The translations under genes were made by a program, and so were the position numbers. 44,321 bases of DNA from Rhodocyclales bacterium (GTDB lineage: Bacteria; Pseudomonadota; Gammaproteobacteria; Burkholderiales; Rhodocyclaceae): assembly GCA_016235805.1 (NCBI GenBank), contig JACRIY010000054.1, forward strand, positions 1 to 44,321. Reading direction: 5' to 3'. Every line of letters begins with the position of its first letter. The stretch's first letter is position 1. Of this stretch, positions 1 to 44,321 are shown in pieces. The notes under the pieces were generated by a model that did not search any database, was not told the origin of the DNA, and saw only the letters and a list, made by a program, of their open reading frames with translations.

Positions 1-773
1 ACGGCTTCACGGTGCCCGGCGCGATCGAAGCGGCACAGCGCAAGAAGGGGCTCACCAACGGCCTGTTCGAGTGGCTGCGCAAGGCGCCCTGGGGCAACCC
101 GGTGTTCTCCGGCATGTTCATCTCGCTGGTCGGCTTCGGCTTCATCGGCGGCATCTCCGGCGTGGTGCTCGGCACGGAACAGATCAACATGCTGATGCAC
201 AACACCTTCTACGTCCCGGGCCACTTCCACGCCACGGTCGTCGTCGGTACCACGCTGGCCTTCATGTCGATCACCTACCTGCTGGTGCCGACCCTGTTCC
301 GTCGCGAGATGATGTTCCCCAAGCTGTGCCAGATCCAGCCCTACCTCTATGGCCTCAGCATGATCGTGCTGTCGCTGGTGATGATGGGCGCCGGCACCCT
401 GGGCGTATCGCGCCGGCACTGGGACATGGCCTTCTCGGGCGCGCCGTTCCAGTACGAGTGGCCGGGTTCCGCCTACCTGATGATGGGTCTCACCGGCATC
501 TTCGGCGTGATCGCGGTCATCGGCGGCGGTCTCTGGATCGGCCTCGTGGTGCTCTCGCTGCTGTTCGGCAAGAAGCTCGACGGCGGCGCGACCTCCGACA
601 AGCCGACCCCGATTCCCGACCAGTCCGCCGCGGCTTCCGCCTCCCATACCGGCAACCAGGACCATGTCGGCGTGCCGGGCACGGTGGTGCTGGCGGTCAC
701 CCTGCTGGTCTGCTTCGTCCTCTACTACTTCGTGAATTGGAAGTACCTCTCCGAAGTCTGGGGTCTGAGCTGA
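1..773 (+). CDS. Heme-copper oxidase subunit I, B-family type (5' partial)
   Basis: The C-terminal part of the catalytic subunit of a heme-copper oxidase; the window starts inside it, in frame from base 3. The visible part has about five membrane helices and the helix X signature HNTFYVPGHFH. In the family, its last two histidines (HFH) bind the high-spin and low-spin hemes. The preceding WGNP...GFGFIGGISG segment resembles the Thermus ba3 (B) family more than the aa3 family. An Ala/Ser-rich linker and a last helix follow. The cyoE and sco genes downstream, for heme O and copper insertion, fit an oxidase operon. The B family also contains nitric oxide reductase-like members (sNOR of ammonia oxidisers, next to a senC gene). 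The CuB helices lie outside the window, so O2 versus NO reduction cannot be settled here. Confidence 0.85.
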   Translation, partial: GFTVPGAIEAAQRKKGLTNGLFEWLRKAPWGNPVFSGMFISLVGFGFIGGISGVVLGTEQINMLMHNTFYVPGHFHATVVVGTTLAFMSITYLLVPTLFRREMMFPKLCQIQPYLYGLSMIVLSLVMMGAGTLGVSRRHWDMAFSGAPFQYEWPGSAYLMMGLTGIFGVIAVIGGGLWIGLVVLSLLFGKKLDGGATSDKPTPIPDQSAAASASHTGNQDHVGVPGTVVLAVTLLVCFVLYYFVNWKYLSEVWGLS

Positions 774-788
774 TAACGACGTAGCACG

Positions 789-812
789 GGTCCCGCGCCC
801 AGGCGCGGGACC
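789..812 (+). terminator. Perfect GC hairpin after oxidase subunit I
   Basis: GGTCCCGCGC and GCGCGGGACC form a perfect 10-bp stem with a CCAG loop, starting 16 bases after the stop codon. No T tract follows. It is therefore either a Rho-independent-like stop of low efficiency or an RNA-stabilising 3' structure before cyoE. Confidence 0.55.
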
Positions 813-852
813 TGCCTGGATCGGACTTGGCGACAGGCCCGATCCAAGCAGG
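811..852 (+). other. Second hairpin upstream of cyoE
   Basis: Bases 811-824 and 839-852 are complementary at 13 of 14 positions around a 14-base loop. The arms share two bases with the preceding hairpin, so the two structures could be mutually exclusive. It lies 29 bases before the cyoE start and may tune cyoE expression; that role is inferred from position only. Confidence 0.4.
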
Positions 853-881
853 TTGAACCAACCACCCACACGAAACCGCCC

Positions 882-1766
882 ATGGAAAAGACGCTGCCTC
901 ACCCTTCCGGCCTCAGCTTCCGCACCATCGCGGGAGTCTTCAAGCTGCGCATCGGCGTGGTGATCACCTTCACCGCGCTGGCCGGCCTCGCCGTCAGCTC
1001 CGGCCCCAGCCTGAGTGCGCTGCAGTTCGTGGTGCTGACGCTGGCGGTGCTGGTGTCCTCGGCCAGCGCCGGCGCCTTCAACCAGTACTACGAGCACGAC
1101 ACCGATCCGCTGATGTCGCGCACAAAAAATCGCCCGTTCGCCACCGGCGAGGTTAAACACGGCCCCATCTGGCTGGTGGTCATCTTCGGCCTCATGGCGG
1201 TCTCGGTGATCGCCGCCTGGATGGCGCTCAACGCCTGGGCCGCGCTATTCACCTTCCTCGGCGCTTTCTTCTATGCCATCGTCTATACCGTGTGGCTCAA
1301 GCGCCGCACCTGGCTCAACATCGTCTTCGGCGGGCTGGCCGGAAGCTGGGCAGTGCTGGCCGGCGCCACCGCCGCCGACCCGCAGGTAGGCGCCGTGCCG
1401 CTGGCGCTGGCCTTTGTCCTCTTCCTGTGGACGCCGCCGCACTTCTGGAGCCTCGCCATCGCCTATCGCGACGACTACGCCGCCGCCGGCGTGCCCATGC
1501 TGCCGGTGGTGGTCGGCGACCGGCGCGCGGCGAAAGTGATATTCGCCAGCACGCTGGCGCTGGTCGCAGCCTCCTTCATTCCGCTGGCCTTCGGCCTCGG
1601 CGCGATCTACCTCGCCGGCGCGGCGATCGGCGGCGGACTGTTCATCCAGAAGGCCTGGCTGCTGGTGAAGAACACCAACCGCGCAAGCGCGATGAGCTGC
1701 TTCCATGCGTCGCTGGCGCAACTGACTCTGGTGCTGACCGCGGCGATCATCGACGCGCGCTTCTAG
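882..1766 (+). CDS. cyoE: Heme O synthase (protoheme IX farnesyltransferase)
   Basis: UbiA-superfamily membrane prenyltransferase of 294 aa that adds a farnesyl group to heme b to make heme O, the high-spin heme or heme A precursor of oxidases. The diagnostic motif NQYYEHDTDPLMSRT (residues about 67-81, with the Mg-binding Asp residues) is followed by KNRP. A second Asp motif, YRDDYAAAGVPMLP, lies near residue 205. About eight or nine hydrophobic helices are visible, and the length is normal for the family. It sits between oxidase subunit I and a sco gene, the usual assembly context. The ATG at 882 follows a clear upstream gap, but no strong ribosome binding site is visible. Confidence 0.95.
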   Translation: MEKTLPHPSGLSFRTIAGVFKLRIGVVITFTALAGLAVSSGPSLSALQFVVLTLAVLVSSASAGAFNQYYEHDTDPLMSRTKNRPFATGEVKHGPIWLVVIFGLMAVSVIAAWMALNAWAALFTFLGAFFYAIVYTVWLKRRTWLNIVFGGLAGSWAVLAGATAADPQVGAVPLALAFVLFLWTPPHFWSLAIAYRDDYAAAGVPMLPVVVGDRRAAKVIFASTLALVAASFIPLAFGLGAIYLAGAAIGGGLFIQKAWLLVKNTNRASAMSCFHASLAQLTLVLTAAIIDARF

Positions 1767-1782
1767 ACGCCAGGCGGTTCCC

Positions 1783-2679
1783 GTGATCCGCATCTCCCTT
1801 CCGGCCGCACTCGCGGCACTCGTGCTCGCCATCGCCCCGGGAGTCGGCGCCGGCGCTACGGCGAACGCGTCGCCTGCGGTCTCGCCGGCGACGGGGCCCG
1901 GTCTGGTCCAGGTGCCGCAAGGCAATCGCAGCGGGCTGACGCTGACCACGCTCGACGACAAGGCCGCCTACCAGGTTTCGCAGGATGCCATCGGCAAGCC
2001 CGTCGGCGACCATGTCCTGCTCGACCGCCAGGGCCGCCCGACGCGCCTGGCCGATTACCGGGGCAAGCCGCTACTGGTCAGCTTCATCTACACCGCCTGC
2101 TTCCAGGTCTGCCCGACCACCACCAAGAACCTGCAGAAGGCCGTCGAGAATTCCGTCGCCATGCTCGGCGCCAACCGCTTCAACATCGTCAGCATCGGCT
2201 TCAACCAGCCCTTCGACTCGCCCCAGGCGCTCAAGTCCTTCGCATCGCAATACGGCATCCACCTGCCCAACTGGGAATTCCTCAGCCCGGCGGCCGCCAT
2301 CGTCGACGACGTGACGAGGAATTTCGGCTTCAGCTACGTCGCCACCTCGGCCGGTTTCGACCATCTCAACCAGGTTACCCTGGTCGATGCCGAAGGCCGC
2401 ATCGTGCGCCAGATCTACGGCAACACCTTCACAGCCGCCGACATCGCGGAACCGCTCAAGGCCATGGTCACCGGCGCGCCGATCCCGCCGCAGACCAGCA
2501 CCCTGGCGGAACTGGCCGACCGCGTCCGCATCATTTGTTCGGTCTACGATCCGCTCACCGGTAAATACCGCACCAACTACGCGCTCTACTTCGAGATCGC
2601 CGGCTTCATCAGCTTCCTGTTCTTCCTCGGCTGGATCGCCTGGAACTTCACGCGCAAGCAGCACGGCACCCAGGCCTGA
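1783..2679 (+). CDS. Sco/SenC-family copper chaperone with C-terminal membrane anchor
   Basis: Thioredoxin-fold Sco protein of 298 aa that would deliver copper to an oxidase or reductase. It has an N-terminal signal peptide, and the copper-binding motif is CFQVC (about residues 106-110). This differs from the usual CPDVC seen in the two other Sco proteins of this window. The conserved histidine lies in GFDHLN near residue 193. Beyond the Sco core an extra 70-residue tail ends in a hydrophobic helix and a basic KQHG end, so it is probably held in the membrane at its C-terminus. The start is GTG at 1783, 16 bases after cyoE. The 22-nt dispersed repeat (1842-1863) is embedded in the sequence coding for the signal peptide and mature N-terminus (GVGAGATA). 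Confidence 0.88.
   Translation: MIRISLPAALAALVLAIAPGVGAGATANASPAVSPATGPGLVQVPQGNRSGLTLTTLDDKAAYQVSQDAIGKPVGDHVLLDRQGRPTRLADYRGKPLLVSFIYTACFQVCPTTTKNLQKAVENSVAMLGANRFNIVSIGFNQPFDSPQALKSFASQYGIHLPNWEFLSPAAAIVDDVTRNFGFSYVATSAGFDHLNQVTLVDAEGRIVRQIYGNTFTAADIAEPLKAMVTGAPIPPQTSTLAELADRVRIICSVYDPLTGKYRTNYALYFEIAGFISFLFFLGWIAWNFTRKQHGTQA
1842..1863 (+). repeat. Dispersed 22-nt repeat, copy 1 (plus)
   Basis: One of eight copies of AGTCGGCGCYGG followed directly by YGNNACGGCR. This copy lies in the signal-peptide region of the Sco gene and is read there as GVGAGATA. Confidence 0.75.
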
Positions 2680-2685
2680 GCGCGC

Positions 2686-2704
2686 CTGGCGCCCGCGCCT
2701 TTTT
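2686..2704 (+). terminator. Weak terminator after sco
   Basis: A short GGCG-CCCG-CGCC stem-loop (2688-2699) is followed by a T5 run, directly after the Sco stop codon. The stem is short, so the confidence is low. Confidence 0.4.
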
Positions 2705-2730
2705 CACTCGCGCGGGCGACGAAAGCCGCC

Positions 2731-2747
2731 ACCGGATTCAATCCGGT
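2731..2747. promoter_or_regulatory. 17-bp perfect palindrome, putative operator
   Basis: ACCGGATTCAATCCGGT is a perfect inverted repeat (8 bp, one central base). It abuts and shares one base with the FNR-type box at 2747-2760. The one-base centre makes an RNA hairpin unlikely, so a dimeric DNA-binding protein is the natural explanation. The regulator is unknown. Confidence 0.5.
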
Positions 2748-2760
2748 TGATTCGAGTCAA
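2747..2760 (+). promoter_or_regulatory. FNR-type box with matching -10
   Basis: TTGATTCGAGTCAA differs from the consensus TTGAT-N4-ATCAA at one base. TATCAT at 2783-2788 is a near-consensus -10 whose centre is 32 bases from the box centre, the geometry of a class II FNR promoter (box at -41.5). The predicted transcript start near 2795 leaves a leader of about 196 nt before the GTG at 2991. Confidence 0.7.
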
Positions 2761-2990
2761 GTGAAAAAAGCCGCCAGCCGAATATCATTAATTCCTAATA
2801 GTCGGCCTCCATTCCGGCAAGCGGGAAACCCCAATCGCTCATGGCAGCCCGAGCCACCCTCAGATGATGAAACACGCGAAAGGCAAATTGAAGGCCCGCC
2901 CCTCCCATCCTCCCCTCGCGGGGAGGCTATCGATTGGCTCGCTGCGCTCGACTGTCACCAATCGCTCCGAACACGTAGTTTCACTTTAAC

Positions 2991-4562
2991 GTGAGCTTGC
3001 ATTTAGCCCTGCGCGGCGCAGCACAAACCAGCTTCGAACGCAGCGAAGACTTCCTCGACACATTCTTCGGCGGCGCCGACAATCCCTTGCGCCATCTCGG
3101 CGCGCTGGGCCTGTATTTCCTCTGGATCCTGGTCGCCACCGGGCTTTACCTCTACACCGTGCTCGACACCAGCATCGACGGTGTTTACAACTCCATCGGC
3201 TGGCTGTCGCGGGAGCAGTGGTACCTGGGCGGCGTCCTGCGCAGCCTGCATCGCTATGCCTCCGATGCCTTCGTCCTGGTGATGGTGCTCCATCTGCTGC
3301 GCGAGTGGGCCTACGGCCGCTACCATGGCTTCCGCCTCTACTCCTGGGTCACCGGCGTGCCGCTGGTGTGGCTGGTGTTCATCTCCGGCATCGGCGGCTA
3401 CTGGATCGTGTGGGACCGGCTGGCACAGTTCTCCGCCATCGCCACCACCGAACTACTGGACTGGCTGCCGATCTTCAGCGAGCCGGCGGCGCGCAACTTC
3501 CTCGCGCCGGACTCGATCAACGACCGCTTCTTCACCGTGCTGGTTTTCATCCACATCGGCGTGCCGCTGATGCTGATCCTCGGCCTCTGGGCCCATGTCA
3601 ATCGCATCAGCCGGGTGGACTACCTGCCGTCGCGGCGCGCCATGGCGGCGATCATGGCCAGCCTGCTGGCGCTGGCGCTGGTCAAGCCGGCGCTGTCCGA
3701 CCTGCCGGCGAACCTCGCGCTGGCGCCGACCGGCCTGCGCCTGGACTGGTTCGTCCTGTTCCTCCACCCGCTGACCGACATCACTTCGCCGGCGGCGGTG
3801 TGGGCGCTGATCTTCGGCGCCACGATCCTGCTCTTCGCCCTGCCCTTCCTGCCGCACCCTGCGGCGGCCCCGATCGCGGTGGTCGATGCACCGAACTGCA
3901 ACGGCTGCAGCCGCTGCCACGCCGACTGTCCCTACGAGGCGATCACCATGGCGCCGCACCCGGACAAGCCCGGGCACCGGATCGCGGTGGTCGATGCCGA
4001 CAACTGCGCCGCCTGCGGCATCTGCGCCGGCTCCTGCCCTTCGTCGACACCTTTCCGCAGCCAGGAAAGGCTGGTCACCGGCATCGACATGCCACAGCAG
4101 CCGGTCGACGCCATGCGCCAGCAGCTCGAAGCCAGGATCGCGCAACTGCAGGGCCGCACCCGGCTGGTCGTCTTCGGCTGCGCCAGGGGCGCCGATGTCG
4201 CCGCGCTGGACGCCCCCGACACGGCGACGCTGAGCCTGATCTGCACCGGCATGCTGCCGCCCTCCTTCGTCGAATACGCGCTGCGTAGCGGCGCCGATGG
4301 CGTCGTGGTCACCGGCTGCCGCGACGGCGGCTGCGATTTCCGCCTCGGCATGGAATGGACGCGCGAGCGCCTGGCCCGCAACCGCGAACCGCATCTGCGC
4401 GCCATCGTCCCGCTAGACCGCCTGCAACTGGTGGCCGCATCGCGCGGCGAAGGCATACAACTCGCCGCCGCCATCGACGAATTCAGGACCCGACTCGAAA
4501 CCCAATCTACTGCCGGCACGAAGCCGCCCGCCTTCTCCAGGAGAAAAATCCATCATGGCTAA
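2991..4562 (+). CDS. Cytochrome b - 2x[4Fe-4S] ferredoxin - MvhD/FlpD-like fusion protein
   Basis: A 523-aa membrane redox protein. Residues 1-290 are a cytochrome b N-terminal-type domain with two bis-His pairs, H87/H101 and H188/H202 (H-x13-H each), for two b hemes. Residues 300-350 carry two [4Fe-4S] motifs (C303-C306-C309-C313P and C339-C342-C345-C349P). Residues about 390-500 resemble the MvhD/FlpD iron-sulfur domain of heterodisulfide reductase and hydrogenase complexes (GCARGAD, ICTGMLPP, GADGVVVTGC, C448). Its likely job is electron exchange between quinone or b hemes and cytoplasmic carriers; partner and direction are unknown. An in-frame TAG at 2976 bounds the start. GTG at 2991 is chosen, with no clear ribosome binding site. 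It overlaps the next gene by 8 bases and has a cytochrome b paralog two genes on. Confidence 0.85.
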   Translation: MSLHLALRGAAQTSFERSEDFLDTFFGGADNPLRHLGALGLYFLWILVATGLYLYTVLDTSIDGVYNSIGWLSREQWYLGGVLRSLHRYASDAFVLVMVLHLLREWAYGRYHGFRLYSWVTGVPLVWLVFISGIGGYWIVWDRLAQFSAIATTELLDWLPIFSEPAARNFLAPDSINDRFFTVLVFIHIGVPLMLILGLWAHVNRISRVDYLPSRRAMAAIMASLLALALVKPALSDLPANLALAPTGLRLDWFVLFLHPLTDITSPAAVWALIFGATILLFALPFLPHPAAAPIAVVDAPNCNGCSRCHADCPYEAITMAPHPDKPGHRIAVVDADNCAACGICAGSCPSSTPFRSQERLVTGIDMPQQPVDAMRQQLEARIAQLQGRTRLVVFGCARGADVAALDAPDTATLSLICTGMLPPSFVEYALRSGADGVVVTGCRDGGCDFRLGMEWTRERLARNREPHLRAIVPLDRLQLVAASRGEGIQLAAAIDEFRTRLETQSTAGTKPPAFSRRKIHHG

Positions 4563-5064
4563 ACCCGCCGCCATCGCCGGCCAGATCATTCTCTACGGCG
4601 CCTTCGCCGCCTTCATCGGCTACTTCTCGACCGCGCCAACCTACCGCCAGATCGCCGACGACGTGGCCCTGATCAAGCTGTCGATGAGCCACCTCGGCGG
4701 TCGCGAGTGCCGCAAGCGCACGCCCGAGGAACTGGCCAAGCTGCCGCCCAACATGCGCGCGCCGCTGGACTGCCCGCGCGGGCGCTCCGACATCAAGCTG
4801 GTGCTGGAACTCGACGGCAAGCCGTTGTTCGACACCGTGATGCATCCCACCGGGCTGTCGAGGGATGGCGTCTCCACGGTCTACAAGCGCTTCGAAGTGA
4901 AGGCCGGCACCTACCAGCTGGCGGTGAAGATGAACGACAACCTGGTCGTCCCCGGATTCAATTTCGTCAAGGAAGCGCAAGTCACGCTGAAGCCGGCGCA
5001 GGTACTGGTGATCGACTTCAATCCCGACAAGGGCGGCCTGTTCTTCCAGCAGGCAAAGGACTGA
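4555..5064 (+). CDS. Membrane-anchored protein of unknown function between the two cytochrome b genes
   Basis: 169 aa, not recognised. One hydrophobic segment near residues 8-25 looks like an uncleaved anchor or signal. The rest is polar with a beta-rich pattern (DIKLVLELDGKPLFDTV, FEVKAGTYQLAVKM), which suggests an immunoglobulin- or FixH-like sandwich outside the membrane. Two cysteines (REC and LDC, about residues 46 and 75) could form a disulfide. The start overlaps the upstream gene by 8 bases, and the gene ends 4 bases before the next start, so the three are almost certainly one operon. A structural or accessory subunit of the cytochrome b proteins is a reasonable inference. The ribosome binding site CAGGAG lies just upstream, inside the preceding gene. 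Confidence 0.8.
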   Translation: MAKPAAIAGQIILYGAFAAFIGYFSTAPTYRQIADDVALIKLSMSHLGGRECRKRTPEELAKLPPNMRAPLDCPRGRSDIKLVLELDGKPLFDTVMHPTGLSRDGVSTVYKRFEVKAGTYQLAVKMNDNLVVPGFNFVKEAQVTLKPAQVLVIDFNPDKGGLFFQQAKD

Positions 5065-5068
5065 GACC

Positions 5069-6982
5069 ATGCTGACCCTCCTCCAGAAAATCGTTCGCTG
5101 GTTCTTCATGCGCGCCGAGAACCTGTTCAACGTCGCCTTCGGCGAGAAGCTGAACCCCTTCTACCACCTGGGCACCATCAGCTTCTGGCAGTTCTGGCTG
5201 CTGATCGGTACCGGGCTCTACCTCTACATCTTCGCCGACACCGCGGTGCATGACGCCTACGAGTCGGTGGAGCGCATCACGCACGAACAGTGGTGGGCGG
5301 GCGGCATCATGCGCAGCGTGCATCGCTATGCCACCGACGGCATGATCCTGACCATGCTGCTGCACATGCTGCGGCACTTCGCCTACGACCGTTATCGCGG
5401 CTTCCGCTGGTTCTCCTGGGCCACCGGCGTCGCCCTGATCTGGCTGATCTACATTTCGGGCCTCAACGGCTTCATGCTCGTGTGGGACAAGCTGGCGCAG
5501 TTCGTCGTCATCGCCACCGCCGAATGGTTCGATGCGCTGCCGATGTTCAACGGCACGCTGATCCGCAATTTCATCTACCAGGACAACGTCACCAGCCGGC
5601 TGTTCACCCTGCTCGCCTTCATCCACCTCGGCGCGCCGCTGATCGCGGGCGTCATCGCCTGGGTGCACGTGCAGCGCGTGCCGCGCGCCCACGTCAACCC
5701 GCCGCGGGCGATCGCGATCGCCGTCACCCTGATGTTCGTCGTGCTCGCCCTGGTCAAGCCGGTGGTGAGCCAGGGCGGCGAGGCCGACATGCTGGTGGTG
5801 CCGACCAACATTGCCTTCGACTGGTTCCAGATGCCCGTGCTGGCCCTGGTCTATGTGGTCGATCCGCTCCACCTCTGGCTCGGCGTCGTCGGCCTCTCGC
5901 TGCTGCTGTTCCTCGCCCCATGGCTGCCGCCCAAGCGCATCGGCGCCGGGAAGGCCGAGGCGATGGTGACCTTCCACCCCGACCACCGCGCGGTCGCCAT
6001 CCGCTTCGATGAAACCCTGCTCGATGCCGGCCTGCGCCAGGACATCAACCTGCCCTACGAATGCCGCAACGGCGGTTGCGGGCGCTGCAAATGCACCGTG
6101 GTCGGCGGCAAGGTCGACCCCGGCCTCTACCAGCCCAGCGCACTCTCGGCCGAGGAACTTGCGGCAGGCAAGGTGCTGCTGTGCTGCGCCACGGCGCTGG
6201 GCGACGTCGAAATCGAATACGAAGCCTCGACGCTGCCCAACGCGCTGCGCGAATACCGAGCCACGGTGGCGAAGATGGAGAAGCTCAGCCACGACGTGAT
6301 GCGCGTGATGCTCGAACTGCCGCCGGGGCAGCAGGTCCCCTTCAAGGCCGGCCAGTACATCAACATCATCCTCGACGACGGCCAGCGCCGCGCCTTTTCC
6401 TTCGCCAACCCCCCGCACCAGGCCGGTCTGATCGAACTGCAGATCCGCCTGATGCCCGGCGGGCGCTACACCACCTATGTATTTGAACAGATGAAGGTCG
6501 GCGACACGGTCCGCTTCGAAGGTCCGCTGGGCGATTTTTCGCTGCGCGAATCCGAGCGTCCCATCGTCTTCGTCGCCGGCGCCACCGGCTTCGCGCCAGT
6601 CAAGAGCATGGTCGAGGACGCCTTCCAGCGCGGCCTCAAGCGTCCGATCCACCTCTACTGGGGTGTGCGCCGCCTGGCCGACCTCTACCTGCCCGAACTC
6701 CCTGCGAGCTGGGCGCGCGAACATGAGAATTTCCACTTCATCCCGGTGCTTTCGGATGCCGCGCCGGAGGACCACTGGACCGGACGCACGGGTCTGGTGC
6801 ACGAAGCCATCCTGGCCGACTTCCCCGACCTCGCCGGCAAGGAAATCTACGCCTGCGGCTCGGTGAAGATGGTGGAGGCGATCTTCCCCTCGCTGAAGAA
6901 CCAGGGCGCCGAGGAAGGCATGTGCTTCTCCGATGCCTTCACCATCTCGGCGCGCTCGATGGCCTTCCAGCCGAAACAGTAG
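5069..6982 (+). CDS. Cytochrome b - [2Fe-2S] ferredoxin - FAD/NAD(P) reductase fusion protein
   Basis: 637 aa. Residues 1-285 are a cytochrome b domain paralogous to the one encoded at 2991, with H85/H99 and H186/H200 as heme ligands. Residues 295-390 are a plant-type [2Fe-2S] ferredoxin (C332-x4-C337-x2-C340 and C372 or C373). Residues 395-637 are a ferredoxin-NADP reductase module: RAFSFA (441-446) for FAD, GATGFAP (504-510) for the nicotinamide nucleotide, and ACGS near 596. Electrons could flow from NAD(P)H through FAD and [2Fe-2S] to the b hemes, or the reverse. The start ATG 5069 follows the upstream stop by 4 bases. The domain order resembles NqrF-like reductases attached to a transmembrane cytochrome b, which is unusual. 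The physiological partner is unknown. Confidence 0.88.
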   Translation: MLTLLQKIVRWFFMRAENLFNVAFGEKLNPFYHLGTISFWQFWLLIGTGLYLYIFADTAVHDAYESVERITHEQWWAGGIMRSVHRYATDGMILTMLLHMLRHFAYDRYRGFRWFSWATGVALIWLIYISGLNGFMLVWDKLAQFVVIATAEWFDALPMFNGTLIRNFIYQDNVTSRLFTLLAFIHLGAPLIAGVIAWVHVQRVPRAHVNPPRAIAIAVTLMFVVLALVKPVVSQGGEADMLVVPTNIAFDWFQMPVLALVYVVDPLHLWLGVVGLSLLLFLAPWLPPKRIGAGKAEAMVTFHPDHRAVAIRFDETLLDAGLRQDINLPYECRNGGCGRCKCTVVGGKVDPGLYQPSALSAEELAAGKVLLCCATALGDVEIEYEASTLPNALREYRATVAKMEKLSHDVMRVMLELPPGQQVPFKAGQYINIILDDGQRRAFSFANPPHQAGLIELQIRLMPGGRYTTYVFEQMKVGDTVRFEGPLGDFSLRESERPIVFVAGATGFAPVKSMVEDAFQRGLKRPIHLYWGVRRLADLYLPELPASWAREHENFHFIPVLSDAAPEDHWTGRTGLVHEAILADFPDLAGKEIYACGSVKMVEAIFPSLKNQGAEEGMCFSDAFTISARSMAFQPKQ

Positions 6983-7012
6983 GCGACGAATGCCGACGCG
7001 GATGCCACTGCT

Positions 7013-7034
7013 CGCCGTACCGCCGACGCCGACT
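7013..7034 (-). repeat. Dispersed 22-nt repeat, copy 8 (minus)
   Basis: On the minus strand this reads AGTCGGCGTCGG then CGGTACGGCG. It lies in the 79-bp space between two convergent genes and is the intergenic copy with the most divergence in its middle part. Confidence 0.65.
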
Positions 7035-7061
7035 CTTGCGGGCGGCGGTGCGGCGGCGTGG

Positions 7062-8390
7062 CTAGCCGCGCTTCTTCGGCAGCATGAGCTTGAGGCAGAC
7101 CAGGACGAACATGATGCCGCCGATCACGGCGATCAGTCCGCCGGCGCCCATCATGCCCATGCCGATCTTCTGCGGCAGCGTGGTCAGCGCCTGCTCGGCG
7201 CCGGCCACCTTGCGTTGCACGCCATAGCCGCCCGACCAGGCCAGGCCGAGGATGTGGATCAGTTGCCCGCCGCCGTACACGTAAGGCTGCCAGCGCGCCA
7301 TGCGCCCCTCGACCTCGCCGAAGCCCAGTTGCGGCAGCAGCACGTAGGCCAGGCCCATGAAGGCCAGCGTCACGCCCACCGTGGAGCCGTGATAGTGCGC
7401 CGGGATCACCACGTTCACACCCTGGATCATGTACGCCAGCACGCCGCCTACGGCGAACAGCAGGAAGGAGGCGATGAAGGCCGACCTGGCGGCATGGGCC
7501 GCCACCTTGCGCATGGCCAGCAGGCCAAGGAAGCCGACCAGGATCAGCGGCGCCATGTAGGGATGGCCCCAGATCATCAGCTTGGCGAAGAGTTCCATGT
7601 GCGGCAGTTCGCCGGCGGGGATCGTGAAATAAATCGCCGGCACCATCAGCAGCGGCAGGGCCGCGATCCAGAACATGGCCGACAGCGCGCGCGGCGACGC
7701 GGCAGGGGCCTGTCCGAGATGCATGGCGATCCAAAACCAGGCCACCACCATCAGCAGCGAATGCTGGAATTGCAGGGTGTGGCCGCCGCCCCAGAACAGG
7801 ACTTCGAAGTAGATCTTTTCCTCGACCCGCGGCACCACGATCCAGGACCAGACGAAGGCCGCCAGCGCGAGGAAGGCTGCCACCGCGCCGAGGAAGGCGC
7901 CCAGCTGCAGCGGCGAAGCGAAAGCCGGACGCGGCCAGGTGGTCAGCAGCGCGCGCAGCACGGCAAGGCCGAAGCCGGCGCCGCAGATCCACAGCGAGGC
8001 ATAGAAGGTCGGCTGCTGCAGCACCGGAATGTAGTTGTTGAGTACCGGAACCGCGCCGGGCAGGAAGGGCGACACGGTCATCACCAGGGTGCCAACCGCC
8101 GCCAGCGCGAAGCCGCCCCAGCCCATCCAGGCGAAACCTTCGCGGCCCAGCGCGCTCCAGATCACCGCGGCGAAGGCCATGAACCATATCGCCACCGAGA
8201 GGTCCACATGCACCACCAGCGCGGCACGGAAGAAATCCTTGAGCGGAAACACGTCCTGGATGCCGGGGGTGCGCGACAGCACCAGCAGGATGGCCAGCAG
8301 GCCGGAACCGATCAGGGCCATCAGACCCAGCCACAACCATGCGCGTGCCAGCGATTTCGCGGCGCCGCCGGGACTCTGGATAGTATGCAA
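7062..8390 (-). CDS. Heme-copper oxidase subunit I-like protein lacking the CuB histidine pair
   Basis: 442-aa protein with about 12 membrane helices and the fold signature of heme-copper oxidase subunit I. H61 (helix II, HVDLSVAIWF) and H332/H334 (AHYHG, helix X) match the ligands of the low- and high-spin hemes. Helix VI keeps one CuB-type histidine (FWGGGH, H204), but the Tyr of HPxVY is replaced (HTLQF). In helix VII the HH pair seen in ba3 (FHHQF) and cbb3 (GPHHLH) is replaced by VPAIYF around residues 250-255. A lone H276 occurs in helix VIII. CuB is therefore probably absent or rebuilt. No subunit II is adjacent; a sco gene diverges 74 bases away. The start is uncertain: TTG at 8390 with GGAG 11 bases upstream, since no ATG is available. 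Confidence 0.8.
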   Translation of the reverse strand: MHTIQSPGGAAKSLARAWLWLGLMALIGSGLLAILLVLSRTPGIQDVFPLKDFFRAALVVHVDLSVAIWFMAFAAVIWSALGREGFAWMGWGGFALAAVGTLVMTVSPFLPGAVPVLNNYIPVLQQPTFYASLWICGAGFGLAVLRALLTTWPRPAFASPLQLGAFLGAVAAFLALAAFVWSWIVVPRVEEKIYFEVLFWGGGHTLQFQHSLLMVVAWFWIAMHLGQAPAASPRALSAMFWIAALPLLMVPAIYFTIPAGELPHMELFAKLMIWGHPYMAPLILVGFLGLLAMRKVAAHAARSAFIASFLLFAVGGVLAYMIQGVNVVIPAHYHGSTVGVTLAFMGLAYVLLPQLGFGEVEGRMARWQPYVYGGGQLIHILGLAWSGGYGVQRKVAGAEQALTTLPQKIGMGMMGAGGLIAVIGGIMFVLVCLKLMLPKKRG

Positions 8391-8464
8391 TTGAACTATT
8401 ACTCCGGGCAAAGTCGGGAAGTATACGGCAAGGTCCAGGGAGAAACCGGGTACACTTCCGAGCG

Positions 8465-9073
8465 ATGAAAATTTTCGATGCAACCCCCGCCATGCGACTG
8501 ATCTCCGCCCTCGCCTTCTGCCTCGCCACCCTGCTGGCCGGCTGCTCGCAACCCACGACATTTTCCGGCACCGACCTCTCGATGGTCGATTGGGGCAAGG
8601 ATTTCAGGCTCACCGACCACAACGGCCAGGCGCGCAGCCTCGCCGATTTTCGCGGCAAGGCGGTGGTACTGTTCTTCGGCTATACGCAATGCCCCGACGT
8701 CTGCCCGACGACGCTGTCCACCCTGCGCGAAACCATGGCCCTGCTCGGCGACGATGCCAAACGCGTGCAGGTGCTGTTCGCCACGCTCGACCCCGAGCGC
8801 GACACGCAGGCCCTGCTCGCGCAATATGTGCCGGCCTTCCACCCGAGCTTCCTCGGCCTCTACGCCGACGAAAAAACCATCGCCGCCGTGGCCAAGGATT
8901 TCAAGGTGTTCTACGTCAAGCAACCGGGCAAGACGCCCGGCAGCTACAGCGTCGACCACTCCACCGGCAGCTACGCCTTCGACCCGCAGGGCAAGCTGCG
9001 CCTGCTGCTGCGCCACGGCGAGGCGCCGGCCAAGGTCGCCGCCGACCTGAAACTGCTGCTGGCCGGCAAGTAA
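8465..9073 (+). CDS. Sco-family copper chaperone, lipoprotein
   Basis: 202-aa Sco protein with a lipobox (LLAGC, about residues 22-26), so it is probably anchored to a membrane as a lipoprotein. The thioredoxin-like core has CPDVCPTT (about residues 78-85) for copper and the conserved histidine in VDHST near residue 162. It would deliver copper to, or reduce, a copper site of an oxidase. It diverges from the oxidase-like gene at 7062-8390, and the two probably share a promoter region. That is odd if the neighbour truly lacks CuB. The start could also be ATG 8492, which gives a more typical signal peptide; 8465 is kept because nothing decides it. Confidence 0.88.
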   Translation: MKIFDATPAMRLISALAFCLATLLAGCSQPTTFSGTDLSMVDWGKDFRLTDHNGQARSLADFRGKAVVLFFGYTQCPDVCPTTLSTLRETMALLGDDAKRVQVLFATLDPERDTQALLAQYVPAFHPSFLGLYADEKTIAAVAKDFKVFYVKQPGKTPGSYSVDHSTGSYAFDPQGKLRLLLRHGEAPAKVAADLKLLLAGK

Positions 9074-9094
9074 GCCCAATCTACGGAAATCACC

Positions 9095-9532
9095 ATGATG
9101 AAAGCCCTGATCCTGCTCGCCTGCCTTTCCCTGCCCGCATTCGCCGCCGAACCGGCGAAGGACGCCGCGAAGCCGCCGATCAACCTCGACATCGGCACGC
9201 CGCCGGTGGTGGTGGTCAAGCATGCCCTCGCCCAGCGCACCTCGCGCCTGGTGCGCTTCTATGAAGCCGGCGAGATCGGCCTCGGCAAGGATGGATTCAT
9301 CTACCTGCGCGACGGCGCCAAAATGAGCCTCGCCAAGCGCCAGATCGCGGAAAAACTGATCGACGTCGAAAACCAGGAGCGCCGCGCGCTGATACAGGCC
9401 CTGGCCGACAGCAACCACCGGCGCGACGCCGAGCCCGAAATCTGGGAACTGATGCGGGCGCGCTGGAACCAGCAGTGGAAATCCGGCTGGTGGCTGCGCG
9501 ATGCGGAGGGCAAGTGGAGCAGGAAGCCCTGA
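9095..9532 (+). CDS. YdbL-like (DUF1318) periplasmic protein
   Basis: 145 aa with an N-terminal signal peptide ending near AFAA. The body is charged and helical. The pattern YEAGEIGLGKDGFIYLRDG, then a helical ENQERRALIQAL segment and a terminal GWWLRDAEGKW, resembles the YdbL/DUF1318 family, whose function is not established. It starts 21 bases after the sco gene on the same strand and is probably cotranscribed with it. Function unknown. Confidence 0.65.
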   Translation: MMKALILLACLSLPAFAAEPAKDAAKPPINLDIGTPPVVVVKHALAQRTSRLVRFYEAGEIGLGKDGFIYLRDGAKMSLAKRQIAEKLIDVENQERRALIQALADSNHRRDAEPEIWELMRARWNQQWKSGWWLRDAEGKWSRKP

Positions 9533-9650
9533 CAAATCGGCGCTCGCGCAACGCTGCTGGTTGCCGGCCCATGCCAGCGCCCCCTCTATCCGAAAGGCGG
9601 GTTGCGAACTGGTCGCAGCTCAATGCGCCGCGCCGCAGAGGCCGCCGCAG

Positions 9651-9680
9651 CACCCGGTGATTCCACCGGCTATCCGGGTG
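9651..9680 (-). terminator. Inverted repeat at the convergent gene ends
   Basis: CACCCGG (9651-9657) pairs with CCGGGTG (9674-9680) across the stop codon of the minus-strand kinase. A nested CCGGTG-ATTC-CACCGG stem lies inside. No T run is present. It may end transcription between the convergent genes. Confidence 0.35.
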
Positions 9681-12600
9681 CGGATCGCCCCAGTTGTTCG
9701 CGGATCTCCACCGCCAGAACCTTGAAGTCTTCCTCGAGGACCGAGATCAGCGCCTCTACATCCAGCTCCGGATCGCGGCCGGGATCATGTTTTTCGATCT
9801 TGCGCGCGGCCTGGACCATCGGCGTGGCGCCGAAGATCGCGCAGTTTCCGACCAGCGAATGGGCCGTCCGGCGCAACAGGGCCTGGTCGCCGGCCGCCAG
9901 CGCATTGCGCATGGTCACCACTTCCCCGGGAAAAAACGCGATGAACGGCTCGGCCACGATTTCCAGGATTTCGCGATCCTCGCCGGCCAGCGCGGCGGCA
10001 TAGTCGAATCCGCTCCCGCCGCCGCGAGCGGGCGCAAACCGGTCGAGCAGGGTCAGCAGATCGGCCGCCCGGATCGGCTTGCTGAGGTACTCGTCCATGC
10101 CGGCCGCAAGGCAGGTTTCGCGATCTCCGTCCATGGCATTCGCGGTCATGGCGATGATCGGCGTTCGCGCTCCGGTCTCCCGCGCACGAAAGTGCCGGGT
10201 TGCCTCCAGGCCATCCATGACAGGCATTTGCATGTCCATCAGGATCAGGTCATAGCGGTGCACCGACAACTTCTCCAATGCAGCCTGACCATCCTGCGCG
10301 AGCACCGGACGATGGCCCCATTTTTCCAGCATTGCCAGCGCAAGTTTCTGGTTTACCGGATGGTCTTCCACCACCAGGATGTCCATCGGCGGCCTGGTCG
10401 GCGCATGCGGCGCCTGAACCCCTTCGCCTGCCGTCGCCGGCTTTCCGACCCCGAGTGCATCGAGGATGGCCTCCAGCAACTCGGACTGTCGAACCGGTTT
10501 GTCGACGCAGCCGGCAATGCCGGCCTCACGCCACGCATCGATATCGCGGCTTCCCACCGGCGACAGCATGACAACGGCCGGTCGCCGCTCGGCTGGCAGC
10601 CTGCCGATCATGCGTGCCGTGCCGACGCCGTCGAGCCGCGGCATCTTGGCGTCCAGCAGCACGAAGGCGAAGGCCTGCGGCGCGGCTTCGAGCAACACGA
10701 TGCCGGCCTCGCCGGAACCGGCGGACACGGCATTCACGCCCCAGCCGGCCAGCGTATTGACCAGGATATCGCGTGTGACGGCGCTGTCATCGATGACCAA
10801 TGCATGCAATCCGTTGAGGTGCTGGCGCGACGGTGACGGGTGATCCACAGCGGCCCCGACCGCGGCGAACCGGATCAGGAAATGAAAAGTGCTGCCGCGC
10901 CCCGGCTCGCTGTCCACCCAGATCCGGCCGTGCATCATCGCAATCAGCCGGGCGGAAATGCTCAGGCCGAGACCGGTGCCTCCGTACTTGCGAGTGGTCG
11001 ACGTATCTTCCTGGGCAAAGGCTTCGAAAATCGATTCCTGCTTGCTCTTTTCGATGCCGATGCCGGTATCGCGCACCGAGAAATGCACCGTCGTGCCGAC
11101 GGCATCCTTTTCCTGGAGGTCGGCGCGCACGACTATCTCGCCCCGCTCGGTGAACTTGATCGCATTGCCTACCAGGTTGAGCAGCACCTGCCGCAGTCGC
11201 CCCGAATCGCCGCAAACGAGCGGGGGAATATCCGGATCGACGTTGCAGGCCAGTTCGAGACCCTTGCCCCCGGCGCGCGCGGCCATGGTCTTGAGGGTGG
11301 CGCCAAGCACTTCCTGGATGTCGAAAGCCACTTCCTCGATGTTCATCTTTCCGGCTTCGATCTTGGAGAAATCCAGGATGTCGTTGATCACCGTCAGCAG
11401 GGCCTCGGTCGAGGACTTCACCACCTTCAGCAATTCGCTCTGCTCCGCGGTCAGATCCGTATCGAGCGCAAGCTCCGTCATGCCGAGGATGCCGTTCATC
11501 GGCGTGCGGATCTCATGGCTCATGTTGGCGAGAAAGTCGCTCTTTGCCCTGTTGGCAGCCTCCGCCTGTTCCTTCGCGCGCAAGGTCTCGCGCTCCCATC
11601 GCTTGCGCTCCGTGATGTCGGAAATCGTGCCCACCAGTCCGGCGATCGAGCCGTCGGCCCGGGTCCGCGTCGCCTTGTAATAGATGCCGTCACGGACGAT
11701 GCCGTTGCGCTGCGGGATTTTCGCCTCGTACATCTGGTGGGATATCGCCTGCAACAGTTCGCGGTCGTGCGCGTCGTGAACCCCGGCGCCATCTGCATCC
11801 AGCAATTCGTACACCGTCTTGCCCAGATAGTCGCCGCGGGATATGCCAAAAAACTCCTCGAAGGCGCGATTGAGCACGCTATAGCGACGCTGCTCGTCCT
11901 TGACGTAGACCGGCAGCGGGATCGCCTCGATCAGTTCTTCGACGAAATGGAGTTGTTCCTGCAGCTTCTCCGTCGCCTGGTGGCGGGCCGTGATATCGGT
12001 GCGGATCCCGACATACTGATACGGGCGTCGTTCATCGTCGAGGAAAGGCACGATGGTCGCCGCCACCCAGTAGAAGCTGCCGTCCTTGGCGCGATTGCGC
12101 ACTTCCCCGCGCCAGACCCGCCCCGCCGCGATGGTTTGCCACAACTCGCGAAAGAACTCGGGAGGGTGAAATCCAGAGTTGACGATCCGGTGATTGGCGC
12201 CTTCCAGTTCCTGGCGCGAGTAGCCGCTGATCTCGCAAAACCTGTCATTGGCATAGGTGATGGTGCCCATCGGGTCGGTGACGCTGACGATCGCGTGCTG
12301 GTCAAGGGCGAACTTCTGGTTCTCCAGCGCGCGATTGGCTTCGCGATGTGCACGTGCCAGGCGCGACACGACCTCGATCAGCCCGTCGAGGCTCTCGGCG
12401 TTGTCGACCGACCCGGCGAATCCGATCTCCTCTTGCAACGAGCGCGCGGTTTCGCGCAGGCCGTTGATCGCAGTTTCGCGATTGGCGAGTTCGACCTGAA
12501 GTTGCCGATTGGCCGCTGTCAGTTCGTCGGAACTGAGCTCCAGGCTGCGGGTGCGCAGGGCAAGGTCGCGGTCATGCTGCTCGTAGGTTGCCGACATCCG

Positions 12601-12801
12601 CTCGAACAGATCGCCCAAACCCGAAAGACCGCGCGTCAGGTCAGGCGCAATATCGTCGCGCTGCGCCAGATCGGCCAGGGCCGACTGGAATCTCAAGAGA
12701 TGCTCGGCGTCCTCGATTCCGAGCGAACGGCGCAACTGGCGCATCAGCGTCTTGTGCATGGAGTTCATGGCCTTCGTCACTGCGGCGTACCTTGCGGGCA
12801 T
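9670..12801 (-). CDS. Hybrid sensor histidine kinase, NahK-like
   Basis: 1043-aa soluble kinase with no membrane helix. Domains in order: coiled-coil N-terminus (about 60-165), PAS (about 165-275, TDPMGTITYANDRFCEI), PAS (about 285-400), HisKA with phospho-His H429 (MSHEIRTPMNG), HATPase to about 670, receiver 1 (about 695-810, LLDAKMP), receiver 2 (about 833-950, LMDMQMPVMDG) and a C-terminal Hpt domain (RRTAHSLVGNCAIFG, about 980). It starts 9 bases after a FIST-domain gene. In Pseudomonas and others, a FIST protein (NosP) inhibits or tunes such a cytoplasmic hybrid kinase (NahK) in response to NO. The same pairing is inferred here. Output may pass through an Hpt/receiver relay to the HD-GYP regulator of the same operon. 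Confidence 0.9.
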   Translation of the reverse strand: MPARYAAVTKAMNSMHKTLMRQLRRSLGIEDAEHLLRFQSALADLAQRDDIAPDLTRGLSGLGDLFERMSATYEQHDRDLALRTRSLELSSDELTAANRQLQVELANRETAINGLRETARSLQEEIGFAGSVDNAESLDGLIEVVSRLARAHREANRALENQKFALDQHAIVSVTDPMGTITYANDRFCEISGYSRQELEGANHRIVNSGFHPPEFFRELWQTIAAGRVWRGEVRNRAKDGSFYWVAATIVPFLDDERRPYQYVGIRTDITARHQATEKLQEQLHFVEELIEAIPLPVYVKDEQRRYSVLNRAFEEFFGISRGDYLGKTVYELLDADGAGVHDAHDRELLQAISHQMYEAKIPQRNGIVRDGIYYKATRTRADGSIAGLVGTISDITERKRWERETLRAKEQAEAANRAKSDFLANMSHEIRTPMNGILGMTELALDTDLTAEQSELLKVVKSSTEALLTVINDILDFSKIEAGKMNIEEVAFDIQEVLGATLKTMAARAGGKGLELACNVDPDIPPLVCGDSGRLRQVLLNLVGNAIKFTERGEIVVRADLQEKDAVGTTVHFSVRDTGIGIEKSKQESIFEAFAQEDTSTTRKYGGTGLGLSISARLIAMMHGRIWVDSEPGRGSTFHFLIRFAAVGAAVDHPSPSRQHLNGLHALVIDDSAVTRDILVNTLAGWGVNAVSAGSGEAGIVLLEAAPQAFAFVLLDAKMPRLDGVGTARMIGRLPAERRPAVVMLSPVGSRDIDAWREAGIAGCVDKPVRQSELLEAILDALGVGKPATAGEGVQAPHAPTRPPMDILVVEDHPVNQKLALAMLEKWGHRPVLAQDGQAALEKLSVHRYDLILMDMQMPVMDGLEATRHFRARETGARTPIIAMTANAMDGDRETCLAAGMDEYLSKPIRAADLLTLLDRFAPARGGGSGFDYAAALAGEDREILEIVAEPFIAFFPGEVVTMRNALAAGDQALLRRTAHSLVGNCAIFGATPMVQAARKIEKHDPGRDPELDVEALISVLEEDFKVLAVEIREQLGRSAPG

Positions 12802-12810
12802 GGGCCCGGT

Positions 12811-13959
12811 TCAGGCCTCCGCAATGGTCGTGATGGTCATCGTCTGGTTGTGCAGCCTGCACGTCGCCCCAGCCGCAAACGGGCTGATTTCGCCATACGA
12901 ATAAAACCCGGTACAGACGGCGGTGGTCCCCAATACGGCCGCCACGGCCTCGACTTCCTCCGCGACGCGGTCGCCCATGACCAGCTTGCGGCCGACGCAG
13001 GACACCAGAATGGCCAGCCTCGTCTCCACCGTCGCCGTCGGTCCGGTCATTGCCGCCACCGCATTGGCAGCAGTCTCGGCGCCATCGATCAAAGCATCGG
13101 TGGACGCGTGCATCAGCTTGAGGTAGCCGCCCTGCAGTATCTCGCCGGCAAGCGTCAGGCTGCCCGCCTGCTCGTCGATGCCGAGGATGGTACGGATGAG
13201 GCCGATCGCGCTCATGTCGTCGCCGAGCATGGCGAATGGGAAAAGCAGTCCCGAAGCCGGCAGGTCACGCGCATATTCGCCCAGGTAACGCTTGTAGATG
13301 TCCAGCGCCGGCTCGCCGTCGAGTTCGTAGAGGACGTTGCCATCGCAACGGGTCACCTTGCGCGCAGGTCCGAACGTTGCCCAGCCGCCATAGGAGCCGT
13401 GGCCGATCCGCAATCCGTCACCGGCAAGTCCGACCGCGACGATGGCGCGATCCGAGGCGCCACTGATGCCCAGGGTCCACGTCTTGACGAAGGCGCCGTC
13501 GTCACCGGCAAGCCCGCCGGTAATCGGGACCGATGGGCCGAGTACCTCAGCCATGCCCTGAATCAGCGCACTGCCGTTGATCTCCACGCCCTGGCCGAAT
13601 ACCAGCACCAGACCCAGCCCCGGCGCGGCAAGTTGCCGGCCCAGGCGCTCGCCGGCGGCGCGCGAATCGCCCATGCCTGCAAGATCCGTGGTGCCCGCGA
13701 CAATCCGGGCGGCATCGAGGCGAACCGCGGTAACCACCACGCTGCCTTCCTGCACCCCCTGTGTCGAAACCTCGCCCGCCGTCGAACAGCCGATAAGCAC
13801 AGCCCCGGGAAAACAGCCGGCAAGCGCGTTCGCATCGCCATCGGAAAAGAACGACGTCGCGCCGAAGACCAGCACCAGGTTGGGACCGAGGGCGACGAGG
13901 GGCTGAAGTTGCCGATCCGGCGACTTCCAGTCAGTGAGCGTTATCTGATGGATTTTCAT
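12811..13959 (-). CDS. nosP: FIST-domain protein, candidate NO sensor (NosP-like)
   Basis: 382 aa: FIST_N (about 30-220, with GCSTAGEVS near residue 60 and ITGGLAGDD near 150) and FIST_C (about 225-365, with YKRYLGEY and the terminal TGFYSYGEISP and CRLHNQTMT). No signal peptide or membrane helix is seen. FIST proteins next to hybrid kinases include NosP, a heme protein that binds NO and controls its partner kinase. The length, the kinase directly downstream and the denitrification setting all support that reading. Heme binding cannot be seen in the sequence. Other FIST proteins may sense small ligands such as amino acids. It lies between the HD-GYP gene (13 bases upstream) and the kinase (9 bases downstream). 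Confidence 0.72.
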   Translation of the reverse strand: MKIHQITLTDWKSPDRQLQPLVALGPNLVLVFGATSFFSDGDANALAGCFPGAVLIGCSTAGEVSTQGVQEGSVVVTAVRLDAARIVAGTTDLAGMGDSRAAGERLGRQLAAPGLGLVLVFGQGVEINGSALIQGMAEVLGPSVPITGGLAGDDGAFVKTWTLGISGASDRAIVAVGLAGDGLRIGHGSYGGWATFGPARKVTRCDGNVLYELDGEPALDIYKRYLGEYARDLPASGLLFPFAMLGDDMSAIGLIRTILGIDEQAGSLTLAGEILQGGYLKLMHASTDALIDGAETAANAVAAMTGPTATVETRLAILVSCVGRKLVMGDRVAEEVEAVAAVLGTTAVCTGFYSYGEISPFAAGATCRLHNQTMTITTIAEA

Positions 13960-13972
13960 GTTCGTTCAAAAT

Positions 13973-15037
13973 TCAGGTGTCGGGACTGGATTCCAGGTTC
14001 TCGTCGAGGAACCGCGAACGGATGGCAAGCACCTCGCTCCAGGCGCCGGTGAATGCGTCGACACATTGCGGATCAAAATGCAATCCGCTGTTGTCGAGGA
14101 TGAACTCCCTTGCAGCATCGATTTCCCAGGCACGCTTGTAGGGGCGGGCCGAGGTAAGCGCGTCGAACACGTCGGCGACCGCCACGATGCGGCCATGGAG
14201 CGGAATGGCGCCGCCGACAAGGCCCTGCGGATAGCCGCCGCCGTCGAACTTCTCGTGGTGGGACAAGGCCACGACCGCCGCAGCGTTGAGGATGGGTGAC
14301 GTACTGTTGCGCAGGATCCGGTGTCCGATTTCGGCATGGCGCTTCATGATCGTGAATTCTTCGGCGTCGAGTCGGCCCGGCTTCAACAGTATCTGGTCGG
14401 GAATCCCGACCTTGCCGATGTCATGCATCGGCGCCGCTTCGAGAATCAACTGCTGCTCTTGCGGCGCCAGGCCCAGGCGTTCCGCGATCAGGCGCGAATA
14501 GTGGGCCATGCGCAGGATGTGTCCACCGGTTTCCGGATCGCGGTACTCGGCCGCCTTGGATAGTCGAAAAATGGTTTCGCGTTCGCGTTCCGCAATGACC
14601 GCAGTGGCGGCGGCGACTTCCTGCGCCAGCAGCGCGGCACGATCGCCCAGCAGCTTCTGGGCATGGCGCAACTGGGCTATGTTGCGAATCCGGGCGGTGA
14701 ACTCGGTCTTGTCCACCGGCTTGGTAAGAAAATCGGTGGCCCCCGCCTGCAGCGCGGCATAGCGGACCTCGCGGAGATCATTTGCCGTGATCATGATTGC
14801 CGGCACATCCTGCCTGCCGTCGACTTCCCGGAATCTGCGAATGAACTCGAGGCCGTCTGGTGCCGGCATCATGTAATCGACGATGACGATATCGACCTCG
14901 TTCGTCGTGCACCAGTCCAGTGCCTTTTGCGATGCATCGAAGCAAAGCGGCTGCAGTCCGTCGATCTTCGACACCAGGTGCCTCAGCACCGTAAGGTTGA
15001 TCTCTGAGTCATCGACGATCACGACGGACAGGCTCAT
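13973..15037 (-). CDS. Response regulator with HD-GYP c-di-GMP phosphodiesterase domain
   Basis: 354 aa. The receiver domain (about 1-125) has DDSE and the phospho-Asp in IVDYMMP. A helical linker follows, then an HD-GYP domain (about 170-345) with MHDIGKVGIPD and HHEKFDGGGYP. The metal and active-site motifs are intact, so hydrolysis of cyclic di-GMP is expected. The start is set at ATG 15037 (MSLSVVIVDD); the longer frame from 15061 adds eight residues without a ribosome binding site, while GAGG precedes 15037. It is the first gene of a three-gene operon with the FIST protein and the hybrid kinase, so the kinase probably signals to it. Confidence 0.9.
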   Translation of the reverse strand: MSLSVVIVDDSEINLTVLRHLVSKIDGLQPLCFDASQKALDWCTTNEVDIVIVDYMMPAPDGLEFIRRFREVDGRQDVPAIMITANDLREVRYAALQAGATDFLTKPVDKTEFTARIRNIAQLRHAQKLLGDRAALLAQEVAAATAVIAERERETIFRLSKAAEYRDPETGGHILRMAHYSRLIAERLGLAPQEQQLILEAAPMHDIGKVGIPDQILLKPGRLDAEEFTIMKRHAEIGHRILRNSTSPILNAAAVVALSHHEKFDGGGYPQGLVGGAIPLHGRIVAVADVFDALTSARPYKRAWEIDAAREFILDNSGLHFDPQCVDAFTGAWSEVLAIRSRFLDENLESSPDT

Positions 15038-15339
15038 GATGCGGACCTCGCGCCTGCACATCGAACCTCATGACGAACTCGTGAGTCGCGCAAGCTTGTC
15101 GGTTCGGATGAGCCGAAATGATCGATCGACGTCGGGGTTGGCAATTGCATTCTCAAGGTGGGCAGAGGGCGCCCTTCACCAATCGATTCTAGGTAAATCG
15201 GACGACGTCCGCAATAGTATCGGCGCATAAAATAGAACTCTCGCATCACTCTGCAATCGCCCGTGGAACTAGAAATGGAGCGCCTTTCGGTCATTCCCCG
15301 TTTGCCGACCATTGCACCTATCGCAGCGAACATGACAGC
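15038..15339 (-). other. 302-bp intergenic region upstream of the HD-GYP operon
   Basis: No open frame with support. It should carry the end of the small-gene operon (15340-16059) and the promoter of the HD-GYP/FIST/kinase operon. It is more AT-rich than its surroundings around 15190-15260. I see no FNR-type box and no strong terminator hairpin. Confidence 0.4.
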
Positions 15340-15549
15340 TTAGCGATTGCCCCCCCGATACTTCTTGTGCACCGTCCGCGCATCCTGCTCGGCACGTTGC
15401 TGGGTGCAGATCGAGGGATCGTCGTCGTGGCCGCTAAAGAAATCGTCGGCCTGGGCGCGCATCACCATGTCGATCGCCGCCTTGTCCCTGGCATCGAACA
15501 GTTCCGTGATCAGGGTGGTGACTTCGTCGAGGTGTTCCTCGTAGGTCAT
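15340..15549 (-). CDS. Small hypothetical protein
   Basis: 69 aa, acidic and helical in its first half (TYEEHLDEVTTLITELFDARDK) and basic at its end (VHKKYRGGNR). Not recognised; there is no signal peptide. Its ATG overlaps the stop of the upstream VF530-like gene (ATGA), so translation is coupled. Confidence 0.6.
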   Translation of the reverse strand: MTYEEHLDEVTTLITELFDARDKAAIDMVMRAQADDFFSGHDDDPSICTQQRAEQDARTVHKKYRGGNR

Positions 15550-15770
15550 GCCGACTGCTCCGCGTCGGCCCGCAGCGCCTGCAGGTAGAGGGCCTCGAGC
15601 TTCTCGCGCGCCCAGGGGGTACGGCGCAGGAACTTGAGGCTGGAGGAAATGCTCGGCTCGTGGGTGAAGCAGCGGATTTCGATGCGGCGGCCGAGGCCGT
15701 CCCAGCCGAGGCGGGCGACCAGGCTTTCGAGCATTGCCTGCAGCGTGACGCCGTGCAGCGGATCACTCAT
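15546..15770 (-). CDS. VF530-like (DUF2132) DNA-binding-type small protein
   Basis: 74 aa. The pattern DPLHGVTLQAMLESLVARLGW, RCFTHEPSISSSLKFLRRTPWAR matches the VF530/DUF2132 family, small helical proteins of unknown role thought to bind nucleic acid from their fold. The start at 15770 is taken from the conserved family N-terminus; the longer in-frame extension has unnatural composition. It overlaps the upstream HicA-like gene by 8 bases and the downstream gene by 4. Confidence 0.75.
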   Translation of the reverse strand: MSDPLHGVTLQAMLESLVARLGWDGLGRRIEIRCFTHEPSISSSLKFLRRTPWAREKLEALYLQALRADAEQSA

Positions 15771-16059
15771 TGTCGCTACCCGCCTTGTGCTGTTCGTCGT
15801 AAGCCGACAGCGTGGCCCCGGCGGCCGCCAGATGTTCGCGCAGGTACTTGATTTCGGGCTTGCCCAGTTCGTTGCCGTGATGCGGATGGTGCACCGTGAA
15901 CTCGTGGCGGTTGAGCACGACGCTGAAGCGCGCGCCATGGCCCGGCTCGACGCTGGCGCCGAGGTGGTGCAGCAGGGACTCGACTTCGCGCCATTGCACG
16001 TTGCTGCTGATCGGATCGTGAAAGATGGCCTGCAGGACTTTGCGGTGTTTGTTGCTCAT
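15763..16059 (-). CDS. HicA-like mRNA interferase-fold protein, no HicB partner
   Basis: 98 aa. WREVESLLHHLGASVEPGHGARFSVVLNRHEFTVHHPHHG matches the double-stranded RNA-binding fold of HicA toxins, including the histidine-containing strand. HicA toxins cleave mRNA and are blocked by HicB. No HicB is adjacent; a VF530-like gene follows instead. Proteins of this type are common as apparently solitary genes, so toxicity is not implied. It is probably the first gene of a three-gene unit. Confidence 0.65.
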   Translation of the reverse strand: MSNKHRKVLQAIFHDPISSNVQWREVESLLHHLGASVEPGHGARFSVVLNRHEFTVHHPHHGNELGKPEIKYLREHLAAAGATLSAYDEQHKAGSDNE

Positions 16060-16129
16060 GCTGGTGCTCCCCGACGACGGTGGCTACGGGCTTCATTCGC
16101 CCTCATCTCACGATGAGTATAGGCGGCTC

Positions 16130-18493
16130 TCAACGACCTGTCATGGCGGCGTCGGCGCGGCGCAAGCGGTGCAGCAGCATGTCGAACAGCGCATCCGGAT
16201 CGAAAGGCTTGGCCAGGAAGTCATCCATGCCGGCGGCCAGGCAGCGCGCCCGGTCTTCGGCAAAGGCATTGGCCGTCATGGCGATGATGGGAACGCCGGC
16301 ATAGTCGGGATCATGGCGTATGCAGCGCGTGGCATCGAGCCCGTCCATGCGTGGCATTTGCATGTCCATCAGGATGAGGTCGTAGACCTGGCCCCCCGCC
16401 ATGGCGCAGGCCTGTTCGCCGTCCTGCGCCGTATCCACCTTGAGCCCCGACTCGTCGAGCAGCATCCTGGCCACTTCCAGGTTGACCGGTTCGTCGTCGA
16501 CTACCAGGATGCGCCGTCCGGCGTAGTCGCGGCGGATCAGCAGTTCGGCATTTCCCGATTCACCGGTGGCATCCGCCGCGAATGCCGAACCGCGAGTCAG
16601 CCTTGCGGTAAACCAGAAGCGGCTGCCGACCTTTGCCGTGCTTTCGACGCCGACTTTGCCACCCATCAGTTGCGCCAGGCGGCGCGTGATCGCCAACCCC
16701 AGGCCGGTGCCGCCATATTTGCGCGTGGTCGAGTTGTCGGCTTGTTCGAAGGCTTTGAACAGGCGCGGCACGGCTTCGGTTTCGATGCCGATGCCGGTGT
16801 CGATCACTTCGAAGAGGACGGTGACAGCGTCGCCATCGTCCCGCTCGACGCCGGCGCGCAGCGTGACCGAGCCATGGTCGGTGAACTTGAGGGCGTTGTT
16901 GGCGTAGTTGAGCAGGGCCTGCTGGATGCGAATCGGATCTCCCAGCAATCCGGCGGGCAGCGAACTGGCTTCGATTTCCAGGCGGATGCCCTTGGCGTGC
17001 GCACGGTCGGCGAGTATCGAGCCGACCTTGCGCAACAGGCCCGGTATGTCGAGCGGAATTGCCTCCAGCACGAACTTGCCGGCCTCGATCTTGGAGATAT
17101 CGAGGATGTCGTTGATGATGCCCAGCAAGTGTTCGGCAGCGGTATCGATGTTGTCAAGCTGGTGCGCCTGCTGTGGCGTAACGCCGCCGCGACGCAACAG
17201 GTGGGCCATGCCGACTATGCCGTTCATCGGCGTCCTGATCTCGTGGCTCATGTTGGCGAGAAAGGCACTCTTGGCGACGTTGGCTGCCTCGGCCGCCTCC
17301 TTGGCCTCGGCCAGTTCGAAGGTGCGCGCCAGCACCTGCTCTTCAAGGCTGCTGCGATGGCGTTCGAGTTCGGCCTCGCTGCGCAGGCGCTCGGTGGCAT
17401 CGCGGTCGACGCCCTGGAAGCCCGTCAGCTTGCCCCCGGTATCAAAGACCGGCGCGGCATTCGACTCGAAGCTGCGGTAGTCGCCTTCGGCGGTCCGCCA
17501 GCGAATCGTCACACCGTGCCAACCGCGGCACTTCTGCACAGCCTCGTTGAAAGTTTCAACAAGCATGGCGCGGTCGTCCGGATGGACCAGATCGATCGTA
17601 TCGGTATCCAGGAGTTCCTGAAAGCCGAGGCCCAGCAGATGCAAGCCGCGTTCATTCGAATAGGTATGTCGGCCCTGCGCATCCATGGCCCAGACCCAGT
17701 CCGCGGAGTTTTCGGCGAGCAGGCGGTAACGCGATTCGCTGGCACCCAGTTGCGCGTTCCTTTCGTCGATCTCGCGCAGCGCGCGGGCGCCGGTTTCCTT
17801 GAGGGTGACGATGGCCGTCGCCAGTTCGTCAATCTCGTCGCGAACCGCGACCTTGGCCGCAGGCTCGGCGTCGGCGAGGAACCGACGCAGATCCCTCGGC
17901 TTGACGTTCTTCAGTTCGTCGGCGATGACCAGCAAGCGGCGGCGCACGAACTCGTGGTAGATCATCACCGCCAGCAACACGACCAGCAGGATCACCAGGG
18001 TATTGCCGGCCAACGCGATCAAGCCCCGGCGGATATGCTCGGCGCGCAGCTCGCTTAGATCGGTGACAATCTCCAGCGTTCCAAGCTCATGGCGCCTCCC
18101 CGATTCCTCGACGTAAAGCGGGAAGGCCTTCTCGAAGACTTCGTTGGCCCCGATCTCCCTGCCGAATCGGAGTTCGGCGCGACCGGGAACGGTGAGGTGC
18201 ATCGAATGCACGTTGGATAGCCGCGCGGCGCCATTCAGCAGTACCGCGACATGGTCAAAGTCGAAAGCCCACAGGCTGTTGTTTAGTGCCGGAGTGATGA
18301 ACTCAGCCACGGACTGGATGTGTCGATCCAGATTTGCGACGCGCTCGCGGTAGGACAGTACCGCCTCGCCCGCCGAAATCAGTATCGAGGAAATACCGCC
18401 GACCAGCACCGACCAGAGCAGGATGCGTCGCGTCAGGCGGCTCTTGAAACCGAGGAAGTCGAGCCGACCTGAAATCTTCTCCGGCATGACCAT
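16130..18493 (-). CDS. Membrane-bound hybrid sensor histidine kinase
   Basis: 787 aa. Two membrane helices (about 22-45 and 160-180) flank a periplasmic sensor of about 115 residues. Then come a HAMP-like segment, a coiled coil, a PAS domain (about 255-370), HisKA with H417 (MSHEIRTPMNG), HATPase (DTGIGI, GGTGLGL) and a receiver domain (about 655-775, LMDMQMPRMDG). It starts 12 bases after a periplasmic solute-binding protein gene whose end supplies the ribosome binding site. The two probably form a sensing unit in which the binding protein presents a ligand. No separate response regulator gene is adjacent. Confidence 0.9.
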   Translation of the reverse strand: MVMPEKISGRLDFLGFKSRLTRRILLWSVLVGGISSILISAGEAVLSYRERVANLDRHIQSVAEFITPALNNSLWAFDFDHVAVLLNGAARLSNVHSMHLTVPGRAELRFGREIGANEVFEKAFPLYVEESGRRHELGTLEIVTDLSELRAEHIRRGLIALAGNTLVILLVVLLAVMIYHEFVRRRLLVIADELKNVKPRDLRRFLADAEPAAKVAVRDEIDELATAIVTLKETGARALREIDERNAQLGASESRYRLLAENSADWVWAMDAQGRHTYSNERGLHLLGLGFQELLDTDTIDLVHPDDRAMLVETFNEAVQKCRGWHGVTIRWRTAEGDYRSFESNAAPVFDTGGKLTGFQGVDRDATERLRSEAELERHRSSLEEQVLARTFELAEAKEAAEAANVAKSAFLANMSHEIRTPMNGIVGMAHLLRRGGVTPQQAHQLDNIDTAAEHLLGIINDILDISKIEAGKFVLEAIPLDIPGLLRKVGSILADRAHAKGIRLEIEASSLPAGLLGDPIRIQQALLNYANNALKFTDHGSVTLRAGVERDDGDAVTVLFEVIDTGIGIETEAVPRLFKAFEQADNSTTRKYGGTGLGLAITRRLAQLMGGKVGVESTAKVGSRFWFTARLTRGSAFAADATGESGNAELLIRRDYAGRRILVVDDEPVNLEVARMLLDESGLKVDTAQDGEQACAMAGGQVYDLILMDMQMPRMDGLDATRCIRHDPDYAGVPIIAMTANAFAEDRARCLAAGMDDFLAKPFDPDALFDMLLHRLRRADAAMTGR

Positions 18494-18505
18494 GGAAAAA
18501 GTCCG

Positions 18506-19213
18506 CTACTCCGCCTTCAGCGCGGCAAGGATGCGGTTGTAGCTGCCGTCGGCTTTCATTTCGCGCAGGGCCTGCGCCAGTTTCGGCACCAGCGCCTCGT
18601 GCTTCCTGTGCAGGTAGAGGAACATATCCACATCCTTCAGCGCTGGCGCCAGCGGCGCGATGGACGACAGGCCCATGCTGCGTGCCAGCGCGACGCCGTC
18701 GGCCCGGGTGTAAAGCGCAAGATCGATGCGGCCGCCGTCGAGCATGAGGAACATCTGCTCCGGCTTGTCCACCTTGCTCACTACCCTTGCGCCACCGGCA
18801 TTTGCCTCGAACATCTTCCAACCGGTGATGAAGGCGACGCGATGCGGCTTGAGGCTGTCCCACCCCTGTTCGAGCCGGATCGAGGCGTCCCTGGCGAATG
18901 CGACGAAGCTGATCCCGATGTAGCGCTCGGGCACCTGCACCAGGTTCGGGTACTGGCTGGAGAGGCCGGGCACCCGCAACCCCTCGCCGTCGACCTCGCC
19001 GAGGTTGGCCGAATGCAGGGAACGCTCGGAGGGCAGGCTGACCATCTTGAAGTCCACGCCGATGCGGCGGAAGGCTTCCTTCGACAGGTCATGCAACGCC
19101 TGACGGTCGAGCGGCGTGTTGTTGGTGCTGATGGTAAGCGGCTCGGCACGAGCCGCGATCGCCAGGCCGCAGAGCAGGCCGATGAGGGCAAGTATCGTGA
19201 TTCGGGTTCGCAT
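18506..19213 (-). CDS. Periplasmic solute-binding protein (SBP_bac_3-like)
   Basis: 235 aa with a cleavable signal peptide ending near ARAEP. The mature part begins LTISTNNTPL and contains the two-lobed pattern of family 3 binding proteins (KEAFRRIGVDFKMVSLPSER, DLALYTRADGVALA). No permease genes are nearby. It precedes a hybrid kinase with a periplasmic domain, which suggests a sensing rather than a transport role. The start ATG 19213 is preferred over 19228 because GGAA lies 5 bases upstream. Ligand unknown. Confidence 0.8.
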   Translation of the reverse strand: MRTRITILALIGLLCGLAIAARAEPLTISTNNTPLDRQALHDLSKEAFRRIGVDFKMVSLPSERSLHSANLGEVDGEGLRVPGLSSQYPNLVQVPERYIGISFVAFARDASIRLEQGWDSLKPHRVAFITGWKMFEANAGGARVVSKVDKPEQMFLMLDGGRIDLALYTRADGVALARSMGLSSIAPLAPALKDVDMFLYLHRKHEALVPKLAQALREMKADGSYNRILAALKAE

Positions 19214-19375
19214 CGTAATTCCGGTCATCGTGGATGAACAAGCGGGAATCCACCCTGGGAATCCCGCTCATGCCGAAAATGTTCTCATTTGTAGCCCGCA
19301 ATGCATATTGGTAGATTGCGCGGCGAACTGCGGAATATACGTAGGCGACAGACCTGCTCCGGCCCGCGACAAGAC

Positions 19376-21010
19376 TCAGTGGCTGGTTCCCTCCGAACGG
19401 CTGATCTTGTTGTGCAGGTTGTACTTGCCCACCGGCTTGTCCATCGGGATGCGCTTGACCTCCTTGAAGGTCGCCGCATCGAACACGATCAGCGCGCCGC
19501 CGTCGGCCTTGCGCTCCCACAGGCTGGCCAGCACGTACTTGCCATCGCGGGTGAACTCGACGTGGGCCAGGGTCTTGCCCGGGTTCGTCTTCACTTCGGC
19601 GACCTTTTCCAGCGTGCGCTTGTCGATCACCTGCAGCGTGTCCTTGCCCTTCGACATCATCGAATCGGTCCAGGCGTAGGGCGTGTTCTCGTGGCTGCGC
19701 ATGAAGAAGCCGGGCCCCAGCGTAGGGATTGTCTTCAGCGTGCTCCAGTCCTTCATGTCAGTCACGGTGATAAGCCCTTCCTTCAGGTTGGGGGTGGCCA
19801 TCACCGTGCGCTCGGCGCCCCCGGGCGGCGCGTATTTCCAGGTGATGCCGGAACCGAGATGCGGCATGCCCGGCAGCTTGAGGTCGGCGATCTTCTTCCT
19901 CACATCGAGGTGCACCACCTGACCCTTGCCGGCCTCGCGACTCGACCCCATCAGTTCGGAATAGTCCTGGGTGAAGAAGAAATCGTCGAGCGGTTCGGAA
20001 AGGAAACTGCGCCGCGGGTTGAGGAAGCCCGGAATGAAGCTGCCTTCCTTGTACTTGAAGTCGTGGATCATGCCGACCGGAATGTCATCTGCCTTGGGGT
20101 TGTAGCTGACCTCCCACACCTCGGGCACGTCCTTCAGCGCGGCGACGAAGCTCTGGCGCGGCGCGGCGTCATACACCGCCGAAACTCGCGAGCTTTCCTT
20201 GCGGTCCTTGTTCCACACCTCGTGCACCTTGAGCAGGTTGAGGTCGGCATCGAGCAGCACCAAGGTGTGCGGCAAGTAGTTGGCCACGGCGAGGTATTTG
20301 CCGTCGCCCGAGACGGCGACATTGCGCGTGTTGATGCCGGCGCGGATCTCCGCCACCACCTTGAGGTTCCAGATGTCGAACTTGGTGATCCAGCCATCGC
20401 GCGAGGCGAAGAAGACGTAGCGCCCGTCCGGCGTGAATTTCGGTCCGCCGTGCAGCGCATAGCGCGAAGGAAAACGATGGATCGGCTCCAGCTTGTCGCC
20501 ATCGAGCACCGTGACATGGTGGTCGCCGGTTTCGACCACGATGAACAGGTTCATCATGTCGACGCCCTTGAATACGTCGGCGGGTTTTGCCGGCAGGCTG
20601 CCGGATTCAAAATTGACGATGCGCGAGCCCCTGATGTCGGCCTCCGTAAAAGTCGGCGCCGGCGACACGGCGGTGTAGATGTATTCGACCAGCGCGGCGA
20701 TCTCTTCCTTGCTCATGCGCTCGGCAAAACCCAGCATCTGCGTCGCCGCGCGGCCCTCGCCGATCACCTTCACGGCTTCCGGCTTGCGCAGGCGCGCGAG
20801 GCTCTCCGGCAGCAGCGCCGGGCCGGTGAGGCCGAGCCGTCCGGGCCCGTGGCAGGCCGCGCAATGCTGCTGGTAGAGCGCGGGCGCGTCGGCGGCCTGC
20901 ACGCCCGGGGCGAGCAGGGCCGCGAGGCTGGTCGCGACAAGTCGCAACGCCAGGCCGGCGGCGCGGCGCGCCAATCCGGATCGTGCCTGCGTGTCAGGGA
21001 ATGCTTTCAT
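19376..21010 (-). CDS. nirN: Cytochrome c - heme d1-domain protein NirN
   Basis: 544 aa: signal peptide (to about residue 39), a c-type heme domain with CAACH (50-54) and an eight-bladed d1-type propeller. It resembles cytochrome cd1 nitrite reductase, but the c-domain pattern (GRLGLTGPALLPESLARL), the length and the ending KYNLHNKISRSEGTSH fit NirN. NirN oxidises dihydro-heme d1 in the last step of heme d1 synthesis. NirS ends differently. It lies 45 bases downstream of an FNR-type regulator gene on the same strand. Other nir genes except nirJ (27720-28874) are outside the window. The linker between its two domains contains a copy of the 22-nt repeat. Confidence 0.82.
   Translation of the reverse strand: MKAFPDTQARSGLARRAAGLALRLVATSLAALLAPGVQAADAPALYQQHCAACHGPGRLGLTGPALLPESLARLRKPEAVKVIGEGRAATQMLGFAERMSKEEIAALVEYIYTAVSPAPTFTEADIRGSRIVNFESGSLPAKPADVFKGVDMMNLFIVVETGDHHVTVLDGDKLEPIHRFPSRYALHGGPKFTPDGRYVFFASRDGWITKFDIWNLKVVAEIRAGINTRNVAVSGDGKYLAVANYLPHTLVLLDADLNLLKVHEVWNKDRKESSRVSAVYDAAPRQSFVAALKDVPEVWEVSYNPKADDIPVGMIHDFKYKEGSFIPGFLNPRRSFLSEPLDDFFFTQDYSELMGSSREAGKGQVVHLDVRKKIADLKLPGMPHLGSGITWKYAPPGGAERTVMATPNLKEGLITVTDMKDWSTLKTIPTLGPGFFMRSHENTPYAWTDSMMSKGKDTLQVIDKRTLEKVAEVKTNPGKTLAHVEFTRDGKYVLASLWERKADGGALIVFDAATFKEVKRIPMDKPVGKYNLHNKISRSEGTSH
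20651..20672 (+). repeat. Dispersed 22-nt repeat, copy 2 (plus)
   Basis: Lies antisense within nirN, in the linker between the heme c and d1 domains. Read on the gene strand it codes AVSPAPT. Confidence 0.75.
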
Positions 21011-21055
21011 TCTTTCGCCTCGTTCGATGGGTAGTGGTGCGGGGTTCGGCGAGCC

Positions 21056-21811
21056 TCAGCCTTCGCGCGCTATCTTTTCCAGCGCCGCGATGTCGCCCCG
21101 GAAATAGCGCTTTTCCTTGCCGGGAACCTTGTGCAGGATGCCCAGGCGCGCGAATTCGGACGTGATGCGGCTCACGGTTTCAAAGGTGATGCCGAGGATG
21201 GAAGCCATGTCCTCGCCGGTGAATCGCAGTATGCGGTCGCCATTCCCGGTCCATAGCTTGAGCAGCAGTCGCGCCACCCGGACGCGGGCCGGGATCGAGC
21301 CGCCCACCATCTGCGCCAGCCAGTTCTCCGCCTCGCTCAGCGCCGCCTGGGAACGCTCCATCAGGCGCATCTGCAGTTCGGGATGGCTGCCGATGAACTT
21401 GTGGAAATAGGGCATCGGAATGCGGCAGGCGCGCACCTTGTCGATGGCGATCGCCGAATAGTCGTAATGCGACCGAAAGGTGGATTCGAGGCCGGCGACA
21501 TCGCCGACTTTCAGCACGCGGACGATGCGCACCGTGCCGCTGGGCTCCAGGTGCACCATCTTGATCGCGCCGCCGCGGATGCAATACACCGCGTCGGCCA
21601 CGGTGCCGAGGGTGAAGATCGTGGCGCCCGGCTCGAAATCGAAGTCGTCGATGCCGGCGTGGAAGTCGACCAGGTTTTCCAGCGAAACGTCGCTGCACAC
21701 CATGTCGCGGCGCAAGGCGCAGGAATTGCAGTTGCTGCGGCCCTGGCAGCGGATCTGGGGCGGGGTCTTCATCAGGCGGAAAAAATCGGCAACGAATTCA
21801 CGGCGAATCAT
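21056..21811 (-). CDS. FNR-type oxygen-responsive transcription regulator
   Basis: 251-aa Crp/FNR family protein. The N-terminal cysteines C22, C28, C31 and C39 (C-x2-C-x7-C, as in FnrN/FixK-type proteins) plus C129 in VRACRIP, at the position of E. coli FNR Cys122, could hold an O2-sensitive [4Fe-4S] cluster. A cyclic-nucleotide-binding-type barrel is followed by a dimer helix and a helix-turn-helix whose recognition helix has E211, S214 and R215 (ETVSR), the residues that read TTGAT half-sites. The length equals FNR. ATG 21811 is chosen, with 21772 as an alternative; neither has a good ribosome binding site. nirN follows after 45 bases, and an FNR-type box lies about 140 bases upstream. Confidence 0.9.
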   Translation of the reverse strand: MIRREFVADFFRLMKTPPQIRCQGRSNCNSCALRRDMVCSDVSLENLVDFHAGIDDFDFEPGATIFTLGTVADAVYCIRGGAIKMVHLEPSGTVRIVRVLKVGDVAGLESTFRSHYDYSAIAIDKVRACRIPMPYFHKFIGSHPELQMRLMERSQAALSEAENWLAQMVGGSIPARVRVARLLLKLWTGNGDRILRFTGEDMASILGITFETVSRITSEFARLGILHKVPGKEKRYFRGDIAALEKIAREG

Positions 21812-21821
21812 GCAGCGCGAA

Positions 21822-21843
21822 AGTCGGCGCCGGCGGAACGGCA
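21822..21843 (+). repeat. Dispersed 22-nt repeat, copy 3 (plus)
   Basis: Lies in non-coding DNA just upstream of the FNR-type regulator start, ending ACGGCA rather than ACGGCG. Confidence 0.7.
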
Positions 21844-21944
21844 GTTTACTACCGAAGCAGCATAGGAAACCTGCGTCGACGCGCATTCTCGCCAGGTTCG
21901 ACTCGGCCTGCGAATAATCCAGGCTGCGCCGGCCCTGGCCGTCC

Positions 21945-21958
21945 TTGATCGCAATCAA
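21945..21958. promoter_or_regulatory. Consensus FNR box between regulator and TonB receptor
   Basis: TTGATCGCAATCAA is a perfect TTGAT-N4-ATCAA match. Toward the regulator gene a -10-like GATTAT (minus strand, 21914-21919) lies 35 bases from the box centre, close to class II spacing. Toward the receptor no -10 is visible at the right distance. Autoregulation of the regulator is the simpler reading. Confidence 0.7.
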
Positions 21959-22135
21959 CGAACACCGCGGAAAGCAGGCAGGCGCGACAACATGCCGCGC
22001 GACGAATCGCCGCATGCGACCTTTTGCCACGCCGGCGCGCAGCGGCGGCACACGACAATGCACGCCTCGTCGAGCCTCACGCCGGGCTGCAATAGCGGTG
22101 CGGCACAAGCGACTTCCCCGCGCAAGGAAATCACG

Positions 22136-24307
22136 ATGCAGCAGAAACATCCCGCTCCGCTCCCGATCCGCCGCGCCTGCTGGCTCGCCCTCGCCGGCCT
22201 GTTTGCCGCGCCGGCCGGCCACGCGCAAACCACCCTTCCGGCCATCACCATCACCGCCGCCGAAACCGGAGCCGGCGCCCGGCTGCCGCTCGACGACGTC
22301 GCGCGGACCGGCACCCGGCTGGGACTGACGGCGCGCCAGACGGCGGCCACCATCAACATCGTCGACCGCGACGCCATCGAGGCCAGCGGCGCGCGCGACA
22401 CGCTGGAAACCCTGCAGGGCGCGCCGGGCATCATCGCCGACGCCACGCCCGGCGGCGGCGGCAATGTTTCGATGCGCGGCTTTTCCAGTTCGCAGATCAC
22501 GCAACTGTTCAATGGCCTCGACGTGGCCTACATCATCGCCGCCCACCCGGTCGACTCCTGGCTGCTCGACCGGGTCGAAGTCCTCGGCGGCGCCTCGAGC
22601 TTCCTCTTCGGCCAGGGCGCGGTCGGCGGCGCCGTGAATTACATCTCCAAGCTGGCGACGCGCCAGCCGCTGCAGCAGGACTCGCTGCTGCGCGCCGCCA
22701 GCTTCGGCGACTATCAGGTCGCCCATGACGTCAATGGCGCAATCGGCGGCGCGGACTCGGGCCACTACGCCCGGGTCGCCGTCAGCCACCAGGGCATCGG
22801 CGGTTATGTCGATCGCACCGACGGCCGTTCGTTCGTGCTCTCCGCCTCGTGGCTCGCCGACCTGACGCCGCGGCTGTCGCACACGCTGGCCTACGAATAC
22901 CAGGCCAAGGACCACCAGCCTTACTGGGGCACCCCGCTGCTGAATCCGACCACGGATGCCCGGTTCAACCCGGACACCCGCTTCAAGAATTACAACGCGG
23001 CGGACGGCGCCTATGAACAGACAGTGCAATGGCTGCGCTCCCTGCTCGAATTCCGGGTTTCCGACCAGACCACGCTGAGCAACACCCTGTATTTCTACGA
23101 TGCCGAACGCGACTACCGCAACGTCGAGACCTATCGCTTCAATGCCGCCAACAGCGCCGTGATCCGCTCCGCCACGCTGGCGCAGAAGCACGGCCAGAGC
23201 ATCGTCGGCGACCGTGTCGAGGCCGTGCACAAGGGCGAGATCCTCGGCCTGCCGACGACCTGGTCCTTCGGCGTCGACCTCAGCCGCAACACCCAGACGC
23301 GCTACCCGACTTCGCTGGCCGCCGTGGTCAGCACCGTCGATCCGGTCAATTTCGCGCCGGAAAACTTCTTCCAGATTCCCGGTGTCACGCCGGCCACCAA
23401 TCCGGACCGCGACAACCGGGTATGGACCCGGGCCCTGTATGCCGAGAACCATACGAAGCTGACCAGCGCCTGGAGCCTGCTTTCCGGTTTGCGCGCCGAA
23501 CACATCAAGGTCGATGCGGTGAATCACCGCGCGGTGAATGCGGCGAATCCCGCCTACTTCCAGCGCCACTGGAATCCGGTCACCGGCCGCCTCGGCCTCA
23601 TGTACGAGTTCTCGCCCGGGGCGAACGCCTACGTGACCGGCAGCACCGCCGCCGATCCCCCCTCGGGCATCCTCAGCACCGCCAACTTCGGCAGCGTCCA
23701 GGACTGGGACCTGACCAGCGGACGGCAGGTCGAGGTCGGCAGCAAGTTCGACTTCCTCGACGGCCGGGGCAACGCCACCGTCGCCGCCTACAAGATCGTC
23801 CGCAAGAACCTGGCCATGCCCGATCCGGCGAATCCCGCGGTCAGCATCCCGGTCGGCCAGCAATCCTCGCGCGGCATCGAGCTGCAGGCCGGCATCCGCC
23901 TGTCGCCGGCCTGGAGCCTGCGCGGCGACCTGGCGCTGGTGGACGCGCGCTACGACACCTTCATGCAGACCGTCGGCGTGGTGGCGGTTTCCCGCGCCGG
24001 CAACACGCCGACCTATGTGCCGGATCGCGTCGCCAACCTGCACCTGGGCTGGAACATCACTCCGGCATGGACCGTGGCGGCGGAACTGCGCAACGTGTCA
24101 GCGCGCTGGGGCAACGTCGAGAACACGCAACGCTTCCCGGGCTACACCCTGCTCGGCGCCAGCCTGTCGTGGAAGCTCGACCGCAGTTCGACGCTGGTCC
24201 TGCGCGGCCGCAACCTGGGCGACGAGTTCTACGTCGCCTCGGGTTCGACCCAGCCGCGCATCGGCGAGCCGCGGGCCTTCGAACTCAGCCTGCGCAGCAC
24301 CTACTGA
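22136..24307 (+). CDS. TonB-dependent outer membrane receptor, siderophore type
   Basis: 723 aa. Signal peptide to about GHAQ. The plug domain (about 45-165) has the pattern IEASGARDTLETLQGAPGI and the signature VEVLGGASSFLFGQGAVGG. A 22-strand-type barrel ends in LSLRSTY with the terminal aromatic residue needed for outer-membrane assembly. The start ATG 22136 has AAGGAA upstream; the longer frame from 21992 has no such site. It heads an operon with a PepSY protein, tonB, exbB and exbD, so receptor and energiser are supplied together. Sequence features fit ferric siderophore receptors, but a copper role (as for NosA/OprC in denitrifiers) cannot be excluded. Confidence 0.9.
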   Translation: MQQKHPAPLPIRRACWLALAGLFAAPAGHAQTTLPAITITAAETGAGARLPLDDVARTGTRLGLTARQTAATINIVDRDAIEASGARDTLETLQGAPGIIADATPGGGGNVSMRGFSSSQITQLFNGLDVAYIIAAHPVDSWLLDRVEVLGGASSFLFGQGAVGGAVNYISKLATRQPLQQDSLLRAASFGDYQVAHDVNGAIGGADSGHYARVAVSHQGIGGYVDRTDGRSFVLSASWLADLTPRLSHTLAYEYQAKDHQPYWGTPLLNPTTDARFNPDTRFKNYNAADGAYEQTVQWLRSLLEFRVSDQTTLSNTLYFYDAERDYRNVETYRFNAANSAVIRSATLAQKHGQSIVGDRVEAVHKGEILGLPTTWSFGVDLSRNTQTRYPTSLAAVVSTVDPVNFAPENFFQIPGVTPATNPDRDNRVWTRALYAENHTKLTSAWSLLSGLRAEHIKVDAVNHRAVNAANPAYFQRHWNPVTGRLGLMYEFSPGANAYVTGSTAADPPSGILSTANFGSVQDWDLTSGRQVEVGSKFDFLDGRGNATVAAYKIVRKNLAMPDPANPAVSIPVGQQSSRGIELQAGIRLSPAWSLRGDLALVDARYDTFMQTVGVVAVSRAGNTPTYVPDRVANLHLGWNITPAWTVAAELRNVSARWGNVENTQRFPGYTLLGASLSWKLDRSSTLVLRGRNLGDEFYVASGSTQPRIGEPRAFELSLRSTY

Positions 24308-24319
24308 ACGTAACCGGCC

Positions 24320-25876
24320 ATGAAGCGGGCGAAGCGCTGGCTCTACCTCGCGCACCGCTGGACGGGCATCGTGCTCTGCCTGTTCATGGCGCTGTGGTTT
24401 GTCTCCGGCGTGGTCATGATGTACGTCGGCTACCCCAAGCTGACGCCGCAGGAACGCCTCGCCCACCTGCCGCCGCTGGCGCTGCCGGCGGCCTGCTGCA
24501 TTTCGCCGCAACAGGCCCTGCAGGCCGCGCGCCAGGTCGCCGCGGACAGCGGCGGCGCGGGCAAGGCGCGCGGACGTGACGAGGATGCGCCGCCCGAACT
24601 GCGGCTGGCGATGGTCGGCGGCGTCCCCTACTGGCTGGTCGGTGACGGGCGCGCGCGGCAGACCGCGGTCGATGCCGTCAGCGGCAAGGCGGTCGAACGC
24701 TTCGGCCAGGCACACGCGCTGCAGGCCGCGCAAGCATTCGCGCCGGAGAGCCTGCCGCGGCTGGTGGAAACGCTGCGCCAGGACATCTTCACGGTATCGC
24801 GCGGACTCGACCCGCACCGCCCGCTGTTCCGCGTTTCGCTCGACGACGATGCCGGCACCGAGCTCTACGTCTCGTCGCGCAGCGGCGAAGTGGTGCGCGA
24901 CTCGACGCGGCTCGAACGCGGCTGGAACTACCTCGGCGCCATCCTGCACTTCTTCTATCCGCTCAAGGGCGAGTTCTTCGATCCCCTGCGCTCAGACATC
25001 ATCATCTACACCGCGCTGGCGGGAACGCTGGTCGCCCTGCTCGGGATCTGGGTCGGCGTCCTGCGCTGGAAATTCCGCGGCCGATTCGCCACCGGCTCGC
25101 GCAGTCCCTACCGCAATCCCTGGATGCGCTGGCACCACGTCAGCGGGCTGATCTTCGGCCTGGTCACCCTGACCTGGGTGCTAAGCGGCATGCTGTCGCT
25201 GAACCCGTGGAAAGTCTTCGAAAGCGGCGGCGCGAAGCCCGACCTGCGCGCCTTCGCCGGCATCGGCATCGAGCGCGCAAACTTCGCGCTGGCACCCGGC
25301 GACGCCCTGGCGCGCGCCGGATTTCCGGTCCGCGAAATCGTCGTGCGCCTGTTCGACGGCAAGCCCTACTACCTGTTGCGCGGCGGCGACGGCGGCTCCG
25401 CGCTGCTGGCCGCCGACGACGCCGCCGTCAGCAACGCGCCGCTGGCCAGGATGAACGACGCCACCCTGCTCGCCGCCGCGACGAGGCTGATGCCGCAGCA
25501 CCGCATCGTCCGCGCCACCCGGCTCGATGCCTACGACAACTACTACTACCCGCGCAATCCGCACAATCTCAGCGGTCATCTCGAGCGCCGCCTGCCGGTC
25601 CTGCGCGTCGAGTTCGACGATCCGAACCGCAGCTGGGTGCACCTCGATCCCTACACCGCGGGCGTCTTCAACCGGCTCGACGAAACCGGCAGGATCCGGC
25701 GCTGGCTGTTCAACTTCCTGCACAGCTTCGACCTGCGCGGCTTCGTGGACAGCCGTCCGCTGTGGGATGCGACCCTGATCCTGCTCAGCCTCGGCGGCTT
25801 CGTGCTGTGCCTTTCCGGCATCGTGATCGGCTGGCGTCGCCTGCGCCGCAACTCCCAAGCGGCGGTGGCACAGTGA
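24320..25876 (+). CDS. PepSY-domain inner membrane protein
   Basis: 518 aa with four or five membrane helices: one at the N-terminus (RWTGIVLCLFMALWFVSGVV), two around 225-250 and 275-295, and one near 490. PepSY-like periplasmic segments lie between them. Such proteins accompany TonB-dependent receptors and are often annotated as iron-regulated or ferric-siderophore reductases; the function is not firmly established. It starts 12 bases after the receptor. Its TGA overlaps the GTG of tonB (GTGA), indicating translational coupling. Confidence 0.85.
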   Translation: MKRAKRWLYLAHRWTGIVLCLFMALWFVSGVVMMYVGYPKLTPQERLAHLPPLALPAACCISPQQALQAARQVAADSGGAGKARGRDEDAPPELRLAMVGGVPYWLVGDGRARQTAVDAVSGKAVERFGQAHALQAAQAFAPESLPRLVETLRQDIFTVSRGLDPHRPLFRVSLDDDAGTELYVSSRSGEVVRDSTRLERGWNYLGAILHFFYPLKGEFFDPLRSDIIIYTALAGTLVALLGIWVGVLRWKFRGRFATGSRSPYRNPWMRWHHVSGLIFGLVTLTWVLSGMLSLNPWKVFESGGAKPDLRAFAGIGIERANFALAPGDALARAGFPVREIVVRLFDGKPYYLLRGGDGGSALLAADDAAVSNAPLARMNDATLLAAATRLMPQHRIVRATRLDAYDNYYYPRNPHNLSGHLERRLPVLRVEFDDPNRSWVHLDPYTAGVFNRLDETGRIRRWLFNFLHSFDLRGFVDSRPLWDATLILLSLGGFVLCLSGIVIGWRRLRRNSQAAVAQ

Positions 25877-26490
25877 TCGCCCTCGCGCCGCGCTGGCCGG
25901 GCCTGGCAATCGTCATCGCGCTGCATGGCGCCGCGCTGTGGGGCCTGTGGCAGCATCGCCTGCTGCCGACGCCCGCCGCGCTGGAACCACTGTTCGTGCG
26001 CTTCATCGCACCGCCGGCACCCGCAATCAGGGAACAGACCCCGCGTCCGCCGGCCCGGCCGCAACCCGAGGTGAAATCGCAGCCGCAGCAACTGCTTGCC
26101 GCAATGCCGACGGCAACGCCGCAGGTACCTGCGGCGCCGGCGCCGCCGCCCCCGGCCGCGACGCCCGAGGCGCCGCGCATGGCGCTGCCTGCCGGCCCGG
26201 TCGCGCTGGGTTCGGAGCTGGCGGTGGCCTGCGCGGAACGTGCCGCCCCGGCCTACCCGGCCGCCTCGCGCCGCCGCGGCGAAACCGGCAGCGTGGTGCT
26301 GCGCGTCGAACTGGACGAACAGGGCGCGGTGGCCGAAGCATGGATCGAGACTGCGAGCGGCCACGAACGGCTCGACCATGCGGCGCTCGTCGCCGTCAAG
26401 ACCTGGCGCTGCACCCCGCCGCGCCGCAATGGCGAAGCGGTGCGCGCCATCGCACGGCAGGCATTTCATTTCTTACTGCAAGGAAGCTGA
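25873..26490 (+). CDS. tonB: TonB energy-transducing protein
   Basis: 205 aa. N-terminal signal anchor (about 8-25, LAIVIALHGAALWGLW), a Pro/Ala-rich periplasm-spanning stretch (about 40-115) and a C-terminal TonB domain with YPAASRRRGETGSVVLRVEL and a terminal hydrophobic strand. It transmits the proton-motive force from ExbBD to the receptor. The start GTG 25873 overlaps the upstream stop by three bases. Reading from the longer upstream ATG frame would run through the PepSY gene out of frame and is not credible. Confidence 0.9.
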   Translation: MIALAPRWPGLAIVIALHGAALWGLWQHRLLPTPAALEPLFVRFIAPPAPAIREQTPRPPARPQPEVKSQPQQLLAAMPTATPQVPAAPAPPPPAATPEAPRMALPAGPVALGSELAVACAERAAPAYPAASRRRGETGSVVLRVELDEQGAVAEAWIETASGHERLDHAALVAVKTWRCTPPRRNGEAVRAIARQAFHFLLQGS

Positions 26491-26493
26491 TCC

Positions 26494-27195
26494 ATGGAAC
26501 CTGCTGTCGCCACCAGCCTGGGCTTCGCCCATTTCCTGACCCAGACCGACGGCGTCGGCCGCGGCGTGCTGGCCGTGCTGCTGCTGCTTTCGGTCGCCAG
26601 CTGGTACCTGATCGTCACCCGCGGCATCGCCAACGCCCTTGCGCAGCGACGCGCCTCGGCCTTCCTCGACCGGTTCTGGGCGGCGCCGACGCTGCAGGCG
26701 GCGGGCAGCGTGCTGGCCGATCCCGCGCTGGCCAACCCCTTCGCCGAACTGGCGCGCGACGCGCTCAAGGCGGCCGCCGACAACGAAGCGCAGACACGGC
26801 AGAACCTGGCCACCGCCGGTGGCTTCGGCGAACTGCTGACGCGCGTGCTGAGGAACGGCATCGAGCAGGAATCCGCCGCCGCCGAGCATGGCCTCACCGT
26901 GCTGGCCTCGGCCGGTTCGGCCGCACCCTACGTCGGCCTGTTCGGCACCGTGTGGGGCATCTATCACGCGCTGGTGCAGATCGGACTCTCCGGCCAGGGC
27001 ACGCTGGACAAGGTCGCCGGCCCGGTCGGCGAGGCGCTGATCATGACGGCGCTGGGCCTCGCCGTGGCGATCCCCGCGGTGCTCGCCTACAACGCCTTCG
27101 CCCGCCGCAACCGGCTCTGGCTGGCACGGCTGGATTCCTTCGCCCACGACGTCTACGTACTTTTGACGGTCGGCAAACCTGCCGGGGGGAATTAG
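26494..27195 (+). CDS. exbB: ExbB proton channel subunit
   Basis: 233 aa of the MotA/TolQ/ExbB family. An N-terminal membrane helix (about 25-45) and two more (about 130-165 and 175-200) contain the family patterns GLFGTVWGIYHAL and ALGLAVAIPAVLAYN. It forms the inner-membrane motor with ExbD that powers TonB. It lies 3 bases after tonB and 1 base before exbD. Confidence 0.95.
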   Translation: MEPAVATSLGFAHFLTQTDGVGRGVLAVLLLLSVASWYLIVTRGIANALAQRRASAFLDRFWAAPTLQAAGSVLADPALANPFAELARDALKAAADNEAQTRQNLATAGGFGELLTRVLRNGIEQESAAAEHGLTVLASAGSAAPYVGLFGTVWGIYHALVQIGLSGQGTLDKVAGPVGEALIMTALGLAVAIPAVLAYNAFARRNRLWLARLDSFAHDVYVLLTVGKPAGGN

Positions 27196-27196
27196 C

Positions 27197-27616
27197 ATGG
27201 CGATCGGCAGCTTCGATGGCCGACGCCACATGGCGCCCATGGCCGACATGAACGTGGTGCCGCTGGTGGACGTGATGCTGGTGCTGCTGGTGATCTTCAT
27301 CGTCACCGCGCCGCTGCTGACCCACGCGGTGAAGATCGACCTGCCCAGGGCCTCGTCCAGTCCCAACGTGTCCAAACCCGAGCACATCGAGTTCGCCATC
27401 CGCGATACCGGCGAACTGCTCTGGAACGGCGCACCGGTGCGGCTGGCCGAACTCTCCGCGCGTTTCGACGCCGAAGCGAAGCGCCAGCCGCAGCCGGAAC
27501 TGCACCTGCGCGCCGATCGCAATGCGCGCTACGAAAGCGTGGCCCAGGTGATGAGCGTCGCCGCCAAGGCCGGGCTGCTGCGCATCGGCTTCGTCAGCAC
27601 GCCGGAGCCGGGGTAG
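27197..27616 (+). CDS. exbD: ExbD proton channel subunit
   Basis: 139 aa. The single membrane helix contains the essential aspartate (NVVPLVDVMLVLLVIFIV, D near residue 24), followed by a periplasmic domain. Last gene of the receptor-PepSY-TonB-ExbB-ExbD operon. Confidence 0.95.
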   Translation: MAIGSFDGRRHMAPMADMNVVPLVDVMLVLLVIFIVTAPLLTHAVKIDLPRASSSPNVSKPEHIEFAIRDTGELLWNGAPVRLAELSARFDAEAKRQPQPELHLRADRNARYESVAQVMSVAAKAGLLRIGFVSTPEPG

Positions 27617-27648
27617 GCAAGGGCTCCCGCCACGGCAGCCTGCGCGAA

Positions 27649-27670
27649 AGTCGGCGCTGGTGACACGGCG
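27649..27670 (+). repeat. Dispersed 22-nt repeat, copy 4 (plus)
   Basis: Lies in the short non-coding space between the convergent exbD and nirJ genes. Confidence 0.75.
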
Positions 27671-27719
27671 GCCCTGCCCGGGCATCGGCTAGCGCAGCGG
27701 AAAACCCGCTTGGCACGCG

Positions 27720-28874
27720 TCAGGCCAGGCCGATTTCCTCGTCGCTCAGGTAGCAGCCGGGATCTTCCGCCCACGGGTCGCCGGTCAGTTGCTGGGCACG
27801 CACCCGCGTGTTGCCGCCGCAGATGGCGAAGTGCGCGCAGGCGCCGCAGCGCCCGCCCACCTTGCGCGGATGCGCCTTGAGGCCCGCCATCAGCGGGTCG
27901 GAAACGTCGTTCCAGATCGCGCCGAAATCACGCTCGCGCACGTTGCCCAGGGTGTAGTGCCACCACATGGTGTCGGGGTGCACGTTGCCGAGGTTGTCGA
28001 TGTTGGCGACATTGACGCCGCTGGAATTGCCGCCCCATTGTTCGAGTTTGGCGCGGATGTGCTCCAGCTTTTCCGGGAAACGGCGCTGCAGCCAGGTGAG
28101 CAGATACACGCCGTCGGCATCGTTGTTGCCGGTGGTGAATTCCTTTTGCAGGCCCTTCTGCTGATAGTCCCAGCAGGTGTCGAACATCAGGTCCATGGCG
28201 TTGCGCGTCATCTGGTGCAGGGCGTCGTCCTTGCGGTTCTTGTTGCCGCGCCCGGCATAGTTCAGGTGCGAGAAATAGAAGCGGTCGATGCCTTCGTCCT
28301 CGACCAGTTTCAGCAGGCCCGGCAGGTCCTGGTAGTTGTCCTGGGTCATGGTGTAGCGCACGCCGACCTTGAGCCCGGCATCGCGGCAGAGGCGGATGCC
28401 GGCCAGCGACTTGTCGAAGGCTCCCTGCATGCGGCGGAACTTGTCGTGGGTGGCGCCCAGGCCGTCGAGGCTGACGCCGACATAGTCGTAACCGATTTCC
28501 CGGATGCGCTCGAACATCGGCGGGTCGATCAGCGTGCCGTTGCTGGAAAGCGCGGTGAAGAAGCCCATCTGCTTCGAGCGTGCGGAGATCTCGAAGATGT
28601 CCGGCCGCAGCAATGGCTCACCACCGGAGAGGATCAGCGCCGGAACGCGGAAGGCCTTGAGCTGGTCCATCACCGTGAAGACTTCCGAGGTGGAAAGCTC
28701 GCCGGCGAAGTCCTTGTCGGCCGAGATCGAATAGCAGTGCTTGCAGGTCAGGTTGCAGCGCCGCACCAGGTTCCAGATCACCACCGGACCGGGTGCGCGG
28801 GTGGCAACTGAGCGCGCCGGCCCAGGCGGCGAAGGCTGGGCGATTTCGTGCATGAATTGGGAGATTCTGAACAT
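27720..28874 (-). CDS. nirJ: Heme d1 biosynthesis radical SAM protein NirJ
   Basis: 384 aa. The radical SAM cluster motif is C40-x3-C44-x2-C47 (CNLTCKHC), with GGEPLL near residue 87 and a C-terminal cysteine-rich SPASM-like segment (GGRCGACAHFAICGG) for an auxiliary cluster. The overall pattern and the MFRIS start resemble NirJ, which removes propionates from 12,18-didecarboxysiroheme on the way to heme d1 of nitrite reductase. The longer frame from 28952 is rejected. An FNR-type box is centred about 41 bases upstream of ATG 28874 with CCTAAT as a possible -10, which would place the transcript start at the ATG. The other d1 genes, apart from nirN, lie elsewhere. Confidence 0.88.
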   Translation of the reverse strand: MFRISQFMHEIAQPSPPGPARSVATRAPGPVVIWNLVRRCNLTCKHCYSISADKDFAGELSTSEVFTVMDQLKAFRVPALILSGGEPLLRPDIFEISARSKQMGFFTALSSNGTLIDPPMFERIREIGYDYVGVSLDGLGATHDKFRRMQGAFDKSLAGIRLCRDAGLKVGVRYTMTQDNYQDLPGLLKLVEDEGIDRFYFSHLNYAGRGNKNRKDDALHQMTRNAMDLMFDTCWDYQQKGLQKEFTTGNNDADGVYLLTWLQRRFPEKLEHIRAKLEQWGGNSSGVNVANIDNLGNVHPDTMWWHYTLGNVRERDFGAIWNDVSDPLMAGLKAHPRKVGGRCGACAHFAICGGNTRVRAQQLTGDPWAEDPGCYLSDEEIGLA

Positions 28875-28908
28875 GGCGACATTAGGCGCACTGGGCGCGG
28901 CAAGTGCT

Positions 28909-28922
28909 TTGACTGCGGTCAA
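28909..28922. promoter_or_regulatory. FNR/DNR-type box between nirJ and the ankyrin gene
   Basis: TTGACTGCGGTCAA is a perfect inverted repeat of the TTGAC half-site type. Toward nirJ, CCTAAT (minus strand, 28881-28886) sits at exact class II spacing. It also lies 84 bases before the divergent ankyrin gene, so it could act in both directions. Confidence 0.7.
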
Positions 28923-29006
28923 GCGCGGATGTGAAATACTGCTCCCGGTCAAGGAAGTCAGGGGCCGACGAGCTTACTATTTCCCCAATTCCAACGCGAG
29001 ATTGCC

Positions 29007-29501
29007 ATGACGAATCCAATGTCTTTCCGGCTTTTCGGGCTGCTCCTGTTCATCTGCGCCGCGCCGCTGGGCGCCGCGCAGGCGCCACTGGGCATGAACG
29101 AACAGCCGATCCACGACGCCGCGCGCATGGGCAAGCGCGCCGACGTCGAAGCGATACTCAAGGCCACGCCACAGGCGCGCGATGCGCGCAGCCCGCTCGG
29201 CATCACCCCGCTGCACTACGCGGCGATGAACGAGGACAGCGGCCCGCTCAGGGCCCTGCTCGCCGCCGGCGCCGCCGTCAATGCGCGCGACGGAGAAGGC
29301 CGCACGCCGCTGCACATGGCCGCCTTCTCGACGCGCACGGCAAACGCGAAGCTGCTGCTCGAAGCCGGCGCCGACCCGACCCTGAAGACCGACGCCGGGC
29401 GCGACGTGCTGAGCATGGCGCGCAAGGTGCGCGCCGACGAACTGGCCGGCATCGTGTCGCTGTGGATACTCAAGGGCTGCCAGGCCGGCAAGCCGTGCTG
29501 A
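29007..29501 (+). CDS. Secreted ankyrin-repeat protein
   Basis: 164 aa with a signal peptide (to about residue 25) and three to four ankyrin repeats, visible as GITPLHYAAMNEDSGPLRAL and GRTPLHMAAFSTRTANAKLL. Periplasmic ankyrin proteins often serve as partners or protectors of redox enzymes (for example AnkB near catalase); no specific role can be assigned. It overlaps the following DUF411 gene by 7 bases and diverges from nirJ across an FNR-type box. Confidence 0.85.
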   Translation: MTNPMSFRLFGLLLFICAAPLGAAQAPLGMNEQPIHDAARMGKRADVEAILKATPQARDARSPLGITPLHYAAMNEDSGPLRALLAAGAAVNARDGEGRTPLHMAAFSTRTANAKLLLEAGADPTLKTDAGRDVLSMARKVRADELAGIVSLWILKGCQAGKPC

Positions 29502-30001
29502 AGACGCTGTTCGCGCTGTTGCTGGCCGCGTGCCTTGCCGCGCCGGCGCTGGCCGACGACGCTGCGCTGCCGCCGATCACCGTCTTCGCCCCCAGCCCCT
29601 GCCTCGCCTGCATCGACTGGGCCGACCACCTGCGCCAGGCCGGCTTCACAGTCAGCATCGAGGAGAAGGAAGCGGCCACCATGCCGCGCATCAAGCGCTG
29701 GCTCAATGTGCCGGCGGAACTCGAATCCGTGCACACCGCCAAGGTGGGCAACTATTTCATCGAGGGCCATGTTCCCGCCGAGGACATCAAGCTGCTGCTC
29801 AAGGAAAGGCCCAGGGCGCGCGGCCTCGCCGTGCCCGGCCTGCCGCGCGGCGCGCCGGGACGCGAACTGTCCAACCCATTCTGCGAGACCGCCTGCACCA
29901 TCCTCGACAACGCCGGCCAGGAACGCGACATCCGGCGCGAGGCCTACAACACCCTGCTGGTCGGCCCGGACGGCAAGACCAGCGTGTTCGCGCGGCATTG
30001 A
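29495..30001 (+). CDS. DUF411 periplasmic protein, probable metal binding
   Basis: 168 aa with a signal peptide (LKTLFALLLAACLAAPALAD). The DUF411 signature is clear: PSPCLACIDWADHLRQAGF, then ESVHTAKVGNYFIEGHVP, then RGLAVPGLP. DUF411 proteins often sit in copper-resistance loci. The CxxC pair is present here (the usual form is TCGCC), followed by an extra C-terminal 60 residues with two more cysteines (PFCETAC). The start is GTG 29495, overlapping the ankyrin stop. A copper-handling role is inferred from family context. Confidence 0.8.
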   Translation: MLKTLFALLLAACLAAPALADDAALPPITVFAPSPCLACIDWADHLRQAGFTVSIEEKEAATMPRIKRWLNVPAELESVHTAKVGNYFIEGHVPAEDIKLLLKERPRARGLAVPGLPRGAPGRELSNPFCETACTILDNAGQERDIRREAYNTLLVGPDGKTSVFARH

Positions 30002-30021
30002 TGGCTGGCGTCCGCCAGCCA
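30002..30021. terminator. Hairpin between convergent genes
   Basis: TGGCTGGC-GTCC-GCCAGCCA forms a perfect 8-bp stem directly after the DUF411 stop and 7 bases before the stop of the convergent hydrolase. There is no T run. Probably a bidirectional transcription barrier. Confidence 0.5.
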
Positions 30022-30028
30022 GAGGGCA

Positions 30029-30868
30029 CTACAAGCCCGGCAGATGCTTGCTCATGAACTGATCCAGCACCCTGGCCACATCGCTCACGGCGCCGTAATA
30101 CATGTGATACCCCGAGCGGCAGGGGTTGTTGCTGTTGGGTGCACGCGTTCCGGTGGCGATCAAGACCAGTTCCGCCACCGTATTGCCGCCTTCGACCAGC
30201 TTCGAATGGAGCCGGCGCGCGCTGTTCGCGGTGTTTCCGGGACATTCGTCGTTCTCGTGGTGCAGGACCAGAACCGGCAAGCGGGTGGATTCGTAATTGA
30301 AGCTGGCGCCGTTCTCGCCGCCGCTGTATATCAGCCCCGCGACCAGGTCCTCGCTCTTCTTTTCCTGCAGCCGCTTGTAGAACTCGGTGATGCTGATCGT
30401 ACCCATGCTGTGGCCCATCAGCCAGACCGGCTTGCCAAGTGCTTCCCGGAAATGGCGGACCACGTCTTCCACCCGGGAAAGGTGCTCGCTGCCCGTTCTT
30501 GCGACGGACCAGTGATTTGCGATCGGCAGGTCGATCGGACTGTCGAAAATCACCACGTTGAAGCGCCCCGAGGTGGCCGCCGGATCGGTCAGGCGGCGCA
30601 ACATCAGGTTGAAGTGGTACTTCGAAAAATAGCCGTGCTCAGCCGTCCAGTCCGGCTTGATGCCGGCGCGACCCTCGCCCCCGGGAATGAACACCAGGGT
30701 CGCCCTCGCCCCTGCCGCCGGAAACAGGAAGCTCATCGTGGGTTCCGATGACGCGAACATTCCCTGGTAGGTCGGTGCCACGGGGATCACCTGTGCCTGC
30801 GCGGCGCAAACACCGAGCAAGGCGAGAAGTGCAATCGCAGCTTTCGCGCTGGAGAATACTGAACGCAT
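30029..30868 (-). CDS. Secreted alpha/beta-hydrolase
   Basis: 279 aa with a signal peptide ending near AAQA. Alpha/beta-hydrolase features are the oxyanion region FIPGGEG, the nucleophile elbow GHSMG (about residue 148) and LVLHHENDECPG near residue 215, where the acid and His could lie. Four cysteines near the end may form disulfides. GGGAGG lies just upstream of ATG 30868. The substrate is unknown, with no obvious link to denitrification; it is separated from the next gene by a 103-bp gap. Confidence 0.8.
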   Translation of the reverse strand: MRSVFSSAKAAIALLALLGVCAAQAQVIPVAPTYQGMFASSEPTMSFLFPAAGARATLVFIPGGEGRAGIKPDWTAEHGYFSKYHFNLMLRRLTDPAATSGRFNVVIFDSPIDLPIANHWSVARTGSEHLSRVEDVVRHFREALGKPVWLMGHSMGTISITEFYKRLQEKKSEDLVAGLIYSGGENGASFNYESTRLPVLVLHHENDECPGNTANSARRLHSKLVEGGNTVAELVLIATGTRAPNSNNPCRSGYHMYYGAVSDVARVLDQFMSKHLPGL

Positions 30869-30971
30869 GAATCCCTCCCGTTGGCGGTCGAGCCGCTGGG
30901 GCTCGGATCGAAACGCGGGAATCCTACCAGTGCGATTGACCGCTTGCCACAGCCGGGAAGACGAGTGGCGG

Positions 30972-32240
30972 TTACGGCGGCGCCAGCATGTCGCCGTACA
31001 GCCCCTTTGCCCACGCCAGGTCCTCGCCGCGCGGCTGGGGATCTTCGTGCTGGCGCACGGCCTGGGTGATGAGTCCGTCGCCGCGCAGGCGGTACTGTGC
31101 CTCGATGCGCATCGCTTCCATCGGCTCGACATCCGTATAGACATGGCAAACGCTCTCCGGCAGGGCCGGCGATGGCACCTGTCCGCGCGAGCGGGCGACA
31201 ATTTCGTCCGCCGCGATGCGGCCCAGGCGGCAGGCCATGTGCGCGCTCTTGGGATAGGCGCCGAACAGAGGCGAGGCACGGCCGAGCAGGTCACCGACGA
31301 GGAACACGCGCTGGTCGCCAACTGCGTGAAGATGAAGGGGATCGAAGGCCGCCCAGGCGCCGCGACTGCCGGCGGCTTCGGTTTCGAGCAGGCCGGCCTG
31401 GCGCACGATGTCGGCCGCGCCCTGCGGAGGGATGATGATCGCATCGTCGAAGCGGATGTCGTCGAATTCCGTGGCGAGGGTTCGCGCGAAGGGATCGAGG
31501 GATTTCACCGCGGCGTGCGTCAGGTGCTGCACCTGGTCCTTGTAGCGTTCGGCGAAGACACGATTGAAGCGCTGCATGCCGCCGCCGGCATCGACCAGCA
31601 CGAGGCGGCCCGGGATGCGTCGCACCTTCAGCCACCAGGCGATCATCATGGCGCGCTCGTAGGGCGCCGGCGGGCAGCGCGCGGGGCCGGGCGGCACGGT
31701 CATCAGCAGGACGCCACCCTTGAACTCGGTCATTTTGCGCTGCAGCGCGTCGAGTTCGCCCGCGACAAAGCCGGCGGGATAGAGCCGGCGCACGGCCTCG
31801 ATGGCGCGCGCGTCATCGTTCAGCCAGGGCGCATAGTCGTAGCGGATGCCGGCGGCGAGGATCAGCCAGTCGTAATCCAGCAAGTCGGGGCCGGCCTGCA
31901 CCCGGCGCCGCTCGCGATCGATGGCGCTGACCTCGGCACGCAGGTAGCGGTAGCCGAAGGCCTTGGCGGCGACGGCGTAATCCTGTCGCCGCAAGGGCTC
32001 CGGCATGCGCCCGACCAGCCAGGCGTTGGACAGCGGCAGCGAACGGAAAGTGCTATCGCGCTCGATCAGCGTGACCTCGAGTTCCGGCGCAGCCTGGCGC
32101 AGGCGGCGGGCGGCGGTGAGGCCGCCCCAGCCGCCGCCGACGATCAGCACGCGCTGCGCAGAGCCCGCCAGCGTCTGTCCGCAGGCATGGCCGGCCGCCA
32201 GCGCCAGGCCGCCGGCAAGGAATTCGCGGCGGGTGGCCAT
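30972..32240 (-). CDS. FCSD/SoxF-like FAD-dependent oxidoreductase, Tat-exported
   Basis: 422 aa. The N-terminal TRREFLAGG resembles a twin-arginine signal. The FAD dinucleotide-binding motif VLIVGGGWGGLTAA is near residue 30, LILAAGIRYDY near 127, and the second FAD motif VFLVGDLLG near 315. Family relatives are flavocytochrome c sulfide dehydrogenase flavoprotein subunits and sulfide:quinone reductases. The paired active cysteines are not obvious: AHACGQ lies in the signal, and a PARCPPAP cysteine is at about 189. Sulfide oxidation is therefore uncertain, and no cytochrome subunit is adjacent. It closes the nos-side operon, 8 bases after the sco gene. Confidence 0.78.
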   Translation of the reverse strand: MATRREFLAGGLALAAGHACGQTLAGSAQRVLIVGGGWGGLTAARRLRQAAPELEVTLIERDSTFRSLPLSNAWLVGRMPEPLRRQDYAVAAKAFGYRYLRAEVSAIDRERRRVQAGPDLLDYDWLILAAGIRYDYAPWLNDDARAIEAVRRLYPAGFVAGELDALQRKMTEFKGGVLLMTVPPGPARCPPAPYERAMMIAWWLKVRRIPGRLVLVDAGGGMQRFNRVFAERYKDQVQHLTHAAVKSLDPFARTLATEFDDIRFDDAIIIPPQGAADIVRQAGLLETEAAGSRGAWAAFDPLHLHAVGDQRVFLVGDLLGRASPLFGAYPKSAHMACRLGRIAADEIVARSRGQVPSPALPESVCHVYTDVEPMEAMRIEAQYRLRGDGLITQAVRQHEDPQPRGEDLAWAKGLYGDMLAPP

Positions 32241-32248
32241 GACCCGCG

Positions 32249-32863
32249 TCAGCGGCCTTCCACGACCATCGCGCCCCGAATGCGATCGACTATCTCGCGC
32301 GCCGCCATGCCATAGGTGAAGCGCGCCAGGAAGCGGCCGCGGGTGTCGAGCAGCACCATGCCGGCGGTGTGGCTCATGGTGTAGTTGTCCGCCGCGGCAC
32401 CGGGCTCGCGCACGATCTCGTACTGCACGCGGAAGCTGTCGGCGGCGCGGCGCACCAGTTCCGCCGAGCCGGTGAGGCCGAGGATGCGCGAGTCGAAGGC
32501 CGCCGTGTAGTCGCGCAGCACCTCGCGCGTGTCCCGCGCCGGATCGACCGTGATGAAGATGGGCTGCAGCTGCGGCGCCCGGTCGCCGAGCGCGTCGAGT
32601 ATCTGCTTCACTTCCAGCAGCGTGGTCGGGCAGACATCGGGACAGGAGATGAAGCCGAAGGTGACGAGCTGGAAACGGCCGCGAAAGTCTTCCTGGGTCA
32701 CCGCCCTGCCCTGCACGTCCATCAGCAGGTAGCGCGGCATCAGCGGTGCCGCGTCCTGCGGCGCCGGGACATGGCGCGCGCCGGCGGCGGGTTGCGCGAA
32801 TGCCGGCAAGGCGACGACGGGCAGCGCCGCGAGTACGAGAAGCGCGCGCATCCGCCGCGTCAT
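32249..32863 (-). CDS. Sco-family copper chaperone (nos cluster)
   Basis: 204 aa with a signal peptide ending near AFAQ. The copper motif is CPDVCPTT (about residues 72-79) and the conserved histidine is in TMSHTAG (about 163). It lies in the 3' part of the nos cluster, 1 base after a small secreted protein gene. A role in supplying copper to NosZ or in reducing its CuA cysteines is plausible by analogy, alongside NosL. Confidence 0.88.
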   Translation of the reverse strand: MTRRMRALLVLAALPVVALPAFAQPAAGARHVPAPQDAAPLMPRYLLMDVQGRAVTQEDFRGRFQLVTFGFISCPDVCPTTLLEVKQILDALGDRAPQLQPIFITVDPARDTREVLRDYTAAFDSRILGLTGSAELVRRAADSFRVQYEIVREPGAAADNYTMSHTAGMVLLDTRGRFLARFTYGMAAREIVDRIRGAMVVEGR

Positions 32864-32864
32864 G

Positions 32865-33212
32865 TCACTTCGCCATCACGGGCAGGGTTTCGGAAAGCTG
32901 CAGGGACAGCGCGTTGAGGCGCGAGGTGAGTTCCGTGGCGCTGGCGCAAGCCTGGCCGGAACGGGTCTGCGCGGTGAAGGCCTCCTGCGTCGCCTCCTCG
33001 TAGGCGGCGCCGAAGCGCGGCGTCTTCGGCGCATGGGCCAGCATCAATTCCCTGGCGCGCGCCGCGACTTTCGATTCGGCGCAGGCCAGGGCCTGGCCGT
33101 TGACGCCGCCGAGGCTTTTGACCGCCAGCAAGCCGGCGTCGGCATCGGCGGAGAAAGTCGGCGCTGACGACACGGCGAATAGCACGGAGAAAGCAAGTTG
33201 GATGAGTCTCAT
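32865..33212 (-). CDS. Small secreted hypothetical protein
   Basis: 115 aa with a signal peptide (MRLIQLAFSVLFAVSSAPTFSA) and a helical mature part with two cysteines (LACAES and GQACAS). Not recognised. It sits between the second NosD and the Sco gene and is probably cotranscribed. The signal-peptide end is coded by a copy of the 22-nt repeat (33156-33177). Confidence 0.65.
   Translation of the reverse strand: MRLIQLAFSVLFAVSSAPTFSADADAGLLAVKSLGGVNGQALACAESKVAARARELMLAHAPKTPRFGAAYEEATQEAFTAQTRSGQACASATELTSRLNALSLQLSETLPVMAK
33156..33177 (+). repeat. Dispersed 22-nt repeat, copy 5 (plus)
   Basis: Lies antisense in the signal-peptide coding part of the small secreted protein. The gene strand reads AVSSAPT. 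Confidence 0.75.
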
Positions 33213-33246
33213 CGGATGGTCCTTGTAGGTTGGGTCGATTGTAGGC

Positions 33247-34467
33247 TCAGCGCATCCTCGGCGCGGGATCGCGCAACACGAGATGCGGCGAGGAAAAGGG
33301 GGCGAGTCGTTCGAGGAAATCCAGGGTCTCGAGCACCGGCGAATTGCGGAAGAAGGTCGCCAGCGGGGTTTCCATCCAAATGCGGTCGGCGAACAGGTAG
33401 ATCTCGTGCGGCGTGTCGCCGATGCCGTCGCCGTTGCGGTCGAAGCCCTGGTAGTCGTCCCAGTAGTTGCCGCGCCAGACGTTGGCGCTGCCGGCGCCGG
33501 GCGCGCTGATTCCGACCGTGGTCAGGTTGTTCTCGAAGCGATTGTCGTGGAAGCGATGGCCGCCCTCCTCGCCATAGAAGAACAGGCCGATGATGTTGTG
33601 CGCGAAGCGGTTGTTCCGCACGGTGAGCTTGCCCACCGATTCCGGCGGCGCGTCGACGCGCAGGCCCACCGAGCAATGCAGCACCTCGTTGCCCTCCACC
33701 AAGGCGTCGTTGCTTTCCTTGAACACGATGCCGCCCCCGCCGCCGGTAAGCGCATGGGCGACGTGGTTGCCGCGCAGCACCAGGTCGGGCGAATACAGCA
33801 CGATGATGCCGGTGCCGGTGTCCGACAGGCGGTTGCCCTCGATCAGCAGGCGCGGCGAGAAGATCACGTGCATGCCGTAACGGCCGTCGTTGAAATGGTT
33901 GCCGGCGATTCGATTGTCCGCCGAGTTGGCGAAGGTCAGGTCGCGGCCGCGGCGGAAGCGGTTGTTCTCGATGACGTTGTGCTGGCTGTACCAGAGCCGG
34001 ATCGCGTCGCCGCGCATGCCTACCTCGAGCGGTTTGCCGGTGACGCGATTGCCGGCCACGCGCGAGCGATTGACGCGCTTGAGGTGGATGCCGAACAGCA
34101 CGTCCTCGATCACATTGTCCTCGACGCGATGGTCGTCGCCTTCGAGCAGGATGCCGGCATCGACGCCGTCGTGCGATTCGCCGCTGCCGCGCAGATGCAG
34201 GCCACGCAGGGTGACGCCGTTGGCCGCCACCGAAAGCACGGTGCCACGCCCGGAACCGAGGATGTTTGCCTTGCCCGATCCGTCGAGGGTCATCGGCTTG
34301 TTGACCGATACCGGTCCGACATAGGAGCCAGGCGCGAGCCTGAGCACTCCGCCGGCGGGGGTCGCATCGATCAGCGCCTGCAGCGATGCCCCCGCTGCGA
34401 CAGGCGGCGCAAGCGCCAACAGGACCGTCAGCAGCAGCCTTGATGAGATCAGGCAGCGCGGCTCCAT
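33247..34467 (-). CDS. Second NosD-like periplasmic copper-processing protein
   Basis: 406 aa with a signal peptide and about ten parallel beta-helix repeats of the carbohydrate-binding/NosD type (for example NVIENNRFRRGRDLTFANS, RLLIEGNRLSDTGTGI). It ends with GNYWDDYQGFDRNGDGIGDT, as in NosD. NosD works with the NosFY ABC transporter in maturing the copper sulfide cluster of NosZ. A longer paralog (40143-41534) is in the canonical place. The start ATG 34467 overlaps the upstream prenyltransferase by 19 bases. The reason for two NosD copies is unknown. Confidence 0.85.
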   Translation of the reverse strand: MEPRCLISSRLLLTVLLALAPPVAAGASLQALIDATPAGGVLRLAPGSYVGPVSVNKPMTLDGSGKANILGSGRGTVLSVAANGVTLRGLHLRGSGESHDGVDAGILLEGDDHRVEDNVIEDVLFGIHLKRVNRSRVAGNRVTGKPLEVGMRGDAIRLWYSQHNVIENNRFRRGRDLTFANSADNRIAGNHFNDGRYGMHVIFSPRLLIEGNRLSDTGTGIIVLYSPDLVLRGNHVAHALTGGGGGIVFKESNDALVEGNEVLHCSVGLRVDAPPESVGKLTVRNNRFAHNIIGLFFYGEEGGHRFHDNRFENNLTTVGISAPGAGSANVWRGNYWDDYQGFDRNGDGIGDTPHEIYLFADRIWMETPLATFFRNSPVLETLDFLERLAPFSSPHLVLRDPAPRMR

Positions 34468-35402
34468 GGCAGGACCAGGACGATGGCCAGCAGCAGGCCA
34501 TGGGCGCTGGCGGAAAGGATGGTCAGCTTCAGCGCCGGCGCCAGTTGCTCCGGGCGACCGGCGTTGGCCCACAACACGCGCGCCGCGGCGACGCTGGCGA
34601 CGAGCGGCAGCAGTGCAAGCAGCGCCAGCAGCGGCAGGCGGCCGAGGAGCACCATCAGCAACGGCCAGCCATAGGCCAGCAGCGCGATCAGGGCGTAGCC
34701 CCAGCGCGCGCTTTCCACGCCGAGGCGCACCACCATGGTGTTCTTGCCGGCGCCGGCATCGGCCTTCACGTCGGGGAACTGGTTGATGTAGAGCACGTTG
34801 GCCACCAGCAGGGCGAAGCCGAGGCCGGCCGCCACCGGGGAGAAATCGAAGCCGCGGCGCTGCACGAAATCGCTGCCGACCACCACCAGCAACCAGCCTG
34901 CAGTGATGGCGAATTCGCCCAAGCTGCGGCTCTGCAGCTTGAGCGGCGGTGCCGAATAGGCCCAGCCGACGACCAGGCCGGCGAGACCGACCAGGATCAG
35001 GCCGGGATCGCTCACCGCCGTCAGCCACAGGCCGGCCGGCACCACGGCCGCCAGCAGGGCGTAGCCGAAAATGCCGGTGGCGCGCAAGGAAAGCACGCCG
35101 TTCTGGATGAAGCGGCTGCCGCCGGTGAAGGGAAACTGGCGCTCGGTATTGGCGGCGTCGCAACCGGATATGGCGTCGTAGTAGTCGTTGATCACGTTGG
35201 CGCCGGCGTGGGCGACCAGGGCGAAGAACAGCGTCGCCGTGGCCAGTGCCGGGCCCAGTGCGACTCCGCCATGCGCGGCGGTGGCCAGTCCGAGCAGGCA
35301 GCCGACGAAGGTGACGGAAAGGAAGGCCGGCCGGGTCGCCGCGAAGTAGCGCAGCAGCGGGTTGTGCAATGCGTCGAGTGTCGGTTCCAGCGGCTTGGTC
35401 AT
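34449..35402 (-). CDS. MenA-like UbiA-family prenyltransferase
   Basis: 317 aa with eight to nine membrane helices. NDYYDAISGCD (about residue 71, Mg-binding) and YSAPPLKL plus NQFPDVKADAGAGK (about residue 205) are the two aspartate motifs. The pattern resembles 1,4-dihydroxy-2-naphthoate prenyltransferase (MenA) more than CyoE or UbiA. MenA makes demethylmenaquinone. No other menaquinone gene is visible, so the aromatic substrate is uncertain. It stands inside the nos operon between a TlpA-like thioredoxin and the second NosD, which suggests a link to quinol supply for N2O reduction. Confidence 0.8.
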   Translation of the reverse strand: MTKPLEPTLDALHNPLLRYFAATRPAFLSVTFVGCLLGLATAAHGGVALGPALATATLFFALVAHAGANVINDYYDAISGCDAANTERQFPFTGGSRFIQNGVLSLRATGIFGYALLAAVVPAGLWLTAVSDPGLILVGLAGLVVGWAYSAPPLKLQSRSLGEFAITAGWLLVVVGSDFVQRRGFDFSPVAAGLGFALLVANVLYINQFPDVKADAGAGKNTMVVRLGVESARWGYALIALLAYGWPLLMVLLGRLPLLALLALLPLVASVAAARVLWANAGRPEQLAPALKLTILSASAHGLLLAIVLVLPWSRAA

Positions 35403-35415
35403 CGGTGTTCCTTGC

Positions 35416-35928
35416 CTATTTCAGGGCCGCCTCGGCGGCGGCATCGAGTTCGCTGCGGTTCATGGCGCCCAGCTTGCTGGCGACGATGTTGCCTTTCGGC
35501 CCAATGGCCACGGTGAAGGGAAGGCCGGCGCGCGTGTTGCCCAGCGCCTGCATGAGTTCGATGCCGCCGGCCTTGGCCAGCAATACCGTATAGCTCATCT
35601 CGTAGGCCTTCATGAAGTCGCGCACGGATTCTGCCTTGTCTTCGAGTCCGATGCCGATCACGGTCAGGCCGCGCTTGCCGTATTTTTCCTGGGTCTTGAT
35701 CAGTTCCGGAATCTCGACCCGGCAGGGGGCGCACCAGCGCGCCCAGAAATTGACGATCAGCGGCTTGCCGCGAAAGCTTTCAAGTGTAATCGGCTTGTCC
35801 TCGCTGCTGACCAGCTTCGCCGCGAACAGGGCGTCAGTGCTTGCGGCCTGTGCCGAGCCCGCGAGGACGAGCGCGAGGACGAAGAATCGCCGTAGCGCCA
35901 GCGCCGACTTCCTGACAGGATCGATCAC
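35416..35928 (-). CDS. TlpA/ResA-like periplasmic thioredoxin
   Basis: 170 aa with a signal peptide (to about SAQA). A thioredoxin fold with WCAPC (about residues 66-70) and cis-Pro in GLPFTV near 136. Such proteins reduce cysteines in apo-cytochromes or copper sites such as CuA. It overlaps nosY by 4 bases (ATGA), so it belongs to the nos operon; a role in NosZ or cytochrome maturation is inferred. The N-terminal coding region (residues 6-13) is a copy of the 22-nt repeat, read as KSALALRR. Confidence 0.88.
   Translation of the reverse strand: MIDPVRKSALALRRFFVLALVLAGSAQAASTDALFAAKLVSSEDKPITLESFRGKPLIVNFWARWCAPCRVEIPELIKTQEKYGKRGLTVIGIGLEDKAESVRDFMKAYEMSYTVLLAKAGGIELMQALGNTRAGLPFTVAIGPKGNIVASKLGAMNRSELDAAAEAALK
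35888..35909 (-). repeat. Dispersed 22-nt repeat, copy 7 (minus)
   Basis: Same strand as the TlpA-like gene and within its first codons. The reading frame differs from copy 1, giving KSALALRR. Confidence 0.7.
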
Positions 35929-36752
35929 GGCAAATCGCCCCGCTTGAATATCTGGTAGCCCAGCGTGGCCGCCGCGACGCCGACCACGGTCGGATACACC
36001 AGCGCGAAGACCTTGTAGCCGGTGGCGCCGAACAGGTCGAGGATGACGTAGGCCGACGGCCCGAGCACGATCAGTTGCGGGTCGAACAGGGCCAGCGCGG
36101 CGGTGCGGAAGACCTGCAGCGGATTGGCCAGCGCCATGGTGACGGCGACCTCCGGCGAGACCTTGCCCTGGATCATGACGCCAAGCAGGATCAGGTCGAG
36201 GAACAGCAGCAGCGTCAGCCAGACCACGAAGGCCGCGCCCTGCGCCATGTCGGTGCTGCGCGCCAGCGCCGAGATCAGCATGCCCAGGCCGAGGAAGCAG
36301 GCCGCCATGACGGCGAGCAGCGCGGTGTAATAGCCGAACATGCCCCAGGGCACCTCGATGCCGCGCACCAACGCGATCGCCACGGCGAGCACCATGGCGG
36401 CGAACACCGGCAGGAAGATGACGATGTAGCGGCCGAGGATCTTGCCCCAGAACCAGGCCGCGAGCGACACCGGAAGGGACAGCAGGTATTCGTAGACGCC
36501 GGCCTCGCGATCGCCCGCCACCGAACGCACCGTGGTGATGAGGACGAAGATCGGCAGGATCGCCATGGTCAGCTGGATGTAGGTCACCAGCAGGCGCGAG
36601 AGGCCGATGAAGCCGAGCACGCGCGATTCGGTGAGGCCGAACAGGAAGAGCAGCGCGACGATGCCGCCGAAGACCAGGCTATAGACTTGGAACCAGCGCG
36701 CGCGCAGGGATTCGACGATGTCGAGTTTGGCGGTGAGCCAGAGTTGTTTCAT
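35925..36752 (-). CDS. nosY: NosY ABC transporter permease
   Basis: 275 aa with six membrane helices in the ABC-2 type arrangement. The conserved TTVRSVAGDREAGVYEYLLSLP segment (about 68-90) is typical of NosY. It is the membrane partner of NosF, and together with NosD it supports assembly of the NosZ copper-sulfur site. It is separated from nosL by a 110-bp spacer with an inverted repeat. The downstream tlpA-like gene overlaps its end by 4 bases. Confidence 0.93.
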   Translation of the reverse strand: MKQLWLTAKLDIVESLRARWFQVYSLVFGGIVALLFLFGLTESRVLGFIGLSRLLVTYIQLTMAILPIFVLITTVRSVAGDREAGVYEYLLSLPVSLAAWFWGKILGRYIVIFLPVFAAMVLAVAIALVRGIEVPWGMFGYYTALLAVMAACFLGLGMLISALARSTDMAQGAAFVVWLTLLLFLDLILLGVMIQGKVSPEVAVTMALANPLQVFRTAALALFDPQLIVLGPSAYVILDLFGATGYKVFALVYPTVVGVAAATLGYQIFKRGDLP

Positions 36753-36768
36753 GCGAAAAACCTGTTTT

Positions 36769-36836
36769 GGCCACAGAGGGCACCGAGAAAGCCAGAAAAA
36801 GGCCTTTCCTCTGTGTACTCTGTGACCTCTGTGGCT
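36769..36836. repeat. CCACAGAGG-type intergenic inverted repeat
   Basis: Left arm GGCCACAGAGGGCACCGAG and right arm CTCTGTGACCTCTGTGGC are imperfect inverted repeats around an A/T-rich centre, also containing CCTCTGTGTACTCTGTG. Sequences of this kind recur in intergenic DNA of many proteobacteria. Here it separates nosL from nosY and could form an RNA hairpin that lowers downstream expression. Confidence 0.6.
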
Positions 36837-36862
36837 AATTGTTTTGCGTTGAAGTTCATGCC

Positions 36863-37339
36863 TTACTTTCCCTTGGCCAGCACGTGCTGACGCATTTCGT
36901 CAAAGCCTTGCGAACCCGCCTCGGCATAGGCGCGGGCGCTGTAGTTGTAACCCATCGGCGACATGGCGCCGCCGCTGTAGTGCGCCTTGCGCGCGTCCAG
37001 CCACTTGTCGCCCTTGCCGGACGCGTCGGCGACCCAGAGGCGCGTGGCCGGCTCGGCCATCCAGGGAAAATCCTTCGCTTTGTCGCGCAGCCAAACCACG
37101 GCGCAGCCGATGTCGTCGAACTTGAACACGATGTTCTTCTCGCCGCCACGTATCTGCGCGGCAAAGCGACGGTCGGAAATCACCATCGAGCAGCGGACGC
37201 AGGTGTCTCGGTCCCACTTGATCTCGGCCATGCCTTCGGGCCAGTCACCCTTGCTGCCGCAGGCGGCCAGCATCGTGGCGAGCGGCGTCAGCGCGAATCC
37301 GCGGGTGGCGGCGGCGAGTATGAAGCGGCGGCGATCCAT
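36863..37339 (-). CDS. nosL: NosL copper chaperone lipoprotein
   Basis: 158 aa. A lipobox near AACGS (about residue 28) marks it as a lipoprotein. The NosL pattern is CVRCSMVISDRRFAAQI (about 43-59, with the Cu(I)-binding Cys/Met residues), followed by FDDIGCAV and the C-terminal GYNYSARAYAE. NosL delivers Cu(I) for NosZ maturation through NosDFY. ATG 37339 overlaps the nosF stop (TAATG). Here it stands between nosF and nosY, whereas in many clusters it follows nosY. Confidence 0.88.
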   Translation of the reverse strand: MDRRRFILAAATRGFALTPLATMLAACGSKGDWPEGMAEIKWDRDTCVRCSMVISDRRFAAQIRGGEKNIVFKFDDIGCAVVWLRDKAKDFPWMAEPATRLWVADASGKGDKWLDARKAHYSGGAMSPMGYNYSARAYAEAGSQGFDEMRQHVLAKGK

Positions 37340-38208
37340 TATTGGCTCCGTCCGTTGCCGGTTTCTTCCAGCGAATAATTGCTGATCAGCGCCACATAGC
37401 GCGAGGTCATGCCCATGAAGCGCAGGCGGTCGGGCCCGGGTACCACGCCCTCCCATTCCATGCCCTTGCCCAGGTCGCGGAAGTTCCAGGCCTGCATGGC
37501 CTTGACGAAGGCCGGCTCGTTGCGCTTGATGGCGATTCGGCAGGCGAACTGGCCGGAAAGCGAAACGTCGTCGGCGACCCGGTCGTCGAGCACCACCTTG
37601 CCCATGTCCATCTCGATCACGCGATTCACCAGCGCCGAAACCTCGTTGAGTCGGTGGCTGGAGATCAGCATGGTGGTGTCGTCCTGACGCTCGGCGAGCA
37701 GTTCGAAGAAGATTTTGCGCGCCTCCGGGTCGAGGTTGGCGGCCGGTTCGTCCATGATCAGCAGCTTCGCTTCGCGACCGAGCGCGATTGCGATCAGCAA
37801 CTTCTGCTTCATGCCGCCGGAGAGCTTGACGAAGGGCCGCGCCAGGATCGGATCGAGGTCGAGGCCGAGGCGCTTTGCCAGGCCGTGGATCTTCGCCGGA
37901 TCGGTACCGCACAAGGCAGCGGAGAAATCGATCAGTTGCGCCACCGGCATCTTCAGCGGCGGCGGCAATTGCGGCACGAAGCCGATGCTGCCGAGCACCG
38001 CCGTGCGCTCCTGGCGCGGATCACGGCCGTTGATGGTGACGCGACCATCGAACGCGTATTCGCCGAGCAGGCAGCGGATCAGCGTAGTCTTGCCGGCACC
38101 GTTGGAACCGATCAGCGCGACGCGCTCGGCGATGCCGATTTCCAGGTTGATGGCGTCGAGTACGCGGGACTTGCGGAAACTCTTGGCGACGTTGTCGAAA
38201 CGAATCAT
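37339..38208 (-). CDS. nosF: NosF ABC transporter ATPase
   Basis: 289 aa. Walker A GSNGAGKTT (about 34-42), signature LSGGMKQK (about 128), Walker B LLIMDEPAANLD (about 148-159) and the H-loop ISSHR (about 184). It powers the NosFYD complex. The C-terminal 75 residues after the ABC core are the usual NosF tail. It starts 19 bases after nosH and shares its last bases with nosL. Confidence 0.95.
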   Translation of the reverse strand: MIRFDNVAKSFRKSRVLDAINLEIGIAERVALIGSNGAGKTTLIRCLLGEYAFDGRVTINGRDPRQERTAVLGSIGFVPQLPPPLKMPVAQLIDFSAALCGTDPAKIHGLAKRLGLDLDPILARPFVKLSGGMKQKLLIAIALGREAKLLIMDEPAANLDPEARKIFFELLAERQDDTTMLISSHRLNEVSALVNRVIEMDMGKVVLDDRVADDVSLSGQFACRIAIKRNEPAFVKAMQAWNFRDLGKGMEWEGVVPGPDRLRFMGMTSRYVALISNYSLEETGNGRSQ

Positions 38209-38227
38209 GTTCGGGAGTCTATTCAGT

Positions 38228-39208
38228 TCAGAGTAGCTTTGAGAGGCCCTTGACCTCGAACTTGAGCGAGCCCGTGGGGCAGGTGTCCACGCACAGCCCG
38301 CAGCGCGTGCAATCGGGTCCGATCGGCACTTCCGTATCGACGGCGCGGCCCTTGATCACCGTGTCCAGCACGTGCGGCACCAGGCAGACCTTGCGGCAAT
38401 CGCCTTCGTGGAAGCAGTTGTCGAGCGTGTACTTGATGCGCACCGGCGAGAAGATGCCGACCACGCCATAGGTGAGGCCGATCGGGCAGGCATAGCGGCA
38501 CCAGGCGCGGCGCGAGAAGAAGACTTCGAACACCAGCAGCGCCAGCACCCAGAGCAGGGCCAGGCCGGGACCGTAGATCAGCGCCCGCGAAAGGATGCCG
38601 GTAGGCGAGATGGCCTCGAATACGGTATAGCCGGTAGCCAGCGCCAGCAAGGCGAAGACGATCCAGGACAGGGTGCGCAGGCGGCGGTCGATGGCCTGGT
38701 CGGTCACCAGCTTCTTCTTCACCAGCCAGAGGTGGATGTTCTCGGCCCATTCGGCCAGCAGGTGGTAGGGGCAGACCCAGGAACAGAAGCTGCGCCCGCC
38801 GAGGATGAGCCAGAGCACGAGGACCGTGCCAGTGCCGATCACCAGGTTCACGATGATGTGCTTGTGCGCCAGCATTACCTGCAGCGCCGAGTTGAGGTCG
38901 ATCAGGTGGAAGCCGATGAAGCGCGAGGCGGTCAGCGCGCCTTCGAGGATCTGGATGTCGAGCCAGAAGGACAGAGTGAAGAACAGGTTGACCACCAGCA
39001 GCACCGTCCAGCGGCGATTGCGCCAGGTGTGCACAGACTTCCTGTCCTGGTGGGCGACGATCGCCGCCTGCAACCTCTCCTTGTTGGTGGCGCGCTTGAG
39101 CACATGGATCTTCTGCGCCGGCTCGGAAATCGCCACCGGCTTTCGCGGCTCGCGGCCGAACATCACGGCGATCTGGTCGCGAAAGCGATTCTTCAAATAG
39201 ACGCTCAT
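38228..39208 (-). CDS. nosH: NosH membrane ferredoxin (NapH-like)
   Basis: 326 aa. Four to five membrane helices carry CSWVCPYH (about 141-148) and CRYACPIG (about 238). C-terminal Fe-S motifs follow: CFHEGDCRKVC (about 265) and CTRCGLCVDTCP (about 300). NapH/NosR/NosH-type proteins pass electrons from menaquinol toward periplasmic oxidoreductases, with NosG as partner. It replaces NosR in clade II nos clusters. The start at 39208 (ATGA overlap with nosG) is chosen over the longer frame from 39397, whose composition is unnatural. Confidence 0.92.
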   Translation of the reverse strand: MSVYLKNRFRDQIAVMFGREPRKPVAISEPAQKIHVLKRATNKERLQAAIVAHQDRKSVHTWRNRRWTVLLVVNLFFTLSFWLDIQILEGALTASRFIGFHLIDLNSALQVMLAHKHIIVNLVIGTGTVLVLWLILGGRSFCSWVCPYHLLAEWAENIHLWLVKKKLVTDQAIDRRLRTLSWIVFALLALATGYTVFEAISPTGILSRALIYGPGLALLWVLALLVFEVFFSRRAWCRYACPIGLTYGVVGIFSPVRIKYTLDNCFHEGDCRKVCLVPHVLDTVIKGRAVDTEVPIGPDCTRCGLCVDTCPTGSLKFEVKGLSKLL

Positions 39209-40146
39209 GTGTTCCACACTTCCCTGGCCTCGACCACGATGCAGGTCGGTTCGACCGGGCAGATCATTTCGCAGACACCGCAACCGACGCAGGGCTCGTG
39301 CACCACCGGCGACTTGCGCTTGCTGCCGTCGGGCGCGAATACGGTTTCGATCGAGATGGCGCCCTTGACCGGGCATTCGCGCACGCACAGGTCGCATTCG
39401 GCGATGTCATAGGGATGTTCGGCGACCCTGATCGGCTTCCAGCGATTGACGTCCATGTAGCGCAGACGACCCTTGAAGGCCGCGCCGCGCACCTGGCCCT
39501 TGAAGCCCTTGCCCTGGATCGCGAGACAGGCCTCGGGCCGCGTCAGGCGCGCGACGCCGATGCGTTCGGAAAGGTTCAGGGTCGGCTCGGCATCCTTCTC
39601 CTTGGCCTTGAGGATGGGCGCCGCGGCGAGCTTCGCCCCCTTGCGCACGCCGAGGAAAGCCGGCTTCTTGTACACCAGCGAACCGGTCGGGCAGGCCAGG
39701 ATGCACTGCACGGCATCGCAGGAAAAATCGCAGGCCTGTTCGCGTGCATCGATGTAGGGTGTGCCGACGCCGAAGCCGTCGACCAGGTCGGCGAGCTTGA
39801 TCGCCTGCACCGGGCAGACCTGCACGCACTGGCCGCACTTGATGCAGGACGACAGGAAATCCTTTTCGTCGAGCGCGCCGGGCGGCCGCAGGCGCTTCTT
39901 CTGCGCATAGACCAGCGGCAGGTAGCCGGAAAGCGCGGCGCCCATGACGCCGCCGGTGAGCAGGATGGTGCGCAGCACACGCCGCCGCGCCTGCTGCAGG
40001 CGCTCGCGCGAGGGGGGGGGCCTGGCGGCCGGTGCAGAAGAACCGTTAGTTATGTCTACGCCGGAAGCGGCGGCGGCGTCTGGAGAAGTCGGCGCTGGCG
40101 GCACGGCGGGGTTCACCCCATCGTCCGGCATTTCCTTCTCGCTCAT
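39205..40146 (-). CDS. nosG: NosG periplasmic ferredoxin (NapG-like)
   Basis: 313 aa. A disordered Pro/Ala-rich N-terminus (1-50) precedes a hydrophobic export or anchor segment (about 60-80). Four [4Fe-4S] motifs follow, including CIKCGQCVQVCP (about 100), CDAVQCILACP (about 143), CDLCVRECP (about 252) and CVGCGVCEMICP (about 287). It is homologous to NapG and is expected to pair with NosH. The N-terminal region holds both a 22-nt repeat copy (AVPPAPT) and a run of nine G on the plus strand (CCC codons for PPP), a possible slippage site. Start ATG 40146 overlaps nosD by 4 bases. Confidence 0.92.
   Translation of the reverse strand: MSEKEMPDDGVNPAVPPAPTSPDAAAASGVDITNGSSAPAARPPPSRERLQQARRRVLRTILLTGGVMGAALSGYLPLVYAQKKRLRPPGALDEKDFLSSCIKCGQCVQVCPVQAIKLADLVDGFGVGTPYIDAREQACDFSCDAVQCILACPTGSLVYKKPAFLGVRKGAKLAAAPILKAKEKDAEPTLNLSERIGVARLTRPEACLAIQGKGFKGQVRGAAFKGRLRYMDVNRWKPIRVAEHPYDIAECDLCVRECPVKGAISIETVFAPDGSKRKSPVVHEPCVGCGVCEMICPVEPTCIVVEAREVWNT
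40012..40020. repeat. G9 homopolymer inside nosG
   Basis: Nine consecutive G on the plus strand (proline codons on the gene strand) in the disordered N-terminal region of NosG. A length change of one base would truncate NosG. It could be a sequencing problem spot or a phase-variable tract. Confidence 0.6.
40087..40108 (+). repeat. Dispersed 22-nt repeat, copy 6 (plus)
   Basis: Lies antisense in the disordered N-terminal part of nosG. The gene strand reads AVPPAPT. Confidence 0.75.
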
Positions 40147-41534
40147 CCCGTCACCCTGCCCTTCCCTGCCTCAGGTTTGCGAAAGCGCGGACGCTCGTCC
40201 TTCAGCGTCAGTTCCGGCGAGGAAAACGGCGCCAGGCGTTCGAGGAAATCCAGCAGTTCCATCACCGGCGAGTTCTTGAAGAAACGCGCCGGCGGCATTT
40301 CGATCCAGATCTGGTCGGCGAAGGCATACAGCTCGTAGGCCGTGTCGCCGACGTTGTTGCCGTCACGGTCGAAGCCCTGGTAGTCGTCCCAGTAGTTGTC
40401 GCGCCATTCGTTGAGGTTGCCCTTGTTGCGCCCGGCCTGCACCACGTGGGTCAGGTTGCCCTCGAAGACGTTGTCAGTGACGACGTTGCCGCCGAGTTCG
40501 GAGGTGAGCTTGATGGCGATGCCGTTGTAGGCGAAACGGTTGTTCTTTACCCAGATCTTGCTGTCGGGCTGGAACGGCGACAAATCCGAGCCGATGCCGA
40601 CCGCGCAGTAGATGATCTCGTTGCCCTCGATCAGCGTGTAGCTCGCCTCCTTGAAACCGATCGCCATGCCTGCGGCGCCGGTGGCGTGCGAGATCAGGTT
40701 GTTCCTCAGCACCCCGCCCTCGGTGTACATGAAATACACGCCGACGGCGTTGTCGTAGAACTTGTTGTCCTCGACCACGTTGTTGTTGGCGAACATGAAG
40801 TGGATCGAGTAGCGGCTGCGCCGGCCGACGTTGCGGCGATACACGTTGTCGTGCGAGTACCAGGCCACCATGTCGCGCGAATCGGTGATCTCGTTGTCCT
40901 CGACCAGGTTGCGGTCGCTGTACCACAGGCGCAGGCCGTCGCCGCGCACGCCCAGCTCGCGCGGCTTGGAGCTGATCTTGTTGCCGCGCAGGATGCTGTC
41001 GCTCGACTGCTTGAGGTCGATGCCGAACAGGCAGTTGTCGATCACCAGCTTCTCGATCACGTTGCGATGACCGCGCACGTCGAGGCAGGAGTCGTCGGTG
41101 TCATGCGAGTCGCCCGAACCGGTCAGGTGCAGGCCGCGCAGCACGGCGCCGTCGGCTTCCAGCGAAAACACCGTGCCGCGATCGCCCGCATCGATCGTGA
41201 CCCGGCCGCCGCCATCGATCACCAGAGGCTTCTTCATCACCACCGGGCCGGAATAGTGGCCCGGCGGCGGACGCAGCGTGGATCCGGCCGGCGCGGCATC
41301 GACCAGTTCCTGAAAGGGTCGCAGGCCATGCACCCGCTTGTCGCGCTCGTGCAGCATGTACGTCGGTTTGGGCCGATCGACGCCGACCCGCGGCGCGGTA
41401 GACAGGTCGGCCGTCGCTCCCAGCGCCGGCGGCTTGTCCTCGGCCGCGTCACGATCCGCCGGGCGCGCCACCAGCATTGTCGAAACACCGAGCAGCAGGG
41501 CCGGCAGGAAGGCGTGCCAGCGCTTCGGGTTCAT
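40143..41534 (-). CDS. nosD: NosD copper-processing protein
   Basis: 463 aa with a signal peptide (to about VARP). A disordered linker (about 25-60) is followed by a right-handed beta-helix with CASH/NosD repeats (for example NLVEDNEITDSRDMVAWYS, NNVVEDNKFYDNAVGVYFM) and the closing GNYWDDYQ-type motif DNYWDDYQGFDRDGNNVGDT. It acts in the periplasm with NosFY on the NosZ copper-sulfur site. It lies 7 bases after nosB. Confidence 0.93.
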   Translation of the reverse strand: MNPKRWHAFLPALLLGVSTMLVARPADRDAAEDKPPALGATADLSTAPRVGVDRPKPTYMLHERDKRVHGLRPFQELVDAAPAGSTLRPPPGHYSGPVVMKKPLVIDGGGRVTIDAGDRGTVFSLEADGAVLRGLHLTGSGDSHDTDDSCLDVRGHRNVIEKLVIDNCLFGIDLKQSSDSILRGNKISSKPRELGVRGDGLRLWYSDRNLVEDNEITDSRDMVAWYSHDNVYRRNVGRRSRYSIHFMFANNNVVEDNKFYDNAVGVYFMYTEGGVLRNNLISHATGAAGMAIGFKEASYTLIEGNEIIYCAVGIGSDLSPFQPDSKIWVKNNRFAYNGIAIKLTSELGGNVVTDNVFEGNLTHVVQAGRNKGNLNEWRDNYWDDYQGFDRDGNNVGDTAYELYAFADQIWIEMPPARFFKNSPVMELLDFLERLAPFSSPELTLKDERPRFRKPEAGKGRVTG

Positions 41535-41541
41535 GATCGCC

Positions 41542-42525
41542 TCAACGCTCCACGCCTTCGCGCATCTGCCGGCGCCGCAGGAGGACGGCGAGCATCAGGC
41601 AGCCGAAGGCGATCAACAGCAGGCCGTAGCCCCAGTAGGGGTAGGAATAGGTCGAGAACTGCGCCACCTTGCCTTCGCCGAACACGGTGGGCATGAAGGG
41701 CTTGACGGTGAAGGCACCCCAGGGATGCATGTTGTGGCCGAAGAACCAGAGCCAGCCCGCATATTCGATGACGAAGAAGATCGGCATCAGCGCCGGCACC
41801 AGTGCCAGCAGCAGCGAGAAGCCGCGGAACTTCGCGACGCCGGCGACGATGATCGCCATGGCGACGATCAGGCCGACGATGACCCCGGTGGTGACCAGAC
41901 GCACGTTGTCGCCCCAGACCTTGATCTTGTCCGGCTCCTTGAAGAAGGTTCCTGCCTCGCTAACGTAGGCGGCGATGTGGTTTTCCATGTGGCCCAGCGC
42001 GAACTGGTGAACCACCATCCAGACCGCCACGACGGCAAAGCCGGCCGCCAGGACCATCAGGCGCTTGCGCCCTTCGGGGGTCATGAAGCCCAGCAGCATG
42101 ACCGCAAAGAAGCCGAAGAAAAACTTGGCCATCGGCTTTTCCACCGGCGCCCCGGTCGAGATCGGGAACATGCCGACGTAATGATTGATGGTGTTCATCT
42201 CGTGCACGCAGTCGAGGCCCTCGGCATCCTTGTTGACGTTCTTCTGCTGGTCGAGGATGGGGTTGTAGCGCTCCACGGTATGGTCGAGGTCCTTCTGCAG
42301 GACTTCGTTGGCCATGCGCGTGCCCTTGCCGGCGGCGCGGCAGCCGTTATAGACACCATCGAAATGAAAATGGATGCGGATGCCGTCCGGGAACGCATCC
42401 TTGGGGTAGTTGGGCGCCGTCAGCGACACCCACCAGATCGGCGAAAAATAGGAGGCGATCAGTGCCGCCAGGGCGATCAGCGTCAGTGCAGTGATCAGTC
42501 GGTTCTGTTTTTTCTGGTCTTGCAT
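41542..42525 (-). CDS. nosB: NosB membrane protein
   Basis: 327 aa with six or seven membrane helices. The N-terminal helix (about 12-30) leads into the NosB-type segment YFSPIWWVSLTAPNYPKDAFP and HFHFDGVYNGC. NosB occurs only in clade II nos clusters; its role is unknown. It lies between the diheme cytochrome and nosD, after a strong hairpin. Confidence 0.85.
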   Translation of the reverse strand: MQDQKKQNRLITALTLIALAALIASYFSPIWWVSLTAPNYPKDAFPDGIRIHFHFDGVYNGCRAAGKGTRMANEVLQKDLDHTVERYNPILDQQKNVNKDAEGLDCVHEMNTINHYVGMFPISTGAPVEKPMAKFFFGFFAVMLLGFMTPEGRKRLMVLAAGFAVVAVWMVVHQFALGHMENHIAAYVSEAGTFFKEPDKIKVWGDNVRLVTTGVIVGLIVAMAIIVAGVAKFRGFSLLLALVPALMPIFFVIEYAGWLWFFGHNMHPWGAFTVKPFMPTVFGEGKVAQFSTYSYPYWGYGLLLIAFGCLMLAVLLRRRQMREGVER

Positions 42526-42565
42526 GGTGTGCTCGATGTCGGGGGAGGTTTCCGTCCGCCTGCGT

Positions 42566-42588
42566 TCCGCGCTCCGGTGGAGCGCGGA
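42566..42588 (-). other. Hairpin between diheme cytochrome and nosB
   Basis: TCCGCGCTCC and GGAGCGCGGA form a perfect 10-bp stem with a 3-base loop, 16 bases after the cytochrome stop. No T run follows on the minus strand. It probably protects the upstream mRNA or partly attenuates transcription into nosB. Confidence 0.5.
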
Positions 42589-42603
42589 CGCTTCGGATCG
42601 CTT

Positions 42604-43347
42604 TTATTTCTTCTTGCCACCCTTGGCGGCGGGACCGGCCTTGCACATCGCGCCGGGCATGGCGAGACTGGACTGGTAGGCCGAGATCGCCACCAGTTGT
42701 TCGTTGGTGTAAGGCTTGATGATCTTGACCATGTCCGGATTGGCGTTGCGGCGATGTCCGTCGCGAATCTCGGTCATCTGGCGCAGCAGGTACTTGTAGT
42801 GCTGGCCGGCGAGCACCGGATAGAACTTTTCCTTGACGCCTTCGCCGTTGGCCTTGTGGCACTCGACGCACTGCTTTTCATAGAGTTCCTTGCCGGCCGA
42901 GATCTGTTTGGCAGCATCGGGGCCCTCGTACTTGCCATGGTCGATGGGAATGCACAGGGACTGGATGTAGGCGGCGGTGTCGGCCAGATCCTGCGGATCG
43001 GTCATTTCCTTGGCGAAGGGATACATCGTCGGGTTGTCGCGCAGGCCGACACGGATGTCGGCCATCTGCTTGATCAGCACCGTCGTGTGCTGGCCGGCGA
43101 GCTGGGGAAAGGTGCCGTCGGGACGGCCGGCGCCGCTGGGCAGGTGGCAGGCGCCGCAGATCTCGTAGGTTTCCTTGCCACGCTTGACGTCGCCCTTCTT
43201 GTCCAAAGCTTCCTTGAGTTCGCCCTCCATCTTCGCCCACTGGTAGTCCTTGGATTCGATGCCGGCCGCCTTGGGCGCCGGTGGCGCCGCCAACGCGATT
43301 GACGGGATCAGGGCCACGGATAGGGCAAGGGTCAAAATCTTGAACAT
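42604..43347 (-). CDS. Periplasmic diheme cytochrome c (nos cluster)
   Basis: 247 aa with a signal peptide ending near ALAA. Two CxxCH sites, CGACH (about residues 65-69) and CVECH (about 158-162), lie in two class I-like domains, each followed by the repeat pattern FPQLAGQH / YPVLAGQH and a distal Met region. A likely electron carrier between NosGH or the bc1 complex and NosZ. GAGGAAACAG precedes ATG 43347. An FNR-type box is centred 69 bases upstream, so this gene probably begins an internal transcription unit. In Wolinella the cytochromes NosC1 and NosC2 occupy similar roles, but they are monoheme. Confidence 0.9.
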   Translation of the reverse strand: MFKILTLALSVALIPSIALAAPPAPKAAGIESKDYQWAKMEGELKEALDKKGDVKRGKETYEICGACHLPSGAGRPDGTFPQLAGQHTTVLIKQMADIRVGLRDNPTMYPFAKEMTDPQDLADTAAYIQSLCIPIDHGKYEGPDAAKQISAGKELYEKQCVECHKANGEGVKEKFYPVLAGQHYKYLLRQMTEIRDGHRRNANPDMVKIIKPYTNEQLVAISAYQSSLAMPGAMCKAGPAAKGGKKK

Positions 43348-43409
43348 GTCTGTTTCCTCATGGATGTGTTGGGGTTGGCGAATGATGTCATCTGGAACAT
43401 AAGAGTTCA

Positions 43410-43423
43410 TTGATACTCATCAA
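43410..43423 (-). promoter_or_regulatory. Consensus FNR box inside the nos cluster
   Basis: TTGATACTCATCAA is a perfect TTGAT-N4-ATCAA match. On the minus strand CATCAT at 43382-43387 sits at class II spacing as a possible -10, giving a short leader of about 28 nt to the diheme cytochrome start. It implies an internal anaerobic promoter for the nosB-D-G-H-F-L-Y part of the cluster. Confidence 0.75.
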
Positions 43424-43461
43424 CCGGACAAACCGGCCGACTTGCGCCAGATCAATTCGCG

Positions 43462-43770
43462 CTACTTGATCTCGGAGAGGTACTTGGCCAGCTCCTTGAT
43501 TTCCTCATCCGATACCAGATGCATGACGCCCTTCATCGCGGCGGAGTTGCCATTGGCGCGCGCGCCGCTCTTGATGTCGAGCATCTGGCGCTCGGCGTAT
43601 TTGGCGTTCTGGCCGGCGAGCTTCGGATACTCGGGCGTCAGCGGCTTCTTGGCCTCCTTGCCGTGGCAGGCGACGCAGGTCTTTTCCAGGTAGAGCGCCT
43701 TGCCGTCGGCGAGGGCGGGAGCGGCGAATGCCAGCGCGGTCGTAGCCGCAAGAATCAATTTGAATGTCAT
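43462..43770 (-). CDS. Small periplasmic monoheme cytochrome c553-like
   Basis: 102 aa with a signal peptide (to about ALAD). Heme site CVACH (about 32-36), YPKLAGQNAKY in the middle and M at KGVMHLVSDEEIKELAKYLSEI as candidate distal ligand. A small soluble electron donor, likely for NosZ directly upstream. The start ATG 43770 has AAAGGAA upstream. The longer frame from 43962 reads through nosZ antisense-like composition and is rejected. Confidence 0.9.
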   Translation of the reverse strand: MTFKLILAATTALAFAAPALADGKALYLEKTCVACHGKEAKKPLTPEYPKLAGQNAKYAERQMLDIKSGARANGNSAAMKGVMHLVSDEEIKELAKYLSEIK

Positions 43771-43793
43771 GGGTATTCCTTTCGTCAAAATGA

Positions 43794-43822
43794 ACAGGGG
43801 GCAGAGTAGCTCCGCCCCCTGT
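43794..43822 (-). terminator. Strong hairpin after nosZ
   Basis: ACAGGGGGC pairs with GCCCCCTGT, extendable through a G-U pair and GAG/CTC to a 13-bp stem with a 3-base loop. On the minus strand it is followed by a modest T-rich stretch (TCATTTTG). It could end most nosZ transcripts while letting some continue to the cytochrome gene, giving more NosZ than accessory proteins. Confidence 0.6.
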
Positions 43823-43844
43823 GACCTGCATTGACCTGCGTTAA

Positions 43845-44321
43845 TTACTTGACCTTCTTGGCTCCGTTCTGCTCGAGGTAGGTCTTGGCGCGCAGACCGA
43901 GGTCGGCGGTCTTGACCTGGTATTGCCAGATCTGCTCGGCCCACAGGTTGGCGTTCTCCCAATCCTTCTTGGCGGCGAAGCCTTCATGCTTCTCCTTCAG
44001 GCCCTTGGTCTTGCCCAGCTGGTCGAAGGCGTCCTCCACCATCGCCACGACATCCGGGAAGTCCTTGTAGTTGACGCTGGTGATATAGGCCACGACGGAG
44101 TCGATGATCGCCTGGGTGTCGGCCACCTTCTTCACGGTCGCCTTGTAGTCCGCTTCCGTGTAGCTGCCCTTGGCCAGTTCGGTCTTGGTCGGCTTCCAGC
44201 CCTTCGGCTTGACCAGCAGGTAGCCCATCATCTCCAGGTGCAGGGCGGAGCAGAACTCCGTGCAATAGTAGGGATAGACACCTTCCTTGTCGGCCTTGAA
44301 CTTGACGCTGACGGTCTTGCC
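43845..44321 (-). CDS. nosZ: Nitrous oxide reductase, C-terminal part (5' end outside the window)
   Basis: 159 codons visible, in frame to the window edge. The CuA site is complete for the part seen: C-x3-C-x3-H-x2-M in YYCTEFCSALHLEMMGY, the electron entry site of N2O reductase. After the CuA motif a lysine-rich helical extension of about 120 residues ends in EQNGAKKVK. It carries no CxxCH, so unlike the Wolinella enzyme there is no fused cytochrome domain. The nosB/G/H neighbours place it in clade II (atypical) NosZ. Signal peptide and CuZ ligands lie beyond the window. Confidence 0.95.
   Translation of the reverse strand, partial: GKTVSVKFKADKEGVYPYYCTEFCSALHLEMMGYLLVKPKGWKPTKTELAKGSYTEADYKATVKKVADTQAIIDSVVAYITSVNYKDFPDVVAMVEDAFDQLGKTKGLKEKHEGFAAKKDWENANLWAEQIWQYQVKTADLGLRAKTYLEQNGAKKVK

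Follow-up and report, generated by a model that had tools for sequence, protein, structure and literature searches.

Selection of DNA at the binding step by means of short, enriched motifs is described in PMC12616744 as known from only two bacterial families, the Neisseriaceae and the Pasteurellaceae. The DUS of the Neisseriaceae, which is read by the minor pilin ComP, occurs in many dispersed copies (5918 in 2.4 Mb in one example) and in dialects that follow phylogeny and have a common core, according to PMC3630211. The USS of the Pasteurellaceae is discontinuous, can extend to 32 nt and comes in subclade-specific types, according to PMC12616744. Here we describe a motif in the Rhodocyclaceae, RRAAGTC-N12-ACGGCR, which resembles these signals in its many dispersed copies, its discontinuous form and its lineage-specific dialects. 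It differs from DUS in being a two-block site of ~24 bp rather than up to ~13 nt, in having its two ends and not a central CTG as the invariant part, in a density of ~1 per 5 kb that is sparser than that of most DUS, and in that a ComP-like receptor is only putative here and ComEA is missing from most carriers tested. In the USS, AT-rich regions come after a core of 9 nt, whereas the second block of the motif is the GC-rich ACGGCR at fixed spacing; AAAGTC faintly recalls how the Hin-USS core AAGTGCGGT begins, which is likely a coincidence. REPs and other small dispersed repeats are similarly short, scattered and numerous, but REPs are palindromic and intergenic, while the motif is not palindromic and often lies inside genes. 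The sites matS, parS, KOPS and Chi are likewise read in DNA by proteins and spread over the chromosome, but they are either present in few copies or short and strand-biased, whereas the motif is long, numerous and unbiased.

The motif came to light in a window of 44,321 nucleotides, the whole stretch of DNA analysed, from a Sulfuritalea-type Rhodocyclaceae genome, for which an initial annotation had reported eight copies of a 22-mer. All eight were recovered at the coordinates and on the strands given there, six as exact matches to AGTCGGCGCYGGYGNNACGGCR and two with one mismatch each, and AA or GA precedes six of the eight, as had been said of most copies. Five lie in genes, in agreement with our own gene calls: 1842..1863 (+, exact) inside ORF 1783-2679 (+), whose weak ResA/thioredoxin-like match falls under the ResA cutoff; 20651..20672 (+, exact) inside the cytochrome c / cytochrome d1 gene 19376-21010 (-); 33156..33177 (+, G12 to A) inside the small ORF 32865-33212 (-), which adjoins the SCO1/SenC gene 32249-32863 (-); 35888..35909 (-, exact) in the N-terminal part of the redoxin-type gene 35416-35928 (-); and 40087..40108 (+, exact) in the N-terminal part of the 4Fe-4S protein gene 39205-40146 (-), which adjoins nosD 40143-41534 (-). 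The three intergenic copies are found at 7013..7034 (-, C9 to T), between ORFs 5069-6982 (+) and 7062-8561 (-); at 21822..21843 (+, exact), between a Crp/Fnr-type regulator gene (~21056-21760, -) and the TonB-dependent receptor gene 21992-24307 (+); and at 27649..27670 (+, exact), between ORF 27197-27616 (+) and nirJ 27720-28952 (-). These eight are exactly the window's matches with up to three mismatches, against a mean of 0.24 and a maximum of 2 in 100 dinucleotide shuffles, which bears out the annotation's view that chance does not produce them; a degenerate ninth copy that it suspected at 9537-9558 is absent from this set and so is not supported. The wider architecture AAGTC-N12-ACGGC matched seven times in the window (shuffle mean 0.11), and a degenerate copy that keeps both end blocks lies at 16635..16656 (-) inside the hybrid histidine kinase gene 16130-18493 (-).

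In the window's genome as a whole, 723 copies with up to three mismatches were counted (371 forward, 352 reverse), far above the 32 (16 and 16) obtained with the reversed pattern, and each of 31 congeneric genomes holds 177-889 copies. Such strong genome-wide over-representation is a property of DUS and USS. Across 297 genomes of the family, the motif reached a similar density in five Rhodocyclaceae genera besides that of the window and was frequent in g32, g43, g62, g70 and g88, with counts near the control level in most genomes; outside the Rhodocyclaceae, no enrichment was found in samples of the order and class.

The copies are built from two end blocks at fixed spacing; two inner positions are free to vary, the remaining positions are fixed, and nothing is common to the copies beyond ~25 bp. 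In the congener G002, perfect copies predominate, with 79, 33, 14 and 15 copies having zero to three mismatches compared to 0, 0, 1 and 3 for the reversed pattern. The information content there is 35.7 bits, where 13.6 suffice to locate the sites, an excess of ~22 bits, although the selection of sites by similarity (up to two or three mismatches) raises both the conservation and the bit figures. A word count made without a template in Ca. Desulfobacillus returned AAAAGTC-AGTCYCNNCRNN-ACGGCG, a form with the same end blocks and spacing as that of the window and a different core. Among 19 Ca. Desulfobacillus sites picked by AAGTCAGTCC with at most one mismatch, a search that fixed only the first block so that only the second half is independent, ACGGCG is 89-100% conserved per column at unchanged spacing. 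AAGTC-N12-ACGGCG occurs 214-465 times in nine of 11 Ca. Desulfobacillus genomes, with 1-7 matches for controls. Related lineages thus carry dialects with a common invariant part, as is the case for DUS and USS. The same word-count search found nothing comparable in samples of G087 and G106, and in G076 no top word fits, although the end blocks are found at four places in 132 kb and at 90 in the whole genome. Samples of G205 and G016 gave other repeats in place of a dialect, which in G205 are REP-like inverted repeats.

Given the dialects on a fixed architecture, the excess information, the even spacing on both strands, the intergenic enrichment and the origin by substitution where it could be followed (the last three are set out below), the motif best fits a third, independent uptake-type self-recognition signal, the reading that we favour and to which we would give an even chance. 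Of the three candidates named in the initial annotation, a DNA-uptake-type signal is therefore the one that fits best, a mobile mini-repeat is disfavoured and a chromosome-organising site keeps a lesser claim; its view that conservation acts on the DNA, independently of gene and frame, is supported. RRAAGTC-N12-ACGGCR would then be a self-recognition site whose double-stranded form is recognised by a sequence-specific protein common to several Rhodocyclaceae genera. A surface receptor, probably type IV pilin-like, would bind the site on free DNA, and import and recombination would favour tagged over foreign DNA, a bias that could spread sites through the genome and repair them. Once the specificity of the receptor changed, hundreds of sites would turn over together, leaving dialects that have common end blocks and a different inner core. 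If this is correct, the motif would add a third system, one represented in many genomes, with clear dialects, lineages that have lost it and a site of two blocks, on which the origin, spread and switching of uptake specificity could be tested independently; it would also bear on the partners of gene exchange among these denitrifying bacteria.

The competence machinery gives a mixed picture. ComEC was present in 64 of 64 genomes tested and the PilT family in 57 of 57, and being universal they do not discriminate between motif-bearing and motif-free genomes. ComEA scored above cutoff in two of 35 motif-bearing genomes (both g88), none of three that have lost the motif and 10 of 19 motif-free genomes, groups that we assigned from motif counts; a search with HHH_3 was consistent with this in 32 genomes, and neither search matched in the single-contig carriers G002, G063 and G076. 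In Vibrio cholerae, ComEA is essential for the transfer of DNA to the periplasm, according to PMC3879209, and its distribution here counts against the uptake reading. Tentatively, the motif may represent a third independently evolved family with two invariant end blocks and an exchangeable core, found mostly in lineages without ComEA, whose reader both picks out DNA and does the pulling otherwise done by ComEA; in such a family the dialects would let receptor-motif coevolution be read directly. A PilE-like pilin gene lies ahead of a fimT-like gene in five motif-bearing genomes (G002, G132, G199, G099 and G076). As a receptor candidate this minor pilin is not distinctive, since motif-free G293, which has lost the motif, retains pilins and the same arrangement, and this retention counts against the uptake reading. 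Compared with the PDB, the profile of the best pilin candidate matched major pilins and geopilin through its N-terminal helix and PilE through its globular part (4noa, E 0.003), and none of the 27 chains was named ComP; the structural model of this candidate was poor (mean pLDDT 60.5), and no fold matched it at E 0.001 or better. No reader of the motif was identified among the pilin candidates examined, and no experimental report of competence in the motif-bearing genera was found in the literature searched.

In the same congener, G002, site spacing is more even than random (coefficient of variation 0.76, against 0.98 with a 95% range of 0.81-1.22) and copies occur on both strands. In 680 kb, 44 of 118 sites (37%) are intergenic where 16% are expected and 72 (61%) lie in genes, on both strands, by gene calls from our own simple coding model. 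Within genes, these 72 copies are not concentrated towards the ends, and other genera carry the site within the enzyme gene nirJ, so that the annotation's statement that in-gene copies always occupy weakly constrained places does not hold in general. Copies dispersed fairly evenly on both strands, in and between genes, are again typical of DUS and USS. One 60-kb stretch of low-GC DNA (55-57% GC), picked for a gap in a sparser pattern, has no sites, which would suit an uptake signal, depleted in recently acquired DNA, if the stretch was such DNA. Strand bias relative to the replication origin was not detected: for the 100 sites listed of 107, the maximum strand imbalance over all possible origins was 20 (random mean 18, 95% 28), which is not the replichore polarity of KOPS/AIMS-type sites. 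Even spacing, the use of both strands, intergenic enrichment, restriction to related genera and the scarcity of ComEA among the carriers tested would also suit a chromosome-organising site, several hundred copies of which are bound in the cell by a nucleoid-associated or segregation protein that structures the chromosome. We nonetheless consider this rather unlikely, as there is no replichore strand bias, ~22 bits of excess go beyond what selection for binding by itself accounts for, and a change of dialect would require hundreds of sites to follow the protein without drive. The known organising sites, matS, parS and the Noc and SlmA sites, have far fewer copies; if the motif did serve this role, it would stand out among such sites for its unusual length and copy number.

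Excess information and the predominance of perfect copies, together with substitution turnover at a fixed position, could instead reflect biased recombination or repair in the cell at the site, as with a Chi-like site or gene-conversion hotspot, which spreads via its own conversion advantage. Chi sites are 5-8 nt long and biased relative to replication; at ~24 bp and with no replichore bias, the motif makes this explanation improbable.

Comparison of orthologous positions speaks to how sites arise. At one nirJ position with 81 orthologues, one dialect is present in three, the other in eight and neither in 70, and all 81 are gapless at the protein level; two dialects and motif-free forms at one gapless position indicate that sites can arise by substitution. 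For the cytochrome d1 site at 20651-20672, the 65 aligned orthologues comprise 15 that keep the site with up to three mismatches, 24 gapless ones without it and 26 with gaps within it. The positions in the cytochrome d1 gene and in nirJ, the two in-gene positions with many distant orthologues, are not conserved protein motifs in these, which would have undermined conservation at the DNA level, and the window's remaining in-gene copies have few or no distant orthologues for comparison. More broadly, an orthologue was found for 87 of 358 site records, pairs below 0.70 flank identity being dropped. Gapless motif-free orthologues were found for 26 records, or ~15 distinct positions; 10 records represent one cytochrome d1 position, three represent the nirJ position and one comes from a motif-free lineage, and some "absent" orthologues bear the other dialect. 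In this comparison 190 small-gap pairs are ambiguous, and in a separate one a gap of some kind falls within the site in 364 of 733 orthologue pairs, which makes many of them ambiguous as well. Block insertion, as expected of a mobile mini-repeat (MITE, REP or RPE type) that inserts its own copies, was not the pattern observed. Such an element would account for the high copy number, for two sites (in L032 and L031) whose orthologues lack the entire stretch, and for a viral-collection contig whose five copies sit in repeat units, mostly at intervals of 316 nt. Yet the gapless motif-free orthologues, the freedom of two inner positions among fixed ones with nothing common beyond ~25 bp, and the two dialects at the nirJ position make it very unlikely.

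Finally, the 37% intergenic share and the convergent genes that flank nine of 46 non-coding copies (12% expected) might point to an element acting in transcription or on RNA, for instance a terminator or regulator site. This is scarcely credible for a non-palindromic motif with 61% of its copies in genes on both strands and otherwise near-random gene orientation around the non-coding copies (32 tandem, 9 convergent, 5 divergent).

Stray perfect copies also occur in distant genomes, possibly through gene transfer or assembly contamination; in the short stretches inspected, three of seven fall within or next to methylase, restriction-type or SNF2-helicase genes. At least 120 stretches of the viral collection carry the motif, with 0.46 additional sites per 10 kb in this set selected for having one site.

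All eight 22-mers described by the initial annotation were recovered, at 1842-1863, 20651-20672, 21822-21843, 27649-27670, 33156-33177 and 40087-40108 on the plus strand and at 7013-7034 and 35888-35909 on the minus strand, and five of them do lie inside genes, the other three being intergenic. The match to AGTCGGCGCYGGYGNNACGGCR is exact in six and off by one base in two. Because these eight are the only window matches at up to three mismatches (shuffle mean 0.24), the proposed ninth copy at 9537 is not supported; the minus strand does carry a degenerate copy, with both end blocks retained, at 16635-16656. The window includes a denitrification region (nirJ, a cytochrome d1 gene and nosD), and since the named loci closest to nirJ are mostly from Sulfuritalea MAGs, with protein identity of up to 91%, we consider the host a Sulfuritalea-type bacterium of the Rhodocyclaceae. 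The gene for a Crp/Fnr-type regulator at 21056-21760 (minus strand) forms the end of a far longer open frame of 995 codons, whose upstream part overlaps a TonB-dependent receptor on the opposite strand and is probably non-coding. The genome-wide count suggested as a check bore out the excess: the source genome (3.83 Mb in 130 contigs) holds 371 forward and 352 reverse copies at up to three mismatches, versus 16 and 16 of the reversed pattern.

The anatomy of the motif is firm and was read mainly from G002, a single-contig congener. Its first 400 kb yielded 92 sites with the consensus RAAGTCGGCGCYGGYGNNACGGCRa, in which the two N positions vary and flanks past approximately 25 bp are background-like; 44 sites from the source genome agree with it. 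Over 800 kb of G002, mismatch classes 0 to 3 contain 79, 33, 14 and 15 copies, where the reversed pattern gives 0, 0, 1 and 3. Information content at the 126 sites with no more than two mismatches is 35.7 bits, a figure raised somewhat by similarity-based site choice, versus 13.6 needed for location; a site that is only bound need not carry this excess, which is expected of a repeat or of a site spread by biased import. Across 680 kb, 72 of 118 sites lie in genes, 44 are intergenic and 2 are at edges, against random expectations of 81%, 16% and 3%, respectively. Among the genic sites, 27 on either strand share one codon phase, encoding VGAGxTA or AVxPAPT depending on strand, and 4 and 6 fall within 60 nt of a start and a stop codon (4.5 expected for each). 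Spacing is more even than random (CV 0.76 vs 0.98, 95% range 0.81-1.22), strand showed no relation to replichore, and no site falls in a 60-kb stretch of 55-57% GC. The first 120 kb of G002 (L111-L116) also contains a second over-represented word family of another kind, ATCCGCAGATT with AGATT pairs.

Within the genomes sampled, the motif is confined to one bacterial family. All 31 genomes of the source genus are enriched (177 to 889 copies each), and 30 genomes counted beside them (6 from the same family, 24 from others) are close to controls, with the clearest excess being 14 versus 4 in G031. A survey of 297 family genomes with the 20-mer, allowing two mismatches, showed the motif to be frequent in all 13 genomes of the source genus (lowest in G016, 130 vs 30), in every genome of genera g32 (1), g62 (1), g70 (4) and g88 (9), and in 10 of 11 of g43, where G293 has 8 copies. 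Presence is weaker in g69 (107 vs 7) and one of two g47 genomes (98 vs 12), the excess is modest and counts are low in some further genera, for example in g49 (43 vs 9), g80 (45 vs 10), g38 (23 vs 3), G084 of g55 (64 vs 20) and g77 (up to threefold), and the remaining genera are close to controls. Only G000, G072, G132 and G099, all Rhodocyclaceae, stand out among 399 genomes of the order at up to one mismatch (215-564 copies; at most 7 outside the family). Across the class (369 genomes), AAAGTC-N12-ACGGCG occurs 266 times in the source genome, the sole family member drawn, and more than five times in no other. Distant genomes that are unrelated or motif-free (L432-L438) have isolated perfect copies of one or the other dialect. 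Three of the seven examined lie within or next to genes for methylases, restriction-type proteins or SNF2 helicases; such copies possibly mark gene transfer from Rhodocyclaceae or reflect contaminated assemblies. A viral-collection contig (L279, 885-2238) carries five exact copies in repeat units mostly 316 nt apart.

The motif is real and resembles in form an uptake sequence that has dialects. In a template-free word count over 100 kb of G063 (Ca. Desulfobacillus), the words deviating most were AAGTCAGTCCC and shifted forms of it, and 19 sites picked by AAGTCAGTCC at up to one mismatch yielded AAAAGTC-AGTCYCNNCRNN-ACGGCG. The search word dictates the first half of this consensus but not the second block, which reads ACGGCG (89-100% per column) at the 12-base distance seen in Sulfuritalea. 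Searching for the end blocks alone (AAGTC-N12-ACGGCG) gives 214-465 copies in nine of the 11 genomes of this genus (1-7 for their controls), 45 in G316 and 6 in G205. Core variants include GGTGC alongside GGCGC in g32 and GACGC in g69, and samples of G106, G087, G293, G205 and G016 contain the end-block pattern once or never. The motif-free G205, of the Desulfobacillus genus, has many REP-like inverted repeats instead in its sampled loci (L421-L431) (GTAGG-CTGGG, TGGGA-N15-TCCCA).

We put at about even odds that the motif is a self-recognition signal of the uptake type kept by biased import, whereby a receptor would bind the site and DNA bearing it would be imported preferentially. A chromosome-organising site receives about half that weight and a recombination-biasing site less again; a mobile mini-repeat is disfavoured, as gapless orthologue comparisons speak against it. 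In the clearest case, a single nirJ position with 81 orthologues, the Sulfuritalea dialect is present in 3, the Desulfobacillus dialect in 8 and neither in 70, and a protein alignment of all 81 has no gaps in the site region (a nucleotide alignment put small gaps into many motif-free rows). The peptide tracks dialect: RRVASADF or RRIANADF for Sulfuritalea versus RRIAETDF (once RRIATTDF) for Desulfobacillus, with DRIAECDF and ERIREIGY among site-free examples. Row L054, probably from G205, which lost the motif, reads RRIAEINF and looks like a decayed site. Of 87 site records with any orthologue, 26 (approximately 15 distinct positions) have a gapless motif-free one and 2 have one missing the whole stretch. 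An earlier, looser comparison of 733 pairs found 194 that keep the motif, 175 gapless without it and 364 gapped in the site, 6 of these by 15 or more bases; for the window copy at 20651, 65 orthologues divide into 15 with the motif, 24 that lack it without a gap and 26 with gaps in it. In the open-access literature that we searched, neither an uptake sequence nor a dispersed repeat is described for Rhodocyclaceae.

The distribution of the DNA receptor ComEA speaks against the uptake reading. Of 57 genomes, 12 have a ComEA match above the curated cutoff, comprising 2 of 35 motif-bearing, none of three that lost the motif (G205, G293, G136) and 10 of 19 motif-free, in a comparison that takes genomes as independent despite kinship, includes some incomplete ones and draws its groups from motif counts (weak carriers G016, G316, G098, G076 and G166 as bearing, g77 as without). 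An HHH_3 search of 32 genomes agrees; outside g88, strong matches in motif-bearing genomes sit in open frames of 787-940 residues, which we take to be Tex-type proteins, alongside a few weak matches under the cutoff. ComEC (64 of 64 genomes) and the PilT family (57 of 57) fail to separate the motif groups, and ComEA is patchy across the family though both are in every genome tested. PilT copies number two instead of three or four in G205, G136 and the motif-free G074, and G293 retains pilins and a PilE-like minor pilin. The motif-bearing lineages would thus either take up DNA without ComEA or have a site with another reader.
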